Below, piece by piece: positions 1 through 64,000 of a DNA stretch of 64,000 bases; positions within the stretch are counted from its first letter, which is position 1; the number at the start of each line of letters is the position of its first letter. A program made the position numbers and the translations under genes. The DNA is from a virus, in IMG/VR virus record IMGVR_UViG_3300032291_003679, positions 62,001 to 126,000 of that record. One strand, written 5' to 3'. The notes under the pieces are model-generated. The model was not told where the DNA came from, ran no database searches, and saw nothing but the letters and a program-made list of their open reading frames with translations.

Positions 1-3000
1 GAAGGTGTAGTCGGGTTTGCGTTTCGACGGCTCTTCCTGTTCTGAAGATTCGTCCCCAGCCCCAACCAATTGACGAAGCGCTCTAGAAATACGACCGCGG
101 CGCTTTTCTCTTCCTGGCTTTGCCTCCGCGCCAGAGGACAACGACATGCTGATTGATGGGCGGCCATCGGGACGCGCTTCCCACGGAAGGTTGTCTGGGT
201 TAACCCCAGCTAGTGCGTAAATATCACGGCGAAGCTTGGGGCTCAGTATGTTTTTTGCCAAGTCCTTGTTTGGGTGCATGATTGCAACAAAAGCTTCAGC
301 GATTGCTTCACGCTTGTTTACATTTCCATAAGATGTTGCAAGGAGAGCTTTGTCTGGGTGCGTCTTAAACATCTCGCCAGCATCACGGCCGGTTAGGTCA
401 ATGAACTGAGAGTAAATTTCAATTGCTTCGTTATCAGTATCGGGATTTGCGTACTCTTCAGCTACGTCTAGGGCTGCACGGTACATAGGGTCGTCGAGCT
501 TGCCACTTCCATAATACGTTTTTGACCCCCCAGAACTATTCGTTTCCAGGTCACGTATTGCTCTGTAGTGAAGCCAGTGGCCGTACTCGTGAATCAACGT
601 CCCATGGAGCGAGCGGTCGATATGCGCCTCTCTGAGTCCTGGTTTCCGATTTGGGTCAAGCTCTAGTGGATACTTGGCCCCTACGTTGTCGTACGATTCT
701 CTGTCGATAAGTGCGCGTGGCGTTAGGCCGACAAAACCAAACTCGCGAGATGCGAGTCCACTAACAAATGGAGTTTTTTCCATGCCACGCTGCTGGCGAA
801 GAAGCTCCATTCTTTCCTTTACGTCAGGACGCCCCTCGTACTCGTTCATTGCATCTCTTGTAAATACACCAACAAGTGGTGCGCCAAAATTTTCAAACAT
901 CCACTTCATTTGTGGAGAAGAATCAAGCATGCTGCGAACCAGTTCTCGAGACGCCTCTAGCCCTTCTGGAGAGTAATCAATTCTCAAGGCATTTTCATGT
1001 CCATCGAGCTGGTCGTAGTACTGCTTTAGATATTTTCTGTACTTTCTGTCTTTGTTCCAGCCAGTTCCAGCCAGGTCATCAGCCCACATCTCAAAATGCT
1101 CTTCTTTACTGGAAGGTACAAGAGCAAGAGACATTTCCTCGGATGTCATTCCTGCTAGCCATTTTGTTGAAGACCTACGTACTTCTTTGCCCGAGGCGTC
1201 TGCTTGCCCGTAGCCCTTAACTCCACGCTTGCCTGGCTCTACTGGTGTGCGTTCTGACACTCTTCTCATTGGAATAAGCGGGCGTTGTCTTCCGGAGCTT
1301 AGGCTTTGATTGTCGTCATCTGAGATGCGGCCAGAAGAAAGACGGTCGCTTTTTCCTAATGCGTCATGCGCAAGGGCAAGCTCAACATCTTTGGCGTCGG
1401 CTTCATAGATTGACTTGCGTCCAGAAGATAATTTCCCGCTAGTAGATACTGCATCAAATTTCTTAACAACCGAATCAAAATCACCGGCATAGACGCGTAC
1501 CGCAACGCCCGTATCAGGGCTTGTCATATCAGTAATATCAAATACGCTTCTTGGTCTATTACGAAACGACTCTGATTCTCTTTGGTTTTGCTCCTGCTCG
1601 TCAAGCCTGCCTGTATGCAGCATCCGCTGAGCCGAGTACATCATATAGGTGAGATGCTTTACGGCTAGTTTTTCTTGCGGCGTCAATGGTGAGTCCGGAT
1701 GGTCAACGATAGAAAACATCGCTAAGTCATTGGCCCATTCTCCATGACGGTCAAAAGCTCTTCCGGTTCCGAGGTGTCCAAATAAGTCATGGGAAGCCTG
1801 AAGTGCTTTACCATCAAGCCCCATATTGAATTTAGACGGGTCGGTTATGCCACCGATGTACCCACGAAGATAAGTACTCGTGCTGGTGCTAATTCTGGAA
1901 CCTGGAACAAAAAGCTCCTCGTCGCCCATCAGTTCTCCAGCGCGACGTGAAAGCTCTCTAAGAAACTGGCTGTGTTTTTTCCATGCCTCAAGATATGGTG
2001 CGGGCAGTCTGTCTTGCGCTAAAGCCCGAAGACCGATGTCATCGCCTCTAATGACGAATCCTTTTGGAGCTACCATTTCCAACATTGGGAATCTAGCTCT
2101 TGCTTCGTCGTTCTCGTACTCTAAAACGGAACCGGAAGTTTCGTTCTTGTATATTTGTCTAGCAACAATATTCCCGTCAGTATCTTTCCATACTGAATCT
2201 TGAAAAACAAGCGTATCTTTCATTGCTTCATCAAGTATTGAAATAACGTCATCACGCTTAGGCAACTCGACGGTACGCCAGTCTCGTTTGTCCGGTATCT
2301 GTTCTGCCATTTGAGGTATCGGGTCAGCAGAAACAAACGGAATTCCGTCTGAAGAAATGTCAATCGAAATTGATTCAAGCAGTTGTTTTCCGGTTTCAGA
2401 AAACGCATCGTCTATTTCAACGTCAAGAAGCGTTTTGCCCGCAATTTCTCTGGTTAAACCTGGAACCTCTCTCTCAATAATTCTTTTTTGTTGGTCGGTT
2501 AGTGTTGTTTCGGTTGTTTCTTCTATTTTTTGTATTATTCGTTCAGCAACTTTTTTGCCGGTCAATACTTCCCTGTTGGAACCAGACTCGGCAGCTTCTT
2601 GCTGAGTTACTTCTATGGGTTCATTAAATGCTTCAACTACATTTGCGCCAGAAGAGAGTCTTGTACTTTCCCCTTCGTCGTCCAGATATATCTTATCGTC
2701 CGAGAATCTTTCATCATTTTTAAGGTCACCAATAGCGCGGTTAATGGCGTCAAGAAGAGACATTCCTTCTTCTTGATACTTGTCCCTTAAGCGCCCGAGC
2801 TCTTCTGATTCAAGCTTTTTTAAATCAGCATTAAATGTGCGAAGTTTGTACCGTGAACCATTTTCATCATATACAAGTTTAAATCTTTTATTTTTTTTCT
2901 CATTGAAAATTTCAATGTCTTTTATTAATTTTTGCAACGTGTTGCGCGTTGCGGTATACCCGTCTCTTCCTCGTGGCAGATATATAAGTAGGTTATAAAG

Positions 3001-6000
3001 TGAGTTATATGCAAGTTCGTCGTCATACACGTCGATGCTTACGTTGGCAGTCAGCTCACCATTTTTATAAATCGGGCTATAAGCATAGCCATGTTTTTCA
3101 ATAGATTCTTGTTTTATTTTTTCTCTGTAATTTTCGTCTTCTTCAAACAGGTTTTGAAGCCTGTTCCATTCTTTGACCATTTCTTCAAAGGTGTCGAACC
3201 GCTTCCCGAAAACGTCTTCGCTGGCTTGCTCAAAAGCTTCCTGGTTGAATCCGTTTTCATCACGGCTCCCAAGGCGTCTGCCGCCATACCCACTATATCC
3301 ATCATGGTATTCATAACGAGCGCGATATTCGCCCATTAGTCCTATGGGCCGTTCTTCTTGATTAAGAATATAATTACGGGCATTGCTTCTTATCTTGTAA
3401 CTAGTTTTTTCATTATCTGAGATGCGGCCAGAAGAGAGATAGTCTTTTATTTCTTGAGGTGTTCTTATTCTGTATTTTTGTCTTCCTCTTTTTTTTGATT
3501 CAAATCTTTCAAAAATTTCAGGAAATTCACCTATGAAGAAGTAGGCATTAGAAAGCGGTATCTCTAGTTCTTGAGACATTATTTTGATGTCTACTTCTCT
3601 GTCTGCATTGTCCTCTGTCCATTGCAGTGTTCTTTCAAATTCGTCTTCGCCGTAGGAAAATGATGCTCTTTTTAGTTTTTTCTTTTTTCGCGCTAAATCA
3701 ACCATTTCGAGTATTGCGTCATACTCTGCTTCTCCAATTCCTCGCGCTCGCGGCATTCGTGTTCCGCGGCGGTTATTTCTCGGAATGGGCCCATATGCTT
3801 CGTCGTAAAGACTGTCGTCGCTCGCAACTCTCCCTGCCATGGCCTCCGGTGAAGGTTTTTTTAGCGGTTCTTTTGTTGGCCTGATTGGTCTAAGACGTCT
3901 TTTGAAAATGTCACCTTGCTCTGTCTCTGTTTCCGCCGATGTTTCGGCATACTCTTGAGGTGTCAAAAAATCAGCTTTATCTTTTTCAAACTTTTCTACA
4001 TCTGTGTTAAATTTATCGTTGTCGGCTTTTAGTTTTGCGTCTCTTTTTTCTTTATCCAAGACGTCAGTAGACCATCTGTTTTCAATGGCTCTATCAATTA
4101 TCTTCTGCATAACCTGACTGGTTGCAAAAGCGTCAGCATCGGCGTTGTGGTGACCCTCACCTAATTCAACATCCAAATACTTAGTTATTGCAGCAAGACT
4201 GCTGGATGGTTTCTTGTTTCCATCTCTATCGGTTGTGTAGGGGCCCTCTGGGCTCTCTTCGCTCCACACGGGCAACGTCATTGCACTTATGTCTCTTGTG
4301 TCAAGATAACCAGAAGGACGCCAATCAATCCCGCTTTCACTCAATGCGTCTTCTAGAACGTTCTTGTCAAACGTGGCATTCTGGACGCCAATGATTGCAT
4401 TTGGCCCAATAAACTCAGCAACTTGCCTATGGGCTTCTGCCATTGGCATCTGCGTAGCGAGCCATTCGTTCGTTATTGGATTGCCGTCTGCGTCCTTAAG
4501 GTTTTTCAAGGACCATTCGCCGAGAGATTCTTCGGGGTTCATGTATAAATTTAAACGACCAATTTCTTTGCCGTTCTTTATTCTTGCTAGACCTATTTGT
4601 ATTGGCTTACCATTGCTTGACGCTTTGCCAAATTCGTCAAAAGTCAGACCAGTTGTTTCGTAGTCAAGGAAGACCATTTCGGTTTCGTTGTATCGCTCTT
4701 TAAATTCTTCCCACGAACTGACGCCATCAAACCTCTTCTCTGCGTCACCAAGGAAAGCACCAAGCGTTGGTTCGCGTGGATATCGTGGGGCCTTACCACT
4801 GCTCAGTGTTTGCCGTGAATCAGTTGCAGAATCCGCATTGTTGTAAAGTTCACGAACCTTCTCGCTAGACATAGCCAGATATGCGTTTTCAGTAAGAATT
4901 AGCTTTTCTGGGTCTATGTCCCTGAAACCCATGCTTTCCCAGTACTCCTTGGAGCCAGGGGTTGATTCAAGGCTTATGCCAGTATTGTCGTCATTTGCTA
5001 TTTTTAAAATGTCACGGAAAACAGAGCTTCCCAGGTTGTCTATCCCGGATTCTTTTCCATAGCTTGCCATATGGTGGATGAATAGATTGTCGTTATCCCC
5101 TCTTCCGCCTCTTCTAAAACGTGCAGCACCAACAATATTATTGTTTGAATCTCTAGCTACTACTAACGACCTGTCAACTGGGTTTGGTTCGCCAAAAAAA
5201 TCAGAATCACCAAATACTTTGTCCATCTGTATTTTTGCTTCAGCAAATCTTTGAGGAACTTTTCCATCTGGATACTTTTCTTTAGATAGCTTTTTGTATG
5301 AATCATCTGCTTCTTTTTGAAGATTGTAAAAAGATTCTCTGATTTTTTCTACATTGTCGTATATTGCGTCACTGTAAGCATCGACATCAAAATCGCCGTC
5401 ACTATTAAGGAATTCAGGGTCGTCTTCGTCGATTATTGTTTGCTCAACAATGCTGGTAGACACGTTTTCGTCGCGGGTGTTTTTGCCACTAGATAGGCTT
5501 CTTGAACTGTCGCGAGAAGGTAATGCTCCAGCAAGTTCTCTTAATGGTCTTGTATAGAAAAATTGAGCACCAGCATCATGAAACACTTTATCCGCAGTAG
5601 CAAAGTCAACCAATTCTTCTGCTGTTGCTTCTGTTTCAAACAGTCCAGTATCTTCATCTTTGCTATATAAGGAAGATATTTTTTTTCTATCTTCGTCGGA
5701 GAAAAGTTCTGGTGTTTTGGAAATGGTGTCATCAATTAGTTTTATAAACCCTTGTTTATCTTTTTCACCAGCCCATGAGAAGCCGTTTTTCGGCCAGTGA
5801 ACAGCGCCAGTTGAACCGCCACCAGATGCGCCCCATGTAATTATTGAGCGTACGTCAAGCTCTTTGTATATTTGCTCGTTTCGAGCATTGAATGTAGACC
5901 CTATGCCTTGTCCTTGGGCGCGGTTCGTGACGTAGAACGAATCGTGTGACACCATCCGAACGTCTTTGTCGTCCCCCGATATCTGCATAAATGTTCTGTA

Positions 6001-6984
6001 CGATGTTGCAAGAGCAGGTGTTCCATCGTCTCTGGAAACGAATCTTCTCTTGTCCTCGTCGTCGAACATGGCGATAAGCCTGTCGTTGTACTCTGGAAGT
6101 GGTTTAATTCTAAAACCAATCTCCAGCTTGGAAAGCAAGTCGCTTTCTTCTAGATTTCTTTCGTACAGTTGTAATTCGTCTTGTTCTGCAAGGTCTTTTT
6201 CAGAAACTTTATCTATTTTTAGAGACGTGGCCCATTCTGGTTGTGGGACTACTTCTATCAAGACCCTTTTACCAATATTTAGCTGCTTCCCATCATCGCC
6301 CGTAATAATTACGTCTTTGTCTAGCGTCATTTCGCCTTCAAATATTTTGGCGAATAAATCACGAACTCGTTGTTTTTCTAGTTTTCTTTCTTCATCGTCT
6401 TGAATTAACTGAACCGGCTTTGGTTCAGGCATCCCTGGTGGTCTCGGCGGTTTTGGTCTGGTGTCGAGCTCGTATACGTCTGCTTTTTGAAATTCTTCTG
6501 CTGAGAGCTCTTCAAAAAAATCATTTATCGATTGTTTTTTGTCTTCGCTTAATGGCGGTTGCGCATCAACTATCTCTTGATATTTTTTCCCAGAAGAAAG
6601 CGCTGAGCTTCGGTCACCCTGTTCGTCGCCGCTTGGTGAAAAAACACTTCCTTCAGAACGACGAGCAGGGCTCGCAGGTTTTCCGCCCTGGCCTTCAATT
6701 CCTACCCAGACCGGCTTTGTAGTGCCTTCGTCGGCCCAACCGTCACCGTCGACATCTCTACGGCTTCCTGTTGGGTTTCTGGTGCCGGGCTTGCCGCCTG
6801 TTGGCAGGTCAAAGCCCCTTCCGCCTCGTCCTCTGCGTCTTTCGCCAATGGTGGGCCTGTTTACTGCCCTGGAACCCAAATAGCGGCCTAGTCGTCCTAG
6901 GGCAGCCTTTTGTTCCGGGCTTGAATTTGCACCGCGACGGGATTCCTCAAAGGGAATGGAGAACTCTTGATTATCTGCAGACAT
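1..6984 (-). CDS. Giant LSSG-linked polyprotein A, partial: GNAT-like regions, DEDDh exonuclease, zinc peptidase
   Basis: An open frame of 2,328 codons from ATG 6984 that leaves the window on the left, so the C-terminus is missing. The N-terminus is Arg/Gly rich with a calcium-loop-like DVDGDGWADEG (residues 77-87). Then come an acetyltransferase-like stretch (NRAQGQGIG, about 354-362), a second GNAT-like region (about 560-700), a DEDDh 3'-5' exonuclease (FLDYETTG with D774 and E776, NATFDKN near 870, HHNADAD from 945), an unassigned region, a His-rich module HDLFGHLGTGRAFDRHGEW from 1732, and a zincin motif HEYGHW at 2132. LSSG occurs nine times (129, 497, 727, 1183, 1443, 1852, 1882, 1895, 2282), mostly between these domains. 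No clear ribosome-binding site precedes the ATG. It is last in the minus-strand run holding primase, WhiB and the small-terminase candidate. I infer a processed, head-packaged set of enzymes; the exonuclease and zincin calls are firm, the GNAT calls moderate. Confidence 0.85.
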   Translation of the reverse strand, partial: MSADNQEFSIPFEESRRGANSSPEQKAALGRLGRYLGSRAVNRPTIGERRRGRGGRGFDLPTGGKPGTRNPTGSRRDVDGDGWADEGTTKPVWVGIEGQGGKPASPARRSEGSVFSPSGDEQGDRSSALSSGKKYQEIVDAQPPLSEDKKQSINDFFEELSAEEFQKADVYELDTRPKPPRPPGMPEPKPVQLIQDDEERKLEKQRVRDLFAKIFEGEMTLDKDVIITGDDGKQLNIGKRVLIEVVPQPEWATSLKIDKVSEKDLAEQDELQLYERNLEESDLLSKLEIGFRIKPLPEYNDRLIAMFDDEDKRRFVSRDDGTPALATSYRTFMQISGDDKDVRMVSHDSFYVTNRAQGQGIGSTFNARNEQIYKELDVRSIITWGASGGGSTGAVHWPKNGFSWAGEKDKQGFIKLIDDTISKTPELFSDEDRKKISSLYSKDEDTGLFETEATAEELVDFATADKVFHDAGAQFFYTRPLRELAGALPSRDSSRSLSSGKNTRDENVSTSIVEQTIIDEDDPEFLNSDGDFDVDAYSDAIYDNVEKIRESFYNLQKEADDSYKKLSKEKYPDGKVPQRFAEAKIQMDKVFGDSDFFGEPNPVDRSLVVARDSNNNIVGAARFRRGGRGDNDNLFIHHMASYGKESGIDNLGSSVFRDILKIANDDNTGISLESTPGSKEYWESMGFRDIDPEKLILTENAYLAMSSEKVRELYNNADSATDSRQTLSSGKAPRYPREPTLGAFLGDAEKRFDGVSSWEEFKERYNETEMVFLDYETTGLTFDEFGKASSNGKPIQIGLARIKNGKEIGRLNLYMNPEESLGEWSLKNLKDADGNPITNEWLATQMPMAEAHRQVAEFIGPNAIIGVQNATFDKNVLEDALSESGIDWRPSGYLDTRDISAMTLPVWSEESPEGPYTTDRDGNKKPSSSLAAITKYLDVELGEGHHNADADAFATSQVMQKIIDRAIENRWSTDVLDKEKRDAKLKADNDKFNTDVEKFEKDKADFLTPQEYAETSAETETEQGDIFKRRLRPIRPTKEPLKKPSPEAMAGRVASDDSLYDEAYGPIPRNNRRGTRMPRARGIGEAEYDAILEMVDLARKKKKLKRASFSYGEDEFERTLQWTEDNADREVDIKIMSQELEIPLSNAYFFIGEFPEIFERFESKKRGRQKYRIRTPQEIKDYLSSGRISDNEKTSYKIRSNARNYILNQEERPIGLMGEYRARYEYHDGYSGYGGRRLGSRDENGFNQEAFEQASEDVFGKRFDTFEEMVKEWNRLQNLFEEDENYREKIKQESIEKHGYAYSPIYKNGELTANVSIDVYDDELAYNSLYNLLIYLPRGRDGYTATRNTLQKLIKDIEIFNEKKNKRFKLVYDENGSRYKLRTFNADLKKLESEELGRLRDKYQEEGMSLLDAINRAIGDLKNDERFSDDKIYLDDEGESTRLSSGANVVEAFNEPIEVTQQEAAESGSNREVLTGKKVAERIIQKIEETTETTLTDQQKRIIEREVPGLTREIAGKTLLDVEIDDAFSETGKQLLESISIDISSDGIPFVSADPIPQMAEQIPDKRDWRTVELPKRDDVISILDEAMKDTLVFQDSVWKDTDGNIVARQIYKNETSGSVLEYENDEARARFPMLEMVAPKGFVIRGDDIGLRALAQDRLPAPYLEAWKKHSQFLRELSRRAGELMGDEELFVPGSRISTSTSTYLRGYIGGITDPSKFNMGLDGKALQASHDLFGHLGTGRAFDRHGEWANDLAMFSIVDHPDSPLTPQEKLAVKHLTYMMYSAQRMLHTGRLDEQEQNQRESESFRNRPRSVFDITDMTSPDTGVAVRVYAGDFDSVVKKFDAVSTSGKLSSGRKSIYEADAKDVELALAHDALGKSDRLSSGRISDDDNQSLSSGRQRPLIPMRRVSERTPVEPGKRGVKGYGQADASGKEVRRSSTKWLAGMTSEEMSLALVPSSKEEHFEMWADDLAGTGWNKDRKYRKYLKQYYDQLDGHENALRIDYSPEGLEASRELVRSMLDSSPQMKWMFENFGAPLVGVFTRDAMNEYEGRPDVKERMELLRQQRGMEKTPFVSGLASREFGFVGLTPRALIDRESYDNVGAKYPLELDPNRKPGLREAHIDRSLHGTLIHEYGHWLHYRAIRDLETNSSGGSKTYYGSGKLDDPMYRAALDVAEEYANPDTDNEAIEIYSQFIDLTGRDAGEMFKTHPDKALLATSYGNVNKREAIAEAFVAIMHPNKDLAKNILSPKLRRDIYALAGVNPDNLPWEARPDGRPSISMSLSSGAEAKPGREKRRGRISRALRQLVGAGDESSEQEEPSKRKPDYTF

Positions 6985-7022
6985 CTAAATAAATAATACC
7001 ATTGGGGCGCATTAGGGCTGGT

Positions 7023-7346
7023 TTAAAGGCGATTTCCGCACTTGGTACAGATTTTTGCCCACGGATAGAAACGCATCATTTCCATTGGGTGGTCACATTC
7101 CAGCATCCTTTTTGCCTCAGCATTAAGGATTGTTCTAATCCACGAAGAAAGCGTTACCTGCTCTAGTGATGCGGCTTCTTTCCATCGGTTTCTTTCATAG
7201 TCGTTTGTGCGAATAAGGACCTGCTTGTCTGCTGGCCCGTCTTCGGCATCTATTGACGCAGAAATACTAGGAGTTAGTGTCTCAGCCACTTTGTCCATGG
7301 CTGCACGGATGTTGTCCTGCTCTTCTTGACTATTGTCCTGGCTCAT
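7023..7346 (-). CDS. Small ribbon-helix-helix-like protein with C-terminal zinc motif
   Basis: 107 residues. The centre (VLIRTNDYERNRWKEAA followed by a WIRTILN helix) resembles the strand-helix-helix of CopG/Arc-type DNA-binding proteins. The C-terminal 25 residues carry a Cys-His and CxxC arrangement (ECDH ... CTKCGN) that could bind zinc. The first 16 codons overlap the end of the preceding small-terminase-like gene, so the two are probably translationally coupled. A regulator or a DNA-packaging accessory is possible. The fold assignment is by eye and no function is certain. Confidence 0.6.
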   Translation of the reverse strand: MSQDNSQEEQDNIRAAMDKVAETLTPSISASIDAEDGPADKQVLIRTNDYERNRWKEAASLEQVTLSSWIRTILNAEAKRMLECDHPMEMMRFYPWAKICTKCGNRL

Positions 7347-7998
7347 CGTCGCTGAAATCCCTGTAACTTGACTCTTCTTGTGAGTCAGATACTACTTCAG
7401 CATCAATGATGTCAGCGTCAGTTTCTCTATGTTTAGAGAGAATTGAACGAACTGTTTCTTCTGGCAAAACTCCAGATATTGCCATAAGTTCCAAAAGTTT
7501 TCTTGCTTCTGATTCTGCGTCAAAACCGGAGGCTGGGGTCGTAACGCCAGGTTGACCGGCAATTGTGGCTCGAATTTGTGAACTTATATTTCCGTCAACA
7601 TTTACATTGACATTTGTTTGCTCCATACCGAGCAATTTCGTTCTTCTGTCCATAATTGACAAAACTTGTTGAATTGCCTTGAGGTCTGGTTCTACCTGCA
7701 TCTCTGTGCCATCGTCCATCACAACGCGTCTGTGCTGCGTCATGGGCCAGATTGCTTGCTGGAGGTTGTCTAGACGCTCTAGCTCCATTCTGAGGACCTC
7801 TGGATAGGCCAGAATGGCCTCTTTGTTCATCTTCTCTAGCTGGCGCTGTATAGAGCGTGAAACGGAAGACGTAGAAATGCCAAATCTTCTGGCTATCTCA
7901 TTGACAGACGTGCCAGCTTGACGCATCTTGAAGATACGCATGTCTCTTTCGTTAAGAAACTCTTTGGTTGTAATCGGTTTTGACTTTTCGTCGCTCAT
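7330..7998 (-). CDS. HTH protein, probable terminase small subunit
   Basis: 222 residues. Residues about 25-55 form a helix-turn-helix (AGTSVNEIARRFGISTSSVS) of the kind in small terminase subunits and some regulators. It is followed by a helical section with RLDNLQQAIWP and a long stretch ending MDRRTKLLGM, an arrangement typical of HTH-type TerS proteins, where the helices build the oligomer ring. The C-terminus is acidic and probably disordered. Its start overlaps the primase-helicase stop by four bases (ATGA). TerS normally recognises phage DNA and feeds it to TerL. Here TerL lies 35 kb away on the opposite strand, so a transcriptional regulator remains an alternative. Confidence 0.6.
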   Translation of the reverse strand: MSDEKSKPITTKEFLNERDMRIFKMRQAGTSVNEIARRFGISTSSVSRSIQRQLEKMNKEAILAYPEVLRMELERLDNLQQAIWPMTQHRRVVMDDGTEMQVEPDLKAIQQVLSIMDRRTKLLGMEQTNVNVNVDGNISSQIRATIAGQPGVTTPASGFDAESEARKLLELMAISGVLPEETVRSILSKHRETDADIIDAEVVSDSQEESSYRDFSDDEPGQ

Positions 7999-9839
7999 TT
8001 AACAGCCTTAGACCACTCAAGGACCTCAAACGGGAATCTGACGCCTCTCTTCATTTTAGTAGGCCATTGGCGTTCGTCACGTGCACCACGGAAATGTCGC
8101 ACATCGTAAACATAGGCCCCCAAAGCAGTTGGGTCTGGCTGGAGAGAGATGCCGAACTCTGGCCAGCGCGACCAAACGGCAGAACCAAAGGGTCGCAGGT
8201 CTCGACTTGTCATGCTCGTGCCCAGCGGTGCGTGATGTTCAATCCAGAGAGCACACTTATAGACAGTTCTAATTGTGTCAAGATATTTAGCCACTTCCAG
8301 AGCGATTGACTCAGAAGTTCTACCACCTGGGTCAAGAAATGCCTTATACAGGGGGCCAATACAAACGAGTTCTGGCTTTACTCTGTCTAATGTGTCTTCA
8401 AGAATTGCTCTGTCGCTTGCTTTCAGTAAGTCCATTCCCGATGGGCGTGTTAAGAGTTCGGCATTCAGTCGTGAAACTCGCCCGTGAGACATTGCCTGCA
8501 TTGCAATTGAGCGACCAGTTCTGCGAATAATACGGTCAGGGTTTTCAAGGTCCACCGTAAGAGTTTTGATAGGAGCCATTGGCTGAAATGAAAACGGATG
8601 AATTCCAGCAGCAGAAAGAAGCGCCACCTGACGGGCAAGCATTGTCTTTCCTACACCCTCAGCAGCAACAACAATAACTCTCTCTCCTCGTTCGATTAAT
8701 CCAGGGATAGCCCATTCATAAGAGTCACCGTCTGTCTCGTTTAAGAACTCGTTCCAGTGAACAAGACGGCCAGTATCAAGAGTGGAGGAAACTGTTGCAG
8801 TTGAAAGAATCAAATTGCTTTTAGCTATTTTTTGTTTTGCATTCAGGTCGTCTCGCTCAAGCATTTCTTTCAACTTGAGAAGAGCGAGTCCCTCTGGAGA
8901 GGCCTCTTCGTCTAGCGGCTGTTTTTGAACCTGGACTTCATTAAATCCATCATCCGAAACATGTGAAGAATTTGCTTCTGCGTATTCTTCGTATGCAATT
9001 AGTCCGTCGATTGAGTATCCAGCAGATAGGTGGTCTGTTATGTCTTTGTGTGACGGACAGACCCACACCTGAGCATCGCATCCTGCTTCGATAAGTTTCT
9101 GCTGAACATCAAGGGCGTGCTTTATTCCGACATCATCATTATCGGCAACAATTTCAACCAAATTATTGGCAAGTGCTTCGGTATGTATGTCCAACCATTT
9201 GCCAGCACCGCCTGGCATCGTTGTTGCAATGAAGCCAGCCTCTATGAGAGTGTCTGCGTCTTTCTCACCCTCTACAACCCATATCGGCGCATCGTATGTT
9301 TTTGCTGAAAGAACTGCTGGGAGATTGTAAAGAACCTTTGGAACGTCACCAAGGCTGTATTCCCATCCACCCTTTCCGTCAGGCTTGCGTTGACGAAAGT
9401 TTTTCTTACCGTCTTCGTCTACGTAGCGAAGCTTTTGGAAAAGAAGAAGACCGTTCTCGTCGGTGTACTCATAAGTCGCAACAAGTGTTTGTTTTTTTGG
9501 TGGTTCCACCTGTTTTGGTGTAGAAGGTTTTTGTTCTTGTTTTTTTGGAGCAACTGGCGTCTTTTTGTCCGTCTTATACGAATGTTCAAACTCATCTTTT
9601 TTTGGCATTAAGTCAGAGACGGTTAGACCCACAGAAGCACATATCTCTTCCACGTTGCATGACATGCCTCGATGGCAAGTAAGAAGAACGCGTCCATCAG
9701 CACCCTGTCCTACTGAAAGGGAAGGGTTTGAGTCGTCGTTTCTGCACGGACAACGCGCCACCCATCCTGCCCCTGCTCGACGAACGCCCTCTAGGAGCCC
9801 AAGAAAATTTTCTGTTTCTTCTGATGGAACTGTTGTCAT
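7995..9839 (-). CDS. DNA primase-helicase (zinc finger, TOPRIM, RecA-like ATPase)
   Basis: 614 residues. The N-terminus has a CHC2-like zinc-binding segment (RCPCRNDDSNPS, then LTCHRGMSC). A TOPRIM region follows near 190-290 (WVVEGEKDADTL, then IVADNDDVG). The C-terminal half is a RepA/AAA_25-type RecA fold with Walker A AAEGVGKTML, a Walker-B-like TLTVDLE, and IEHHAPLG near the end of the core. The order matches phage primase-helicase fusions that prime and unwind at the replication fork. A Pro/Lys-rich linker (about 85-120) joins the zinc finger to the rest. The gene overlaps whiB upstream and the HTH gene downstream by four bases each. No separate replicative helicase is visible in the window, so this protein may do both jobs. 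Confidence 0.88.
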   Translation of the reverse strand: MTTVPSEETENFLGLLEGVRRAGAGWVARCPCRNDDSNPSLSVGQGADGRVLLTCHRGMSCNVEEICASVGLTVSDLMPKKDEFEHSYKTDKKTPVAPKKQEQKPSTPKQVEPPKKQTLVATYEYTDENGLLLFQKLRYVDEDGKKNFRQRKPDGKGGWEYSLGDVPKVLYNLPAVLSAKTYDAPIWVVEGEKDADTLIEAGFIATTMPGGAGKWLDIHTEALANNLVEIVADNDDVGIKHALDVQQKLIEAGCDAQVWVCPSHKDITDHLSAGYSIDGLIAYEEYAEANSSHVSDDGFNEVQVQKQPLDEEASPEGLALLKLKEMLERDDLNAKQKIAKSNLILSTATVSSTLDTGRLVHWNEFLNETDGDSYEWAIPGLIERGERVIVVAAEGVGKTMLARQVALLSAAGIHPFSFQPMAPIKTLTVDLENPDRIIRRTGRSIAMQAMSHGRVSRLNAELLTRPSGMDLLKASDRAILEDTLDRVKPELVCIGPLYKAFLDPGGRTSESIALEVAKYLDTIRTVYKCALWIEHHAPLGTSMTSRDLRPFGSAVWSRWPEFGISLQPDPTALGAYVYDVRHFRGARDERQWPTKMKRGVRFPFEVLEWSKAVK

Positions 9840-10177
9840 TGCATAACTCGTGTCGGTGGGGGAAGAAGAAGGTTAACAGGAACGCGAGGGATTGGAATAA
9901 TATTTAGCTGTTTGCGAATCTTGTGTCGTTCACGTTCGGTCGCCCCTCCCCATATGCCAAACATTTCGTGATAGAGGGCATACGAAAGACACTCATGTTT
10001 AATCTTGCATGTGTCGCATATTTTTTTGGCAGTCTCAGTATCTTCTCTTGCCTTGCGATAGTTCTGGGAAAATTGTCCTGGCTGCGACTTATCAGCCATC
10101 GGAAACCAAATCTCAGGGTCTTGCCCTACGCATTTTCCGCCACGCGGAAGTTCGTCAATACGACGAATTTCTTTCAT
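9836..10177 (-). CDS. WhiB-like iron-sulfur transcription factor
   Basis: 113 residues. It carries the full WhiB signature: an upstream Cys (GKCVGQDPEIWFP), then CDTCKIKHEC giving CxxC and CxxxxxC, then the glycine-rich turn GIWGGATERER. In this family the four cysteines hold a 4Fe-4S cluster and the protein works with the primary sigma factor. A strong Shine-Dalgarno (GGGAGGG) precedes ATG 10177. WhiB proteins are restricted to Actinobacteria and their phages, so this gene is the main host marker. Phage WhiB proteins such as mycobacteriophage TM4 WhiBTM4 can interfere with host WhiB function; whether this one does is unknown. Confidence 0.95.
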   Translation of the reverse strand: MKEIRRIDELPRGGKCVGQDPEIWFPMADKSQPGQFSQNYRKAREDTETAKKICDTCKIKHECLSYALYHEMFGIWGGATERERHKIRKQLNIIPIPRVPVNLLLPPPTRVMQ

Positions 10178-10204
10178 TACGCCCTCCCTAAATATTAACG
10201 GGGG

Positions 10205-10618
10205 CTAGGTGTCCCCCGCAATGCGATTAACATCGCGTGCAGAAAGATACACGACTGCGCTGCGAATTACAAGGACCCCGTTCATATCTTCTGCAGCTAC
10301 GTCAACAGCTTCCATCGGAACGCCAATTCTTGCAGCAATTGCCGCTCGTGTTTTTTCAATGCGTGTTTCTTCTTCTGCAAGGTTGTCATCGTAAAAAACG
10401 CTCTGCACTGGAGGAGCCGAAAGCTTTTTAAGTTCCACTGCCTGCTCTTCCGCGCGCAGACACCACATGCAGGCTATTTCGTCAGAAGTTGCAGCTCGCT
10501 TACGGACGTCAACATGCCCACATTCAAGCTTGTGGTTGTACGTAAGCTGTCCCCATCTGCCTATCTTTTCGATAGATACGATTTTTTTGCGTGGGGCGCG
10601 TCGTCTTTCTGTAGTCAT
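10205..10618 (-). CDS. Unknown small protein with Cys-His zinc-like motif
   Basis: 137 residues, not recognised. A basic N-terminus (TERRRAPRKK) leads into a short beta segment with KLECGHVD, and about 20 residues later ACMWC; together these could form a C-H-C-C zinc knuckle. The C-terminal half has alternating hydrophobic strands. It sits between the histone-like gene and whiB in the same orientation with short gaps, suggesting co-expression. A DNA-associated role is a guess. Confidence 0.6.
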   Translation of the reverse strand: MTTERRRAPRKKIVSIEKIGRWGQLTYNHKLECGHVDVRKRAATSDEIACMWCLRAEEQAVELKKLSAPPVQSVFYDDNLAEEETRIEKTRAAIAARIGVPMEAVDVAAEDMNGVLVIRSAVVYLSARDVNRIAGDT

Positions 10619-10646
10619 CCGGCAAGAGACTTCTTACCGTAGCTTT

Positions 10647-11081
10647 TCAGCGCTTAAAAAGCTTTGAAAAGAAACGCTTTAGAAGACCATTCTTGGCATT
10701 GAGGTCAATCTCAATCTTGTCGTTCTTTACTGAAATCAGTCCTTCAGACTCTTCCTCAGCGAAATCCTTGGCCCATTCAACAATTGTGTCACGAGTATCG
10801 TCAAGGAAGTCGATTTTGATTGCATCCGCAGCATTCAGGGCTTCCATCAACTCTTTATGCATGTTCTCGTGTGCCTCGATAGAAGTAATCGCTTCATATA
10901 CCGACTCAACTGTCTGCTTTGCCTTCTTAGGTGCTGCAGCCTTCTTTGCTGGGGCCTTCTTGACCGCCTGCTTTTTTGCTGGAGCCTTTTTAGCCGCCTG
11001 CTTCTTAGCTGGAGCTTTTTTAGATGCAGGCTTCTTGGCTGATTGCTTTTTGGTTGTGTTCTTTTTCTTGCTTTCGCTCAT
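10647..11081 (-). CDS. Histone H1-like lysine-rich protein
   Basis: 144 residues from ATG 11081; a TTG two codons upstream is also possible but less likely. The first half consists of KKAPAKKQ-type tandem repeats rich in Lys, Ala and Pro, like the tails of eukaryotic H1 and of actinobacterial HU/HupB. The second half is a mixed acidic and helical domain ending in a basic RFFSKLFKR. No HU or Lsr2 core is evident. Such tails bind DNA non-specifically; a role in compacting phage DNA or displacing host nucleoid proteins is plausible but unproven. It is the first gene of the leftward run, next to a divergent region. Confidence 0.75.
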   Translation of the reverse strand: MSESKKKNTTKKQSAKKPASKKAPAKKQAAKKAPAKKQAVKKAPAKKAAAPKKAKQTVESVYEAITSIEAHENMHKELMEALNAADAIKIDFLDDTRDTIVEWAKDFAEEESEGLISVKNDKIEIDLNAKNGLLKRFFSKLFKR

Positions 11082-11173
11082 GGCCAAACATTAGCGCATT
11101 GTTGGGCTGCGTGCAGGAAAAGATGTTTATTTGTTTACCTCAAAATAAAAGGGTTCGGGTCTAGGATTCTTTC
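11082..11173. promoter_or_regulatory. Divergent intergenic region
   Basis: Ninety-two bases between the leftward histone-like gene and the rightward unknown gene. Both runs should be transcribed from here. It is AT-rich in part, but I see no convincing -35/-10 pair on either strand, so the promoter call rests only on gene orientation. Confidence 0.35.
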
Positions 11174-11812
11174 GTGGAGCAGTATGTCAACGATTTTAGT
11201 AAAATGGCGCTTGCGCTCACCTCTGCTCAAATGGCGAAAGACGATGCCATCCATGAGCATGGTGTTGGCGAAGAAATAGCCATTCATTTTCTTGCATGGA
11301 TTGACGATGCATTAATTGCCATATGTCAGATGAATGCAGAAACCAGCAAGCTGGACCCTGAAGAGCGGTTCAATAGATGTAAAGAGTTATGTAAAATACT
11401 AAGAAAAGACCTTTGGTGTACTGCTTTGACAATGGTCTCCGAGGGGTACTGTTCCTTGGATTCATCAAAAACGAACAATATGGACCTGGCTGCAGCATTC
11501 GCCGACCCAAAACTCCCCGTCTACGAGTGCATAACCATCACTCACGTATCCATAGACGAAGACTCTGGACACATAGCGCCGGTCTCCATGGTTGCAGCCC
11601 CTTATAAAATGGGGGTTGGCCGTAAGGTTGACTGGAAAGAGGTGCTCGTGTACCCCGAAAAAGCGGAACAGTACACAAAGCAGACAAAATACCCAGCCAT
11701 GCTTCGCAGGGTCCTTCAGATGCCTCCAGATGAACCAACGAATGACGAGAGCCTCAATGCTGCTGCCCTGAATATCGCCAATCTGGGTTTTGCCATGCAG
11801 AGCATTATTTAG
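11174..11812 (+). CDS. Unknown protein, 212 residues
   Basis: Not recognised. The frame opens at GTG 11174; ATG 11204 (MALALTSAQ) is an alternative start, and neither has a clear ribosome-binding site. The N-terminal half is helical with AIHFLAWIDDALIAICQM and scattered cysteines. The C-terminal half has beta-like segments (YECITITHVSID) and KVDWKEVLVYPE. No membrane segment or catalytic motif is visible. It is the first gene of the short rightward run that contains the ribonucleotide reductase. Confidence 0.6.
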   Translation: MEQYVNDFSKMALALTSAQMAKDDAIHEHGVGEEIAIHFLAWIDDALIAICQMNAETSKLDPEERFNRCKELCKILRKDLWCTALTMVSEGYCSLDSSKTNNMDLAAAFADPKLPVYECITITHVSIDEDSGHIAPVSMVAAPYKMGVGRKVDWKEVLVYPEKAEQYTKQTKYPAMLRRVLQMPPDEPTNDESLNAAALNIANLGFAMQSII

Positions 11813-11825
11813 ATAATATATTAAA

Positions 11826-12161
11826 GTGAACCCTTTTTATACAAGCCCTGGATTTGGTGAAATATCTATTTTCGAGGACCCGTCAGGCGAAGTTAGAATA
11901 GCTAGAGCAGACAGACTTCCTTGTCCGGTGTGTGGACACCTAACCGGGGACTGTACTGGCGATAGCGAGCCACTAGACCAAGAAAAAGTGTGGGGCTTTA
12001 ACACAAATTCATCTCTCGACAACTCTGTCACTTTTTATTTAGAAGACGACTACATCGAAGAAAGAGAAATAGCGCCAGGAATTGTGACAAAAATAGTTAT
12101 CCACAAGAAGGGTAAAAACATCCCTCTTGCGGAAGCAAAAAATCTCGGCCTCGTAAAATAA
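11826..12161 (+). CDS. Unknown small protein with CPVCGH zinc-like motif
   Basis: 111 residues from GTG 11826. It holds CPVCGHLTGDC near residue 33, a compact Cys/His cluster suggesting a zinc-binding knuckle, and a C-terminal beta-rich part (IVTKIVIHKKGKN). The 13-base gap to the preceding gene suggests co-transcription. Similar small CPVCGH proteins occur in actinophages, but I cannot assign a function. Confidence 0.6.
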   Translation: MNPFYTSPGFGEISIFEDPSGEVRIARADRLPCPVCGHLTGDCTGDSEPLDQEKVWGFNTNSSLDNSVTFYLEDDYIEEREIAPGIVTKIVIHKKGKNIPLAEAKNLGLVK

Positions 12162-12249
12162 ATCTCATCGTCTCTCGACTTTTTCTTTATTCAAATTTGC
12201 GCTACACTCGTTTCCTCAAGTTGTTAACCGACCTACATGACAGGAAATT

Positions 12250-14175
12250 ATGAGCCTTATCGATAATGAATTCGTTGCTTCGTACGCAAACCGCCCGGTT
12301 CCATGGGGCTTTAACGGAATGGGGGAAATTGTATTTCTCCGTACGTATAGCCGCACAAAAGACAATGGAAGCATTGAGACATGGCCAGAAACAATTCAGC
12401 GTGTCATTAACGGTGCAGTAGAAATCGGTGTTCCATATACACGTGAAGAAGCTGAAGAGCTTTTCGACCACATGTATCACCTTCGTTGCTCAATGAGCGG
12501 TCGCGCATTGTGGCAGCTGGGCACATCAATGGTTGCACGCTTCGGTGGTGCATCACTCAATAACTGCTACTTCACAAACATTGAAAAAGTAGATGACTTT
12601 GAGTTCCTTTTTGACTACCTCATGCTTGGTGGAGGTGTTGGCTTCTCTGTAGAGCGTTCGAAGATTCACGACCTTCCAAAGATTAAGACAGGCGTAACAA
12701 TTACGCACGAACGAACCAACGATGCCGACATTATTGTTCCAGACAGCCGCACTGGGTGGCGTCGCCTTCTTCACAGCGTTCTCAAGTCGTATTTCGACAC
12801 AGGCAAGTCATTCAGCTACTCAACTATTTTGATTCGTGAATTCGGAGCACCGCTTAAGACGTTTGGCGGAACAGCAAGTGGCCCAGGAGCGCTTATTGAC
12901 GGCATTACCGATATTTGTAAAGTCCTGGATAACCGTGTCGGTAAGAAATTGAGGTCAGTCGATGTTTTGGATATTTGTAACATTATTGGTCGCATTGTTG
13001 TTTCCGGCTCGTCTAGGCGGTCGGCGCAAATAGCAATGGGTGACCCAGACGACGTTCTTTTCCTTCGTGCAAAGAACTGGGGCTCAGGAAACATCCCAGG
13101 CTGGAGAGCAAACAGCAACAACTCTCTTTACGCAGACGGCTGGGAAGAAATGCCAGCAGAACTTTGGCGTGGATATGACGGTTCTGGTGAGCCATATGGT
13201 CTTGTTAACCGCAAGCTTGCTCGTACCTATGGACGCCTCGGAGAAAAGCGCCCAGACCCAACAATCGAAGGCTTTAACCCATGCGCCGAAATTGGATTGG
13301 CTGACGGAGAGTCGTGCAACCTTGCAACAATCTTTTTGCCAAACATCGAATCCCTCTCGCAGCTTTTGTCTATCTCACGACTTCTCTATATGACGCAAAA
13401 GCAAATCACACGTTTGCCATACCCATATGAAAAAACAACATCAATCGTAAGAGCGAATGCACGCCTTGGTCAGAGCATCACTGGTGTTTTGCAGGCGACA
13501 GAACAACAGATTGAATGGCTTGATACAACATACAAGTATCTCCGCGACCTGGACAAGGAGTATTCGGCAGAAAAGGGATTCCCTGAATCAGTCCGCATGA
13601 CGACAGTTCAGCCATCTGGAACTCTTTCTCTGTTGCCTGGGGTGACACCAGGAGTACACCCAGCATTTGCTCCGTACTACATCCGTCGTGTTCGTTTCGG
13701 CTCGGCTGACCCGTTGGTTGACGCTTGTCGTAAGCGTGGATACAAAGTTGTTTGGGATATTGGCATTGATGGTCGTGAAGACCACACGCGCTACGTTGTT
13801 GAATTCCCATGCATGTCGCCAGAGGGTTCAACCATGGCAAAAGACATGACTGCAGTTGAACAACTTGAGTGGGTAAAGAAGATGCAAACAGAATGGGCTG
13901 ATAACGCTGTTTCTGTAACCGTCTATTACCGCAAGGAAGAACTTGACAGCATCAAAGAATGGCTATCCAAGAATTACGACAAGGGCGTGAAATCTGTGTC
14001 ATTCCTTCTTCACAGTGACCACAACTTCGTATTGCCCCCATATGAGGAAATCGCAAAAGAGGCCTACGAAAAGATGGTGTCGAAGATTGATTTCTCTATT
14101 CCTTTGGTGCAAGAGAAGTTCAATGGCGATATTGACATGGATGATTGCGCAACTGGAGCATGCCCTGTAAAGTAG
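12250..14175 (+). CDS. nrdJ: Adenosylcobalamin-dependent (class II) ribonucleotide reductase
   Basis: 641 residues. It reduces ribonucleotides to deoxyribonucleotides for phage DNA synthesis using coenzyme B12 as radical source. Visible signatures: SLNNCYFTN with the N-terminal redox Cys, NPCAEIGL with the active-site Cys-x-Glu of the RNR barrel, QPSGTLSLLPGVTPG as the conserved glycine-rich loop, and a C-terminal redox pair in CATGACPVK. The CX4C end resembles monomeric Lactobacillus-type RTPR. No separate small subunit is encoded nearby, as expected for class II. The gene is intact with no intron, although an HNH endonuclease follows four bases after its stop. The upstream 88 bases are AT-rich and may hold a promoter, but no clear consensus is seen. 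Confidence 0.95.
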   Translation: MSLIDNEFVASYANRPVPWGFNGMGEIVFLRTYSRTKDNGSIETWPETIQRVINGAVEIGVPYTREEAEELFDHMYHLRCSMSGRALWQLGTSMVARFGGASLNNCYFTNIEKVDDFEFLFDYLMLGGGVGFSVERSKIHDLPKIKTGVTITHERTNDADIIVPDSRTGWRRLLHSVLKSYFDTGKSFSYSTILIREFGAPLKTFGGTASGPGALIDGITDICKVLDNRVGKKLRSVDVLDICNIIGRIVVSGSSRRSAQIAMGDPDDVLFLRAKNWGSGNIPGWRANSNNSLYADGWEEMPAELWRGYDGSGEPYGLVNRKLARTYGRLGEKRPDPTIEGFNPCAEIGLADGESCNLATIFLPNIESLSQLLSISRLLYMTQKQITRLPYPYEKTTSIVRANARLGQSITGVLQATEQQIEWLDTTYKYLRDLDKEYSAEKGFPESVRMTTVQPSGTLSLLPGVTPGVHPAFAPYYIRRVRFGSADPLVDACRKRGYKVVWDIGIDGREDHTRYVVEFPCMSPEGSTMAKDMTAVEQLEWVKKMQTEWADNAVSVTVYYRKEELDSIKEWLSKNYDKGVKSVSFLLHSDHNFVLPPYEEIAKEAYEKMVSKIDFSIPLVQEKFNGDIDMDDCATGACPVK

Positions 14176-14179
14176 CGTT

Positions 14180-14638
14180 ATGGCTAAATTTGCATCCTAT
14201 GAGGAGCGCTTCTTTCAGAAAGTCGACAAGACGGATTCTTGTTGGATTTGGAAAGGAGCGCTCAGCTCAAAGGGTTACGGGTCTTTCAGTTTTAATCGCA
14301 AAACGACCTTAGCTCATCGTTATTCTTTTTTAATTCATAAGGGGCCAATCCCAGACGGTGCTGTGATTTGTCATACATGCGATATTCCGTCCTGCGTTAA
14401 TCCGGAACATTTGTGGGCTGGAACTAACTCGGAAAACACAAGAGATATGTTCAACAAGGGACGGGAACCAATTTCATGCAAAGAACAGACACATTGTAGA
14501 AGAGGTCATAGTTTCGATGAGTTTGGAGTTCTTGTTTATACAAAAAAAACAGGCAGACAAATTGGGAAACAATGGAGAACCTGTAAAGAATGCAAAAGAA
14601 TAAACGACGCATCAAGGCTCAAGAAAAATAAAAAATAA
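14180..14638 (+). CDS. HNH endonuclease (HNH_3 type)
   Basis: 152 residues. The core reads AHRYSFLIHKGPIPDG, then VICHTCDIPSCVNPEHL and GTNSENTRDM: the beta-beta-alpha-metal HNH_3 fold used by many free-standing phage homing endonucleases. A second Cys/His set near the C-terminus (HCRRGHSF ... CKECKR) may bind zinc. It starts four bases after nrdJ. Such enzymes often sit beside RNR genes and promote their own spread by cutting homing-free relatives. Its target is unknown. Confidence 0.9.
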   Translation: MAKFASYEERFFQKVDKTDSCWIWKGALSSKGYGSFSFNRKTTLAHRYSFLIHKGPIPDGAVICHTCDIPSCVNPEHLWAGTNSENTRDMFNKGREPISCKEQTHCRRGHSFDEFGVLVYTKKTGRQIGKQWRTCKECKRINDASRLKKNKK

Positions 14639-14643
14639 TTTAG

Positions 14644-14719
14644 GCGTCGGTGGCCAAATGGATAAGGCAACAGACTTCTAATCTGTCGATTGCAGGTTCG
14701 AATCCTGCCCGACGCGCCA
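14644..14719 (+). tRNA. tRNA-Arg (anticodon TCT)
   Basis: A 76-base cloverleaf with acceptor GCGTCGG (14644-14650) pairing with CCGACGC (14709-14715), discriminator G, and an encoded CCA end. The anticodon arm CAGACTTCTAATCTG carries TCT, reading AGA codons. The T arm has the canonical GGTTCGAATCC. It is a full-length, phage-borne tRNA, so it may raise AGA decoding for AGA-using phage genes. There is no adjacent integrase to suggest an attachment site. Confidence 0.95.
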
Positions 14720-14740
14720 ATTTATGTATAAACTTTGCGT

Positions 14741-15106
14741 ATGAAAGAATACATAGGTTCAGACCCTGATTTTCAAAATATTCTCGACCACTTTGCTGAC
14801 AACGTTCCAGCGACAATTGATTGCGGATATGGGTGGGCTGAACTGATTAGAGAGTGCGATGATGCTTTATTTATCGCCGACCCAAACTACACGATTTCTC
14901 AAGTAAAAGAAAAGTTTGGCGGACTTCGTTTCTATTTTAATCCAACAGACATGAATCAGTACAGCAAGATGAGTTCAACAATTATGGCGATTGAAGAGAA
15001 GTCTCTTGAGATGTGTGAGGAGTGTGGAGCGCCTGGTTATCGCCGGCGATGGAATGGCACTGGCTATATGTATACATCTTGTGATGAACACGAGAAAAAG
15101 GACTAA
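14741..15106 (+). CDS. Small zinc-ribbon-like protein of unknown function
   Basis: 121 residues from ATG 14741 (a TTG two codons earlier is in frame). It contains ISQVKEKFGGLRFYF, a phrase found in a widespread family of small uncharacterised bacterial and phage proteins, followed by MCEECGAPG and SCDEH, which could make a zinc ribbon. It begins 21 bases after the tRNA and ends the rightward run, abutting the convergent membrane-protein gene. No activity can be inferred. Confidence 0.75.
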   Translation: MKEYIGSDPDFQNILDHFADNVPATIDCGYGWAELIRECDDALFIADPNYTISQVKEKFGGLRFYFNPTDMNQYSKMSSTIMAIEEKSLEMCEECGAPGYRRRWNGTGYMYTSCDEHEKKD

Positions 15107-15232
15107 CTACTCCCACATTTCAGGGTTTGGGTGTTTTGCGGCTTTCCGAAAGCCGATTGATGCTTTTGCAGCAACGAATGAGCCAACCAGGACGGCTGCC
15201 CATCCAATAAGCCTAGTTATTTTTGTTTTCAC
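15107..15232 (-). CDS. Very small predicted membrane protein
   Basis: About 41 residues from a GTG at 15232, overlapping the end of the Cys-rich gene by 20 bases. The product has a basic start (VKTKITR), one hydrophobic helix (LIGWAAVLVGSFVAAKA) and a basic tail. The ribosome-binding site is weak and the frame is open further upstream, so the start is uncertain. A tiny single-span membrane protein is plausible, but coding status is not secure. Confidence 0.4.
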   Translation of the reverse strand: MKTKITRLIGWAAVLVGSFVAAKASIGFRKAAKHPNPEMWE

Positions 15233-15668
15233 GGATTGGACCACCGGTAACCCATGCTCTGCATGTTCTCTTTGAGGCACACTTGAAGTCAAAGGCCTCA
15301 CAGAAGCCAAGCTCTCCTGCCGCATCAATTGCTTCCCATTCATCATTATTTGCGTCACCAACAAGTCCTGACTTTATGCATGACTTCATCTCTGGCGTAA
15401 CTATAAACACTGCGCAATTACCACATAGTTGTTTCTTGGCGTCAGCTGCAGAAACTTCCCATTCTTCCGCCATCTTGTCCCAGTATTTAGCGTTTTCTTC
15501 GCCAGGATTTAGTGGTCCGTAGTCTGCCACGGCTATTGCTTTTGCTCTATTCTTTAAGTTGACTGCAACATCTTTTGTCGCCGTAGGGCACTTCTCTGCG
15601 TCAGCTTTTTCTTCGATGCGTATTCCGCTTATTGGGCCCCTGTAGGAACCCCATGTAATCTCTGTCAT
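15213..15668 (-). CDS. Cys-rich phage protein of unknown function
   Basis: 151 residues. The C-terminal half has an orderly set of cysteines: LCGNCAVFI, KSCIKSGL, ELGFCEAFDFKCASKRTC, then RAWVTGGPI. The spacing suggests a bound metal or iron-sulfur cluster. I recognise this pattern from uncultured marine and freshwater phages, where it has no assigned role. A related CxNC...GxC layout is embedded in the protease polyprotein (CANCVFYQGGNSC). ATG 15668 overlaps the nuclease stop (ATGA). Confidence 0.7.
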   Translation of the reverse strand: MTEITWGSYRGPISGIRIEEKADAEKCPTATKDVAVNLKNRAKAIAVADYGPLNPGEENAKYWDKMAEEWEVSAADAKKQLCGNCAVFIVTPEMKSCIKSGLVGDANNDEWEAIDAAGELGFCEAFDFKCASKRTCRAWVTGGPIRENKNN

Positions 15669-16066
15669 TTCTTAAACTCGTCCCATGTTTTATCTCCGGC
15701 ACCGAAATAGGCTCTTGCATATCCTGAAGAAACTATATCTTCATTGAGGCAAGCAGTCTGCTCAGACTTTACGTCTTTGTCTGAATATATCTGGGCAAGT
15801 ATTCTTCCGTATTTGTCGTCCTTGCCGGCGATGGTCTTCAAGAACACTGTTTGATGTCTTGTTGTCCAGTCGGCTGTAAAGGTTTTTGCCTTCAGGCCCA
15901 TTTCTTTTTCTGCCAAGTCTTTTGTTCGTGATTCTGGAGTATTAACTCCGTAGAGTCGTACTCGTGCTTTATGGTGGATGTTGAACCCAAGGTCAATCAT
16001 GACGTCCAATGTGTCTCCATCGATGACTTTTAAGACTTTAGCCGTATACCAGTATTGCTCAGCCAT
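15665..16066 (-). CDS. SNase-type (thermonuclease-like) nuclease
   Basis: 133 residues with the staphylococcal-nuclease fold signatures: KVIDGDTLDVMIDLG, then RVRLYGVNTPES with the catalytic Arg and Glu region, and DDKYGRILAQIY. The family hydrolyses DNA or RNA with calcium. No signal peptide is visible, so it probably acts in the cytoplasm, for example in host DNA breakdown or recycling. It overlaps the preceding gene by 8 bases and the next by 4. Confidence 0.9.
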   Translation of the reverse strand: MAEQYWYTAKVLKVIDGDTLDVMIDLGFNIHHKARVRLYGVNTPESRTKDLAEKEMGLKAKTFTADWTTRHQTVFLKTIAGKDDKYGRILAQIYSDKDVKSEQTACLNEDIVSSGYARAYFGAGDKTWDEFKK

Positions 16067-16874
16067 TTGACTTCTTCTTGCGTCGCTTTGACATTACTTT
16101 CGCCGCGTGTGCCATACGTCTACGTGCTTCAGAATCTTCTGGCATATACGAGGTCATTGCTTTCTCCGAAGCCCCCATGTGCACTAAATTTCCCCTAACA
16201 GCAAGACGAACGATTCTTTCGTCTTCAAAATTAATCTCATCTACGTCGTCAACTATTCCGCTCCACAAGCCCGCCATGTCCGGGTCGTTGCGGTGGGATA
16301 AGAAATTTTGATTCGCTGTCTTATTGAATACATCAAACTCAAAGTCGGACTTCTTTTTCTTTTTTGAGTTTTCGTATCTCTCTAGAAGTCTTCTACCTTT
16401 AGCAGCAAGTCTTCTTGCGTCTTCCATGTCTTGAGGAACCGGCTCTCCCCATGCTGCAGCAGACAAGGCTAGACGTGTTGAACGGCCTTTTTCATCTTTC
16501 ATCGGTCCAGATGGATTAGTGAAGAATCTAGTGAGAAACGAACCTTTTCTTCTCATCTTCTGTGGAGTATTGGCTGCACCCATAACTCCGGGCTTAAGGT
16601 TCGCGCCTTCTTTTCTCTTGAAGTATGCGCGACCTGCTGCCGTGAGTCCACCCTTAGGGTCTCTTAAGACTGGCTTCTTTGCCCCTTTTTTCATAACGTC
16701 GTTAAGTCGTTCTGACGTGTAGTACTCATCGAAAAGCGGCTGCATCTCAATTCGCTTGAGTTCTACAAGTGATTGCTCGGTAATTTGCCCTAGGGCCAAT
16801 TCTGCCTCTATTTGGTCAGATATTCCCTGAAGCTCTTCATAGAGCTTTTCTGTGTCATCAATAGGATTTGTCAT
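16059..16874 (-). CDS. DUF6321-like basic protein
   Basis: 271 residues. The phrase GGLTAAGRAYFKRKEG followed by NLKPGV (about 75-97) matches the DUF6321 motif seen in many aquatic phages. The rest is rich in Lys and Arg (ENSKKKKKSDF, SKRRKKKSNG end) and in short helices. No catalytic site is visible; nucleic-acid binding is suggested by charge alone. It starts 35 bases after the capsid-gene terminator and overlaps the nuclease gene. Confidence 0.7.
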   Translation of the reverse strand: MTNPIDDTEKLYEELQGISDQIEAELALGQITEQSLVELKRIEMQPLFDEYYTSERLNDVMKKGAKKPVLRDPKGGLTAAGRAYFKRKEGANLKPGVMGAANTPQKMRRKGSFLTRFFTNPSGPMKDEKGRSTRLALSAAAWGEPVPQDMEDARRLAAKGRRLLERYENSKKKKKSDFEFDVFNKTANQNFLSHRNDPDMAGLWSGIVDDVDEINFEDERIVRLAVRGNLVHMGASEKAMTSYMPEDSEARRRMAHAAKVMSKRRKKKSNG

Positions 16875-16908
16875 ATAGATAATCTTCTCATATTTTGTGG
16901 CTACAAAA

Positions 16909-16958
16909 GAGAAACCCCCGGTTTCACCACATTTAAGTGGCTACTTCCGGGGGCTTCT
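16909..16958 (-). terminator. Rho-independent terminator after the major capsid gene
   Basis: On the minus strand a GC-rich stem CCCCCGG (16953-16947) pairs with CCGGGGG (16921-16915), with an inner CCAC/GTGG pairing in the loop. It is followed by a pyrimidine-rich TTTCTCTTTTG tail. It lies 20 bases past the capsid stop codon, where a highly expressed capsid transcript would be expected to end. Confidence 0.8.
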
Positions 16959-16977
16959 CCTGAAGTGCTAAACGCTA

Positions 16978-18342
16978 TCAGGAAGGTGCGCTGTCGAAGT
17001 CCAGCTTCACGAATGCCTCTGGGCGCTTCACGGCGAGAGCAAGGCGCTGCTCGGCGAGAATCACGATGGCATTACGGATGAAGAAGTCCGAGTGCTGTTC
17101 GCTGATACGGATGCTTGCCTGCTCGCGGTCGTACAACTGAGCGCCGGTACCGAAAGCACCAACAAGAGCTGTACCCTCTGTCATGGCAGGAGTGTCAACG
17201 ATTGGCATTCTCCAAACACGTGGCTCGCCACCCATTGCAACCGAAACTGCGATGAGGTATTGACCCTGCTCGTCCTTGGTGAGCTCGATGTCTTCCCAGT
17301 CATTCGGGTGTAGAACTACACCTGATGGCTCGTAGTAAGCAAGGAATGACAACGTTGCTGCACGACGGATTGCGTCAGCCTTGGTGTCTGCGACAGGTGC
17401 TGAAACACCGTCTGACCATGCGTACTCCTGAATGTTCGGTGTCTGAAGAACGCCGAGCAAGTTTTCGCCAACGCCATTTCCGTTAAGGATTTGGTTATCT
17501 TCGAGAAGACGAAGACCGTACATGAGTTCGTTGTCGATGATTGCACGCAACTGTGGCTCATCTGACAAAACGTTGCGGTGAGCTGCTTCCCAGTGAGCGA
17601 GTGTGCGCACTGGAGCCTGCTCGCCAACGAAGGCAAATGAAGACTGTGGCTTGATACCGAATGCTGTGTTGCCGGAGTTACGCTCTGCAACTGACGATGC
17701 ACTGTTTGTGCCATGGCCAGCCTGCAGGGTTGTGAAACCGAGCTGACGGAAGTATTCAATAACTGCAGCGTTTGTTGTGCGTGTTGGGAACAGGTCACGA
17801 ACGCGCTTTGTACGCATTGGAGGTGTCACCATTGGGTCACGCTGAACGTTGCCAAATGAACCAAGACGGCTGTCTGTAACAGCGGTTGTTGGCAATGCTG
17901 AGTACACATCCTTGACATTGAAGCCATTGTGTGAAGTCAACGAAGCAGCAACCTGCCAAGGAGCAGCCATGTTTGCGCCATTGCGGCCACCGTTGAGTGC
18001 CTTGAACTCTGCTGACTCAAGGAACATCTGACCAATGCTCTTGATTTCACGTGATGTAAGTTGGTTCATGTCTGCAGATGCAGCTGCGTATGCGGCAGCA
18101 GCAGATTCGCCTGCAGGCTGTGAACCCCAGCCATCAACTTGGTTCATGGTCTCAAGGTCGCCGAGAAGGCCCTTGATTTCCTTGATGTCGCGCATGTTCT
18201 TATCGAATGCGCTCTTTTGCTCTGGAGTAACGACTACTGTGCCGTTCTCAACTTTGAATGAATCAGCGATGGTCTTATTGTCTGCCATCTTCTGACGTAG
18301 AGCTCCTTGGAGCTCATCTATACGGGCTTTGTCTTCCGACAT
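16978..18342 (-). CDS. Major capsid protein, HK97 fold
   Basis: 454 residues. The first ~70 residues form a coiled, charged delta-like segment (ELQGALRQKMADNKT, then IKEIKGLLGDLETM) followed by a small-residue linker. The rest fits HK97-type capsids: PPMRTKRVRDLFPT, EYFRQLGF, a helical spine beginning LRAIIDNELMYGLRLLEDNQ, NGNGVGENLLGVLQTP, and PSGVVLHPNDWEDIEL. Family members usually lose the delta domain to the prohead protease; the probable cut lies near 100, but no LSSG occurs here. A strong ribosome-binding site (GAGGAGAAAAG) precedes ATG 18342 and a strong terminator follows. It is the last of the long leftward head block. Confidence 0.93.
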   Translation of the reverse strand: MSEDKARIDELQGALRQKMADNKTIADSFKVENGTVVVTPEQKSAFDKNMRDIKEIKGLLGDLETMNQVDGWGSQPAGESAAAAYAAASADMNQLTSREIKSIGQMFLESAEFKALNGGRNGANMAAPWQVAASLTSHNGFNVKDVYSALPTTAVTDSRLGSFGNVQRDPMVTPPMRTKRVRDLFPTRTTNAAVIEYFRQLGFTTLQAGHGTNSASSVAERNSGNTAFGIKPQSSFAFVGEQAPVRTLAHWEAAHRNVLSDEPQLRAIIDNELMYGLRLLEDNQILNGNGVGENLLGVLQTPNIQEYAWSDGVSAPVADTKADAIRRAATLSFLAYYEPSGVVLHPNDWEDIELTKDEQGQYLIAVSVAMGGEPRVWRMPIVDTPAMTEGTALVGAFGTGAQLYDREQASIRISEQHSDFFIRNAIVILAEQRLALAVKRPEAFVKLDFDSAPS

Positions 18343-18426
18343 TACTTTTCTCCTCTTGAGATTAAGTGGTTGGGTTGTTGGGTTAGCAATGGCTTAGGTC
18401 AGCACCCAGCCCTCGTATAAATAAGA

Positions 18427-18456
18427 ATAATAGATGATTTACACTCTTTAGTGGAA
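18427..18456 (-). promoter_or_regulatory. Possible promoter for the major capsid gene
   Basis: In the 156-base gap before the capsid gene, the minus strand reads TTCCAC (18456-18451), an 18-base spacer, then TATTAT (18432-18427), about 85 bases before the start codon. The match to a sigma-70-type promoter is partial. A dedicated promoter fits the long gap and strong terminator, but the assignment is tentative. Confidence 0.35.
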
Positions 18457-18498
18457 CTAATAGAATTTTGGAATTAAAGTGCGTAAATGGTTGTTGCG

Positions 18499-19164
18499 TT
18501 ATTTCTTGCGAAGTTCTTCGGCTAGTGAAGTTTTTCTTCTAACTGTTTGCTTTGGCTTTTCCCGTAGCACCGTTCTGACAGCTCTTCGTGTCTCTTCTTC
18601 GCGTCGTTTCTGAATGTTTCTACGACCAAGGTCAGTAGAACCAGACCTGTTTGCATAATCAGACATATTCGTGCAAGGCATCCAAACTGTTCTTCCACCC
18701 TTGCTTACGCGTCTACTGATACCGATGCATCCAAGTTGACGTGACCTAAAGCGAGCTGACTCGGGGTCAAGAAAAACATCTGGGTCGTTATCTCTAACAA
18801 ACTCTGGACCTGCACTTTTCCCACTGCAACAGTCAAGAGATTTGCCACTAAAAGAAGGAGACGAAACAAGGCTTCCATCAGCAAGCGTTGCTATCCCTCT
18901 TATTGGGGCTTCTGTGAGATTTTCCCACTCATCGCGCTTGCGTTTCTTATTCTTGCCACGTGTTCTGCCTTTGCCTGATTTGCCATCAGGAACAACAGTT
19001 CTCCATTTGGATGTTTCCGCAATATTGGAGATTCTTTCAAGCTCATCCATGGAGGCACATGGCATCCAGTTGCCGTCTTTATCTTTGTGTGCTCCTGAAC
19101 AACCTATGTCTTTTGCCAAGCGCAGAGCGTCTGCCTTCTTGACAAGTTCTTTCTTATCGGCCAT
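18499..19164 (-). CDS. Head-block protein with two WMPC cysteine repeats
   Basis: 221 residues, basic, function unknown. It carries two copies of one module: DIGCSGAHKDKDGNWMPC (about residues 20-37) and LGCIGISRRVSKGGRTVWMP plus C (about 140-160), each GC-x-G, a spacer, then WMPC. A similar GCxG...MPCS phrase occurs in uncultured phage head clusters. It also has an adjacent cysteine pair (DCCSGKSAG). The Lys/Arg-rich tail suggests nucleic-acid or capsid-interior contact. It overlaps the upstream gene by 11 bases. A minor head or packaged protein is my best guess from position. Confidence 0.7.
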   Translation of the reverse strand: MADKKELVKKADALRLAKDIGCSGAHKDKDGNWMPCASMDELERISNIAETSKWRTVVPDGKSGKGRTRGKNKKRKRDEWENLTEAPIRGIATLADGSLVSSPSFSGKSLDCCSGKSAGPEFVRDNDPDVFLDPESARFRSRQLGCIGISRRVSKGGRTVWMPCTNMSDYANRSGSTDLGRRNIQKRREEETRRAVRTVLREKPKQTVRRKTSLAEELRKK

Positions 19165-19834
19165 TTTTTACATCTTTTCGTGCCTTGTCAATGCGCGACA
19201 AAGTGGTTTTACCTGAGCCATAACTGTCTTCAGTGTTTAAATTGGACAAAAGTCGCGCACGTCGAGAAACTCTTCTTTTTGCTTTTGTTTTTTTCGCAGT
19301 TTTTCTTATAAAACCATCACCAAAAGAATCTCTAAGAATTTCTTCTTCGACGTGACTAAATGAGAACTTTGGATTTTGAACAATTCTCCCAAGAGGTTGG
19401 TCGAATAATACCTTTCCTGTATTTATTCTGTTTAAAAATTCACTTCTTCTGCTCGATGTTTTAAACGCAGCAGCCTTGAAAGCGATTACATTGATTTTGT
19501 CAACAGAATTAGAAAATTTATTTATCAAGATGCTTGAAACGTTTTTCTGATTTGACAATGATTTTTCGTGAAAGAAGCCAGCATAAGCAAAAGATTTTTG
19601 CCTTAGTTTTTTCTCTGAACTTACAGCCTCTTCTTTCCCAGTTTTTTCAAAAAACCCGGTAAACATAAAGCCGTCTGGAATGGTCGTGGATATGTTGTTT
19701 GAGTCAAAGTCAAAATCATTAATAATTGATTTACCAAACTCCGTAATTGACTTAACTTGAATATTTCCATTCTGTTCAGTCGCCATAACATGAGGCATTC
19801 CGCCGAATGCATCTTTTACAAATCCTATTTTCAT
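19154..19834 (-). CDS. Unknown head-block protein, 226 residues
   Basis: Not recognised. The N-terminal 120 residues look globular and beta-rich (MKIGFVKDAFGGMPHVMA, IPDGFMFTGFF). The C-terminal 60 are very basic (RKTAKKTKAKRRVSRRARLL) and probably disordered. Its ATG overlaps the stop of the larger neighbour (ATGA, 19831-19834). Position among capsid genes and the charged tail suggest a virion or DNA-contacting protein; that is inference only. Confidence 0.6.
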   Translation of the reverse strand: MKIGFVKDAFGGMPHVMATEQNGNIQVKSITEFGKSIINDFDFDSNNISTTIPDGFMFTGFFEKTGKEEAVSSEKKLRQKSFAYAGFFHEKSLSNQKNVSSILINKFSNSVDKINVIAFKAAAFKTSSRRSEFLNRINTGKVLFDQPLGRIVQNPKFSFSHVEEEILRDSFGDGFIRKTAKKTKAKRRVSRRARLLSNLNTEDSYGSGKTTLSRIDKARKDVKNGR

Positions 19835-21861
19835 TGAGATGCTCCAGTAATTAGTCTTCTCAGGGTATTTTTTTGGCTTTTTAGCACATTAAGGCGAGAC
19901 TCAAATAACTTCCCAATAATGTTTATATGTATTCTTTCGCCTTCAGACATTCCGTACTGATTCATTGAATCCTTAAAGCTGCTTGGATTAAATTTTCTAG
20001 CCCTGTTTATTAACTGAGAAAGATATCTCATAAAAATAATTCTTTGTTCAGCTTTTAATGCTTGGTAGTAGTCAGAATACGATGGTGTCAATTGAGATGA
20101 GTAAAACTCTTCAATATTCATTTTCATGCGCTTTGTTATCTCAATTTTTGACAAATCAGTCAAACCTGAAGTAGAGTTTTGCCCAAGCACCAAGCGACGA
20201 GCATCAGGCGTGTCGAGCGTGTATATAGATGTCATCGGACGCTCGCGCTGGTCTGTCAAAAAGTCAGAGATAAGCATCGCTGCCACGTCCTGCGGCTCTA
20301 ATTCGTTGAATTTTGCTTCAGGATTAAAGTTGCTTCCAGGAATAGCGGAAGTTACCTCTTGCCGCAAAAACTGTCTTTTGTCTCCAGGTTTTCCTGAAAA
20401 AATGACGTCAGGAGATTCTAGGCCCAGCACCTGTTGAACGTCAGAAGCAAATCTCTCGCCTATGTGCTGGAAGGTCTTTGGCTTTTCGTATAAAAACAAC
20501 TGTTCCGATGGTGTTGCGATAGCGCTTATATTGTTCGCTAGGCGCTGTCTTTGAATCACACCGGACTTAGCAAGCACTTTTGGCATTATCGATGGGTCAA
20601 TAGCGGACATAGGTCCACCATCAACAATAAACTGCACTGCTTCGTCAACACTCTTGATTAGTTTTCTACGTGGACCAAATGTTTCGGTGTTTCGTACCGA
20701 AGACGAGTCTGGCTGAGAAGCCATACGTCCGCCCCATACCTGAGACGCCCAGCTCACTCTTCCCTTGATTATTTCGTTTGGATTTTTTACACCCGTAAAC
20801 TTTTCTGAGTACTTCAGGCCATCGCCTATCTCGTCCGCAACTGCACGAAGCCTCTTTGATGGGTCACGAGAGTTATCTATGGAAGCAACTTGGTTAACAA
20901 CGCGGCCAAGCTTGCGTCTTTCACCTATCTCAAGCTGCCTGGCTTTTTCCAGCGTTATTGAAGAACCTCCTGGAAGTACATAGACAAGCGACTTAACGCC
21001 AGTGTTGGAGAGAAGTCCAAGCTCTTCTCCGCCCATGTCTTTTGGAGAAAGGGCTGACATCAAGAAAGAAGCGCCTTCCATGTCTCGGTTGTCTGGAATT
21101 GCTCTTAAAACCTTGTTAGGTACAACCGGCTCAAGGACGAACCCATCACGACGAATCATTCGACGCACTTTTATTCCAGAACCCTTATTAAATCTCCCCA
21201 TTGAAGATATTTCGTCGTTAACCCTTCCTGAAGCAAGCCGTGGATTAGAGGTTGTTACTTTAGGGATTTGAGGCTCACGTGAAAGGATTATCGAACTGTC
21301 GTATGGTGCTCCAGTTATGTCTCTACCGCGTGTCTGTGGGTCTATTCCAGAAGTTAAGGCCCGCCTTGCTGCCCCAATAGCTGCCCCAAGAGCAGAAGGT
21401 ATACCAAACAATTTTGCTCCACAAGTTGAAAGACGATTATCTGTGAATCTTCCTCCATACTGATACCCCTCTGGGCATCTGTGCGCTCTGTTTTCTCCAG
21501 GACGCGAACCCCCACGTCCTCCGCCAAAACCTGGCGTTACAGTTCTGTAAAAAGCTGAACGTATAGGTGACCGTATTGGACCCATATCGCCCGGAGTTAT
21601 GGTGCTTAAAATACTTCCGCCTATTTGACGTGCTGCATTTGCCTTGAACTGCATTCCGCCATTAGATTCGCTACGCTGAGTCCGTCTCGTATTCCCAAAT
21701 CTTTTCGATAGAGCTTTGTATTCAGTTAGTTCTTGAGACGATGCCTTAACACCACGTATGTAGTCGATGTTTTGTTTTTGGGCAGGATTAAATAAAAGCA
21801 CCCGAGTAACAAGTACTTCACTGTCTCCACAACATCCAGTAAAATCAGCCACAGCACTCAT
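19831..21861 (-). CDS. Large head-block protein with RCPxG cysteine module and one LASGR site
   Basis: 676 residues, function unknown. Near residue 15 it has an adjacent Cys pair (FTGCCGDS). Around 125-145 it has HRCPEGYQYGGRFTD then STCGAKLF, a module closely matching FRCPPGTPAANQFTD...SNC in the 2,391-residue neighbour. RLASGRVNDE near 209 is a near match to the LSSGR linkers of the giant proteins. The C-terminal third is helical (LSQLINRARKF, ESRLNVLKSQK). The start overlaps the preceding gene by 17 bases. I infer a packaged or minor capsid protein cut from a leader at LASG, without a known enzymatic fold. Confidence 0.7.
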   Translation of the reverse strand: MSAVADFTGCCGDSEVLVTRVLLFNPAQKQNIDYIRGVKASSQELTEYKALSKRFGNTRRTQRSESNGGMQFKANAARQIGGSILSTITPGDMGPIRSPIRSAFYRTVTPGFGGGRGGSRPGENRAHRCPEGYQYGGRFTDNRLSTCGAKLFGIPSALGAAIGAARRALTSGIDPQTRGRDITGAPYDSSIILSREPQIPKVTTSNPRLASGRVNDEISSMGRFNKGSGIKVRRMIRRDGFVLEPVVPNKVLRAIPDNRDMEGASFLMSALSPKDMGGEELGLLSNTGVKSLVYVLPGGSSITLEKARQLEIGERRKLGRVVNQVASIDNSRDPSKRLRAVADEIGDGLKYSEKFTGVKNPNEIIKGRVSWASQVWGGRMASQPDSSSVRNTETFGPRRKLIKSVDEAVQFIVDGGPMSAIDPSIMPKVLAKSGVIQRQRLANNISAIATPSEQLFLYEKPKTFQHIGERFASDVQQVLGLESPDVIFSGKPGDKRQFLRQEVTSAIPGSNFNPEAKFNELEPQDVAAMLISDFLTDQRERPMTSIYTLDTPDARRLVLGQNSTSGLTDLSKIEITKRMKMNIEEFYSSQLTPSYSDYYQALKAEQRIIFMRYLSQLINRARKFNPSSFKDSMNQYGMSEGERIHINIIGKLFESRLNVLKSQKNTLRRLITGASQ

Positions 21862-22498
21862 CTTCTATTGATTTTGTGCTGACGTAAACTGAATAGACTT
21901 TCTTTCCATTTTCGTCTTCGCCTTCTACTTGCCAGTTTTCATCGTCCTGAAGAAACTTTGTAAACCCTGGCTCCATTTCGCAAAACTCGCCCAAAACTTT
22001 GATTGCATGAGCTATGTCTGATTCTGTCACCACGAAGTTTTCGTCTGACTTGGTATCCATGTCTGGATATTCATAAAAGAAAACATCTGAGTAAATATCT
22101 TCTACAGACTTACCAGAAGTACGAACTGTATTTTTTGGTTTTTTTCCTCTTAACGACGAAGCAAACTGAGCATCTGTCCAGTTGGTGAGTTTTCTAAACT
22201 TCTTTTTACAATTTTTCATTCCGGGATGATGGCATCCCTCATTTGGCCACAGCCCTGTAGTCTCGTGATGCAACCATGCACAAATGTTGTTAAGAGGGTA
22301 AAGCTCAGGGTGGTTCGCCAAGATAACTCGGCATCGTCTAAAACCGCCAGGCTTTTTCATTATGGGACGCCAGTAACGGAGAAGTCTTTCAAGGTTTCCG
22401 CGGCGAGGTCCGTAGCCGCGCAGGATATCCCCCGTTACGAGTTCCTGAGGCAGTAGGCCGCCTAGCGGGTCTGCCTTTGTAAACTCTTCAGTTGACAT
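21845..22498 (-). CDS. Unknown head-block protein with YWRPIMKKPGG motif
   Basis: 217 residues. The conserved-looking centre reads RYWRPIMKKPGGFRRC, later CAWLHHETTGLWPNEG and CHHPGMKNCKKKF: a run of Cys, His and Trp that could bind metal. I recall similar proteins (YWRPIMKKPGG ... CAWLHHE) in uncultured phages, always unassigned. The acidic C-terminal half ends in DECCG. It overlaps both neighbours (11 and 17 bases), showing tight translational coupling. Confidence 0.65.
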   Translation of the reverse strand: MSTEEFTKADPLGGLLPQELVTGDILRGYGPRRGNLERLLRYWRPIMKKPGGFRRCRVILANHPELYPLNNICAWLHHETTGLWPNEGCHHPGMKNCKKKFRKLTNWTDAQFASSLRGKKPKNTVRTSGKSVEDIYSDVFFYEYPDMDTKSDENFVVTESDIAHAIKVLGEFCEMEPGFTKFLQDDENWQVEGEDENGKKVYSVYVSTKSIEDECCG

Positions 22499-23003
22499 CT
22501 TTTTGCTCCTCTATTTCCCGTAGAAGACTCATTGCTTTCCATGCAAAATCTCGTTCTTCGGCTGTTTTAAACTTGTAAATACTTGTATCCAACTTTACCA
22601 TTCCATCGCAACATGACTTTGTAAGCATTTGCTGTTCAATGTTTTCGGAAATAAATGATTTAACTGCCCTTTTTGTTTTGTCTAGTTTTCTTTTGTTTTT
22701 TCCGAGTGATGAGTTTGTCGGCATTGACTCAAGCATCGAGTCTTTTATCGGCCTTGTTTTAGTTATGAAGGTCTCATACCATGCTCCAGAGGTTGAATCT
22801 TTGGGCGCATCCCATAAAAATCTTTGAAAAGGGGTTGTGCGAAGTTTTCTAAACCCTCTTGTAGTGCTGGATATCTGTATTATGTTGGCCCTGATAGATG
22901 TGCCATCGGGGCGCTCTATTACTGCATCTTTTTCTCCAGGACCAGCCTCAATGTCGTAGTAGACGCGGCTGTCATTGAGTAGACCCACGATTATTGACTT
23001 CAT
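22488..23003 (-). CDS. Unknown head-block protein, 171 residues
   Basis: Not recognised. The N-terminal 60 residues are beta-rich (MKSIIVGLLNDSRVYYDIE, SIRANIIQISS). A basic middle follows (KNKRKLDKTKRAVKSF), then LTKSCCDGMVKLDTSIYKF and a C-terminal helix (ERDFAWKAMSLLREIEEQK). The SCCDG pair echoes dicysteines in four neighbouring proteins. ATG overlaps the giant gene's stop (ATGA, 23000-23003). Confidence 0.6.
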   Translation of the reverse strand: MKSIIVGLLNDSRVYYDIEAGPGEKDAVIERPDGTSIRANIIQISSTTRGFRKLRTTPFQRFLWDAPKDSTSGAWYETFITKTRPIKDSMLESMPTNSSLGKNKRKLDKTKRAVKSFISENIEQQMLTKSCCDGMVKLDTSIYKFKTAEERDFAWKAMSLLREIEEQKDVN

Positions 23004-26000
23004 AGACGACCCCCGTAGGTAGAGGTGATTCTTGGCTTGCTTGACTTTTTCATGTCCTTAAGCATTTCTTTAGCCATTGCGATTATTTCGCTAGATATTG
23101 ATTTTGCAAGAACTGATTCGACAGACTCTCCCTTTCCTGCCGTTTTAGAATGAGAGCGTGGGTCTTCTATGTTAAATCCACGCGGATGAGCAAATTTCAC
23201 GTTATTGAATCCGCGCTCTGAAAAGCTGTTTTTTATTTTTTGAGAAGCTCTATAATTTCTGAGCATCGCCATGCTTTCACTATTCATCATCTGACCGCCA
23301 CCAATAGAGTAGAAGTACTCAATTTCTTCTGGGGAAAATCCAGCGGCGCGCAATCTTTCGGCAATTGTTTTTGTGTTAACGATGTCGCTAATGTCTTCTT
23401 TTTCTGCTTCTTGTTCTATTTTTTTGAAAGGAACGTTTACTTGCTCAATGTCTGCCATGTCGAACCCACCAAGTATCTGGGCTTCAAATGGCTCACGAGA
23501 TGAACCTTCTGGAAGATTGGAATCAAAAGAGTTAGCCAGTTTTCCTTTTTTACCACGAGTAGCGTTGATGTTAGAAAAATCATTATTCAAAGACGCTGAA
23601 AGAAGGTTCATAAAAGCCTCCTGGCGCGTCTTTTCCCCATTTACACCGTCAGCGTTGAGAATGGCATCGGCCACGTCTTCACGATTGCGTGAATTAAGCC
23701 TCACTGGCCTGTGTGCAGTGCTAAGTGAATTTCCTCGACCGTAAGCAACTCGTTCCGAAACTCCCGGGCGAAGAACTATCTCCATGTCCCCAAGAGCGGT
23801 GAGTCCGTCACCCACGACATCTTGGTCGCCAATTTCAAACACAGCATCTGGCCTTAGATTCCCGGAGCCGTCTTTCATAACATCTTTTCGTTTGCTGTCA
23901 ATGTGTGATTTATGAATCAAATACCCGCTCACTGGTAGCTGGTCTGGTGCCACAGAATCCGGTATTCCGATACGCGCAAGGTATTCACGAACATAGTTCT
24001 CTGCAGATAACCCGACAGTGTCTCCGGATGGAGCCATGTCTGACTCCATGTCTCTTGTCTTTAATGTCGCCTGCGAGCGCCTAATCTTCGCCAGTCTTCC
24101 CATGTTGGCTCTTCCGCTAGACAGGGAGTTGCTTCTCTCTATGTCTGCAGCACGAATAATTTCGTCAAGTTGTCGTTCGCGCTCGCTAGAGATAGCGCTT
24201 GTTCTTCTTGTTTCAACCAAGCTTTGACGAACTTTTAGCGTTTGCGAGTATTCTGCATCATTTCTAAGACCAACGGAGCCAAGCTGTATAAAGTCACCTT
24301 CACTGTATTTTTCGTCAATGAGTCTTGGGCCGTTTTCAATTAAAAAAGCTTCGATAGCATCAATTTCTTCATTAGAAATATCTTCAATTCCCTGTGCTCC
24401 TGGAAGTCTCCCTTCTACCCAGTCATTCTCCGCCCCCAGCTTCGCCACCTTGATTCCCCACACATCTTGGAAAACCTTTCCGAGCGTCAGCCCTTCAACA
24501 ATGTCTGTTTGAACTTCATTTATGTTTAGTGGCATTTGAAGTTCTTCTGGCAGCGAGCGATTGGCTACAATCAGCGCCCCCCATCTGTGATGGCCATCAA
24601 GGATGTATCCATCTTTGGTAGCAAGAATTGGCTGCATAAACCACTCTTTGTTCATTTCGTCGAGGAATAGCTTTTTAAACTCTTCTGCTGATACCCCAGG
24701 ATTAGCTTTTCGCACTGCTTCTGCTTTAGCAACTGCAACTTCTTGCATTGTTTGCGCCGTGCCGTCGACCTTGCTTGCAACCAACTGCTGTTGTGATGGG
24801 GCTGCCAGGCCAGGGGCAACCTGCTTGCGCCTTACCGCAGGGCCATTATCGGGGTCTTCAACCTTTATCATCTTATTAAGCCAATTAATAAAAGGTGTTT
24901 CTAAGTTTACTTCGACATCATTCCAGTTTGTATTTGCGTATAGCCACTGTTTTGCTTCATCAGAAAGACTTTCGTACGATTCCTCTCTGTGTTGTGCTGC
25001 TGTCTTTTCGCCAAGCTCATTTCCAATAGAATGTTTTTTTGCTATAAGCTTGTACAGCATTTTTGGCGTATCTTCATCAGAAAGTGGCTCTTTACCTTTT
25101 TGTGCACGCTCTAAATTTTCTTTTGCAATATCTTTATCAAGGTCGTCCGCAAATTCGACTTCTAGTTTTCTGTTTCTTTCAATTTTTCCTAATGGTTCAA
25201 ATTTTCCTGCAGCACGCCCGGCAACAAGGGCGCGGACTGCAGCAGTGTCGTGGCCCTTTGTTCTTCCGTTTGTTTGAGGCATTTTTTCTCTGTCGATGCC
25301 TATATGTCCAGAACACATAAGATTTTTTGTTGGGTCATAAAGGGCGCACAGGTCTGCTTGGTAGCTCCCCACGTAATCTTTTTCCATTTTTTTGATAGTT
25401 GCAGGGTCGTCAAAATCAAAATCTCTATTTTCATTCATGTATTTTGATTTGTATTGCTCCCACTTCCAGTGGCCATTTTTTATATGGTCTTTAGCAATGT
25501 TTTTTACTTCATCTTCAAAAACTTTTTGTGCCTGTTCCGTTAGGCGAATGTCTTGCTCTTTTACTTCAACGTGATGACCAAGCATCATCATTGCAATAGC
25601 TGTTGGAACATCGTCTACTTCGTAAAGGTTTGGGTGTTTTTCACTTATTGAGAGTCGTGCTGACCGCCGCGCCAACCCGCCAAACATTTGGTTAATCTCG
25701 TCCTGGGTCATGTCGTCTATGTTTTTCCCATCTTCAATAACTTTATTGAAGATGTCTAACGCTTTTGTGGCGACTTCTTTTTCCTGGTTTCTACGAATTT
25801 TCAAGTTTTCTTGAGAATCTATAATTCTCCCCGAAGAAAGAGACCGCGATGCTCTTTGTTGGGGTGAAATGGAAGCCAATCTTTCCGCGCGACGTGATGT
25901 TCTTAGGTCTTCATCAGATGCGCTAGAAAAAGGGGAACGTATTCCAGCCCCAGATGAAAGACGCTCTATATCTTCATCTGTTGCTCTTACTCTGACTCTT

Positions 26001-29000
26001 CTGTCAAACCCTTCGTGCATTCTGTAGGCGGTCTCAGAAGCCCTTACTATTAAAAGCTCTTCTGGGGTCTCCGCAATTAGCTTTGCCACAGCTGGATGGA
26101 TATCTCCACGAGAAATGCTTCCGTCGCCTCTTCCGCCACCTAGTGCATCTTTTACGTTTCTTACGGTCGAGGACATGGAGGTGTTTCTTGAATTTGTTCT
26201 TTCTGGTCTTGTAGCAGGCTTGCCTAGAGTGTCTCCACTGGAAAGTGTGGTTCTTCCGCTCGAAAGATGCGGTGGAACTTCATCAAAACCTTCACCAAAT
26301 GAGCCACCAGCATCTATTATTTCATCAACCGAAACGCGGCTTGCGGTCACCGTCGCGTCGTCATAGTCGCTTCTAGGTCCAGGGAAGGTATCTCCAGAAG
26401 CGCGACGCTCAGTTACATACTTGTCGACCATCGCTTGTATTTTTTTGCCGTGGCTCTGCGCCCAGATTGCATCTGTTTTGTTCTTTGAAAGATTTTCTGC
26501 CATTGAGTCAACAACTTGAACAGTATCTTTTTGGTAAGAAATTTCAGCTCTTATCGTTCCGTCAGCGTCTCGTCCAATGATTCTTATCTTCCCAGGAGGG
26601 GCAACGAATTTCTGCTCGGTATCTCCGCCTGTAGTTGGAAACAATCCACGGTCGCCTTCGCGAACGGAAAGAATGACGCGTCGAGGCGTTCTTCCAGTTT
26701 TGGGGTCTTTTGTCCCTCGCGCTGGCATGTCTGTTTTTACGGTTCTGCTGGTAATTACTCGGCCGGAAACAAACTGTTCTAGGTCAATCTCTCTGCCTTC
26801 AACCTTGCCCTTAAGTTTGGATGGGTCAAAATCAATAATTGCTTCTATGTCAAATGGGTCAGCAACGGAAGTTTTATCTATCGCCTCCATGGTTGGTATC
26901 AGCAGTTTTTCTACTTGCTGAACAACGTCGCCTTCTGCGGAGGACATTGGGTCAATTTCTAGACCCAAGCGCTTGAGGCGTGCATTTCTCTTATTTATTG
27001 CGCGTCCAGCACGTGTCTGAATAACTGGGTCAAGCATTTTGCCTACGTCAGATTCAGAAACATCGCCCAACTCTTTCATGGCCTTTTTCTGCTCTGCGTT
27101 AGCTTTTACTCTTCTTCTTTCGCGTGCGCCATGGTCGGCTGCATCTTTAGCGTTCTTAAATTTTTTCTTCGGCTTGGGTGGTGGACTGATTATGTCAGTT
27201 ATTTTTTTGTCTAATTCTTTTTTGATTTGAGCTTTTGTTCTCTTGTCGCCAGAAGATTTAAGATTTTCAATGTATTGGTCACGAATGACTTCTATCTCGT
27301 CAGCAAGTTTTCTAAATTCGTCAGATGCTGGGTCGAGCGTAGAAAGACGCACTTCTTCATCTACAAGTTTCTGTACTATTTTCTTTTCGGGCATCGCCTT
27401 GATGCGCTCACGAAGGTCGTCTAGGTCAGCTTTGCGGGCGATTTCTGCCATTTCGCCCGGGTCTAGAAGACCTTCGCTTTCCCGAATAGAACGAACTGTT
27501 TCGTCAAATCTTTTCTTTTCTCCACTAGCGCCGACGCCGAATTTTTTACGCCAAATCTTGCTGGCTTCATCATATTTTTTGCTATGAAAATCGAGCTCTC
27601 TTTGGGCATCTCTAATTGCTTCGGATTTCGCTCTCTCCATAAAAATTCGTTCATCGTCAGCAAGTGACTCATCTATTTCGAATTCTTTATAACTTTCAAG
27701 TCTTCTAGAAGCGTCGTCTCTTTGTGAAGCTATTATTGCTGCCTCTGAGAACATGTCATCTTCTGCGAGTTCGGCAAAACTTGTTTTAAATTCTGCCAAC
27801 TCTGCTCTTAGCTCTGATGCGAGTCGAACATCCCTATCCTCAAGAGTTTCTTCAATTACGTCATCTGGCATATCTTCTGGAACAATTGTGTCGTCTGGAA
27901 TGCGAAAGACATCATCGAGCGATTCTAGGTCTGCCGTATCGTCGCTTTCAGCGCGAGCTCTTGAGGATTTAGAGAAAGATAATCCGTCCATCCATTCGAG
28001 AGCAGCGTCGACGTCTTCGCCGTAGATTATTCCACGTTCACGAAGTGCCCATATCTCAGCAGCGGCTTCCAGTGCCCACACTTCCGAGCCTTCGGTGTAT
28101 ACGTCTCTTGGATACGACCCAGCAAGTGGAGCAATTTTCTTAAGTCTCTCCATTGCGCTGTCTAGCGCTTCAAGGTTAATTGAGTCCGCAACGTCGGTCA
28201 TAATTGACATAATGTCGGAGCCGCTTAATGCATAAATTGAATCGACGTTACGAGAACCAACGACTACCCCATCCTTGATGATAGGAACACGTATGAAGCC
28301 CATCTCGTCTATCTCGTCTTGAATTTTTTCTATGAACACCTGCGCTTGCTTGTGGTGCGCTATTTCGTGAATCATAATGTGGCTAGAAAAGCCGTAAACT
28401 CCATCTAGCAGGCCTGCCATGCCTCTTGCCGAATAGTCGGCGTTGACCAAAAAGTCAGCTACAGCAAGACGACCTTCAGCTTCGCTTCTTGCTCCAACTG
28501 CAGAAATTGCGAGCCTTTCGTTTGGAAGCATGTCTGGCAACATTGTTTCTTGATTAGCAAGAATCATCCCCATGTTGACATGAATCTGGGTGCGAAGTTC
28601 TCCAGGAGTCTTCCCCATCACAGGATTTCCATCCCTATCAAGAACGGGGGTTCCGTCAGGCTTTAGTCGTGGACTAATTGACGGCGCATCCCTGTATACG
28701 GATGTTCCTGCTTCATCTCCTGAATCGAATCTGTAAACTATCCGCCCAATGCCACGCATGCTTTCTGGGTCTTTTACAAATTGGTCTATAAGTGATTCAA
28801 ACAAAGCTCTTTGTGTGTACTTGTACCTGTCAAAGTCAGACTTAAGAAGTCTGCTCTTTTCTTCGTTTGAAAGACCGCGCCATCCGGGAATGCTTTCTAG
28901 TCTTACTTCACAAAATCTTTCTATTTCTGAATCAAGTAGTAAAGCTGCGCCTTCACCAGAAGCATTGAGGACCTCTATGTCCCAGCCAGCTCTCCCACCG

Positions 29001-30175
29001 GAATCAACATGCATCTGCTGCAGGGCCCTAACTGCCAGTATTGCTGCATCTGGGTCTTCAGAATCAATACCAAGCGCGTCATATATGCGCGCTGCTTCCG
29101 CTTTCTGACGAGCAATATCATCTTGCCCGCGGATTGCACCGTTCTTGAAGAGACGCAAGTTCTCCTCAACAGGGATATCTCTCCACGATGGTGGCTTAAA
29201 TCTGTCACCAGAAATACTGTCCCAGTATGCAACTCGACCAAGAAAGGCTGGGTCTGCTATTTGCCTGGTTGACTTGCTGTATTGGTCGTTGTATAAAAAA
29301 TTAAAGAATGTTTTTGCATTGTTTCTTAGGCCCTCATATTGGCCTTCTGATTCAAGCTTTGCTGCTTGTCGTGCGGCAAATCGGGCGAACTTTGTTGGGC
29401 TAAAACCAAAACAGTTAGAGCCAGTAGCGTCAGTGAACTGGTTTGCAGCAGGCGTTCCAGGAGGGCATCTAAATTTGTTATTTTCATCGCGAAGAATGCC
29501 AAATACTGCAGCAGCACGTGAAAGCAGAGAGCCGCCTGGGACTCTCGATTCAAGACTGCGTCCAGGAAGCATCTTTTTCTCTATAAGGTTGTCTTTATAT
29601 TTACGAATAGACTTTTGTTTTTCTTCGTAACTAAGACCAGCGGCCATGCCAAAGGGGTCGACTATTTTTTCCGACTCTTGTATAACTTCGTCCGTCTTCG
29701 GATTTACTTTGTACTTGCTGAGCTTAATTGATGGCTTCGACCTATACATCTGAAGCATCTCTTCAAAGCTTGTTGGCGCATTTTTGTCTGGCTTAATCCA
29801 TCCAACGTTTGGCTTTGCGTCCATTCCTTCGCGCGACTGAAATGATGGACTAATGACGAGGGTGGAGCCAGGCTCCCATGTTGCCGCCCCTTCCCATCGA
29901 TAACCAAACTCGTTTGACTCCACGCCAGGCAAAGTGCCGCCCGTAAAGTCTCGTTTCTTTCCATCTGTATCTTCGTAGGTTTTTACCCTTATGCCGAACC
30001 CTTCCGTTATAGCTTTTACGGCTATATCGGCCTGAAGGCGGTTTGTTTCGATGGAAGCATTAATCGACTGCTTGAATCTGACAGCCTTTTCATTGAATCC
30101 GCCGCAGCAAGAGGTCGGCACCATGAGTCGTGCTGCAACTATTACTCTTTCCCGCGTTATTGGGGTATTCGCCAT
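23000..30175 (-). CDS. Giant LSSG-linked polyprotein B: zinc peptidase-like and ParB-like domains
   Basis: 2,391 residues, in the head block 14 bases after the scaffold-like gene. Visible in order: an N-terminal region with TSCCGGF; the module FRCPPGTPAANQFTD...SNC near 236; a zincin motif HEIAHH at 603 inside a helical domain; a long charged coiled-coil section (about 780-1050); an LSSG-rich linker zone (sites 1304, 1311, 1406, 1446); a ParB/sulfiredoxin-like domain with DGYILDGHHRWGA around 1860; a last LSSG at 2018; and an unassigned C-terminal domain with SERVAYGRGNSL. LSSG sites separate the recognisable parts as in polyproteins A and C. I infer head-packaged cargo cut by the prohead protease. 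The zincin and ParB-like calls are by motif; substrates are unknown. Confidence 0.85.
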   Translation of the reverse strand: MANTPITRERVIVAARLMVPTSCCGGFNEKAVRFKQSINASIETNRLQADIAVKAITEGFGIRVKTYEDTDGKKRDFTGGTLPGVESNEFGYRWEGAATWEPGSTLVISPSFQSREGMDAKPNVGWIKPDKNAPTSFEEMLQMYRSKPSIKLSKYKVNPKTDEVIQESEKIVDPFGMAAGLSYEEKQKSIRKYKDNLIEKKMLPGRSLESRVPGGSLLSRAAAVFGILRDENNKFRCPPGTPAANQFTDATGSNCFGFSPTKFARFAARQAAKLESEGQYEGLRNNAKTFFNFLYNDQYSKSTRQIADPAFLGRVAYWDSISGDRFKPPSWRDIPVEENLRLFKNGAIRGQDDIARQKAEAARIYDALGIDSEDPDAAILAVRALQQMHVDSGGRAGWDIEVLNASGEGAALLLDSEIERFCEVRLESIPGWRGLSNEEKSRLLKSDFDRYKYTQRALFESLIDQFVKDPESMRGIGRIVYRFDSGDEAGTSVYRDAPSISPRLKPDGTPVLDRDGNPVMGKTPGELRTQIHVNMGMILANQETMLPDMLPNERLAISAVGARSEAEGRLAVADFLVNADYSARGMAGLLDGVYGFSSHIMIHEIAHHKQAQVFIEKIQDEIDEMGFIRVPIIKDGVVVGSRNVDSIYALSGSDIMSIMTDVADSINLEALDSAMERLKKIAPLAGSYPRDVYTEGSEVWALEAAAEIWALRERGIIYGEDVDAALEWMDGLSFSKSSRARAESDDTADLESLDDVFRIPDDTIVPEDMPDDVIEETLEDRDVRLASELRAELAEFKTSFAELAEDDMFSEAAIIASQRDDASRRLESYKEFEIDESLADDERIFMERAKSEAIRDAQRELDFHSKKYDEASKIWRKKFGVGASGEKKRFDETVRSIRESEGLLDPGEMAEIARKADLDDLRERIKAMPEKKIVQKLVDEEVRLSTLDPASDEFRKLADEIEVIRDQYIENLKSSGDKRTKAQIKKELDKKITDIISPPPKPKKKFKNAKDAADHGARERRRVKANAEQKKAMKELGDVSESDVGKMLDPVIQTRAGRAINKRNARLKRLGLEIDPMSSAEGDVVQQVEKLLIPTMEAIDKTSVADPFDIEAIIDFDPSKLKGKVEGREIDLEQFVSGRVITSRTVKTDMPARGTKDPKTGRTPRRVILSVREGDRGLFPTTGGDTEQKFVAPPGKIRIIGRDADGTIRAEISYQKDTVQVVDSMAENLSKNKTDAIWAQSHGKKIQAMVDKYVTERRASGDTFPGPRSDYDDATVTASRVSVDEIIDAGGSFGEGFDEVPPHLSSGRTTLSSGDTLGKPATRPERTNSRNTSMSSTVRNVKDALGGGRGDGSISRGDIHPAVAKLIAETPEELLIVRASETAYRMHEGFDRRVRVRATDEDIERLSSGAGIRSPFSSASDEDLRTSRRAERLASISPQQRASRSLSSGRIIDSQENLKIRRNQEKEVATKALDIFNKVIEDGKNIDDMTQDEINQMFGGLARRSARLSISEKHPNLYEVDDVPTAIAMMMLGHHVEVKEQDIRLTEQAQKVFEDEVKNIAKDHIKNGHWKWEQYKSKYMNENRDFDFDDPATIKKMEKDYVGSYQADLCALYDPTKNLMCSGHIGIDREKMPQTNGRTKGHDTAAVRALVAGRAAGKFEPLGKIERNRKLEVEFADDLDKDIAKENLERAQKGKEPLSDEDTPKMLYKLIAKKHSIGNELGEKTAAQHREESYESLSDEAKQWLYANTNWNDVEVNLETPFINWLNKMIKVEDPDNGPAVRRKQVAPGLAAPSQQQLVASKVDGTAQTMQEVAVAKAEAVRKANPGVSAEEFKKLFLDEMNKEWFMQPILATKDGYILDGHHRWGALIVANRSLPEELQMPLNINEVQTDIVEGLTLGKVFQDVWGIKVAKLGAENDWVEGRLPGAQGIEDISNEEIDAIEAFLIENGPRLIDEKYSEGDFIQLGSVGLRNDAEYSQTLKVRQSLVETRRTSAISSERERQLDEIIRAADIERSNSLSSGRANMGRLAKIRRSQATLKTRDMESDMAPSGDTVGLSAENYVREYLARIGIPDSVAPDQLPVSGYLIHKSHIDSKRKDVMKDGSGNLRPDAVFEIGDQDVVGDGLTALGDMEIVLRPGVSERVAYGRGNSLSTAHRPVRLNSRNREDVADAILNADGVNGEKTRQEAFMNLLSASLNNDFSNINATRGKKGKLANSFDSNLPEGSSREPFEAQILGGFDMADIEQVNVPFKKIEQEAEKEDISDIVNTKTIAERLRAAGFSPEEIEYFYSIGGGQMMNSESMAMLRNYRASQKIKNSFSERGFNNVKFAHPRGFNIEDPRSHSKTAGKGESVESVLAKSISSEIIAMAKEMLKDMKKSSKPRITSTYGGRL

Positions 30176-30189
30176 CTGGCGTCCCCTTC

Positions 30190-31761
30190 TTAGTTGTCGT
30201 CTAGGGTGTCTTCGAGCAACTGGAACTCGACAAGAGAAGCCATGAACTCAGCGTCACTCAAGTCGCCAACTTTTTCTTCTCCGCCAGCAATCCAATTGCC
30301 AGGAATCATGCTTTCGAGCTTAAGTGCACGAGCACGCTTCATGATGTGCTTCTTTGTTGCCTCTTTGTCTTTTGCTCGTCCATATGCCTGGATAGCATTG
30401 CGCAAGTCGGTTTCAGAGACAATTGGGTATGAGCCATCTGCCATTGCTTCGCCGCTCTTCGCCAAGTCAAAGCGACGCTCTTCAGAGAAAGCGCGCTTGA
30501 GGGCAATTTCTGCAGCTTCTGCTTCGATTTCTTCAACTTCGTCAGCCTCGTACTTGTCGTAACCCAGAACCTCTCCGTCTAGGGCGACAAAAACGTCGTA
30601 CGACTTGCCATCAAATCCTTCGATTTCCACAGCGTATGCATCAAAGCCTTCAAATACGTCTGGCTCTACGGCGATTACTGTTCCGTCGATTGATTTAACT
30701 GCAATTTCAGCAGCTTCCGTGAAGTCAATAAGGTGGAAGTCACCAATATCTGACTTTTGTTCAAAGCTAGAAGAGTCAAGCTTGTGGAAGCCAAGTATCT
30801 CTGCTGATTGACCGTCAATGAAAACTTCATTGACCGAGCCATCTTTAACCTGAACGTCAACAACAAACATGTCTGCGTCTGAAGAATATCCAGAATCTAC
30901 GACAACACCGTCGAACATCTTTTCAGCAAGGCCTTCTACGTGAAGAATTCCTGGCATTCCTTTTTCTGCAACACATCCGCCAGGACAGTCGTCGCACACC
31001 GGAGAAGAGCCGCCATAGGCTTTGCGCTCAATTGCGCAAACATAACCGGTTGCGCCAATGTCGGAAGTCTTCAAACCCATGGATTTGATTCTCGAACGAC
31101 GAATTTGTTCCCATTCAGAGTCGCGAGCCGAGAAAGACTTTGTACCCATTTCTGCGTACTCTTCCTCGTCTTCTTCGTCCTCTTCTTCTTCGGCAACATC
31201 TTCTTCTTCTTCTTCGTCTTCCATCATTTCTTCGTCTTCAAGTTCAGCTTTCATGCCTCGCATTCTGCGCATGCGCTGTGCTCTGCCGCCGCTTGAGCCC
31301 ATCATCTTTTCTTCGTCAGATTCCATGTCCTCTTCGTCTTCAGGCATTTCATCTTCGTCGATTTCGTCTTCTTCGACCATTTCTTCGGCGTCGTCTTCGC
31401 TCATCATGACAGGAGCACCCTTTTTCTTGGGCATGACAGCAGCAAGTTCCTCTTCGGTCATTTCTGGCTCTTCCTCCTCATCAATCATGTCCATGAGTGC
31501 GTGTCCAGGCTTTTTGCCGTCCATCTTTTTCTTCACGGCGACAGCTGCTGTTGGGTTAAGCGCGTCTTCTGCCTCGATAGTTTCTTCGTCCTCTTCAGAG
31601 GATGCTGGAACCATCTTCATCTCGACAGGCATAGCACCACACTTGGCGCATAGCTCTGCTCCCTTGACGAAACCGCAATCTCCAGCGGCTGCGCCTTTGG
31701 CGCACTTCAAGACATTGCCGTCACCGTCAATGCTTACAGTAGCTTTTTCGTCGTACTTCAT
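30190..31761 (-). CDS. Acidic scaffold-like protein with PepSY-like repeats
   Basis: 523 residues. The N-terminus has two CxxC-like pairs. Residues about 55-210 are an extreme Glu/Asp stretch with Met and Lys patches, likely disordered. After a Cys cluster (SSPVCDDCPGGC), two PepSY-like repeats follow (about 285-345 and 355-435; AVKSIDGTVIAVEPD, YDVFVALDGEVLGYDKYE). The C-terminus has DLRNAIQAYGRAKD, KKHIMKRARAL and IPGNW, a motif I recognise from phage prohead-protease and scaffold-type proteins. It lies just downstream of the protease gene and before polyprotein B, where head assembly genes are expected. I infer an internal scaffold, possibly removed by proteolysis; PepSY domains in other systems bind and inhibit peptidases. 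Confidence 0.7.
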   Translation of the reverse strand: MKYDEKATVSIDGDGNVLKCAKGAAAGDCGFVKGAELCAKCGAMPVEMKMVPASSEEDEETIEAEDALNPTAAVAVKKKMDGKKPGHALMDMIDEEEEPEMTEEELAAVMPKKKGAPVMMSEDDAEEMVEEDEIDEDEMPEDEEDMESDEEKMMGSSGGRAQRMRRMRGMKAELEDEEMMEDEEEEEDVAEEEEDEEDEEEYAEMGTKSFSARDSEWEQIRRSRIKSMGLKTSDIGATGYVCAIERKAYGGSSPVCDDCPGGCVAEKGMPGILHVEGLAEKMFDGVVVDSGYSSDADMFVVDVQVKDGSVNEVFIDGQSAEILGFHKLDSSSFEQKSDIGDFHLIDFTEAAEIAVKSIDGTVIAVEPDVFEGFDAYAVEIEGFDGKSYDVFVALDGEVLGYDKYEADEVEEIEAEAAEIALKRAFSEERRFDLAKSGEAMADGSYPIVSETDLRNAIQAYGRAKDKEATKKHIMKRARALKLESMIPGNWIAGGEEKVGDLSDAEFMASLVEFQLLEDTLDDN

Positions 31762-31820
31762 ACAACTCCCGTTAGTGCAGGGAAATGACCTGATAGACCA
31801 TTAACCAATAAATGTCTTTA

Positions 31821-31851
31821 ATTATAACCTATCACGCTATACACGCGTGAA
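31821..31851 (-). promoter_or_regulatory. Probable promoter for the scaffold-like gene
   Basis: On the minus strand TTCACG (31851-31846), a 19-base spacer and a perfect TATAAT (31826-31821) lie about 60 bases before ATG 31761, in the 115-base gap after the protease-polyprotein gene. The -10 is excellent; the spacing is longer than ideal. It would give the scaffold its own supply beyond read-through. Confidence 0.5.
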
Positions 31852-31876
31852 TTAGCAACATCTGTTTCTTCTGTTT

Positions 31877-34800
31877 TTATTTATCTGGATTCTTTGAATT
31901 TTTCTTGTCCACCCAAAGGCTATTGCCGGATTCGACTCTCTCTCTTGCTGTTCTTAACTGCTCGTCGCTAAATATGTCATCAATTGTGTATCTTGTTCCA
32001 AACATCTCATTAAATCTGTTAACCATTGACTGCAGTTCACTACCCGAGAATCGTGGCTCGTTACCCTTACTTGGGGTCCACACCGAACCCCTGTTCTGCG
32101 TGGCCGCTTCTAGGGTGTACGCCAGGTCGGTAGCTTCGATTATTTTGTTGCGATTTTCTCTGGTATTAAGTTTTGGAAAACTCTTGTCGATAAATTCGTA
32201 AAGAGCCTCGTAGACGGCGTATTTTGGCCTCTTCATCTCCGTGTCGAACCTCTCGCCAGTATCAGATTCTTTCCATACCGATTTTGCGTCTGGAAGAACT
32301 CCATTGCGAATCATTTGAGCAATTGTTGCAGTAGGAATTCCTTTTCTTCTCCACGCATCATTGATTCCGATGGAATCCGTTCCAAAGGCTGATGAAAGTC
32401 GCTCCTGTAGACCCTTCTTCCATTCTTTTCTATCAATTCCAAGATAATCAAGAAGCGAATCAAGGTCGAAGTCTTCTATCGCGGTCTTGTCATCTCTGAT
32501 TATTTCCCCAGAATCATCTATAGAGCCTTCTTCTGGCAGAAGCATGTCAAAAGATTCACCATAAAGGTCTATCTCTGCCTCAGAATCTCCTCTTGTTGCA
32601 CTGTCTGGATAAAAACGGCCCGAGGCTCTAAATTTAGATGTTTCACTTACTTCTCCAAGTTGAACATATTCCTCAGGGGTCATTGATTGATTTTCTTCAA
32701 CATCAAACCAATATGGGAACGCATCTTTGCCAAACGTTTCAATAATGAATCTGTCACGCATATTTGCGCGGCCAGCATTTTCAGATGCCAAATCAATTTG
32801 CGAAATGTCTTCTATGATGTCGCCCTCTGGGGACTGCACTACTTTTTTGGCTTCATTTGCAGAAACTGGAGCAAAGTATCTCCACGCTGAAAGCTCTTTC
32901 TGCTTACCGAGTTCAGCAATCAAGAGGCGCACAGCGTCGTGGTTGATTCCAGCATCTGGTTCTCTCATCTTTGCTGCGTTAGCAGGGCTCAACCCAAGCA
33001 TCTTAGAGATTTCATCCCTTGTTGCTGGTCGTGACTGTGTCCACCTGATTGTCGAACCGTCTTCGGTATTAAAATTTTCTCTTGAAGTAAATTCTGTTGG
33101 GATTCTTATCGTGTCAGCAAGCTTGTCAATAGAGAGCATCCACGTTTCGGCCGACGGATTCTCGTTTTTGTTGTTGTCACTAATTTTGCCAATACGCACA
33201 CGTTCTTGACGTGCTTTCATCGCTTTGCCAACGTTCTGCATTGCGCCGCGAGTGCGTGATTGACGCACCGGCACTGAAAGCGAGTCGTCATCTATGTCAA
33301 TCGCTATGCCGCGCTTACGTACGCCGTCCCATGCCTGCATGGCGAACTGAAGTGCTTGTCTGTTTTTGCTGGAGTTTGGGTCTCCGTTTATTCTCAATCC
33401 GGCGAGCTGTTGTGCGCTTAGGCTACCTCCGTAGATATTGCTTCCAGAAATTTTTCTGCTTCTACGTGTCAGGCGTCTGCTTCCATCGGTGGTTGCTCCA
33501 CTAGACAGTGTCATTCCTAGAACGTCGTCGATGTCACCTTCGTCAACTACTTCATCATCGTCGTCACCTTCTGGAAGTACGAAATCGTCTTCTCCAGGTT
33601 TTCCATCTTCACCGAATTCGTAATCTTCTTCATCAATTTCAGTAATGATGCCTTCAACTTCTTCAGAATCACCATCATCATCAACTGGTACAGGAACCAC
33701 AATAACTTCGTCGTCTTTTTCATCAGTAGGACGAGCTGGGAATCCATTTTCCAGTTCTGAAAGCGACATGGCATTAATTGCCTTGTACCAATCTGGAAGA
33801 GGAATCCCGTCCTTATCACCGAAGGCTCCTCTATCAAGCTCTGGTGGGATATGCCCATCTACAACAGCTTGCTTCATTGCATCACGTATTGCTTTTGTTC
33901 GCTCGTCATGCAAGTAATAAAAGAAACCAGCATTGCCTGGGTCTAACATTTCTTTTGCGCGGGAGAATGCAACATGGACTAGGTTTCCCTCTTCCATGAA
34001 GCCAATACCAGCTTCGCCTTGCGCCAAGTTGCTTGGAAGATTCTGGGACGGGTCTCCCATGTCTTCTGCTACTGCGACGAATCGAGACTCACGACCCTTA
34101 GAGAGCTGCATTGTTGTGATTTCAACATCTCCGCCCCCAGTCTTGGCCGCATCGCGCACTGCTTGAGCAATTTGTGCAAGTATCTCAGTGCTTTCTTCTA
34201 GGGTTTCACCTTTAATAACAAAACCGTCATAATGGCGACGCCCAGCCTGTCCTTCAATTCTAAAGCCACGCTCAGCTTCCTGCATTACTTCAATTTTGTC
34301 CTGAAGTCCAAGCTGAATGATTGCTTTTTCAAGGTCCCTGCGGTATCTGCCGTTGTTTGAGCCGCGACCTCCTGGTGGAGTATTTACCTTTTGACTTCCG
34401 TCTGGCCTGTCTATTGGTCGACCGGTGTCCACGCCGTCGCCGGTTATTATTATTCGACCAGTTGCTTTTCCTGGGGATTTGTCACTACCCCCTTCAATTT
34501 CAAGAGCAGCATAAACAGCTTGCTTAAACGTGTCGTCAACGTTGGGAATAATGAAAAGCTTTTCTCTCTGTGTTGATTTAGCTTTCCATGCGGACTTTTG
34601 TCTTCCGGCTATTTCTCTTATTTGGTCAACACCAACATTCCAGTTATCGAGTTCCATCGTCTTGCGTTCTGGAATTAAAACTGCTGGGATTATGTCAATT
34701 TTTTCCTTGCCCTTGGCTTTGCCTTTTTCGTGAACCCCTTTAACGACGGTTCCCTGAAGGAGTTCTAGCATTCCCTTTGTGCCAAGAGCTTTGCCTGTTG

Positions 34801-37800
34801 GGTCATTCTTGGGTGGCTTCATTATCAAGTTATAAGCAGAACGTGCTTGCTGATATCTTGCTTGACTAAGAGCCTTTTGTAGCGCGCCAGTTGTCCAGAC
34901 GTTGCCTAGCCACCCAGATGCCTGTGGTTTACCGAATCGTGCAACATAATCTCGCTGCTGTTGTGGTGTTCGGTTAATAAAATCAAGATGCTTCGTAAAG
35001 GTAACTAGCTGCTCCCACTTGGATGCTGGAATAATTACTTCCGGCAACTTTGGCATGCCGCGTTCGTCTTTCTTAACAGCCCTGCTGTTAATGACGATAT
35101 TAATAAACTTAAGAGCTTCGTTGATTATTTCGGCATTTGTTCTACACAAAATCATCGTCGGCAGATTTCCCTTGTCGGCCTCTTCGTATCTGTCGACTAT
35201 TCTTCCTTCCTTTGGCGCGTAAAGTTTATCTCTTAATTCCTTAAGGGCTTTATCTTGCTCTCTTCTGCTTAGGGATGAAATATTTAGCTTCTCCGTGGGG
35301 GAAGAATATTTTTTCTCAATTTTAGCAATCAGGAGCTCTCGGGTTGCATCATCAAGTTCTTCAACAGGGAAATTTCCGCGTCTGTCTTCTTTTGGTAACA
35401 ATGGGTCAAACTGTCTATTAATGACCGTTTGTGCCTGACCCTTAACATGCTTCCATGCAACTGGTTGTGGAACCCCTTGCTTCGTTAGATGCAGGTTCTG
35501 TCCACCCAAAACAAGGTTTGTCGCATGACCGATAACTCCGCCGTATCTAAATGACTCAGTAATGCTCTGCGCATACTCCGGCTGTAGTGACTCAAGAATA
35601 TTTTTTGAATCACGGAATGCGTAAACTGCTTGCCTGTCGTCGCCAACAATTATAATTGGAAGTTTATCCCTATTTCTATCAAGGACAGTTTCCAGAACTT
35701 CGTTAGTATCTTGCGATTCGTCAACCATAAAGGCACCGAGAGGATTCTCTGGTGTCGCTACTTTTTTGCGTAAAGTTGCTCTGGACGTTTTCCCGGCCTT
35801 GTCCGAAATCGTCGTAACAATCCACTCTTCTCCATCGGCAACATACGTATCGCCTTCACTAAGAGATGACGGAATGGCGACTTTTGCTCTTGTCTGATTG
35901 CTTGAATGGGTAATTAAGCCTGGGTCTGTTCTTAGGTCTGGGTCCGTCAGCATCCAAAGTTTTGCTATTAGTTCCATTGATGGCATAACGTTAGAGTCAC
36001 CATCTGAAATTTGGTCAACTATCGACTGGACCGAATCAATCCATAGCTTTGGAATTGCGCTTTCCGGCAAAATGCTATCTACTCCGCCGGGCTTTTTCCC
36101 ATGGCCGCGCGGCGTATCTAAGTCTTCTATGGCCTTTTTGGGCTGCATAAAATGTTGGGCAGTAACTTTTTCTTCTTTCGAAAGCCCCCATCTTCTGAGG
36201 GCGTTGGCAAGAAGGTCACCCATTTCAGAAAACTCTACGAACTCACCGTTTGGAAGTTCGAATCCATCAACTTCTACTTCAACTTTTGTTTTTTTGCCTT
36301 TTTCATTAAGGACTGGCTTGCCTGTCGTGTCTACGACAGTTACCATCTTTTTTTTCTTTTTTTGGTTTGGCCACTTGTTTATTTCAAGATGTTTTACAAA
36401 ATCTTCACCCGACTCAAGCACTACCCATCCCAATGCCTCTAGGCCTGGGTCTTCGCCTACAAATGTTTCTATTGTTCCATCAAAAGTTTCCCTGACAAAG
36501 TTTTTACCAATCATCTTTTCGACGTCTGGTGTTTCTTCTTCGCTTTTCCACTTCGGATTACGTCGCATGGACTTTTTGCTATCGCGGGATTTGTTTAGCA
36601 TTACCAGCTTCCGGCGCATACCTTTTCCATACCTGGCGTCACCTTGGCCAAGGCGTAGCGACCACTGCCACAATTTGTCCGTTGTTGCAATACCAGTGTT
36701 TTTGGGGAATTCAACTTCAGCTTCTAATTGGTTTTTAGTGTTAAACACCGTGTAGAAAATGTTGCCAGTTTTATTAGCTTTTGCTAAGTCTGCTACCGTT
36801 TCTTCAATCTTGTCTGCTGGTATTTTGCTGAAATCAACACCGTAAGTATCTGACAGATACGCTAATTGTTCAGCCCTGCGGACATCGCCTTCTGGCCAGA
36901 GTTCAAACTCTCTCTGAAGGGCCCACGCAATGCTCTTTAGTGTTGTTGTTTTGCCCGTTCCTGCACCAGCAAGAACGCTGAAAACTGCTGGATTTCTTTT
37001 ATGTATAAGCGACATTGCTACAGCTATGATGTCACGCTGTTCGTTAGTTGGTTCGTCCTTAAGGGCGAACGCAAGCCCAAGAGAGACTTTCTCGTCTATC
37101 CGTTCAATGTCTGCGACACCTTTTTGTTTGCCCTTTGGTGTTCCACTAATCGGGCCATCTTGTTTGCCGCTAGCTAACGCACCAGACGGAGTTATAACAA
37201 CGCCGTCCTTGTTTTTGGCTGGGAGCCCTTCGAGTGACCGAGCGAGTTCTCTTTCGGAAGGGCTTGATGGAACAAAATCGTCAAAAGCTTCGGAGTCAAG
37301 AAGGTCTTCTAGCGGTCCTACTATTGTCGTTGTCGGTTTGATTGGTTCAATGTCTTCGTATCCTGCAAGCATTGGCACTTCATACCATGAGTCCTCTTTG
37401 CCCTTGCGCTCATCGTCAGGGATGCCGGCAAGACGACGCATTGTTGCCGAACGGTTAAGCAAGTAGTCGTTTGCTTGCTGAGCCTGAACGATTGCTCTAT
37501 GAATTGCGAGAGGGTCTGAACGTAGCTTCTTTAGCCAGCTATTTAGGTACAAAAGATGGTCTTCGCGTACTGTTGGCTCCAGACCCATTGACCCCATTGC
37601 GAATGCTGAACCTATTTCTGCAATCAATTCTTCGAATGCGTACTGGTCATCGCCGAATTCACGGCCCAGAGTTCTGTTTAGTCTTGTTGGGTGAGATGTC
37701 CAGTGAATTGTCTCATGCATTGCCGTCCCATAGAATGCGAGGGCATTCTCAAACTGTTCAAATGCTGGCATGTGAATCTTGTCAGTGGATGGACGATAAA

Positions 37801-40800
37801 AGGCTTGCTGGCCTTTTGATTCGACAAATGCTGGACCTATTTCTTGGATTACGTTTTCAATATCCTGCAACCGCTGCTCTTGGTTGATGTCAGTATCTTC
37901 AACTTCGTAATACTTGTTAGGAAGATTAGAAACATCATCAACGTTGTATACGGTTTGAACAACGTAATAGCGACCCATCTGGATTGCTTGTCCATCAGCG
38001 TTTATTACAGTTCTGCCATCACGTGGCACAAGAATAGAAACGCCGCGAGCACTAGCTCCAGGCTTTAATTTTCCGCCTAGTTTTTCCCATTGCGTTCTGC
38101 CTGCCCATCTGTTTGTTTTGTAGCCGCGACTTTGCGCAGTAAGCAAAAGGGCTAGCTGATTCATGCCCTGGTAAACACGATTTTTAGTTGGGTTACGCGC
38201 AAAGATTTCCGGGTTGCGCCACGGCATCTTCCATTGTTTTGTTTTGTCAGGGTTATCAATTAAGTCTTGCAGGACTTCGATAATCTCCTCGGCCATTCTC
38301 TTGTACATTTCCGCAAGGATTGGAGAGTCTTCTGGTATTTCTGCTTTATCTGGAAGTTTTCCGGATGAAAGTGCAGCACTAATTGGGCCGTCAAATTTTC
38401 TTATCTCGTTGTTGGTTCTCTTGTTTTTTGACTTATTTAGATATTTTGCGTAACCGCTAGAAAGCTTTTGCTCAGGGTCGTCTGGTATTGCTACGAACTC
38501 TGGCTTTCGGCCGCGGGCAAGTTCGAGGTTCTCTCTATCCTGGTCTTGCTGCATGATGGACGTGACAAGGTCCCTATCAGGAGGGATGCGAACGAACCCT
38601 GGCTTTCGGCCGCGGGCAAGCGGAGTGCTTCTGTCGATGACTTCTGGCTTCTCGTCTGGTATCTCTACAAATTCTGGCTTTCGGCCTTGGGAAAGACGCG
38701 TATTTCTATCGAGAACCTGTGGTTGCTTCGGCTTTTTCTTAGGCTTATCTGCCTCCGCTATTTCGTCTTCAGCCATCTTCTCGACACGATTCATATACTT
38801 GTCAAGGTCAGCAATAGCCTTCTTTAGCTTCTTTATCTGGTCAGCGTCAGTAGCGCCGTCCAGCACTCCCTGTAGTTCGTCTCTTTGAGATTCTGCGGCA
38901 CCGTATTTTTCGGCTGAATCAACATCTGGGTCGTCTATTCGCGGAAGGTCTAGCGGGATTTTCCCTGAAGATAGACGCTCGGTCCGAGCAATAGTTTCTG
39001 ATTCTGGCTTAGAAAGCTGACGGGGTGACGGCTTTGGGTTACGAATTGAGCCAGGACCATCTGGAGTTGGGTCCGGAGTAGCAAGTGGGACGCCACGAAG
39101 GAATAGACCTTCACCGACGACTCCGTTGAGGTTTGCGTCACGAGCTGTGAATGGGTCAAAGTCTTCTGCCCCGATTGAGGTAAAGAACCTTCCACGTGAA
39201 CGACCGCCTCCAATGTTAGGACGGTCGATTAGGCGACTGCCGATAGCGCGTCCGAGGCGGTAACCAGCCGCCTTCCACTCTATGTCATTCTCACCTAGAG
39301 ATTTTTTTTTTAGATTATCAACAGCCGTATCGATGGCTTCAATCAGCTCAAAGCTGACACCAGAGGTGATGACGATGCCGTTGACATCCACAAAGGAGTC
39401 GACATTGTGATAGTCAAAGATTGGGTCTAGAGCTTGTTTTACTTGAAAGGCAAACTGAGGCACCACTGGAAGCAAGTATGGCTTCTGGTCGAAATTGTCA
39501 TCTTTTGTTGAGCCAAACTCGCTGAGAAGCTTAAACTTACGACGCTTCTTGCGGCGTCTCCCAACAACTCCACGGAGTGCTGCAACTGCAAGTTCTCCTG
39601 GATACTTTACTTCCAGGTCAGCAATGTAGTCCTCTTCGTTGAATTCTTCGTCAAGTTCATAAGTCTTCTTAGATGCTGTGTCGCCGGTGACTACTCCCTT
39701 GGGAATTACGGCAAATCTGCACTTGCCTTCTGGCTCGACATCCATGGCGATTATCTTGCAAGAATTTCCACCTTGGTAGAAGACGCAGTTTGCGCACTTA
39801 ACGCCAATTGCAGCAACTGGGTTTTCAGCTGCAGGCTTATAGCCAGCCCAAACGCCGTCAGAATCCTCGTTGAAACGACCGTGGCGCTTAACAATCTTAA
39901 GAAGAGCATCTCTTAAGTCTGTTTCTTCTTGGTCGAGATTGTTTTTGTCAAACTCTGGCTGATTTCTTTCATCATCCATGTCTTCGTATTGGACGGGGGG
40001 CAGAGGAACCATACGGTTGCCGTTTTCTCCAGGCTTAATAGCAATTGGCATCGCCGGCATTTGTGATGGGCGAATCACTCTTTGTGGCTCATTTGCAGGG
40101 ACACCAGGTGCCAGCATTGGCATATTCTGCATTGGCGCAACTGGCTTGCGTGCTGGCATCACCACAATCTGCTGTGGTGGACCAAACATGTAGCGTCCGC
40201 GGTTCCCACTAAATCCGCACTTGTAGCGACCGACTTCACCATTGTCCATTCTGCGGGCAAATGTAATTTCGTCGTCGTTTACGTCCATCAGTGAAACTTT
40301 TGCACCAAGGATTGTAGCTAGTTGCTTTTCTATTTCAGCCTTGTCGATGGCGTCTTCGTCGTCTTCCATCATCGCCATCATGACGCCACTGGCGTTGTCG
40401 TCAGACTTAACTGAAATTGTTCCAGTAAGTTGATTTGCTCCATGTAAAACGGGCGAGACCTCGTAAAGTTCAAGTTCGTAAATAACGTTTGCTTGAGACT
40501 TTTGGTCAAACTGGGCCCGAAGGGTCTTGTATCCGATTGACCATTCCTGCTCTTCTCCAAAGAAAGCAACCATGGCAAAAGCTTCCCGACCTTTTTCTGA
40601 ATTAAGGTTGAATTGCACACGGGCGAACAGGCCACCAATGCCAGCCATTTTCATCTTAAGTGGCAAGCGATTGTCCGTATTTGGAACTTCGTAAATCTCT
40701 AGAACTTTACCGATTGGGTCATTCCAGCTATGTCCCCAGACAACTCGTGGCTTACGGCGTTGGAGGCTCTTGGCGAATGCTCCACTTGCAACAATGTCAC

Positions 40801-40939
40801 CAACGGAGTCTTTGTTACCAATACCAGCAACGAAACACTCAACTATGCCCTGAGCCTCATCAAGGTTGATGTTTCCGCCCTTCGAAGAGAGCGAGTTACC
40901 AAGCGAAGTTGACTTGTATTCGAATAGTTCAGATGGCAT
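31877..40939 (-). CDS. Giant polyprotein C: S78 prohead protease fused to ArdC-like and UvrD-type helicase cargo
   Basis: 3,020 residues. Residues 1-175 are an HK97-type prohead protease (family S78): RVVWGHSWNDPIGKV with His70 and EEQEWSIGYKT with Ser134. A Cys module follows (VKCANCVFYQGGNSC, about 390), then a Ca-loop-like DANLNGVVGEG (about 605). Next is a linker zone with LSSG at 656, LSQG 749, LARG 774 and 807, and LSSG 826 and 857. An ArdC-like antirestriction region (about 880-1120) has its zincin HETIHW at 1075. After LASG at 1255 comes an SF1A UvrD/Rep helicase (GAGTGKTT from 1325, DESQDT from 1740, AFSRAKEML near 2320). LSSG at 2478 precedes an unassigned C-terminal domain. Portal lies upstream, scaffold and capsid downstream. 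Protease and helicase are certain; self-processing of the fusion is inferred. Confidence 0.92.
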   Translation of the reverse strand: MPSELFEYKSTSLGNSLSSKGGNINLDEAQGIVECFVAGIGNKDSVGDIVASGAFAKSLQRRKPRVVWGHSWNDPIGKVLEIYEVPNTDNRLPLKMKMAGIGGLFARVQFNLNSEKGREAFAMVAFFGEEQEWSIGYKTLRAQFDQKSQANVIYELELYEVSPVLHGANQLTGTISVKSDDNASGVMMAMMEDDEDAIDKAEIEKQLATILGAKVSLMDVNDDEITFARRMDNGEVGRYKCGFSGNRGRYMFGPPQQIVVMPARKPVAPMQNMPMLAPGVPANEPQRVIRPSQMPAMPIAIKPGENGNRMVPLPPVQYEDMDDERNQPEFDKNNLDQEETDLRDALLKIVKRHGRFNEDSDGVWAGYKPAAENPVAAIGVKCANCVFYQGGNSCKIIAMDVEPEGKCRFAVIPKGVVTGDTASKKTYELDEEFNEEDYIADLEVKYPGELAVAALRGVVGRRRKKRRKFKLLSEFGSTKDDNFDQKPYLLPVVPQFAFQVKQALDPIFDYHNVDSFVDVNGIVITSGVSFELIEAIDTAVDNLKKKSLGENDIEWKAAGYRLGRAIGSRLIDRPNIGGGRSRGRFFTSIGAEDFDPFTARDANLNGVVGEGLFLRGVPLATPDPTPDGPGSIRNPKPSPRQLSKPESETIARTERLSSGKIPLDLPRIDDPDVDSAEKYGAAESQRDELQGVLDGATDADQIKKLKKAIADLDKYMNRVEKMAEDEIAEADKPKKKPKQPQVLDRNTRLSQGRKPEFVEIPDEKPEVIDRSTPLARGRKPGFVRIPPDRDLVTSIMQQDQDRENLELARGRKPEFVAIPDDPEQKLSSGYAKYLNKSKNKRTNNEIRKFDGPISAALSSGKLPDKAEIPEDSPILAEMYKRMAEEIIEVLQDLIDNPDKTKQWKMPWRNPEIFARNPTKNRVYQGMNQLALLLTAQSRGYKTNRWAGRTQWEKLGGKLKPGASARGVSILVPRDGRTVINADGQAIQMGRYYVVQTVYNVDDVSNLPNKYYEVEDTDINQEQRLQDIENVIQEIGPAFVESKGQQAFYRPSTDKIHMPAFEQFENALAFYGTAMHETIHWTSHPTRLNRTLGREFGDDQYAFEELIAEIGSAFAMGSMGLEPTVREDHLLYLNSWLKKLRSDPLAIHRAIVQAQQANDYLLNRSATMRRLAGIPDDERKGKEDSWYEVPMLAGYEDIEPIKPTTTIVGPLEDLLDSEAFDDFVPSSPSERELARSLEGLPAKNKDGVVITPSGALASGKQDGPISGTPKGKQKGVADIERIDEKVSLGLAFALKDEPTNEQRDIIAVAMSLIHKRNPAVFSVLAGAGTGKTTTLKSIAWALQREFELWPEGDVRRAEQLAYLSDTYGVDFSKIPADKIEETVADLAKANKTGNIFYTVFNTKNQLEAEVEFPKNTGIATTDKLWQWSLRLGQGDARYGKGMRRKLVMLNKSRDSKKSMRRNPKWKSEEETPDVEKMIGKNFVRETFDGTIETFVGEDPGLEALGWVVLESGEDFVKHLEINKWPNQKKKKKMVTVVDTTGKPVLNEKGKKTKVEVEVDGFELPNGEFVEFSEMGDLLANALRRWGLSKEEKVTAQHFMQPKKAIEDLDTPRGHGKKPGGVDSILPESAIPKLWIDSVQSIVDQISDGDSNVMPSMELIAKLWMLTDPDLRTDPGLITHSSNQTRAKVAIPSSLSEGDTYVADGEEWIVTTISDKAGKTSRATLRKKVATPENPLGAFMVDESQDTNEVLETVLDRNRDKLPIIIVGDDRQAVYAFRDSKNILESLQPEYAQSITESFRYGGVIGHATNLVLGGQNLHLTKQGVPQPVAWKHVKGQAQTVINRQFDPLLPKEDRRGNFPVEELDDATRELLIAKIEKKYSSPTEKLNISSLSRREQDKALKELRDKLYAPKEGRIVDRYEEADKGNLPTMILCRTNAEIINEALKFINIVINSRAVKKDERGMPKLPEVIIPASKWEQLVTFTKHLDFINRTPQQQRDYVARFGKPQASGWLGNVWTTGALQKALSQARYQQARSAYNLIMKPPKNDPTGKALGTKGMLELLQGTVVKGVHEKGKAKGKEKIDIIPAVLIPERKTMELDNWNVGVDQIREIAGRQKSAWKAKSTQREKLFIIPNVDDTFKQAVYAALEIEGGSDKSPGKATGRIIITGDGVDTGRPIDRPDGSQKVNTPPGGRGSNNGRYRRDLEKAIIQLGLQDKIEVMQEAERGFRIEGQAGRRHYDGFVIKGETLEESTEILAQIAQAVRDAAKTGGGDVEITTMQLSKGRESRFVAVAEDMGDPSQNLPSNLAQGEAGIGFMEEGNLVHVAFSRAKEMLDPGNAGFFYYLHDERTKAIRDAMKQAVVDGHIPPELDRGAFGDKDGIPLPDWYKAINAMSLSELENGFPARPTDEKDDEVIVVPVPVDDDGDSEEVEGIITEIDEEDYEFGEDGKPGEDDFVLPEGDDDDEVVDEGDIDDVLGMTLSSGATTDGSRRLTRRSRKISGSNIYGGSLSAQQLAGLRINGDPNSSKNRQALQFAMQAWDGVRKRGIAIDIDDDSLSVPVRQSRTRGAMQNVGKAMKARQERVRIGKISDNNKNENPSAETWMLSIDKLADTIRIPTEFTSRENFNTEDGSTIRWTQSRPATRDEISKMLGLSPANAAKMREPDAGINHDAVRLLIAELGKQKELSAWRYFAPVSANEAKKVVQSPEGDIIEDISQIDLASENAGRANMRDRFIIETFGKDAFPYWFDVEENQSMTPEEYVQLGEVSETSKFRASGRFYPDSATRGDSEAEIDLYGESFDMLLPEEGSIDDSGEIIRDDKTAIEDFDLDSLLDYLGIDRKEWKKGLQERLSSAFGTDSIGINDAWRRKGIPTATIAQMIRNGVLPDAKSVWKESDTGERFDTEMKRPKYAVYEALYEFIDKSFPKLNTRENRNKIIEATDLAYTLEAATQNRGSVWTPSKGNEPRFSGSELQSMVNRFNEMFGTRYTIDDIFSDEQLRTARERVESGNSLWVDKKNSKNPDK
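38464..38695 (-). repeat. Tandem GRKPxFVxIP protein repeats in polyprotein C
   Basis: Three near copies of L-x-x-G-RKP-x-FV-x-IP follow one another: LSQGRKPEFVEIPDE, LARGRKPGFVRIPPD and LARGRKPEFVAIPDD (about residues 749, 774 and 807), the last followed by LSSGY at 826. The DNA copies are also similar (CTTTCGGCC stretches), so they arose by local duplication. Each includes a degenerate form of the LSSG site. Confidence 0.85.
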
Positions 40940-40940
40940 G

Positions 40941-40968
40941 CAATAGACCCTTCAAGTTGTGTCTATTG
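40941..40968 (-). promoter_or_regulatory. Hairpin enclosing the ribosome-binding site of polyprotein C
   Basis: The inverted repeat CAATAGAC (40968-40961) and GTCTATTG (40948-40941) makes an 8-bp stem with a 12-base loop ending one base before ATG 40939. The only Shine-Dalgarno-like sequence, GAAGG, lies at the 3' side of the loop next to the stem. The structure could expose or limit ribosome entry for the protease fusion. That it forms in the cell is inference. Confidence 0.55.
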
Positions 40969-41070
40969 AAGATAATAAGCGATTGGGAAGTCTGTTTGGT
41001 GTAACTATTACTTAAGATTTCAGTATAAAGAAACTATTCTATTGTTGGCGTTAATTTACTGAAACTGCAC

Positions 41071-43176
41071 TTAAACAGTCTGCCCAAAACCCCAAGCCGC
41101 CCTGGTTTCCCGCTCCGCGAAAGAGTCTTGTTGATGAGCGAAAAACTCCGTAAACATCTCTACAAGTCCGTCTCGGAAGAAAGAGAATCTCTTTTCCTCG
41201 TCCGCATACTCAAAAGATTTGAGCATTAGTGAATTTATTTCACTGAAGTGTGACTCGTTAATCTTTTTGATTCTTGCAACATGAGCATCAATCATTGCTC
41301 GAACATCTTTTGCGGGCAGTGCCTTTACTCTGAGGCCCTTCTCCGATGCTTCGTTCACTCGTGACTCAAACGAGTCATTGATAATTGAAGAAATAACCGG
41401 CCTGATGTCTTCATCAAATTGCTTGTTCCATGTGTCTATGGACAGAACCGATTCGATGTCAAGAGTTCCATGCATTAGTGCTTTTTTGGACTTTAGTCCG
41501 CTTGCTTTTTCAAGAACTACCCGCTGCTGGCGCTCCATGACTCTTTCTACTCCGCGTGAGAGAATGTTGGTCCAACGCTCAATCGATTGTTCATTTCTAT
41601 CGACTGATTCTTTTTCTGAATCATCAGACTTTGTCTCAATCTCAGATTCTGGGGATGAAGCGACCGTTGTTGGTGCTGGAGGCATTGCTGTCTGCGGTAT
41701 CCCGCCGAAAGCCTCTGGTGGAACAGTTGTTTGCGCAAGCTGTCCTTCTGCTGCTGTCTCGGCAAGAGCACCAGCCATTGTGTTCGTATCGAGCGGCATG
41801 ACTTCTCCGCCTGGAGGAATAGGTGCTGGGGCACCTGGAGGCATTCCTGGCATACCTGGGGGCATTCCTGGCATTCCTGGCATTCCTGGCATTCCTGGCA
41901 TTCCTGGTGCTCCTGGAATCTGTGTTTGTCCCTCTTCCATCTTCTTTTTGGTATTGGCGATAGGAATGAGGTTTGGATTTTGCAGCAGAGAGTCAGCAAG
42001 GTCTGCTTCTACTTCTTTGCGTGAAGAACCCATTCTGTATTCGTTTGCGCTGATAAGACCAGACTGGAACTCTTGGAGAAGGTATTTGTCTCTCTCTTGC
42101 TTATAAAGCATAAGGATTGGCACTTCGGACGTATCAAAATCTAAATAGAATTTTTCATCAAGTTCGTCAAGGCCACGAGCCAATGGCTCTAGGTGAGGAA
42201 GCATTGTCTCCATCCAGAAAACACGAATTTCTTCAGCTGCGTTACTAAATGTTCTTCCTGCAGCATTTCCGATAACTGATTCCGGGACACCGAAGGATGA
42301 AAGAATTTCTTCTTTTGTTATCTGTCGCATCTGAATATATGCAGCATCACGCGGGTTCGCGGAAGTATCAACAAAATCCACCCCATCGTCTGCTGCAATA
42401 ACCGTCGTATGGCCTGCTTTTGCAAGATTTCCACGGAATCTGCTTCTTAGCTCTTCCTTGTCGTCCTCGTCAATTGCGCCCCTAACGACCAAAAGTCCAC
42501 CAGGGCGGCCATCGTTTAGGAGGTAGTTGCGGTTATAAAGTTTGGCTAGGTTTTCAATTTCAATTGCTACGCCAGCTGCCTCTAGGGGTGTTAGAGACAG
42601 GTATGGGTCAAGTGGATGAGGTCTTCTTATCCAGCAAACATCTTCTGGCTTGAGAATTCTTTTTTCTCCATATGGCATCTGCACTTCATAGCCAGATACA
42701 AAAGTTTTAGGGTCGGGGATTGGGGCTGTTGATTGGGGCGGAAGAAGGTTGAGCGCGATGATGCGACCATCTCGCCCAAATATTTTCTCAATAAATGCGC
42801 CGCGAGTTCCAAGAAGCAACTGGGCAGAAAGCCTGTATCTGAATATAAAGGAGTTTTCTCCAACATTTGCTTTATTATTCAGAAGCTCCAGAAGGGTTGA
42901 GCGATTTGCTTCTCTACCTACAACTATTTCGCCCTTATTTGAGTTGTTTTTTCTGAGAATTATTGGAAGTCGCGCTTGGTTGCCAGCGATTGCATCAATA
43001 CACCTGTTAACCCAGGTGATTTTTGACATTCCTTCACGGTAGGCGCGCTCAATATCCCAAGAGTCACGGTATGCCTTCCCAGCAAGAGATGGGTTAATGG
43101 AGATAGGCGCTCCATACCCAACGTCCTTTCTGGACTGGGAATTTATGTTTTTGTTTTGAGGTGCGTTCCAAGCCAT
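41071..43176 (-). CDS. Portal protein with extended C-terminus
   Basis: 701 residues. The first ~420 match HK97-type portals: TWVNRCIDAIAGNQARLPI, a stem and wing region with EDVCWIRRPHPLDPY, and ESVIGNAAGRTFSNAAE. The portal is the dodecameric DNA channel at one vertex and docks TerL. Past residue ~430 it has a collagen-like Gly-Met-Pro run, a Ser/Glu-rich linker and a helical domain with Lys/Glu-rich heptads to the end. That C-terminal ~270 residues is extra compared with typical portals (about 400-500) and may be a fused internal head protein. The gene stands 131 bases upstream of polyprotein C and divergent from terL. Confidence 0.93.
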   Translation of the reverse strand: MAWNAPQNKNINSQSRKDVGYGAPISINPSLAGKAYRDSWDIERAYREGMSKITWVNRCIDAIAGNQARLPIILRKNNSNKGEIVVGREANRSTLLELLNNKANVGENSFIFRYRLSAQLLLGTRGAFIEKIFGRDGRIIALNLLPPQSTAPIPDPKTFVSGYEVQMPYGEKRILKPEDVCWIRRPHPLDPYLSLTPLEAAGVAIEIENLAKLYNRNYLLNDGRPGGLLVVRGAIDEDDKEELRSRFRGNLAKAGHTTVIAADDGVDFVDTSANPRDAAYIQMRQITKEEILSSFGVPESVIGNAAGRTFSNAAEEIRVFWMETMLPHLEPLARGLDELDEKFYLDFDTSEVPILMLYKQERDKYLLQEFQSGLISANEYRMGSSRKEVEADLADSLLQNPNLIPIANTKKKMEEGQTQIPGAPGMPGMPGMPGMPGMPPGMPGMPPGAPAPIPPGGEVMPLDTNTMAGALAETAAEGQLAQTTVPPEAFGGIPQTAMPPAPTTVASSPESEIETKSDDSEKESVDRNEQSIERWTNILSRGVERVMERQQRVVLEKASGLKSKKALMHGTLDIESVLSIDTWNKQFDEDIRPVISSIINDSFESRVNEASEKGLRVKALPAKDVRAMIDAHVARIKKINESHFSEINSLMLKSFEYADEEKRFSFFRDGLVEMFTEFFAHQQDSFAERETRAAWGFGQTV
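41830..41918 (-). repeat. Collagen-like GMP repeat within the portal gene
   Basis: The plus strand shows repeated GGCATTCCT units of nine bases, encoding on the minus strand a run of Gly-Met-Pro triplets (G-x-P repeats) between the portal core and its extra C-terminal domain. Such Gly-x-y runs form extended, flexible or collagen-like segments. The perfect repeats can expand or contract by slippage. Confidence 0.85.
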
Positions 43177-43183
43177 GCGTTAT

Positions 43184-43450
43184 CTACTCAGAACCCAACA
43201 AGAAACCGAAAAGTCCACAAGAGACACCAGCGACCACCCAACCGGCAGGGAAAAATATCATTCCTGCTCCAATACTAGTAAATATTATAAAGCAAAGCAT
43301 TAATACATTTGCGAAAGTTCTACGATTAGCCCTAATTTGAAGCCATCTGCGGAAAACCCGAATTTTTAAAGTTAACCGAGCCGGAAGCGTCTTGATGGTC
43401 TTTTTAAATTTGCGGCGTCTGTTTTTTGTTTCTGCTTGCGCTGGGGGCAT
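43184..43450 (-). CDS. Small predicted membrane protein upstream of the portal
   Basis: 88 residues. A very basic N-terminal half (KNRRRKFKKTIKTL, RVFRRWLQIRANRR) is followed by two hydrophobic segments (FANVLMLCFIIFTSIGAGMI and GWVVAGVSCGLFGFLLG). The layout fits a two-span inner-membrane protein with a cytoplasmic basic tail. It is the first gene of the leftward head block, seven bases before the portal. A holin is possible by topology, but no lysin is next to it; assembly at the membrane is another option. Confidence 0.6.
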   Translation of the reverse strand: MPPAQAETKNRRRKFKKTIKTLPARLTLKIRVFRRWLQIRANRRTFANVLMLCFIIFTSIGAGMIFFPAGWVVAGVSCGLFGFLLGSE

Positions 43451-43518
43451 GTAAGATACAGTAGCGCATAAGTTGGCTCTCGCGCACTAAGAGCCTTATC
43501 GATTGGTATTTATAGTTT
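43451..43518. promoter_or_regulatory. Divergent region between head block and terL
   Basis: Sixty-eight bases from which both directions must be transcribed. It contains the inverted repeat GGCTCT (43475-43480) and AGAGCC (43490-43495), a possible operator or small hairpin. Near terL it is AT-rich (TATTTATAG). No full promoter consensus is visible. Confidence 0.35.
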
Positions 43519-44832
43519 ATGGCTGGAAAAGCTAACTGGGAAGAAGTCCTTGAATACCTCAGCCCCAAAATGCCTTCATTTTGTCCGGAGGAGCCATCTA
43601 TAAACCAAAAAGTTTTCTTGAGAACCAATTCACTTGAGGGACTATTTGGTGGGGCTGCCGGTGGAGGCAAGTCCAGTGCTCTTTTGATGGCTGCACTGCA
43701 ATACGTAGATGTCCCAGGGTACTCTGCAATCCTTTTCCGTAGGACATTTGCGGACCTTTCGCTCCCTGGAGCTCTGATGGACCGCTTTAAGTCATGGATG
43801 AGCAACTACGACGATGTCCACTGGAACAACAACACATTCGTTGCCACCTTCCCATCCGGTGCGCGTATTTCTTTCGGATACTTAAATAACGTTAATGACT
43901 ATCTCCGCTACAAAGGTTCCGAATTTCAGTTCATAGGAATGGATGAGGTCACGGAAATCCGTGAATCTGACTACAGATACCTGTTCTCCCGTCTCCGCCG
44001 TCCTGCAAGCGGACCAATCGCCCAAGTCCCACTCAGAATGAGGGCTGCGTCAAACCCTGCCCCCAACTGGGTGCGTCAGCGCTTTATCGTGGAAGGCAAG
44101 GAGACTGGAAGGGTGTTTGTCCCATCTACGCTAAAAGACAACCCTGGAATTGACGCTGACTCATACCGACAGGCTCTGTCAGCCCTTGACCCAGTGGAAA
44201 GAAGAAGACTTGAAGAGGGCGACTGGTGGTCAACCACCCTGGGCAGCCTGTTTGAGCGGGAATCTTTCATAATTATTGACGCCGACGAGATACCACTTAT
44301 AACCAACTCAGCGAGAGTTGTCAGGTTCTGGGACCTTGCAGCCACCGAGCCTCACGCTGGCAACCCTGACCCTGACTGGACGGTTGGGACGCTCATGCTG
44401 TTTGACGGGGGGGTTTCCTACATTCTTGATGTTAGGAAGGCGCGCGTAAAAGGAGAAAAAGTAGAGCAATTAATCTCCGAGACCGCCGAAGATGACGGAT
44501 ACGGGGTTTCAATTAGAATGGAACAAGAACCCGGTTCTTCCGGAAAGGCCTTGGTTGACCAGTACGCCAGATACGTCGTTCCTGGGTATGACTTTGGCGC
44601 AATGAGGCCGACCGGAGACAAGGTGACAAGGGCTAGGCCGTTCGCCGCTGCTGCCGCCAACGGAAACGTTCGCCTGGTTCGTGCCCCTTGGCTCACTGAC
44701 TGGCTGGACGAATTTTCTTCATTTCCAGAAGCCGCGAACCACGACGACCAGGTTGACTCCGCTGTTGGAGCTTTTACTTTTTTGACTGGTTTGGGGTTGC
44801 CTCAACGCAAACGTGCTTCTATAATTTTCTAA
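43519..44832 (+). CDS. terL: Terminase large subunit
   Basis: 437 residues. The ATPase has Walker A GGAAGGGKSS (about residue 38-47) and a Walker B region with FIGMDEVTEI. The nuclease has the RNase-H-like residues in RFWDLAATEP, MEQEPGSSG and NHDDQVDS. TerL pumps DNA into the prohead through the portal and cuts the concatemer. It is intact and close to the family's usual length. It opens the rightward run and is divergent from portal, which is unusual since these genes are normally adjacent and co-directional. Confidence 0.96.
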   Translation: MAGKANWEEVLEYLSPKMPSFCPEEPSINQKVFLRTNSLEGLFGGAAGGGKSSALLMAALQYVDVPGYSAILFRRTFADLSLPGALMDRFKSWMSNYDDVHWNNNTFVATFPSGARISFGYLNNVNDYLRYKGSEFQFIGMDEVTEIRESDYRYLFSRLRRPASGPIAQVPLRMRAASNPAPNWVRQRFIVEGKETGRVFVPSTLKDNPGIDADSYRQALSALDPVERRRLEEGDWWSTTLGSLFERESFIIIDADEIPLITNSARVVRFWDLAATEPHAGNPDPDWTVGTLMLFDGGVSYILDVRKARVKGEKVEQLISETAEDDGYGVSIRMEQEPGSSGKALVDQYARYVVPGYDFGAMRPTGDKVTRARPFAAAAANGNVRLVRAPWLTDWLDEFSSFPEAANHDDQVDSAVGAFTFLTGLGLPQRKRASIIF

Positions 44833-44869
44833 ACCATCACCAAACTAGACTTACAAAGAGGTACTACTA

Positions 44870-45364
44870 ATGAGCTTGGGTAGAATCCAAGAACTCCGTT
44901 CCGCCATCATGGAACTAGACAAAGATATTTCTTCTTTCCTAAAGGAAGCGCCAAGTGCAGAAGAAGCCGGTACAGCTCTCGCTGAGCTGAACTTTTTAAA
45001 GCGAGACATTTCTCTCGTTTACGACATATTCGCTGGAGCTCTTTCAGAAATTATGGGACCAGTAGAATCGTTGCATCTTTCAGATGGAACAACTATTGAA
45101 AAGAAGTCTTCCTATGACCGAAAAGGCTGGAAGCATGCAGACCTCGGTTCTGCGGTCGCAGAACGCCTCGTAAAGATGTCTATCGACATGGACACGGGGG
45201 AAGTAACCAAGTCTCCGAAAGAAATAGCACAAGAGATGCTTTCATATTGTGCTCCTTCTTATTGGAGAATCAAAGAACTTAACAAAATTGGCTTGAATGC
45301 AGATAACTTCAGTGAAGTTGGAGAACTCAAGACCAGCATCATCGTCCGTAAACCAAAGTCATAA
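44870..45364 (+). CDS. Unknown helical protein upstream of Rad52-like gene
   Basis: 164 residues. An N-terminal helical region (RIQELRSAIMELDKDISSFL, FLKRDISLVYDIFAGAL) is followed by a domain with KKSSYDRKGWKHADLG and SPKEIAQEMLSYCAPSYWR. No known fold is assigned. A good ribosome-binding site (AGAGGT) precedes the ATG, and the 14-base gap to the Rad52-like gene suggests a shared recombination job. I recall similar proteins next to annealing proteins in actinophages, unassigned. Confidence 0.65.
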   Translation: MSLGRIQELRSAIMELDKDISSFLKEAPSAEEAGTALAELNFLKRDISLVYDIFAGALSEIMGPVESLHLSDGTTIEKKSSYDRKGWKHADLGSAVAERLVKMSIDMDTGEVTKSPKEIAQEMLSYCAPSYWRIKELNKIGLNADNFSEVGELKTSIIVRKPKS

Positions 45365-45378
45365 ATCGAGGAGAGAAC

Positions 45379-46059
45379 ATGACACAGAACAGCCAAGACA
45401 TTGCCCGCCAGCTCGCAGAGCCATTTCCAGAAGAAATGGAAAAGACTCTCGTCAAGAGTGGCGTTTCTCTTATTTACCTTCCAATTAGCGAAGTGATTAA
45501 TCGACTTAACAAAGTTCTCGGTGTAGAGAACTGGTCTTTTGAAATCATCTCAGTACGTCGTGACGAGGTGGACGTTGACGAAATAATCGCGCACGTTTCA
45601 CTGTCTGCTGAAATCGATGGCAAATCTATTGTTAAGCATGGATTTGGTGGCCAGACAGTCAAGCGCCAAAGAAAAGACAACAAGCCTGTCGACCTTGGCA
45701 ACGACTTCAAGGGAGCAGTATCTGACGCCCTCAAGAAAGCCGCTCAACAGTTAGGCATCGGTCTATATCTTGCTCGGTCTGCAGACGCGATGGATGCCGA
45801 GGACGCAATTCATTCTGCTCCACAGCAACCCGAGCAACCATCGGAGATTGACGAAAGATGGAACAACTTTGTATCTGTTACAAAAACACTCACACAAGAG
45901 CAAAAAGACTCTTTGAACGATTTTTGGGCAAAGCATTCTGGCGGCAAACCAAAGCCAACACGTGCCACAGCAACAGAAGATGACATTGATGTCCTTGTTG
46001 TTGAAGCAATGCGACTTTCGTTCGGTGCAACTCTTGTAGAGCCAACAGATGGCAAGTGA
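45379..46059 (+). CDS. Rad52-family single-strand annealing protein
   Basis: 226 residues. The N-terminal ~140 residues fit the Rad52/Rad22 fold: VSLIYLPISEVINRLNKVLG, ENWSFEIISV, KHGFGGQTVKRQ, then DFKGAVSDALKKAAQQLGIG, the characteristic strand-helix end. Such phage proteins anneal complementary single strands during recombination and concatemer formation. The C-terminal 80 residues are a variable tail. A strong GAGGAGAG ribosome-binding site precedes the ATG. The neighbouring nuclease, overlapping by 11 bases, is its probable partner for end resection. Confidence 0.92.
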   Translation: MTQNSQDIARQLAEPFPEEMEKTLVKSGVSLIYLPISEVINRLNKVLGVENWSFEIISVRRDEVDVDEIIAHVSLSAEIDGKSIVKHGFGGQTVKRQRKDNKPVDLGNDFKGAVSDALKKAAQQLGIGLYLARSADAMDAEDAIHSAPQQPEQPSEIDERWNNFVSVTKTLTQEQKDSLNDFWAKHSGGKPKPTRATATEDDIDVLVVEAMRLSFGATLVEPTDGK

Positions 46060-46831
46060 TGAGCCAGTGGTTCTTGTAGCCCCAGATAGGCTTTCGCCGT
46101 CTTCCATATCAACGTTTCAGCAATGTCCACTGAAGTTTAAATTCAGCAAAATTGACGGACTTCGTGATGCCCCAACAGAAGCAACAATGCTGGGAAATTT
46201 CGTTCATGAGATTCTAGAAGTAATGTATGCACTTCCTGCTGAACAGCGGACGCAGGACACGGCCCGCGCTTTGGCTCGTGACTTGTGGTCTTCTAAGTGG
46301 GAGGAACAGGTCACAACGCTGATTCACACAGAGAAAGAATTAAAACTCTTCAGATGGACGGCATGGTGGTGTGTAGAGAATCTATGGAACCTTGAGGAAC
46401 CCAAAGAAGTCGAACCTTATTCGATAGAAGAGCATGTAGAGGGAGAGATTTCTGGGATTAAGCTTCACGGCTTCATAGACAGATTGCACTTCTCTGACGG
46501 AGTAGCAAAGGTGTCTGACTACAAGACAGGCAAGACACCTAAAAAGAACTACATCGATGACAAGTTCTTTCAGTTAATTATCTACACTCAGCTTTTAGAG
46601 AGCGCCGGGATTAATGCGGACAAAATTGAAGTCGAGCTTCTTTACCTGAAAGACGGAGTCAGGTTCGCAAAAGAAATTACAAAAGAAGATGTGGCCAAGG
46701 TCGCATCCGTGATTGCTGAAGTAAGAGAAGGCATAGAGAAGAGATGCGAGGAAGGGTATTTTGAGCCGAACAAGTCAATCTTATGCAACTGGTGCGGATT
46801 CAAGTCAATTTGTCCAGCATGGCAAAAGTAA
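46049..46831 (+). CDS. Cas4/RecB-type exonuclease with iron-sulfur cysteines
   Basis: 260 residues. A PD-(D/E)xK nuclease of the Cas4/AddB group: SSISTFQQCPLKFKFSK with the first cluster Cys, GNFVHEILE with the helical His, HGFIDRL then VSDYKTGK giving D...DxK, FFQLIIYTQLL as the QxxxY motif, and CNWCGFKSIC with three more Cys. Enzymes of this type resect DNA ends, and the cysteines hold a 4Fe-4S cluster. Start overlaps the Rad52-like gene. Together they look like a Red/RecET-style recombination pair. Confidence 0.92.
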   Translation: MASDEPVVLVAPDRLSPSSISTFQQCPLKFKFSKIDGLRDAPTEATMLGNFVHEILEVMYALPAEQRTQDTARALARDLWSSKWEEQVTTLIHTEKELKLFRWTAWWCVENLWNLEEPKEVEPYSIEEHVEGEISGIKLHGFIDRLHFSDGVAKVSDYKTGKTPKKNYIDDKFFQLIIYTQLLESAGINADKIEVELLYLKDGVRFAKEITKEDVAKVASVIAEVREGIEKRCEEGYFEPNKSILCNWCGFKSICPAWQK

Positions 46832-46841
46832 GGGTTCATCT

Positions 46842-47357
46842 GTGAGCCCTAAATGGAATGATGACATCTTCGCACGTACAGTTGCAGAAGAGGTAAAGAA
46901 TAAAGTTACCCCTATTGAAAGAGATGAGCTACGTCGCCCAGAGAACTGGGACAGATGGAAGCGCGCTCTTGTTGCTTTGTCGGATAATCTGCAAAACCAG
47001 ATTGAGCTAATTGAAGAAGACAACGAGTCGGACCAAAGACGCTATTCTTCGCTTGGGTCAAAAGGCAATAAGTTGACAACTGAAACTCGTCGCTACTATG
47101 ACGAGAAAGCAACCAAGATTAAAAGATTCAAATATCACGTAGACAGAAGACTTGATGAGGTCTGCGTAATGATTGAAACTGGAGAGGCCACACAGAGTGA
47201 CGGATGGAAAGAGGTCGACTTTTACCGTAGAGCGATAATTGCGCACCGCAACATGCTCCGAGACTTTGACCTAGAGGATACAGCGATTGACCGCTCCCTC
47301 TGGGATTGCCTTGACGGTAAATGGACCTTTGATTCTATTAACAACGACAACTTGTGA
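46842..47357 (+). CDS. Unknown charged helical protein
   Basis: 171 residues from GTG 46842; the frame is open further upstream inside the nuclease gene, but GTG after the nuclease stop with a nearby TAAGGG fits better. The product is highly charged and helical (FARTVAEEVKNKV, RRPENWDRWKRALVAL, KATKIKRFKYHVDRRLDEV), without a known motif. Its place in the recombination run suggests a DNA-related accessory, but nothing in the sequence proves it. Confidence 0.6.
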   Translation: MSPKWNDDIFARTVAEEVKNKVTPIERDELRRPENWDRWKRALVALSDNLQNQIELIEEDNESDQRRYSSLGSKGNKLTTETRRYYDEKATKIKRFKYHVDRRLDEVCVMIETGEATQSDGWKEVDFYRRAIIAHRNMLRDFDLEDTAIDRSLWDCLDGKWTFDSINNDNL

Positions 47358-47374
47358 TGTAGTCTTGCGCTTAG

Positions 47375-47728
47375 ATGGAGCGTAAAAAACCAATTAAGCG
47401 GACACCAATTAAGCGTAGTTCAGCGCCAATAGCGAAGCGCAGCAAAAAAACCGAGAAAGCTTATGTTGAGCGTCGTAAAATAGTTGCTGAGATGCTCGCC
47501 GAGTTCCCGCTTTGTTTTGCTTGTCCAATATTTGCAAAACACGACGGCTTGTCAACGTTTATTCATAAGAACAGTGTTGACATTCATGAACTAATAAGAA
47601 GGTCACAGGGTGGCTCTATTTTGGACAGAGATAATCTTGTTTCAGTCTGTAGACAATGCCATACGCGAATAGGAAATGAGCCATCTTTGGCTTTTTCACT
47701 AGGACTCGCAAAACATTCTTGGGATTGA
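47375..47728 (+). CDS. HNH endonuclease
   Basis: 117 residues. A basic start (KKPIKRTPIKRS) leads into an HNH core: CFACP, DIHELIRRSQGG, LDRDNLVSVCRQCHTRIG. This is a minimal HNH fold with two CxxC zinc pairs. In many phages such an enzyme next to terminase helps packaging, though homing is also possible. It is followed by a strong terminator, so it ends its transcript. Confidence 0.9.
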   Translation: MERKKPIKRTPIKRSSAPIAKRSKKTEKAYVERRKIVAEMLAEFPLCFACPIFAKHDGLSTFIHKNSVDIHELIRRSQGGSILDRDNLVSVCRQCHTRIGNEPSLAFSLGLAKHSWD

Positions 47729-47782
47729 GTGTATTATTTAATCATTCCTAGATATCGCTACCTGGGGACAGTATAGGTACAA

Positions 47783-47821
47783 GGGCGGGCAGGCGCATAA
47801 TTTGACGACTGCCCGCCTTTG
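47783..47821 (+). terminator. Rho-independent terminator
   Basis: A perfect 9-bp GC-rich stem GGCGGGCAG (47784-47792) and CTGCCCGCC (47809-47817) with a 16-base loop, followed by TTTG. It sits about 55 bases after the HNH stop and just before the RuvC-like gene. The T-run is short, so termination may be partial and allow read-through. Confidence 0.7.
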
Positions 47822-47842
47822 TATTTGCTATAGTCACTGCTT

Positions 47843-48370
47843 GTGAATATTCTTGGGTTAGACCTATCTTTGACGTCTACCGGGTATTCATTTCATGGGA
47901 ATACTGGAATATTTTCAACGAAAGCCAAAGGACCAGAGAGGCTTTCTACGATAAACAAACTCGTATTGCAGTTTTGTCTTGACAACGGTGTTGAGTGCGT
48001 TGTCATTGAGGGCTACTCATTTGCTTCACGAAACTCACAGGCCCACAGCATTGGTGAACTTGGAGGATGTATACGCATGACCTTGTGGGAGTGCAATATT
48101 CCGTACATCGAGGTCCCACCAAGATGTAGGGCAAAATTTGCTACAGGCAAGGGGAATGCTGGCAAAACAGAGGTCATATCGTCCATCTCATCAAAGACTG
48201 GCCTTGTGTTCTCTGGTGCTGGAGCAGATGATGAATGTGATGCGTGGGTTCTTGAGCAGATGGGCCTTACTTATCTTGGAGAGTCGACACAATCTTGGAC
48301 AAAAGAGCAACTTGAGGCTTTAACGAAAGTAGACTGGTCGCAAATAGACACAATGAGGGGAACCGCTTAA
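47843..48370 (+). CDS. RuvC-like Holliday junction resolvase
   Basis: 175 residues from GTG 47843. The RNase-H-like fold shows MNILGLDLSLTSTGY with the first Asp, CVVIEGYSFASRNSQ with the Glu, and GAGADDECDAWVL with the final Asp pair, in the order of the RuvC family. It would resolve branched DNA before packaging. It starts about 25 bases after a terminator, with a TATAGT near 47830 as a possible -10 but no clear -35. The next gene starts directly after its stop. Confidence 0.9.
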   Translation: MNILGLDLSLTSTGYSFHGNTGIFSTKAKGPERLSTINKLVLQFCLDNGVECVVIEGYSFASRNSQAHSIGELGGCIRMTLWECNIPYIEVPPRCRAKFATGKGNAGKTEVISSISSKTGLVFSGAGADDECDAWVLEQMGLTYLGESTQSWTKEQLEALTKVDWSQIDTMRGTA

Positions 48371-48706
48371 ATGAGAACCACACCGATTAGCCAGGTAGAT
48401 ATTGAGCAAGAATTACTACGCTTGATGGATACCTTAGAAAATGAAACAGAGCAATTTGAGTCACTATCTATGGATATGGCAAAAAAAGAAGCTGTCTATA
48501 AAGCAAACTGGGCTCGTGAATACTTATCAGCTAAGGGCTCTATTAAAGAGCGTGAAGCTTGGGCTGACTACAAACTTGACCAAGAATTGTTTGAGTACAA
48601 GTGTGCTGAAGCTCTTGTAAAGGCAAAAAGAGAAAAACTTCTTTCTGTTCGCTCATCGATGGACGCAATAAGAACACTAAACGCAAACGTAAGAACGCAG
48701 GTATAG
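48371..48706 (+). CDS. Small coiled-coil protein
   Basis: 111 residues, almost wholly helical and charged (IEQELLRLMDTLENETEQFE, AEALVKAKREKLLSVRSSMD). No conserved catalytic motif. The ATG directly follows the RuvC stop codon, so translation is likely coupled. Similar small coiled coils often accompany phage recombination genes; the role is unknown. Confidence 0.65.
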   Translation: MRTTPISQVDIEQELLRLMDTLENETEQFESLSMDMAKKEAVYKANWAREYLSAKGSIKEREAWADYKLDQELFEYKCAEALVKAKREKLLSVRSSMDAIRTLNANVRTQV

Positions 48707-48708
48707 AG

Positions 48709-49587
48709 ATGCCTAATGGGATACATGAATCACTACTTCAGCTGGCTGTGGATGTTGACATCCTTGTCCCACTAGACAACAACCCGCGTCGTGGCGATGT
48801 TGCCGCAATCATGTCCTCATACAAAGAGTTTGGGCAGATTAAGCCAATCGTAATAAGACCAAATGATGACGGAACAGCAACAGTCATAGCAGGAAACCAC
48901 CAACTGCAGGCTGCTAAGAATCTTGGATGGGACAAGATTGCTGCCGTACCTTATGAGGTTGACGGAGAACGGGCTATCGCCTTTGCAATTGCCGACAACA
49001 GAACAATGGAGCTTGGTTATACGGAGCCGGAACTTCTCAACGAAGTAATTCTTGAATTAGCTGATGTCTATCCAGAACTAATGACTGGTCTTGGGTGGGA
49101 CGAATTCTCAACGGCAGAAATTGAACAGAAAGTTATTCGTCAAGATAACCGAATAGTTGAACCGGGTGCTGGATTTATAGCCCCTGTTATGTCCGGCAAT
49201 TCAGGCAATGGATTTACTTCAGGGGAAGCAAGATTTGACAGATACGAAGACTATGAAGAAAATGACGAAGAATACAACGCTCCATCTGCTGAACGACCAG
49301 GTTTGGATAGAAATGCTGTTTCGGTCACGCAAACAGAAGACGGCAAGCAGAGAATAGGCATAATGCCAGGGATGGACCAAAATGATGCTGTCATCCGTGG
49401 GTCTACAACCGTGGCTCCAGGTTCTGCGCCTCAGGCTGTTGTCCAATATACGCTAGTCTTTGATAACACCGCACAGCAGGCTAGGTGGTATGAATTCGTC
49501 AAGTGGCTTCGCTCAGACCCAGCCGTAGTCGGAACTACTACAGCAGAAAAATTAATCGACTTCATCAATCAACACATAGAGATTTAA
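48709..49587 (+). CDS. ParB-like nuclease-domain protein
   Basis: 292 residues. The N-terminal ~110 residues match the ParB/sulfiredoxin-like domain: VPLDNNPRRGDVAAI, FGQIKPIVIRPN, VIAGNHQLQAAKNLGW, IADNRTMEL. Phage proteins with this domain bind nucleotides and DNA, and some have nuclease activity. The middle is acidic and disordered; the last ~75 residues form a second small domain (YTLVFDNTAQQARWYEFVKW). It begins two bases after the coiled-coil gene. It is one of three ParB-like domains in the window. Confidence 0.85.
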   Translation: MPNGIHESLLQLAVDVDILVPLDNNPRRGDVAAIMSSYKEFGQIKPIVIRPNDDGTATVIAGNHQLQAAKNLGWDKIAAVPYEVDGERAIAFAIADNRTMELGYTEPELLNEVILELADVYPELMTGLGWDEFSTAEIEQKVIRQDNRIVEPGAGFIAPVMSGNSGNGFTSGEARFDRYEDYEENDEEYNAPSAERPGLDRNAVSVTQTEDGKQRIGIMPGMDQNDAVIRGSTTVAPGSAPQAVVQYTLVFDNTAQQARWYEFVKWLRSDPAVVGTTTAEKLIDFINQHIEI

Positions 49588-49588
49588 C

Positions 49589-49789
49589 ATGGACCCAATA
49601 GAACAAAAATGCAGATACCTTCTTGGCAGAGGACGCATTTCAGCAAATGAATGTGCCGAGGTTTTGAATGTTCTTGATATAAGAATTTCAGAAGCCACGC
49701 ACTGGAAAGAAATAGCCGAAAAAGCGCTAAATGAAAACAATGAACTGAGAGCTGAAGTAGCACGCTTGAGTCAAATAGCGCGGTACTAA
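49589..49789 (+). CDS. Short helical protein
   Basis: 66 residues. It starts with MDPIEQKCRYLLGRGRISA and continues as one long amphipathic helix with heptad-like leucines (ALNENNELRAEVARLSQIA). It fits between two genes with gaps of one base, which supports it being real. No function is apparent. Confidence 0.6.
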   Translation: MDPIEQKCRYLLGRGRISANECAEVLNVLDIRISEATHWKEIAEKALNENNELRAEVARLSQIARY

Positions 49790-49790
49790 A

Positions 49791-50930
49791 GTGACCCGTC
49801 AACGTCTATTCCTAGACATGAGTTGCGTAGAAGCTGCTCGCCAAAGAATTCGCCACGTTTATGACACATTCGATACTGTCTGTGTTCAGTTTTCTGGTGG
49901 TAAAGACTCTACGGCGGTCCTTTTGCTTGCCAAAGAAGTGCACGAAGAAAGGGGCCTCGGTCCTGTAAAGGTTATTTTCCGTGACGAAGAGATGGTTAGC
50001 CCTGTGGTGGCGGACTATGTCGAGCGAGTAAGAAATTATGACTGGGTCGACATGGAATGGTATTGCCTTCCGTATCCGGCAGAAATATGGGTGCTCGGCT
50101 ACAGAATAACTACATTGCTTTGGAGCCAGGAGCGCTTTGAGCAAGACAGATGGATACGCCCAATGCCATCGTGGGCAATAAGCGGAAAACATTTTGGACT
50201 GAGCCACAGTGTTTCCTTGCCTGAGCAAACTGACTACTACACAATGCAAGGGAAGAAGGGAAACGTTGCCTTCCTCACCGGAGTACGAGCAAGTGAATCA
50301 ATGGTTCGCTATAGGTCGATAGTTCAGAAACTTCACGAGAACTACATAAATACTCCATACAAACTAAAAAAGGGAATACCTCTTAAGTTTGCAAAAGTAA
50401 TTTACGACTGGAACACAAATGATGTGTTTAAGTTCATCATTGAAGAGCATGGCGCTGAATATTGTGAGTACTACGACCTTGCCGCCCTAACTGGAAGCAA
50501 TACAAGAGTTGGAATACCACTGCATGCTACGGCAATTAGAAGAATCGGTGACGTTATAGCAACTGAGCCAGAGTTTTATGACAGACTTTTTGAATGCTTC
50601 CCGTACATTGACGCACAGCGCAGACTGTGGCCTGAATTTGACTCAGAACAATTAATCGAAAGCTATGCCCGTTTTGGTTTTGATGGCGCATCAAGTTTTA
50701 TAGACGAGTATCTGGTTGGGGATAGGCGCAAGACCGAAGCAAAAGCATATGTTTCTAAATTCAGAAAAAAACACCTGACCGACCCTCATGGGTATCCAGT
50801 TAGTTGGTTAATCAGAAACCTAATGCTCAATGATATTGACGTAAACTCACCGACGCCAGTGGGGCCAAAAACAAAAGCTCACGCAGTTAGGGCTGTGGAG
50901 ATGGAAAGAGCCGACATCTATGAATATTAA
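49791..50930 (+). CDS. PAPS-reductase-like (IbrA/DUF3440-type) protein
   Basis: 379 residues from GTG 49791. The N-terminus holds the PP-loop FSGGKDSTAVLLL of ATP-pyrophosphatases. GVRASESMVRYRS in the middle is the GxRxxES..R motif of the PAPS-reductase-like group. Residues ~200-260 include YDWNTNDVFKFI and GIPLHATAIRRIG. The C-terminal third is helical and resembles DUF3440. The pair with the downstream ParB-like gene (11-base overlap) matches the IbrA-IbrB arrangement known from E. coli and many phages. Such PP-loop enzymes activate a carbonyl or phosphate with ATP, and some handle sulfur. A DndC-like sulfur role cannot be claimed from this sequence. Confidence 0.85.
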   Translation: MTRQRLFLDMSCVEAARQRIRHVYDTFDTVCVQFSGGKDSTAVLLLAKEVHEERGLGPVKVIFRDEEMVSPVVADYVERVRNYDWVDMEWYCLPYPAEIWVLGYRITTLLWSQERFEQDRWIRPMPSWAISGKHFGLSHSVSLPEQTDYYTMQGKKGNVAFLTGVRASESMVRYRSIVQKLHENYINTPYKLKKGIPLKFAKVIYDWNTNDVFKFIIEEHGAEYCEYYDLAALTGSNTRVGIPLHATAIRRIGDVIATEPEFYDRLFECFPYIDAQRRLWPEFDSEQLIESYARFGFDGASSFIDEYLVGDRRKTEAKAYVSKFRKKHLTDPHGYPVSWLIRNLMLNDIDVNSPTPVGPKTKAHAVRAVEMERADIYEY

Positions 50931-51477
50931 TATTGAGTACGTAGACCCATCGGTCTTGTCAGTTCCTGAATGGAAAGCGACATATACGCTTCGGCCAGAG
51001 ATGTTAGTTATTTCAGCATCGCTTTCCCAGTTTGGCTTTATCCAACCAATTCATGTGCGAAAAGCAACGGGGGAGATTATTGACGGTTCAGAAAGATTCC
51101 TATTAGCAACAAGCATCCCGCAGATACTAAGAAAAAGCTCTGGGTTGATTCCCGTTGTCTTTCACGACGTAGACCACATTGACGCAATGCTTATGCACTT
51201 GAGACTAAATAGAGGACATTCTCAAGTAATTGCTCAAAAAACCTCAAACATTGTCAGGGCAGTTAAGCGTTCTGGAAAGTATGGAGTGTCTGATTTTGAA
51301 GACATGCTGTGCATGAGGTCTGAGGAATTGTCAATAATGCTTGACGGAAGCCTGCTGAAAACACGCAAATTAAAGGAACACAACTACGCCAGGGCATGGA
51401 TTCCTATTGAGGCACCGCCGGGTTCCGTAGGAGAAGAATCTTTTTCCATAGAAAGACCTCCTAATCCTGACAGATAA
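50920..51477 (+). CDS. ParB-like protein (IbrB-type partner)
   Basis: 185 residues. The ParB-like core is seen in SQFGFIQPIHVRKATG, EIIDGSERFLLATS, VVFHDVDHIDAMLM and LRLNRGHSQV. It overlaps the PAPS-reductase-like gene by 11 bases, so the two are likely made together. In E. coli the similar pair IbrA/IbrB affects gene expression; in phages its role is unknown. The C-terminal 40 residues are a variable tail. Confidence 0.85.
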   Translation: MNINIEYVDPSVLSVPEWKATYTLRPEMLVISASLSQFGFIQPIHVRKATGEIIDGSERFLLATSIPQILRKSSGLIPVVFHDVDHIDAMLMHLRLNRGHSQVIAQKTSNIVRAVKRSGKYGVSDFEDMLCMRSEELSIMLDGSLLKTRKLKEHNYARAWIPIEAPPGSVGEESFSIERPPNPDR

Positions 51478-51523
51478 ATAAAACTCTTTTCTGGTATATT
51501 TATAAAAAGACTAGAGGAGCATT

Positions 51524-52306
51524 ATGCCCGGAGTACGCTACGGCCCAGACATTTCAGACGACGCTGCCTTCATTCTTGATTCTGTTAAAGAGTTGCAGGC
51601 AAAATTGCGTAAAGGTTTGACCCTAAGCAAGGACCGCAAGGGCAAAGCTGGTGAAGCTACTAAGCTTGCGCAGTACAAGAAACTTGCAAAAGATATCTTC
51701 GGCGTAAGCGAAAAAGATTTTGATAGAGGAAGATTTGGAGACCTTGCCACTATGGCAACATATGGTGGCTCTAAGTCTCGAAGCAAACTTGCAAAGAGCT
51801 GGAGAACTGGTGGACAGATGAAGAAGTCTGTTACCCAGGAATTTGTCGACAGAGGCGTACCTGGTGGAAGAAGAGCTGGAAGTACTAAAACTCCAGACAC
51901 AGCATGGTACCTTGGACGAACCAGACCGAAGAAGTTCAGAGAAGTTGAAGGCCGAATTCAGCGCCGTTTAAACCGCAACGGGACATCTTACAATGGCGTA
52001 AGCGTGCCTCCACGAGGTGCTAAGCCAGACAATTTCCTCGCTGCAGTGGACTCTTTGAATATCACTCGTGCGCGAGGAAAGACAAACACGCCAGCTACCA
52101 GCGATATAGCTAACAGACCTCTCGGAGTAAGCAGAGGCGCAAGACCCGGAAGTTCAATCCGCCCTCCTTTGCCAAAAAGCGCTATAGCCGCAGAAAAGCG
52201 CAGAAGAGCACAGTCAGGTACAAAGAAAGCGCGAGAGCTTGCCGGCAAGGGTAAAGGTAAAAGCGGCGGAAAGCCGAAGACACCAAAGAAGCCTAAGAAG
52301 GCATAA
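51524..52306 (+). CDS. Unknown basic protein, 260 residues
   Basis: Begins MPGVRYGPDISDDAAFILDS with a helical head (VKELQAKLRKGLTLSKDR), followed by a Gly/Arg/Lys-rich body (GGRRAGSTKTPDTAW, GRTRPKKFREVEGR) and a Lys/Pro-rich tail (GKPKTPKKPKKA). A strong GAGGAG ribosome-binding site and a separate 46-base AT-rich leader suggest high expression. The charge profile fits a DNA-binding or internal head protein. No homologue is recognised. Its stop is four bases from a convergent gene. Confidence 0.65.
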   Translation: MPGVRYGPDISDDAAFILDSVKELQAKLRKGLTLSKDRKGKAGEATKLAQYKKLAKDIFGVSEKDFDRGRFGDLATMATYGGSKSRSKLAKSWRTGGQMKKSVTQEFVDRGVPGGRRAGSTKTPDTAWYLGRTRPKKFREVEGRIQRRLNRNGTSYNGVSVPPRGAKPDNFLAAVDSLNITRARGKTNTPATSDIANRPLGVSRGARPGSSIRPPLPKSAIAAEKRRRAQSGTKKARELAGKGKGKSGGKPKTPKKPKKA

Positions 52307-52310
52307 AAGA

Positions 52311-52724
52311 CTACCTCTCGGTAATCTTTAACATCTTCTTCTCGTGTAGCCCGAATCCAGAGTCGAGCTCAATAGGGTCGATTATGTCCTCATAAAAGAT
52401 GTGCCCATCCATGCCTGAATCTTCTTTTATTAAGAAGTCCTTTACTGAAGCATGTGGTTCAAAAACAGCAACGTAACGGCCGTTTTCGTCTTTCCCAACA
52501 ATGTCTATATTTGTAGAGGAAAACGCAGCAACTGTTACTCTCCACAGAAAATCGGTGAACTCTTCGAGCTCTTCGCCGTCCATGTCTCCTTGCTCTTCTT
52601 CAAAATAGAAAAACAACACTTCAAGGGCGTTTCTCAGGACATCTACGTTGGCTGCCCTTTTGTCTTCAGGATTAGAAAAAAAGTTTACTAAAATCTGTTC
52701 TTGAATATTGTTTTTTGTTGTCAT
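52311..52724 (-). CDS. Small acidic protein, paralogue 1
   Basis: 137 residues, acidic. It shares with the next gene the pattern D-x-x-R-x-x-L-E-x, a hydrophobic helix, an acidic helix, then NIDIVGKDENGRYVAVFEP and a xVKDF segment. It has an extra 35-residue C-terminus. Start and the neighbour's stop overlap (ATGA). The pair lies reversed between plus-strand genes, like an inserted cassette. Function unknown; DNA-mimic proteins are acidic too, but that is speculation. Confidence 0.65.
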   Translation of the reverse strand: MTTKNNIQEQILVNFFSNPEDKRAANVDVLRNALEVLFFYFEEEQGDMDGEELEEFTDFLWRVTVAAFSSTNIDIVGKDENGRYVAVFEPHASVKDFLIKEDSGMDGHIFYEDIIDPIELDSGFGLHEKKMLKITER

Positions 52725-53023
52725 TGCATATTTCTTTCTTTACCGAAGTGTTCCAGTGACTTATAAGGCTTAAATCTAGCGACATAATCACCTTCTGAGT
52801 TCGTACCGACGATATCCATACCTGCAACGGCCATAAGAACTGTTGCTATTCCAAAAGAGTCATCAATCAGTTCATCCACCTCTGACTCGCTCATTGGCTC
52901 GTCGTCTGCCATGAATACGACAAAAAGTATTCTGGCAACCCTTTCCAAGATTTCTCTATTTGCATCAACCTTTTCTTGTTGAGAAAATTTAATAGTTGGA
53001 GCAAATAACTGTTCAGATGACAT
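52721..53023 (-). CDS. Small acidic protein, paralogue 2
   Basis: 100 residues from ATG 53023 (a TTG two codons upstream is in frame). Its core, VARILFVVFMADDEPMSESE then GMDIVGTNSEGDYVARFKPY, aligns with the downstream neighbour by eye, so the two arose by tandem duplication. Both are read away from the head-tail connector genes through a shared divergent gap. No known fold is assigned. Confidence 0.65.
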   Translation of the reverse strand: MSSEQLFAPTIKFSQQEKVDANREILERVARILFVVFMADDEPMSESEVDELIDDSFGIATVLMAVAGMDIVGTNSEGDYVARFKPYKSLEHFGKERNMQ

Positions 53024-53142
53024 AACCAAAATTTACACCCTATTGGTGTCTGGGTCAATGCTCGTCTCCCCCTGCAGACATACTTGGTGTTAGAATTTGA
53101 TACCGCATTTATTTGCGAAATCGCTTTATCACTGGAGTAGCC
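53024..53142. promoter_or_regulatory. Divergent region before the tail gene run
   Basis: A 119-base gap between the leftward acidic pair and the rightward connector-to-tail run. Promoters for both are expected here. Plus-strand candidates (TAGAAT near 53091, TTGGTG before it) have poor spacing, so no specific promoter is assigned. GGAG (53134-53137) is the ribosome-binding site for the connector. Confidence 0.35.
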
Positions 53143-53787
53143 ATGATTGTCTCGGTCAACGACATTAAGACATATATGGACATCAAGCTAAATCCCCGTC
53201 AAGAGGATGCAGCAGAAATGATTCTTGCTGGCCTGCAGAGCGAGCTAGAAGCATTCCTCAGAAGGCCCATCGAAGTATCTGAATTCGAAGAAGAGCATCG
53301 TCTCGACGCCGCTCATACGGGCGTTCCAATGGGGTCATTCTTGACCGCCAACGACAATACATACAACTCCTCCTTCACGACCAGCCCACGGAACGACATG
53401 ACCACATGGGCAAGTCCGCCACCAGCTATTTATTTTAGAAACACACCAATTGTTTCTATCTCTGAAGTAAAAGTAAAACCATTATTTGGAGAAGAAAAAA
53501 TTCTCGTTGAAGAAAATGACTACATCCCTCGTAAATACGGAATTGACTACTACTACGGATACACGGACGACTTGATTACGGTTACCTATACAGCAGGGCT
53601 AGACGGCACAACAATACCGGCAATGAAGCTAATGATTCTTCGTGCCGCATCCCGTGAAATGCAAAACATGCACGATGACGTTGTTGCGGTAAAAGACCTA
53701 AACACACGAAATACAGGGCCGGCCGTAACAGGCTTTCTTGATACTGAACTTTCAAGCCTTCGCAAGTACAGAAGGATTCAGGCGTAG
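53143..53787 (+). CDS. Head-tail connector (gp6-like adaptor)
   Basis: 214 residues from ATG 53143, chosen over an upstream TTG because a GGAG lies five bases before it. The start VNDIKTYMDIKLNPRQEDAA and AGLQSELEAFLRRPIEV match the helical head-tail connector family that forms a ring under the portal. The rest carries an inserted beta region with repeated Tyr (KYGIDYYYGYTDDLITVTYT) typical of adaptor proteins. It opens the tail module and is followed by the tail completion gene seven bases on. Confidence 0.85.
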   Translation: MIVSVNDIKTYMDIKLNPRQEDAAEMILAGLQSELEAFLRRPIEVSEFEEEHRLDAAHTGVPMGSFLTANDNTYNSSFTTSPRNDMTTWASPPPAIYFRNTPIVSISEVKVKPLFGEEKILVEENDYIPRKYGIDYYYGYTDDLITVTYTAGLDGTTIPAMKLMILRAASREMQNMHDDVVAVKDLNTRNTGPAVTGFLDTELSSLRKYRRIQA

Positions 53788-53793
53788 CAAAAA

Positions 53794-54291
53794 ATGGCTA
53801 ATCGCAGTGTAGTAGTCGTAGTAGACGCCAAATGGGATGGGGATGACGCTCAAGACAGGCTGAAAAACATGAAGGATAGGGCCACAAATATGAGCCCTGT
53901 CCTTACTTGGGCCGGTAAATATTTAGAGCGTGCTTACTCAAAAAACTTCACCACCATGGGCTCGTTGTCGGCAAAAGCGATGCTTAAGGGAGCGTGGCCC
54001 CCTCTTGATAACGAGTACGCTTCATGGAAGGCAACAAAAGTTCCTGGTGCTACTCCATTGATATTCAGTGGAAAACTGTTCAGAAGTGTTTCAAGCATGA
54101 ACTCTAGTCCCAAAAACGCTCTCAGCGACATGTCGGCCACCTTCGTTATAGATAGCCCAATTGCAAAGTTCCACCAATACGGAACTCAAGACATGCCATC
54201 TCGTAAAATACTTTTTGTACCAAGAGACTTTGACAGGGATATAAATAAAAAAGCAACGCAGTACATCGTTAACGGAAGCAAGCTGACATGA
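53794..54291 (+). CDS. Tail completion / virion morphogenesis protein
   Basis: 165 residues. Near the end it has KFHQYGTQDMPSRKILFVPR, the H-x-x-G-x-x-x-x-P-x-R pattern of the phage virion morphogenesis (Mu gpG / P2 gpS-like) and HK97 gp10-like group, which sits at the head-tail joint. The start overlaps no gene but the end overlaps the next ORF (ATGA). Position between connector and terminator supports the call. Confidence 0.85.
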   Translation: MANRSVVVVVDAKWDGDDAQDRLKNMKDRATNMSPVLTWAGKYLERAYSKNFTTMGSLSAKAMLKGAWPPLDNEYASWKATKVPGATPLIFSGKLFRSVSSMNSSPKNALSDMSATFVIDSPIAKFHQYGTQDMPSRKILFVPRDFDRDINKKATQYIVNGSKLT

Positions 54292-54896
54292 CCCCGTTAA
54301 TGAATGGTTCGCATGCAGCAAAAAAGTATGTCAATGACTACCTGTCTCGTGACATACCAATCAGGCTTATCCGCTACAGAAATGGCTGGAACCTGGATAG
54401 CACGGATTTGCCAGACCCAGGCCAGTACATCGCCTACGAGCCCCTAGCGATAGATGAGTGGCCTTCAATCATTACGGTCGCTCTATCGATGAACGGTCTT
54501 GAGCGGATTGGCTACGATAGCGCCGACCCTCTATACCGAGTTAGCTACAGCATGAGAACATACGTGTGGGTTAGAGACGAAGGCAACGAAGCCACCACTT
54601 TAATGCGAGATAGATTGACGACGGTGGTCAGAAGCGCATTGCTTGATTATCCGTGCCTAAAAGCTTTCGATGCAAGAACTTCGTTTAGGGCCGTTATCGC
54701 CGAGAATACTTTGCGTGAAGAATATTCCGACATAACTTTACTAAAAGGCGACAGAATGATGGCCGGTGCTTACCTCGCCTACACGCTAGAGATGGACGAA
54801 GTAGTCACAAGAGAACCGCTTGGAATTGTTTCCGAGATAGAGATAGAAGCAAGAACTGCTGGCACAAACGAAGAAATGCCTTCTCTTGATGATTAA
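54288..54896 (+). CDS. Probable tail terminator / neck protein
   Basis: 202 residues. No hallmark motif, but length, beta-rich character (YRVSYSMRTYVWVRDEG) and location between the completion protein and the sheath match tail terminators that cap the tube. It ends 105 bases before the sheath gene. Called from context; alternative is another neck ring protein. Confidence 0.6.
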   Translation: MTPLMNGSHAAKKYVNDYLSRDIPIRLIRYRNGWNLDSTDLPDPGQYIAYEPLAIDEWPSIITVALSMNGLERIGYDSADPLYRVSYSMRTYVWVRDEGNEATTLMRDRLTTVVRSALLDYPCLKAFDARTSFRAVIAENTLREEYSDITLLKGDRMMAGAYLAYTLEMDEVVTREPLGIVSEIEIEARTAGTNEEMPSLDD

Positions 54897-54940
54897 ACAG
54901 CTACTTTTAAAAGTTCAATTCATAGTTGCACAAAATAATA

Positions 54941-54978
54941 GAATCCCGTCTGTACAATTGACCATACAAACGGGATTC
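54941..54978. promoter_or_regulatory. Inverted repeat before the tail sheath gene
   Basis: GAATCCCGT (54941-54949) and ACGGGATTC (54970-54978) pair perfectly, and the stem extends inward by TGT/ACA after one mismatch. It lies 24 bases before the sheath start. No T-run follows, so it is a weak terminator candidate; an mRNA-stabilising or translational-control hairpin in front of a very abundant protein is as likely. Confidence 0.5.
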
Positions 54979-55001
54979 CCTATTCGAAACAGTGAGGTCC
55001 T

Positions 55002-56459
55002 ATGCCTGGCGTAGTCATTTCAACTTCAGTTAGAACCGGCCCATCAACGGCTACAGTTCGTGAGTCATCACAGCTGTTCATTGTTGGCCTCACCGAGCGC
55101 GGCCCATCCGATGAGCCAGTGCTTGTAGAGAGCCTTGCCGAATTTGAGGACGTTTTTGGCGGATATCAGTCATATTCATACACACACCCAACTCTCGAGA
55201 CATTCTTCGAGGAGGGTGGAACTCGCGCATACGTTGCTCGTGCCGTTGGTGCTTCAGCAACAGTCGGAGAGTTAACGCTTCAAAATGGTGGCGACGACGT
55301 CATCACGCTGACAGCTAACGGTGCCGGCGCATGGAGCGCAGACGTTGAGGTTGCAGTAACGCACCCAACAGCCTCGACTTTCAAAATTGACATCTACTAC
55401 GGTGGTGGCTCTCCAAAGTATACGACTGGAAGCGTTTCGAGCGCATCTCAGGCTGTAGGACGAATCAACCTAAGCGCAATAGCTTCACGGTATGTCACAG
55501 CGTCTGTTGATGATGCAGAACTGATTCCATCAGTCATTGCTGCTACAGCATTGTCAGCAGGAGACGATAATTACGAGCTTGTTGATGCCGACACATACGA
55601 AGCACAGCTTGAACTTTTCAACGATGCTCTTGGCTCCGGCGCAGTTATCTGTGCCGAAGATTCAAGCAACGCAATGGGCTCTTCACTTATCGCGCACTGC
55701 AATACATACAGCAGAGTTGCTCTCCTGTTTGCAAACGAGACTGCAACGGCATCCGAGGTGAAGGCAAAAGCACTTACACTTCAGGCCGAAGACCACCCTG
55801 AGCATGCAGCCCTTTATTACCCATGGGTAGAGGTTCCAACCGGAACCCCTGGCGTAACACGCGTTATTCCGCCTGTCGGTTATGTCGCTGGCAAGCGCTC
55901 GGTCGCTCACAACCAAACAGGACCACATCTTCCTGCAGCAGGCCTTTTGTCTGCATCGAAGTTTGTAGTTGGTATCAAGTCCGACATCAACAAGACCGTT
56001 GGTGACAACTTGGACGAGAACTACGTGAATGCTCTGAGAGTTATTCAAAACACAATCAGAGTTTATGGTGCACGTTCACTGTCTTCCGATACAGACAACT
56101 TCCGCTACATTACGCAGCAGGACGTTGTTAACACAATCGTGACAGAGTGCTACCGTTCGATAGAAGATGTGGTTTTCAGCTCAATCGATGGTCGAAACAC
56201 GATTTTCGCCAACATCGAGTCACGACTAATTTCAATCTTGTCGGTTATGCGTAATATTGGGGCACTGTACCCAGCATTCGATGCAAATGGACGCCAGCTT
56301 GACAATGGGTACATCGTGAAGTGTGATTCTTCCATGAACCCAACATCACAGTTGGCAGACGGTCTGGTCAAGGCAAAGGTTGGCGTTCGCGTCAGCAGCG
56401 TCGGGGACAGAATCGAAATCGACATCGTCAAGTCAAACCTCACTTCAACAGTGGTTTAA
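55002..56459 (+). CDS. Contractile tail sheath protein
   Basis: 485 residues. MPGVVISTSVRTGPSTATV followed by LFIVGLTERGPSDEPV and SLAEFEDVFGG is the standard N-terminus of phage sheath proteins (gpFI-like). The middle is a variable insert with Ala/Ser/Thr beta strands. The C-terminal domain has VNALRVIQNTIRVYGARSLS and NIESRLISILSVMRNIGALY, which forms the contractile collar in the family. This gene makes the phage a myovirus. It is well spaced from the previous gene and directly followed by the tube gene, as usual. Confidence 0.95.
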   Translation: MPGVVISTSVRTGPSTATVRESSQLFIVGLTERGPSDEPVLVESLAEFEDVFGGYQSYSYTHPTLETFFEEGGTRAYVARAVGASATVGELTLQNGGDDVITLTANGAGAWSADVEVAVTHPTASTFKIDIYYGGGSPKYTTGSVSSASQAVGRINLSAIASRYVTASVDDAELIPSVIAATALSAGDDNYELVDADTYEAQLELFNDALGSGAVICAEDSSNAMGSSLIAHCNTYSRVALLFANETATASEVKAKALTLQAEDHPEHAALYYPWVEVPTGTPGVTRVIPPVGYVAGKRSVAHNQTGPHLPAAGLLSASKFVVGIKSDINKTVGDNLDENYVNALRVIQNTIRVYGARSLSSDTDNFRYITQQDVVNTIVTECYRSIEDVVFSSIDGRNTIFANIESRLISILSVMRNIGALYPAFDANGRQLDNGYIVKCDSSMNPTSQLADGLVKAKVGVRVSSVGDRIEIDIVKSNLTSTVV

Positions 56460-56475
56460 TCGGAGGAAGTAACCA

Positions 56476-56973
56476 ATGGCAAAAGTAGCGCAGAGACAAG
56501 TACTTGCAACAATAGTTCCAAGCACTTTTACCAATAACGCCAAGCAACAAACCAACGTTCAGGTTAACCTCCCGCGTTGGAACGAGTTCCGCTTCGCGCA
56601 GGTCTCAGGCGGTGAAATCACTGCATCTGTTGAAAAGATTTATGAAGGTGGCAAGTCACGACCAACAGTGTTGTGTGCACCCTCCGAAATCGGCGACATT
56701 ACCCTGACAGCCCACTACGATGACGACATGAATTCAGCGGAAACTGCTGCTGGAATTGGTGCAAAAATCAAGGGCCTCCGCAAGTATGTCGGTACGGCTT
56801 ACTACAACATCACAGTGTCTGTTTACGACTGCGACATCAAGGACCCAACAAACGACCGCGTTTACACAAATGCGCTCTTGGTTGGAATGACGGAGCCAGA
56901 AGGCGACTCGTCTTCGGGTGCTCCTGCAACATTCGCCCTTACATTCGCAATTTCAGACGTCGACGCCCAATAA
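56476..56973 (+). CDS. Tail tube protein
   Basis: 165 residues, beginning MAKVAQRQVLATIVPSTF, with VNLPRWNEFRFAQVSGGEIT as the tube-like strand region and a regular beta pattern (YYNITVSVYDCDIKD). A GGAGG ribosome-binding site lies just ahead of the ATG. Placement right after the sheath and before the chaperone fits the T4 gp19-like tube. The family forms hexameric rings through which DNA and any cargo pass. Confidence 0.9.
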   Translation: MAKVAQRQVLATIVPSTFTNNAKQQTNVQVNLPRWNEFRFAQVSGGEITASVEKIYEGGKSRPTVLCAPSEIGDITLTAHYDDDMNSAETAAGIGAKIKGLRKYVGTAYYNITVSVYDCDIKDPTNDRVYTNALLVGMTEPEGDSSSGAPATFALTFAISDVDAQ

Positions 56974-57022
56974 ATCGCCTAGTTGCATTTTTGGCTAGCC
57001 ATAATGTGCTAGTTTCTGCACT

Positions 57023-57574
57023 ATGAGCGAAAATGCATTGTACGTAAGCGAAGATTCCGATGACGCAAAGGGTGGCAAAAAGTCACCTCAGCGTGACCTG
57101 ACAGCATCAAGCGTTAAGGAAGAGACACAACTCGACCGCCTACGCTCTATTGTTAAGAAAAAGGTTGAGCGTCCGGTAGTCCACATTCAGGTCCCAGAAC
57201 GCCCTGGTGTTAGCGTCATAATTAGCCCAAACATCACTCAGTCACAGATGAAAAACTGGCGTAAGAATGCTGGCGAAGACTCAAGAAACGGTCTTGACCC
57301 AACAAAGTTTGCTTGCCTTGTTATTGGCCATTCAACTGTTGGTATCTGCATGGATGACGTTGAGATTTTTGACGAAAATGGCAATAATCTTAATTTTGCC
57401 CACCCGCTTATTCTTGAAATGACAGAGACAACACGTCCAGTCCCCGATGCAGTTCGGGCACTTTTCGGTGTTGACCCCCACGTTGAGTCAGCTGCTCTCG
57501 CAATTCTTGATGCGGCCGGATATTCAGATACGGTTGCCGCAGTGGACCCTACGAAGGAGTCTTCGACGAACTAG
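57023..57574 (+). CDS. Tail assembly chaperone, short (0-frame) form
   Basis: 183 residues, acidic at the start and with a conserved-like core (VSVIISPNITQSQMKNWR, LACLVIGHSTVG-type segment, DDVEIFDENG). Location between tube and tape measure is the standard place for chaperones that guide tape-measure folding. The 0-frame ends at TAG 57572-57574. The -1 frame continues without a stop to 57747 and forms the long version. Confidence 0.85.
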   Translation: MSENALYVSEDSDDAKGGKKSPQRDLTASSVKEETQLDRLRSIVKKKVERPVVHIQVPERPGVSVIISPNITQSQMKNWRKNAGEDSRNGLDPTKFACLVIGHSTVGICMDDVEIFDENGNNLNFAHPLILEMTETTRPVPDAVRALFGVDPHVESAALAILDAAGYSDTVAAVDPTKESSTN

Positions 57575-57747
57575 TCGTAGATTCCACAGTCGCATCAGCA
57601 GCAAGGCTCGGAGAGCTTTTTCACGTAAACCCATTAGAAATAATGGATGTAGACGAAACTGACTGGTTGCTACTATTGGCCTGTGCTAAAGTTATAGGCA
57701 ACGACCGCGAAGAGCAAGAGCGAAAGTCGAAGACTCAGGGCATATAG
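57511..57747 (+). CDS. Frameshifted C-terminal extension of the tail assembly chaperone
   Basis: The -1 frame opens after a TGA at 57508 and runs to TAG 57745-57747. It reads ELVVDSTVASAARLGELFHV, NPLEIMDVDETDWLLLLACA, then KVIGNDREEQERK, a clear coding sequence with the helical Trp/Leu pattern of the T domain in gpG-GT-type chaperones. There is no ATG, GTG or TTG early in this frame, so separate initiation is unlikely. A -1 slip between 57511 and 57574 would make the long protein. GGACCCT (57544-57550) is the best slip candidate but is not a perfect heptamer; only its A-site triplet re-pairs ideally. Confidence 0.8.
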   Translation, partial: CGRIFRYGCRSGPYEGVFDELVVDSTVASAARLGELFHVNPLEIMDVDETDWLLLLACAKVIGNDREEQERKSKTQGI

Positions 57748-57801
57748 TCCATAGCTCGGCAGCCTTACACTCACGTGACTTAAAAATCACTCGGAGTAGG
57801 A

Positions 57802-60800
57802 ATGGCAGACGAAAACGTCGACATTAAGATTAGGTTTGACGCCAAAACGGCGGACCTTAATCGTGCCATCGCAAAACTTGCTGTACTAGAAAAACAAGTA
57901 AAGAAGCTCTCCAGCGGTAGAGAAGAAGCGTTTGCGCGACGAACAACAAACACCCTTAGCAATGTAACCAAGGGCTGGAAGCGTAGTTTTGACTTCATAG
58001 ATGCCGGTGCAAAAATGGCCGGTAAGGGACTCACCAAGTTTCTTGGATTAGCCATAAAGGGTGTAGTCGTAGAAATGGGGCTCCTGGCTGCAGCAATGGT
58101 TGGCGTCCACGCACTGTTTGTCGCTGGCCAATTTATAATGAAGGCGTACCGAGGGGCAATGCAAATGCTGGCGGCAGGCGCAGCTGGTGTAACAGTCGCT
58201 ATGGCTGCTGCGTCTGCAGCAATCCGTGAGCAGCAGGCTGCAATATTTGCCTATAGAGGCAAGGGTGCTCCGGCTTTTGGTTCAGCAATGAACCAGACCC
58301 GCATGGGGATGCGCAACCTTCAAAGCGATGCAAGTTTAGCGACTTTAGGTGTCGAGGCATTAAATAAGGCCTACGGCAATATGTCGAAGTCAATGAATAC
58401 TGCCCAGATAAATAAAAGCGGCGGTGCAATAAAAGCATTGATGGATTTTGGCTCCGCTGGTCAAGACCCTGCAAAAGGACTAGAACAGGTATCGATAGTA
58501 ATAGCATCTTTGTCTGATAAGAAAAAGGGAATTTCAGATGTCATAACAGAGGCCAAAAAGCTTGGCCCAGAGATGGAGCAGGCCCTAAAAAAAGCCAACG
58601 TTAAGACAAAGAAGCAATTTCAAGAATTGCTCATGTCTGGGGAGCTTGCTAAAAGCGGTGGCGTTACGGGCCAGTTTGATGCCGTAAATGGCACCCTAAT
58701 TAGTCAACTAAAAGGATACTTCACTCGCCTGCGTGGTGAGTTTGCAGACTTTGGTGACCAGTTCCTAGAACCGCTAAAGGAAGCTTTCGACCGAGTCTTT
58801 GGAACAATCAGACGTGACTTACAGCGCGTAATGGGCGCTATCATGTTCAGCTTTGGCACCCAGGGTGTTATTGATAATTTTTCAAGTGCTATAGAAAAAG
58901 CATCTAACTGGCTCGTAAAAATGATTCGCGAATATCTGCCTGGAGCTATAGGCATGTTCGACAGAATCGGTGATTGGTTTACTAGATTTAAGCGCGGGTG
59001 GAACCTTGTACTTGACCAAACCAGACCGCTCATAGACGGTGCTCGCGTTCTTTACAAAGCATTTGAGCCAGTTTGGGACGCGCTGAAGCGTGGGGCAGAC
59101 AACTTAACCCTGTTTCGCGAACTGCTTATACAAAACCAAGACAATGTTCAAGAATTTGGTGAACGTATTGGGAAACTGATTGATTCACTTTCTAAGTTCT
59201 TCATGAACATGAAGAAAATGTTTATGGATATGCTTCCGTTCCTTAACGACCTTGTCTCTGGCCTGACGACAGTGTTTGACATGATTTCCAAGATATTTAC
59301 TTCCGGCGCAGGCAAAGGTCTAGCTGGAGCGCTTGCCCCTCTTATGGGGTTTTCTATTTTGGGAAGAGCTCTTTCTGGAGTAAAGGGACGCCTAATGCCG
59401 AACGTTGGCGCAATGTCCGCACAGCAAATGAATGTAACGGCAAACAACGTTTCTATCGCCAACCCAGTTGGTCCAGTGGCGGGGTCGCGAACAATGTTTG
59501 GCGGTGGACCACTTTTTTCTGGGGCACCTGGCAGCTATCCGTCTGGACCATCTGGGACACCTGGAGCAACATCATCTGCAGGAACAGCAACAGCAGCAGG
59601 TAGTGCAGCGCTTGCTGCTCTCTCGTCGGGCAAAACTTCTGGTGGAAACTTTTTAAAGATGCCAAGCGGAGGAGCAGTAAGCAAACTTGCAGACAATCCA
59701 CGCAACACACTTAGATACAACATGCTCACTGGAAGCAGGATGACGGTTCGCGGGAGCGATATAAATCAACGAGAAAAAGAACGGTTTACTCAACGCCAAC
59801 AATTGGGACGTGGCCTTGGCTATTACATGTTCGGTCAAGCTTCTAACCCATACGCGAAAATGGAAGGAGATGCAGCAGCTCGTGCCTCCGCCCGCTTTGA
59901 GGCAACACAGGGGCTGCAGAGCCTGTCTATGGACGAGCTACATAAAGTAGCGGTAGATAAACATGGAATTACTGGGTTGACCGATAAGACATCACGTACA
60001 GACGTAATTGCACGAATACAAGGTTCTGCTGGGTATAAAGATGAAGATTACGCCGGAATGAGGAAGGTAGGACTCGGAGAGGCGATTAAAAACACGAGAG
60101 GAAGAATGCGCTTTGCCGCTACGGGGGTAATGGATAGGGCACAGTATGCAGGAAGACGTGTTTCTGGGGCATACCAAGGAGCCATGGCTTACTTTAATTC
60201 TGGTGCATTTAATCCTGAAACAGGTGAATATTACGACCTTAAAGATGCTCGTGACAAAATAGATGAGCGGTTCCAGAAAACCAAAGATGAAGCTGGTGGC
60301 AGTAAAAGAAAACTTCTTAGAGGAAGAATAGATAGGGCAAGAGATTCAAACAGGCTTAACAGAACGTATGGAAAATTTGGCAACGCATACAATGTGAAGT
60401 TTGCTAAAAGCGCCAGCGGACGTATGGGTGCAGGCATGGGTCTTGGTCTAATGAGCCAAGTCGCTCCAGAAGAAATGCGTGGAGCAATGGCGCTGGGTGC
60501 AACTGTTGGACAAATCGACCCACGTTTGGGAATTGCTGTTGCCGGAATAGGCGGAGCCATGAAGGCTCAGGGAGCAATGAAGGGTGCCCTCTCTGGCGCT
60601 GCTGGTGGAGCTGCTTTAGGCGGAATGCTTGGACCGCATGGAGCAGCAATCGGTGCCGGAATCGGTCTTGTTGTTGGCGGCATTATGGGTGCCGTTAATA
60701 AGGGAAAACAGCAGCTAAAAGAAGCCAGGGAAACTGTACACAAGAGTCTTGGCGAGTTTTACATGGCTAGCCTGAAGTCGTCAGGCGAACAGTTTGAAAA

Positions 60801-62607
60801 AAACCGTAAGATTCTTGAATCCGGCGGGAGCCTCGAAGGCAAATCTGGAGCTATGCAGGGAGCTGGAGCCAAATTTGCAGCCGCACAAGGGAAGGTGCGC
60901 ACTTCAATACTTTCAGCCATAGAAGCAGGGGGCGGAGGGTATGGAAGCGGTGGCGACAGGGAATTCTATGACCCCAAAAAAATACTTGACGAATATTACA
61001 AAACTGAAGAGGGAAGCAAAGTATCTACTGAGGATAGAAAGAAACAAAAAAAACGTGCCACAAATACGGTTCGTGAACTTCTTAAAGCAACCGACCCAGC
61101 AGTGCAGACGCAGCTCAAGGAAATTGACAAAGTCAACAACGACAGAATAGCTGCCCTTTCCCGCGCAACAGGAAAGAGTGGAGCAGAGTTAGAGCAATTA
61201 GCAAAAAGTATGGGCGTGGACCTATATGACGCAACGGTCCAATATGACGAACTTCTTGGGAAATTTACTGCGAATCTCAGGAAAAACAAGGAGCAATTAA
61301 ATGCCGCTCTTACTGATACCTTTCTATCTGGAGCTAATCCTTTTACGAAAAAACGAGAAGCAGGAGAAGCGCAGTATGCGCTAAACCAAAACTTTAGACA
61401 ACTTGGCGACATTCTTCGTGGCGGCGGCACTAAAGCAGAAAAAATGGGTGCTGTCGACTCCAGTATGGAGCAAGCATTCAGTCAGATACTAACGGTTGCT
61501 GGTGGCGATGCTTTTAAGGCATACGACATATATAACAGAATGTTTATGTCTGGTGCAGACCAGGGAATATTTGCTCAAGGTGCAGAATTTGAAGGCCAAT
61601 CAGAACATTTCCTCGGAAATGCAACATTTAATGAATCTTCTAGATTAATTACAGAGGGAGTTAACTCTGAAGCAGCAACGCAAATTCGTGGCTATCTCGC
61701 AGAGAAGAACATGAGCGTTGACACTGGATTGCTAGAAGCGTCTCTAAACAAGATGACACCAGACCAGCAACGGAGTCTTCTTTATGACCTCAAAACAATG
61801 GATGAGGACACAAGTGTTCCAAAAGCTGGCGAGACAAACGACCTAAAAAAGGCCCTTAAGAGAAAAACAGGGGGCGGAATAGAGCAGGTCTTGGCTACCG
61901 CCTATGGCCTTGAGGGAATAGCAATTACTGGTGAAAAAACTGAGAGCCTGGACAAGATAGCAACAGCCGCCACAGACTTCTCTACCGCTGCAGACGGTCT
62001 CAAAACAGCAGTCGAAACATTCAATACCAACATGACTGGATTCTTCGACGCCCCTCTCGGTAATGCACCGGAATGGTGGAAAAAAGGACTGAAAGTTACC
62101 GGCGAAGGTGATGACATGCGCCTCATGCCAGACGCAGACACATCTACTCCTCGTGCAGGACAAGTTGGCGATACTGCCACAAGCAAGCTTTCTCAAACAA
62201 TGTCCCGTCATGCTGCGATGAACGGTCAGCTAACAGGTAAAAGAACAGTTACATCGAGCCTGCGAAACTATGCGCTTGGTTCACCAAGTTCCGACCACGC
62301 AACTGGTTCAGCATATGACCTCACTGGACAAAATCTTGGACAATACGCCAAGCTTGTTCATGCCAACGGTGGGTTTGCTGAGTTCCATGGAAGCATGGCG
62401 AATAGGCATCTACACGTAGTCCCAGGCCCAGGAGTTGGGGATACCAGCACCTCCCGGCCAATTTCATCCGTAACTACCGGCGGTGGGGGAACAACGAATT
62501 ACTATTCAATCGAGATAAATGGTGGAAATGCCTCTCCAGAAGCAATCGCAAACATGGTAATGGCAAAACTAAAAGACCAGGAACGCTCAAACAGGGAGCG
62601 CAGATAA
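57802..62607 (+). CDS. Tail tape measure protein with M15-peptidase-like C-terminus
   Basis: 1,601 residues. It sets tail length, and the length follows the helical body. Near 80-150 are hydrophobic segments (VVEMGLLAAAMVGVHALFVA, MLAAGAAGVTVAMAAASAA) and near 930-990 Gly/Ala-rich stretches (SGAAGGAALGGMLG, IGAGIGLVVGGIMGAV), typical of tape measures. Around 1497-1540 is an M15-like zinc D,D-carboxypeptidase pattern: SDHATGSAYDL and HLHVVPG, the H-x-x-G-x-A-x-D and H-x-H pairs. It may loosen peptidoglycan during DNA entry. LSSG occurs at 36 (LSSGREE) and 607 (LSSGKTS), unlike other tail proteins. A strong GGAG ribosome-binding site precedes it; TAATG joins it to the next gene. Confidence 0.93.
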   Translation: MADENVDIKIRFDAKTADLNRAIAKLAVLEKQVKKLSSGREEAFARRTTNTLSNVTKGWKRSFDFIDAGAKMAGKGLTKFLGLAIKGVVVEMGLLAAAMVGVHALFVAGQFIMKAYRGAMQMLAAGAAGVTVAMAAASAAIREQQAAIFAYRGKGAPAFGSAMNQTRMGMRNLQSDASLATLGVEALNKAYGNMSKSMNTAQINKSGGAIKALMDFGSAGQDPAKGLEQVSIVIASLSDKKKGISDVITEAKKLGPEMEQALKKANVKTKKQFQELLMSGELAKSGGVTGQFDAVNGTLISQLKGYFTRLRGEFADFGDQFLEPLKEAFDRVFGTIRRDLQRVMGAIMFSFGTQGVIDNFSSAIEKASNWLVKMIREYLPGAIGMFDRIGDWFTRFKRGWNLVLDQTRPLIDGARVLYKAFEPVWDALKRGADNLTLFRELLIQNQDNVQEFGERIGKLIDSLSKFFMNMKKMFMDMLPFLNDLVSGLTTVFDMISKIFTSGAGKGLAGALAPLMGFSILGRALSGVKGRLMPNVGAMSAQQMNVTANNVSIANPVGPVAGSRTMFGGGPLFSGAPGSYPSGPSGTPGATSSAGTATAAGSAALAALSSGKTSGGNFLKMPSGGAVSKLADNPRNTLRYNMLTGSRMTVRGSDINQREKERFTQRQQLGRGLGYYMFGQASNPYAKMEGDAAARASARFEATQGLQSLSMDELHKVAVDKHGITGLTDKTSRTDVIARIQGSAGYKDEDYAGMRKVGLGEAIKNTRGRMRFAATGVMDRAQYAGRRVSGAYQGAMAYFNSGAFNPETGEYYDLKDARDKIDERFQKTKDEAGGSKRKLLRGRIDRARDSNRLNRTYGKFGNAYNVKFAKSASGRMGAGMGLGLMSQVAPEEMRGAMALGATVGQIDPRLGIAVAGIGGAMKAQGAMKGALSGAAGGAALGGMLGPHGAAIGAGIGLVVGGIMGAVNKGKQQLKEARETVHKSLGEFYMASLKSSGEQFEKNRKILESGGSLEGKSGAMQGAGAKFAAAQGKVRTSILSAIEAGGGGYGSGGDREFYDPKKILDEYYKTEEGSKVSTEDRKKQKKRATNTVRELLKATDPAVQTQLKEIDKVNNDRIAALSRATGKSGAELEQLAKSMGVDLYDATVQYDELLGKFTANLRKNKEQLNAALTDTFLSGANPFTKKREAGEAQYALNQNFRQLGDILRGGGTKAEKMGAVDSSMEQAFSQILTVAGGDAFKAYDIYNRMFMSGADQGIFAQGAEFEGQSEHFLGNATFNESSRLITEGVNSEAATQIRGYLAEKNMSVDTGLLEASLNKMTPDQQRSLLYDLKTMDEDTSVPKAGETNDLKKALKRKTGGGIEQVLATAYGLEGIAITGEKTESLDKIATAATDFSTAADGLKTAVETFNTNMTGFFDAPLGNAPEWWKKGLKVTGEGDDMRLMPDADTSTPRAGQVGDTATSKLSQTMSRHAAMNGQLTGKRTVTSSLRNYALGSPSSDHATGSAYDLTGQNLGQYAKLVHANGGFAEFHGSMANRHLHVVPGPGVGDTSTSRPISSVTTGGGGTTNYYSIEINGGNASPEAIANMVMAKLKDQERSNRERR

Positions 62608-64000
62608 TGGCAGTTGGAAATATTGTTTACGTTACGGTTGGGTATACGCAGGGGGACAATGCGAGCGTCCGCAAAGGATACCCGATAAGGCGTAAATATA
62701 AACAAACAGAGAATACTCAATCTCCAAAATTCCCATCTTCGTACACTGAAGTATCTAATCAGTTGTACTGGTTCCCATTCACGTCACTTGGGGCATCAGA
62801 CGAAAACTATATACCGTACACAATCGGCGATGAATATGGGTGGTCCGACGACCAAGCAAAACGTGCACCACAAATACCGTACACCAACCCACGCACGACA
62901 AAATATGATGAGTTTCCTACTGGGCATAAAATAGTCTATGGCGGTTCTATATACGTAGCAACACGACACACATTTGATTGGTCTGAAACAAAATTCGATG
63001 TATCCATAAACCCATACAAAACCGCACGTGTACATAAGTGGCGTAGATTTACTGATACGTCGGACACCTGGACTCAGTACTGGTACCACCCGCTGCTTCG
63101 GAAGTTCTACACACTTGCGGAAACAGACGCACTCCAGGAGTTGCCAGACTTTAATGAACCGACGCAGTCCAGGTGGGATAGGTTTGTTGGAGATTCAAAG
63201 GACATGAATCTAAATAATTTTACATTTGCGCAGATACGTGAGCTTGTTTCCACTGGGTCTGCTCTCGCTACTGCAACTTCTGCTGTTCAGTCCCTCGAGC
63301 AGCTATCAATGGCTGCACTCTCGGCCGCGCAGCGTGACGGTACTAACGTAAGGACCTCCACGGCACAAATGTCCGGAACGTTTGTTATCAATAGTCAGGC
63401 TGGCGGACAAAACGGTCAAGGAGTTCTTCTGCCTGACAATCTTCCTAAAATGATTCAACGGATGGCTACTGGCACGTCGGGCGTAAAAACAATACTTGAC
63501 ACATATGTTTTTAACCTCAGGCCAAACAATATTTCATACTCCAACATTGGGATTACATGGACAGAAGTTGACAGGGTAAATAACTTCCCACTTGTCGACT
63601 ATAGAAATAATAAACTGATGAAGATAACCTTCGAGTTTGTTGTTGAAGCTCAAGCACAAGGCGTTTCCAGTCTTTACGAATCTTGCGAAGAACGCATACG
63701 CCAAGTCCAACGCATGGCAAATCGCCCAGAACTGATTGTGTTTACAAACTTTGACTCACTATTCGGCGAGGCTGTTTTTAGCCAAACCTCTACGGCAACT
63801 TATCGTGAATGGGCAATCGTTGATATGTCTATCAACTCCATACAGCGCACACCAGTTGGACCAGATACCGTCCAGGGAGCAATAAGTAGAGCAACAATAA
63901 GTATGACAGTTCAAGAGGTGAGACTTACGCCTGACCAGGTCATATTTATGCCAAAACTTAAAAAAACTCCAGCCGTACCGAACACTCCAACACCTGGTGG
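62607..64000 (+). CDS. Tail or baseplate protein, partial
   Basis: The ATG overlaps the tape-measure stop (TAATG), and the frame is open to the window's right edge (464 codons), so the C-terminus is missing. The start has aromatic and Tyr-rich beta segments (NIVYVTVGYTQGDN, YWFPFTSLG). Later, FEFVVEAQAQGVSSLYESCE and RMANRPELIVF form a compact domain. Position directly behind the tape measure suggests a baseplate hub or tail-end protein of the gp53/LysM-like neighbourhood, but no hallmark confirms it. Confidence 0.7.
   Translation, partial: MAVGNIVYVTVGYTQGDNASVRKGYPIRRKYKQTENTQSPKFPSSYTEVSNQLYWFPFTSLGASDENYIPYTIGDEYGWSDDQAKRAPQIPYTNPRTTKYDEFPTGHKIVYGGSIYVATRHTFDWSETKFDVSINPYKTARVHKWRRFTDTSDTWTQYWYHPLLRKFYTLAETDALQELPDFNEPTQSRWDRFVGDSKDMNLNNFTFAQIRELVSTGSALATATSAVQSLEQLSMAALSAAQRDGTNVRTSTAQMSGTFVINSQAGGQNGQGVLLPDNLPKMIQRMATGTSGVKTILDTYVFNLRPNNISYSNIGITWTEVDRVNNFPLVDYRNNKLMKITFEFVVEAQAQGVSSLYESCEERIRQVQRMANRPELIVFTNFDSLFGEAVFSQTSTATYREWAIVDMSINSIQRTPVGPDTVQGAISRATISMTVQEVRLTPDQVIFMPKLKKTPAVPNTPTPG

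What the first reader, a model, noticed from the sequence alone, without database searches (positions are those of the whole stretch)
1..40939. LSSG[RKA] linkers divide three giant proteins into enzyme-sized units: a candidate prohead-processed polyprotein cargo system
Seen: exact LSSG occurs 18 times in the 7,739 visible residues of the three giant proteins (nine, five and four), plus LASG, LARG and LSQG variants. With each residue at roughly 7-9% frequency I would expect fewer than one by chance (my own rough estimate). Codons differ from copy to copy (for example CTTTCTTCTGGG, CTATCTAGTGGC, CTGAGCAGTGGT, CTAAGCTCCGGA, TTGTCCTCTGGC), so selection is on the peptide, not the DNA. The copies lie between, not inside, the recognisable domains. 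One protein begins with the phage's S78 protease, and two of the three sit between portal and major capsid. Known: prohead proteases cut internal head proteins (T4 gp21, HK97 gp4), and phages inject packaged proteins (T4 internal proteins, P1 Dar proteins). Inference: LSSG is the protease's site and the units are packaged, separated in the prohead and injected.
Basis: partly seen in the sequence, partly recalled or inferred. Interest (0 to 1): 0.95.

Follow-up and report, generated by a model that had tools for sequence, protein, structure and literature searches.

The report
Cleavage-like tags in phage giant proteins
A widespread, still uncultured group of phages makes giant multi-enzyme proteins whose parts are separated by a short repeated four-residue tag (LSSG), and the same tag, changing in step, also marks the tail tape-measure protein, as expected if one protease or similar reader recognises all of them.

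Summary
It is absent from about 38,000 residues of other ORFs. Across dozens of IMG/VR relatives the four residues form a sharp conservation spike in otherwise divergent linkers. Homology breakpoints, where units are shuffled, cluster at the motif. Decisively, sister lineages have switched motif (FSSG, LRSSG, GLASST, GF[SA]SST, GARSxS), repeatedly within their own giants, and in several of them the TMP carries the same switched version. That concerted change implies one trans-acting reader, most simply a protease. The giants are polyvalent-type proteins (S78, ArdC-N, MPTase, helicase, DnaQ, GNAT-like). Which protease reads the motif is unresolved. S78 is possible, but the TMP is not a prohead protein, and the HK97-like MCP carries only a partial resemblance that does not follow the motif class. 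A zincin motif (HExxH) is in 54 of 55 giants and is an equal or better candidate. 'Polyprotein with linker recognition sites' is well supported; 'cut by S78 in the prohead' is not established. Concept known; motif code, TMP link and concerted switching appear new.

The parts
1..6984 (-). Giant protein A, first 2328 aa of 3479 (continues outside the window): N-terminal tag region, then LSSG-separated units (GNAT-like, DnaQ exonuclease, unknown HDLFGH unit, zincin)
23000..30175 (-). Giant protein B, 2391 aa: motif-free ~1300-aa head containing a zincin motif (HEIAH), then 5 LSSG
31877..40939 (-). Giant protein C, 3020 aa: S78 prohead protease, tag region, then ArdC-N, MPTase-PolyVal and UvrD-like helicase units with LSSG linkers
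40415..40846 (-). S78 protease domain of C (residues 32-175; His70 and Ser134 present)
   Evidence: Pfam PF04586 E=3e-11
38036..38311 (-). ArdC-N domain of C (877-968)
37493..37861 (-). MPTase-PolyVal zincin of C (1027-1149)
   Evidence: E=4e-40
28355..28369 (-). HEIAH zincin motif of B (residues 603-607)
577..591 (-). HEYGH zincin motif of A (residues 2132-2136)
4111..4674 (-). DnaQ/RNase T exonuclease unit of A (771-958)
6655..6924 (-). Tag region of A (21-110, with a DxDxDG loop), homologous to a segment of C in relatives
39065..39217 (-). Corresponding tag region of C (about 575-625)
6589..6600 (-). LSSG A129
5485..5496 (-). LSSG A497
4795..4806 (-). LSSG A727
3427..3438 (-). LSSG A1183
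2647..2658 (-). LSSG A1443
1420..1431 (-). LSSG A1852
1330..1341 (-). LSSG A1882
1291..1302 (-). LSSG A1895
130..141 (-). LSSG A2282
26255..26266 (-). LSSG B1304
26234..26245 (-). LSSG B1311
25949..25960 (-). LSSG B1406
25829..25840 (-). LSSG B1446
24113..24124 (-). LSSG B2018
38963..38974 (-). LSSG C656
38453..38464 (-). LSSG C826
38360..38371 (-). LSSG C857
33497..33508 (-). LSSG C2478
57802..62607 (+). Tail tape measure protein, 1601 aa, also carrying the motif
57907..57918 (+). LSSG TMP36 (site 1)
59620..59631 (+). LSSG TMP607 (site 2, low-complexity linker)
16978..18342 (-). HK97-like major capsid protein; no LSSG, LTSREIK at the delta/core boundary
41071..43176 (-). Portal protein

Best explanation
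The three giants are polyvalent-type effector polyproteins of a contractile-tailed phage kin to actinobacterial phages. Each has a fixed, motif-free N-terminal head (A about 110 aa, C about 650 aa with S78, B about 1300 aa with a zincin motif) followed by a variable array of units joined by disordered linkers. LSSG is the recognition site of one trans-acting reader, most probably a phage protease, that separates the units. The same reader also recognises the tape measure protein at two sites. Giants and TMP share the property of leaving the virion into the cell, so I think processing most likely belongs to the ejection or post-ejection stage, or to assembly in the cytoplasm, and is done by the S78 domain of C or by a zincin carried in the giants. 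Shown: the motif, its conservation, its position between shuffled units, its restriction to giants and TMP, and its concerted switching.
For: Counts against chance. In about 48,900 residues of ORFs of the record, exact LSSG lies only in A, B, C and TMP. Identity across divergent relatives is 0.57-0.72 at the four motif positions against 0.29-0.45 in the flanks (2,966 aligned instances). Homology breakpoints lie within 10 aa of a motif 3.3 times as often as after motif rotation (0.156 against 0.047, none of 300 rotations reached it), and units of A are found reordered in relatives with ends at LSSG. TMP site 1 is kept in 11 of 14 and site 2 in all 13 TMPs that cover it. Motif switching: giants with LRSSG have TMP LRSSG (G032), GLASST have GLASST (G031), FSSG have FSSG (G042), GF.SS have GFASST (G049), FSS.T have GFSSRT (G060). 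A motif profile from a genome's giants scores its own TMP better than permuted TMPs (15.4 against 10.1 mean, 13.25 maximum, 0 of 20,000). Homologs of neighbouring genes mostly lack it (portal 8 of 153). Precedent: TMPs of T5 and lambda are proteolysed (PMC10038345), and embedded peptidases were proposed to process polyvalent proteins (PMC5512222).
Against: No cleavage has been seen; a non-proteolytic reader (docking or ejection adaptor, modification) would produce the same pattern. Some neighbouring motifs are only 7-40 residues apart, so not every interval is an enzyme. Permutation tests ignore phylogeny. About half of aligned motif instances are not kept as [LF][SA]SG in the partner (0.53 kept). 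Some lineages (G054, G055, G066) show no clear repeated motif.
Confidence: 0.6

Rival explanations
1. One reading: LSSG is the S78 prohead protease's site; the units are packaged, separated in the prohead and injected.
For: S78 with intact His70/Ser134 heads protein C and is present in every relative, which were found through it. B and C lie between portal and MCP. The MCP delta/core boundary carries L[ST]S in all LSSG/FSSG genomes seen, GLGSS in the G057 lineage, and loses L-x-S in the LRSSG/GLASST lineages.
Against: TMP is a tail protein and carries the motif. The MCP sequence in G031, G032, G051 and G053 (VETRSIG-type) does not follow their different motif classes. The MCP look-alike lacks the invariant G and is partial.
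Confidence: 0.3
2. A zincin carried in the giants (most likely the conserved N-terminal one of B) is the reader and acts after injection or during assembly, in cis and in trans, on giants and TMP.
For: HExxH found in 54 of 55 giants listed and in B proteins of the motif-switched clade. MPTase-PolyVal and ArdC-N are polyvalent hallmarks, and MPTases were proposed to process such proteins before or after injection (PMC5512222). It explains TMP, which meets the giants in the injected cell.
Against: HExxH was found by pattern; only C's zincin matches a Pfam family. No substrate data. The sites lie far from the zincins in sequence.
Confidence: 0.35
3. A host protease reads the motif, and motif classes reflect host groups.
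For: A paper title cited in PMC10038345 reports host involvement in cleavage of a T5 tail protein. Motif switching between sister clades could follow host shifts.
Against: Hosts are unknown. The set of motifs (LSSG, LRSSG, GARSxS) would need large specificity changes in a host enzyme.
Confidence: 0.1
4. LSSG is a docking or ejection motif bound by an adaptor, not cut.
For: Concerted switching and conservation need only a reader. Two conserved copies in TMP could be docking points.
Against: The position at unit boundaries in disordered linkers, with fixed motif-free heads, fits cutting better.
Confidence: 0.2
5. LSSG is merely a common flexible-linker composition or a recombination hot spot.
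For: Linkers are rich in S and G; units do shuffle.
Against: The motif is four conserved residues with sharp edges, is encoded by different codons, and switches in concert.
Confidence: 0.03

Closest known systems
Polyvalent proteins of phages and conjugative elements (Iyer et al. 2017, PMC5512222)
   Same: Multidomain proteins combining ArdC-N, MPTase, helicase, nuclease and GNAT-like domains, encoded by a portal-terminase phage; likely processed by embedded peptidases; likened there to RNA-virus polyproteins.
   Different: No linker recognition motif was found in the parts of that paper searched. There the assemblin-like peptidase is said to lie always at the C-terminus; here S78 is N-terminal. 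Here unit borders are marked by a repeated, co-evolving tag shared with the TMP.
phiKZ/SPN3US head protein processing by an S80 prohead protease (PMC5694885, PMC10052503)
   Same: One protease with a short motif (SxE/AxE type) cuts several head and ejection proteins.
   Different: There mainly propeptides are removed from single proteins; here many sites lie inside giant multi-enzyme proteins, the protease family is S78, and the TMP is marked too.
Phage P1 Dar/Ddr internal head proteins
   Same: Packaged anti-restriction proteins; DarA N-terminus removed by the prohead protease (PMC12810830); DdrB reported processed (PMC5512222).
   Different: No repeated tag reported, no giant array.
T5 pb2 and lambda gpH tape measure processing (PMC10038345, PMC10713586)
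   Same: Tape measure protein is cut.
   Different: T5 pb2 is cut near its C-terminus after R1127; here the marked sites are near residues 36 and 607 and share the motif with the giants.
Bendigovirus, Cantarevirus and Gilgamesh phages (nearest isolates)
   Same: Related MCP (33-47% identity) and portal; large proteins or cargo-like genes (RNA ligase, ART) between portal and MCP.
   Different: S78 is mostly a separate shorter gene; no homolog of B, one weak match to A; no LSSG array; Gilgamesh's 4624-aa protein has none.

Membership tests
Polyvalent proteins | Several disparate enzymatic/DNA-binding domains in one polypeptide | tested here: met
   S78, ArdC-N, MPTase-PolyVal, UvrD-like in C; DnaQ and weak GNAT in A
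Polyvalent proteins | Zincin MPTase or other embedded peptidase | tested here: met
   PF18818 E=4e-40 in C; HExxH motifs in A and B
Polyvalent proteins | Encoded by a portal-terminase phage among virion genes | tested here: met
   portal and MCP neighbours
Polyvalent proteins | Packaged and injected with the DNA | not testable with these tools
   needs virion proteomics
HK97-type (S78) prohead protease | S78 domain with catalytic His and Ser | tested here: met
   PF04586 E=3e-11; TIGR01543 below its cut-off; His70, Ser134
HK97-type (S78) prohead protease | HK97-like MCP with an N-terminal delta domain as substrate | tested here: inconclusive
   HK97-like MCP with extra N-terminal region; cleavage point not determinable
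HK97-type (S78) prohead protease | LSSG is this protease's cleavage site | tested here: inconclusive
   MCP resemblance partial and not class-following; TMP carries the motif
Prohead-protease-processed internal proteins (T4 gp21, phiKZ gp175 type) | Shared cleavage motif confined to head proteins | tested here: not met
   Motif is in giants and in the tail TMP, and largely absent from portal and MCP homologs

The most novel reading that the evidence does not exclude
These phages use a lineage-specific linker code: a single phage protease recognises one short tag in everything that is ejected (cargo polyproteins and tape measure protein), the tag and the protease co-evolve, and tag-bounded cassettes are exchanged between polyproteins, giving a plug-in cargo system in DNA phages comparable to RNA-virus polyproteins.
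Probability: 0.45. Interest if true: 0.87.

Novelty: new variant of a known kind. Interest (0 to 1): 0.77.

Why it matters
Processing of phage polyvalent proteins has been a proposal without a known cleavage signal. Here a candidate signal is visible in sequence, is shared by head-region giants and the tail tape measure protein, and changes in concert between lineages, which makes the protease, its timing and the borders of many uncharacterised, probably injected units directly testable. The tag also defines domain borders for annotating large amounts of unknown sequence in an abundant uncultured phage group.

Tried and rejected
Chance and composition: rejected. DNA-level repeat or recombination site: rejected, codons differ. 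Motif restricted to the giants: rejected, TMP carries it. LSSG as the MCP cleavage site: no LSSG in MCP; the L[ST]SREIK look-alike was followed through four MCP types and left as inconclusive. Structure of the A 1440-1900 unit: modelled but no PDB match with E below 0.001. Query with a Gordonia phage S78 region in viral contigs: one 19-residue match only. Separating S78 from zincin by presence or absence: not possible, both occur throughout. Some tool calls failed on size or pattern limits.

Full report
Observation. The three minus-strand giants A (1-6984, open at the window edge), B (23000-30175) and C (31877-40939) carry 9, 5 and 4 exact LSSG; composition predicts 0.085, 0.071 and 0.062. The window lies at 62001-126000 of a 158,021-base virus record. 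In that record A is 3479 aa with 11 LSSG. Among about 48,900 residues of ORFs, exact LSSG occurs only in A, B, C and twice in the tape measure protein at 57802-62607.

What the proteins are. C begins with an S78 prohead protease and contains ArdC-N, MPTase-PolyVal and a UvrD-like helicase. A has a DnaQ-type exonuclease, a weak GNAT match and an HEYGH zincin motif. B has an HEIAH motif and no database match. MCP and portal place the phage near Bendigovirus (Gordonia), Cantarevirus (Brevibacterium) and Gilgamesh (Streptomyces) isolates; no isolate has a homolog of B, and A has one weak match. These are polyvalent-type proteins as described in PMC5512222.

The motif in relatives. S78 scans of viral contigs returned hundreds of relatives. 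In 46 non-redundant C proteins the motif is LSSG, FSSG or LASG in nearly all long ones. The pooled context is [RSK]-[LF]-[SA]-S-G-[RAK]. Aligned across relatives of at most 75% identity, the four positions are identical in 57-72% of cases against 29-45% in the flanks. In one 12-sequence alignment the only three invariant columns are S610 and G611 of the motif and E704, with L608 and S609 nearly invariant.

Unit borders. Relatives carry units of A in a different order, for example A 1-504, 722-1007, 1895-3019, 1429-1887 and 3121-3478 in G004, with ends at or close to LSSG positions. Over 1,250 clustered homology breakpoints, 15.6% lie within 10 residues of a motif against 4.7% after rotating motif positions (0 of 300 as high). 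AlphaFold gives folded blocks at about A 131-480 and 731-940, with the LSSG copies in segments of pLDDT below 50; part of that low confidence reflects shallow alignment. The first motif comes at a nearly fixed place in each giant: A about 107-137 in most, C mostly about 620-830, B about 1220-1350. So each giant has a conserved head and a variable array.

Tape measure protein. In 14 aligned TMPs site 1 (about residue 36-55) is [LF][SA]SG in 11; the three exceptions form one lineage. Site 2 falls in a low-complexity linker in all 13 that cover it. Homologs of the portal (8 of 153), protein E (5 of 69, one lineage) and other neighbours mostly lack the motif. Isolates: Cantare's TMP has one LASG, Gilgamesh's TMP and giant none.

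Concerted switching. A clade with short C proteins lacks LSSG. Its members instead repeat LRSSG (G032), GLASST/GLSSST (G031) or GARS[TQE]S (L353, L355), with variants at the same place before KSPRTEIT. Their TMPs carry LRSSG in G032 and GLASST in G031 and G033. Lineages with FSSG, GF.SST or FSSxT giants have FSSG, GFASST and GFSSRT in TMP. Profiles made from each genome's giants score their own TMP at 15.4 bits on average against 10.1 under permutation, maximum 13.25 in 20,000. Relatedness among genomes inflates this test, but several distinct classes show the match, and a shared reader is the simplest cause.

Which reader. S78 is intact and always present. The MCP has L[ST]SREIK at the expected delta/core boundary in LSSG/FSSG genomes, GLGSS or GLGAS in G057 and G049, SLRSE in G056, G062 and G063, and VETRSIG-type in the LRSSG/GLASST clade, where the sequence is the same although motifs differ. 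This neither proves nor excludes S78. TMP is a tail component, assembled apart from the prohead (general knowledge), so a prohead-only protease does not explain it. Zincin motifs occur in 54 of 55 giants and zincins were proposed as processing enzymes acting before or after injection. TMPs of T5 and lambda are known to be cut. I therefore keep S78 and zincins as near equals, with a host protease and a non-proteolytic adaptor as lesser rivals.

Limits. Packaging, injection and cleavage are inferred. A literature search for LSSG with phage found one unrelated paper; subscription journals are not held, so prior description cannot be excluded.

Noticed in passing
window 16978-18342 and relatives L094-L110, L371-L381, L457-L467: MCP delta/core boundary changes type with the clade: L[ST]SREIK-SIG, GLGSS/GLGAS-SIG, SLRSE-TIG, VETRSIG.
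   Followed up: partly
window 6655-6924 and 39065-39217: A and C share a region with an EF-hand/dockerin-like DxDxDGxxxE loop just before their first motif, conserved across relatives; a possible packaging or docking tag.
   Followed up: partly
window 23000-30175 and 19831-21861: B and the 676-aa protein near the MCP share N-terminal features by eye (CCG and an RCPxG...FTD...SxCxxKLFG-like element); the 676-aa protein has one RLASGR.
   Followed up: no
window 38453-38720 (C about 740-830): Three short repeats with variant motifs: LSQGRKPEFVEIP, LARGRKPGFVRIP, LARGRKPEFVAIP.
   Followed up: no
window 1330-1431: About 30 residues between LSSG A1852 and A1882 hold a conserved helix-like peptide (DAxxxDIELALAxDxxG) in five genomes.
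   Followed up: partly
window 1432-2647: Conserved unit of A with an HDLFGHLGTGRAFDRHGEWANDLAM core and no known fold match.
   Followed up: partly
window 62280-62600: TMP C-terminus has an SDHATGSAYDL...RHLHV stretch that resembles M15-type peptidases (from sequence; Pfam did not report it).
   Followed up: no
L331, L350, L352, L353, L355: A sister clade has a C protein of only about 1,100-1,300 residues without HExxH, yet it keeps S78, the DxDxDG tag and its own linker motif.
   Followed up: partly
window 14644-14719: tRNA-Arg (tct) between phage genes.
   Followed up: no

What the first reader, a model, noticed from the sequence alone, without database searches (positions are those of the whole stretch)
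31877..40939. Prohead protease fused to an ArdC-like antirestriction region and a UvrD helicase
Seen: protease residues (His70, Ser134), ArdC-like segment with HETIHW at 1075, Walker A from 1325, DESQDT from 1740, LSSG at 656-857 and 2478, LASG at 1255. Known: ArdC proteins block restriction, and P1 packages DarB, a very large protein with a helicase domain, as an antirestriction factor. Inference: the phage makes its protease as part of the same chain as its cargo, so protease and cargo enter the head in a fixed ratio and the cargo is released by cutting in cis or trans.
Basis: partly seen in the sequence, partly recalled or inferred. Interest (0 to 1): 0.85.

Follow-up and report, generated by a model that had tools for sequence, protein, structure and literature searches.

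The report
Phage protease fused to cut-apart cargo
A lake-phage gene appears to make a head-maturation protease both alone and, depending on a slippery run of ten A's, fused to a chain of packaged proteins (an ArdC-type antirestriction protein, a helicase and others) separated by short cut-here motifs, a retrovirus-like polyprotein strategy not described before for phages as far as I could find.

Summary
The fusion is real: one 3020-aa ORF on the minus strand with an S78 prohead protease, ArdC-N plus zincin, a UvrD helicase and a conserved C-terminal domain of no known fold. LSSG/LASG lie at the domain boundaries. The same motif saturates two further giant proteins of this 158-kb phage (21 sites in the three, 0.7 expected) and recurs in the tape measure, so it must act in trans. 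Relatives keep the modules but swap the motif genome-wide: FSSG, GSKSxT, STRS, SSRSxR or GMRS. Homologous modules break and reshuffle at these motifs. This is best explained as a protease cleavage code that evolves in concert with its substrates.

New: a conserved A10 run (window 39302-39311) at codons 543-546, with stops within five codons in both other frames, in 42 of 52 fused genes. Stand-alone proteases of relatives end there. Programmed slippage should therefore make a ~547-aa protease plus the fusion, in a Gag/Gag-Pol-like ratio.

Its mechanism is partly supported: the ratio is probably set by slippage, and cutting must also work in trans. Cleavage, slippage and packaging are inferred; no protein data exist.

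The parts
31877..40939 (-). Polyprotein A, 3020 aa: protease + leader + ArdC + UvrD helicase + C-terminal domain
40415..40846 (-). Peptidase_S78 prohead protease domain, residues 32-175 (His70 at 40730-40732, Ser134 at 40538-40540)
   Evidence: both residues invariant in relatives
39302..39311 (-). A10 run (T10 on + strand), codons 543-546; -1A gives a 547-aa product, +1A a 549-aa product; proposed programmed slippage site
38996..39286 (-). Post-slip leader domain, residues 552-648, homologous to the N-terminus (22-126) of polyprotein C
38963..38974 (-). LSSG site, residues 656-659
38684..38695 (-). Degenerate site LSQG, residues 749-752 (similar LARG at 38609-38620 and 38510-38521)
38453..38464 (-). 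LSSG site, residues 826-829
38360..38371 (-). LSSG site, residues 857-860, just before ArdC; S-S-G conserved in a hypervariable linker
   Evidence: segment residues S219-G221 invariant or nearly so
38036..38311 (-). ArdcN domain, residues 877-968
37493..37861 (-). MPTase-PolyVal zincin domain, residues 1027-1149 (HETIHW at 1075)
37166..37177 (-). LASG site, residues 1255-1258, between ArdC and helicase
33941..37063 (-). UvrD-type helicase region, about residues 1293-2333
33497..33508 (-). LSSG site, residues 2478-2481, between helicase and C-terminal domain
31880..33496 (-). Conserved C-terminal module, residues 2482-3020; predicted fold without a PDB match
   Evidence: (pLDDT 79.8)
23000..30175 (-). 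Polyprotein B, 2391 aa, no Pfam match; LSSG at residues 1304, 1311, 1406, 1446, 2018
1..6984 (-). Polyprotein C, N-terminal 2328 of 3479 aa (runs off the window; genome 58545-68984): leader, RNase_T exonuclease, weak GNAT match and others; 11 LSSG sites in the whole chain
57907..57918 (+). LSSG at residue 36 of the tape measure protein (57802-62607), conserved position in LSSG-class relatives; second site at 59620-59631

Best explanation
Polyprotein A is a prohead-protease gene extended into a cargo polyprotein. RNA polymerase (or the ribosome) slips at an A10 run at the end of the protease part, so part of the product is an ordinary ~547-aa protease and part is the 3020-aa fusion. The protease part carries the fusion into the assembling head together with polyproteins B and C. 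During head maturation the protease cuts at [LFM]-[SA]-S-G in linkers, in cis in A and in trans in B, C and probably the tape measure. This releases ArdC/zincin, UvrD helicase, an exonuclease and other proteins as separate virion proteins for delivery with the DNA. Because one protease reads dozens of sites, its motif changes only genome-wide, which yields a different code in each lineage. Shown: architecture, motif enrichment and placement, concerted motif switching, module breaks at motifs, A10 conservation with dual stops, matching C-termini of stand-alone proteases. Inferred: cleavage by this protease, slippage in vivo, packaging, injection.
For: (1) Motif enrichment in nine genomes: polyproteins 163 observed versus 8.4 expected, tape measures 18 versus 2.5, all other proteins 43 versus 31 (sums). 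All synonymous codons are used at the motif, so selection acts on protein, not DNA. (2) Concerted switching: the genome-by-motif table is nearly diagonal, e.g. G024 GSKSxT 29/0.2 and LSSG 0; G027 STRS 37/0.7; G026 SRSx[RK] 21/0.7; G030 G[ML]RS 20/0.4; G001 FSSG 16/0.2 (discovery). The ArdC module is bounded by whichever motif the genome uses in G000, G022, G024 and G026. (3) Breaks between homologous modules lie within 15 aa of a site in 27% of cases versus 6.8% (maximum 10.8%) under circular shift; C modules are permuted at sites between G000 and G005. (4) A9-A11 at codons 480-680 in 42 of 52 distinct fused genes; stops at most 5 codons away in both shifted frames in 42 of 42 (null 8.8%); only 2 other A9+ runs in 292,860 nt. 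At the slip site KKK is AAAAAAAAA in 28 of 29 cases, elsewhere 1 of 74. A10 is the longest A/T homopolymer of the 158-kb genome. (5) Stand-alone proteases of G024, G027 and G028 end at the slip-site column. (6) The part after the slip begins with the leader found at the N-terminus of C. (7) Precedents: in T. thermophilus dnaX an in-frame A9 gives 50% short product (PMC1088944); prohead protease gp245 of SPN3US cuts ejection proteins at A-X-E (PMC10052503).
Against: No proteomics, N-termini or transcripts exist; all sequences are metagenomic. The major capsid protein lacks the class motif (only a loosely similar, class-independent LxxG[RK] at its presumed delta-domain junction). The tape measure is a tail protein, not obviously accessible to a prohead protease. 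The L-to-F switch is not matched by an obvious protease change. Ten of 52 fused genes lack the A run, including the LSSG genes L368, L372, L375, L376, L384 and L387, and G022 has no A10 run; slippage is not universal. Non-LSSG motifs were found post hoc. Protease residues that differ between classes (57, 141, 143) follow phylogeny and are only suggestive. Model of residues 1-660 is poor (pLDDT 50).
Confidence: 0.68

Rival explanations
1. The motif is a cleavage site, but for another protease (host enzyme or the zincin MPTase of the ArdC module), and the S78 protease only matures the capsid.
For: Major capsid protein lacks the class motif; zincins have been proposed to process polyvalent proteins (PMC5512222).
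Against: Motif classes differ between related phages and map onto the S78 protease tree (25 changes versus 58.8 shuffled), hard to explain by a host enzyme; ArdC/zincin is not in the protease gene of several genomes that keep motifs (G026 and G024 carry it elsewhere, G027 shows none by this search).
Confidence: 0.15
2. The motif is a non-cleaved linker or binding tag, for example a capsid-packaging or scaffold-docking signal repeated along cargo proteins.
For: Would also be trans-acting, genome-wide and lineage-specific; the tape measure motif is hard to link to a head protease.
Against: Position at module boundaries and at shuffling breakpoints and presence of a protease in the same chain favour cutting; a tag would not need to bound every module.
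Confidence: 0.12
3. The A10 run is neutral or a conserved lysine tract; only the full fusion is made and the protease is freed solely by proteolysis.
For: Some fused genes have no A run; in-frame reading gives the fusion in nearly all genomes.
Against: Homopolymer codon choice 28 of 29 at this site versus 1 of 74 elsewhere; dual stops 42 of 42 versus 8.8% null; flanking residues vary while the run stays; coincidence with stand-alone C-terminus.
Confidence: 0.15
4. The giant chain acts uncut as a polyvalent protein injected whole, like N4 virion RNA polymerase.
For: N4 vRNAP is packaged unprocessed (PMC5512222).
Against: Regular motif punctuation, N-terminal protease, and concerted motif change.
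Confidence: 0.08

Closest known systems
Polyvalent proteins (Iyer et al. 2017, PMC5512222), including ArdC-N/MPTase proteins and P1 Dar proteins
   Same: Many unrelated domains in one phage chain; ArdC-N plus zincin; predicted delivery at infection; proposed processing by embedded peptidases.
   Different: [quoted passage not shown] here it is N-terminal, and a defined, lineage-specific site code and a slippage site are present. No such code or slippage is described in the passages read.
Prohead protease processing of ejection proteins (SPN3US gp245, A-X-E; PMC10052503)
   Same: One prohead protease cuts many packaged proteins at a short motif.
   Different: gp245 is a separate protein and mostly removes N-terminal propeptides; here the protease is fused to cargo and sites separate many functional modules.
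Retroviral Gag/Gag-Pol and T. thermophilus dnaX slippage (PMC5009743, PMC1088944)
   Same: Slippery run giving two lengths; in Gag-Pol a protease-containing polyprotein is packaged and then cut.
   Different: As in dnaX, and unlike most retroviruses, the unshifted frame gives the long form; cargo is probable effectors rather than replicase; DNA phage.
Stand-alone S78 capsid maturation proteases of Gordonia and other phages
   Same: Same protease domain, about 42% identity.
   Different: Not fused to cargo in the record examined (Hanem, 454 aa).

Membership tests
Peptidase S78 / prohead protease | Domain match above curated cut-off with conserved catalytic His and Ser | tested here: met
   Pfam 44.1 bits versus cut-off 21; His70, Ser134 invariant
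Peptidase S78 / prohead protease | Encoded in the head operon near portal and major capsid protein | tested here: met
   Portal 41071-43176, MCP 16978-18342
Peptidase S78 / prohead protease | Cleaves the major capsid protein and other head proteins | not testable with these tools
   MCP lacks the class motif; no protein data
Polyvalent proteins | Several domains of unrelated activity in one chain incl. ArdC-N/MPTase | tested here: met
Polyvalent proteins | Assemblin-like peptidase, when present, at the C-terminus | tested here: not met
   N-terminal here (PMC5512222); an observed regularity of that set rather than a strict definition
Polyvalent proteins | Carried in virion and delivered to the host | not testable with these tools
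   No virion protein data
Programmed slippage / frameshift (Gag-Pol or dnaX type) | Conserved homopolymer of 9 or more A in the coding frame, avoided elsewhere | tested here: met
Programmed slippage / frameshift (Gag-Pol or dnaX type) | Alternative frame yields a defined shorter or longer product | tested here: met
   Stops at most 5 codons away in both frames, 42 of 42; matches stand-alone protease end
Programmed slippage / frameshift (Gag-Pol or dnaX type) | Both products detected | not testable with these tools
   No RNA or protein data
P1 DarB-like antirestriction protein | Methylase-helicase dyad | tested here: not met
   Helicase but no methylase domain in Pfam/PHROGs scans; definition of DarB from memory

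The most novel reading that the evidence does not exclude
A widespread group of uncultured aquatic tailed phages uses a true polyprotein system: slippage sets the ratio of protease to protease-cargo fusion, three giant cargo chains are cut by that protease at a short code, cargo cassettes are swapped between chains at the cut sites, and each phage lineage has evolved its own protease-site code.
Probability: 0.55. Interest if true: 0.92.

Novelty: new variant of a known kind. Interest (0 to 1): 0.86.

Why it matters
If true, DNA phages have evolved the retrovirus-like solution of packaging a protease and its cargo as one frameshift-controlled chain. It would turn many unannotatable giant phage ORFs into readable lists of mature virion proteins (cut at the lineage's motif), give a natural series of protease-site pairs for studying how a protease and dozens of sites change specificity together, and identify ArdC, a helicase, an exonuclease and other modules as probable virion-delivered early proteins.

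Tried and rejected
Major capsid protein as carrier of the class motif: rejected; its LxxG[RK] near residue 118 is the same in all classes. DNA-level repeat behind LSSG: rejected, codons vary freely. Change of protease residue behind the L-to-F switch: none found. C-terminal domain: predicted fold has no PDB match. Structure of residues 1-660: too poor for a fold search, although confidence falls after the slip site. Cultured relative covering the fusion: none in 50,697 phage records; best coverage is about a quarter of the query. Host: genome contigs gave only three phage-like contigs in MAGs, so the host is not shown. DSL-LC01 (metagenome-assembled) has only a distant match. L029 and L050 looked like natural separate proteases but have one A too few in the run with the downstream frame intact. 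In G028 and G032 no site code was found.

Full report
Observation. The reported ORF is on the minus strand, 31877-40939, 3020 aa. Pfam and PHROGs confirm an N-terminal S78 prohead protease, ArdC-N plus the polyvalent zincin, and a UvrD helicase. The catalytic His70 and Ser134 are invariant in relatives. LSSG/LASG occur at 656, 826, 857, 1255 and 2478, five against 0.14 expected. The window is bases 62001-126000 of a 158,021-bp virus record, G000.

The motif is not confined to this protein. In G000 it is concentrated in three giant proteins, here called A (the finding), B (23000-30175, minus) and C (3479 aa, reaching window 1-6984, minus), and at residues 36 and 607 of the tape measure. Over nine genomes the polyproteins hold 163 sites against 8.4 expected, the tape measures 18 against 2.5, and everything else 43 against 31 (sums). 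The extended consensus is S-x-[RSK]-[LFM]-[SA]-S-G-[ARK]; every synonymous codon is used, so the constraint is on the peptide.

Placement. In the relatives from viral contigs with a long enough protease ORF, the motif sits between the protease part and ArdC, between ArdC and the helicase, and between helicase and C-terminal domain, while protein and linker lengths vary. Around ArdC the linkers are nearly unalignable except for S-S-G. Across 53 giant proteins with three or more motifs, break points of homologous blocks lie within 15 aa of a motif in 27% of cases against 6.8% (maximum 10.8%) after circular shifts. In polyprotein C, blocks 1438-1881 and 1891-3010 of G000 are in swapped order in G005, with sites at the joints; the exonuclease block of C lies in the protease gene in G022, flanked by sites at 3136 and 3418. 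Modules between sites therefore behave as exchangeable cassettes. Cross-class breaks show the effect more weakly (12% within 15 aa).

Concerted switching. L059, L062 and their kin (G001) have mostly F in place of L, in all three chains and in the tape measure. More distant relatives found through the capsid protein use quite different motifs: GSKSxT in G024, STRS in G027, SRSx[RK] in G026, G[ML]RS in G030, each 20-37 times against less than one expected, with LSSG at or below chance. The ArdC module in G024 lies between GSKS sites at 191 and 573, and in G026 between SSRS sites at 1526 and 1875. Motif class follows the protease tree (25 changes against 58.8 shuffled; near copies inflate this). 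Many separate sites changing together is what a single trans-acting reader predicts; a protease encoded in the same chain is the simplest reader. Lining up the classes as [L/F/M/T/S]-[S/A/R/K]-S suggests, by analogy with A-X-E of SPN3US (P3-P2-P1), a cut after the second S or after G; this is inference.

Slippage site. Two contigs, L029 and L050, appeared to have a separate protease; both have one A too few in a homopolymer, with the downstream frame open. In the window this is A10 at 39302-39311 (codons 543-546, DNLKKKSLG), the longest A/T homopolymer of the genome. Of 52 distinct fused genes, 42 have an A9-A11 run at the same place, and in all 42 both shifted frames stop within five codons (null 8.8%); only two other A9+ runs exist in 292,860 nt of these genes. 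Lysine triplets elsewhere avoid the pure A form (1 of 74), whereas the slip site uses it in 28 of 29. Loss or gain of one A in the window gives products of 547 and 549 aa. Stand-alone proteases of G024, G027 and G028 end at this very column. The sequence after it begins with a ~95-aa domain that is also the N-terminus of polyprotein C (G022, left out of the profile, matches at 1.5e-14). So gene A looks like a complete protease gene joined, through a slippery run, to a complete C-like cargo polyprotein with its own leader. T. thermophilus dnaX, with an in-frame A9 and 50% short product, is the direct precedent; Gag-Pol is the functional analogy. A -1 ribosomal shift on A_AAA_AAA is equally compatible.

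Mechanism. Most likely the short protease is the ordinary prohead protease, and the fusion, at a slippage-set fraction, enters the head with B and C; maturation then cuts all chains. The shared leader of A and C may be a packaging signal (inference). ArdC proteins and the zincin are typical of proteins delivered early (PMC5512222), so a role in protecting incoming DNA is plausible but untested. The C-terminal module has a fairly confident predicted core (pLDDT 79.8) and no PDB relative.

Weak points. No protein or RNA data. The capsid protein lacks the motif, so its cut site must differ or the capsid is matured differently. The tape measure sites are unexplained for a head protease. Six LSSG-class fused genes and G022 lack the A run. 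Lineage motifs other than LSSG were discovered on the same data, though their excess survives any plausible correction for the number of patterns tried. In the L/F class protease residues 57/141/143 are K/R/Q in 43 of 43 (G022: K/N/K), against mostly E/[NQ]/[TSN] where the motif has R or K; this is suggestive but confounded by descent.

Comparison and novelty. It is a member of the S78 proteases by test, and a polyvalent protein by content, but differs from the published set in having its assemblin-type peptidase at the N-terminus, a site code, and a slippage site. Searches of open papers for phage polyproteins with prohead proteases returned the polyvalent-protein paper and nothing describing this arrangement; subscription papers were not searchable. 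I therefore rate it a new variant of a known kind, with high interest.

Noticed in passing
30190-31761 (-): A 523-aa strongly acidic protein lies between A and B in all relatives, with conserved ends, Cys clusters and a variable acidic middle; no Pfam or PHROG match. Possibly a scaffold.
   Followed up: partly
16978-18342 (-), residues about 115-125: Capsid protein has a near-invariant L-x-x-G-[RKAL] at the presumed delta-domain junction in diverged relatives; resembles the site loosely but does not follow the motif class.
   Followed up: partly
57802-62607 (+): Tape measure carries the class motif near residue 36 and near 600 in most LSSG-class genomes; why a tail protein should carry head-protease sites is unexplained.
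   Followed up: partly
23000-30175 and 19831-21861 (-): Polyprotein B and the 676-aa protein share a small Cys segment resembling C-P-x-G-x(n)-F-T-D-x(n)-C; B also has an HEIAHH zincin-like motif.
   Followed up: no
12250-14719 (+): A probable ribonucleotide reductase gene is followed by a small HNH-like ORF (14180-14638) and a tRNA-Arg(TCT) gene.
   Followed up: no
L368, L375, L384: Sister clade with G-LSSG sites and fused protease but no A run; how it makes free protease is unknown.
   Followed up: no
G032 (L283-L288) and L479-L553: A large set of relatives has a 524-595 aa stand-alone protease and no detectable site code; probably the state without polyproteins.
   Followed up: partly
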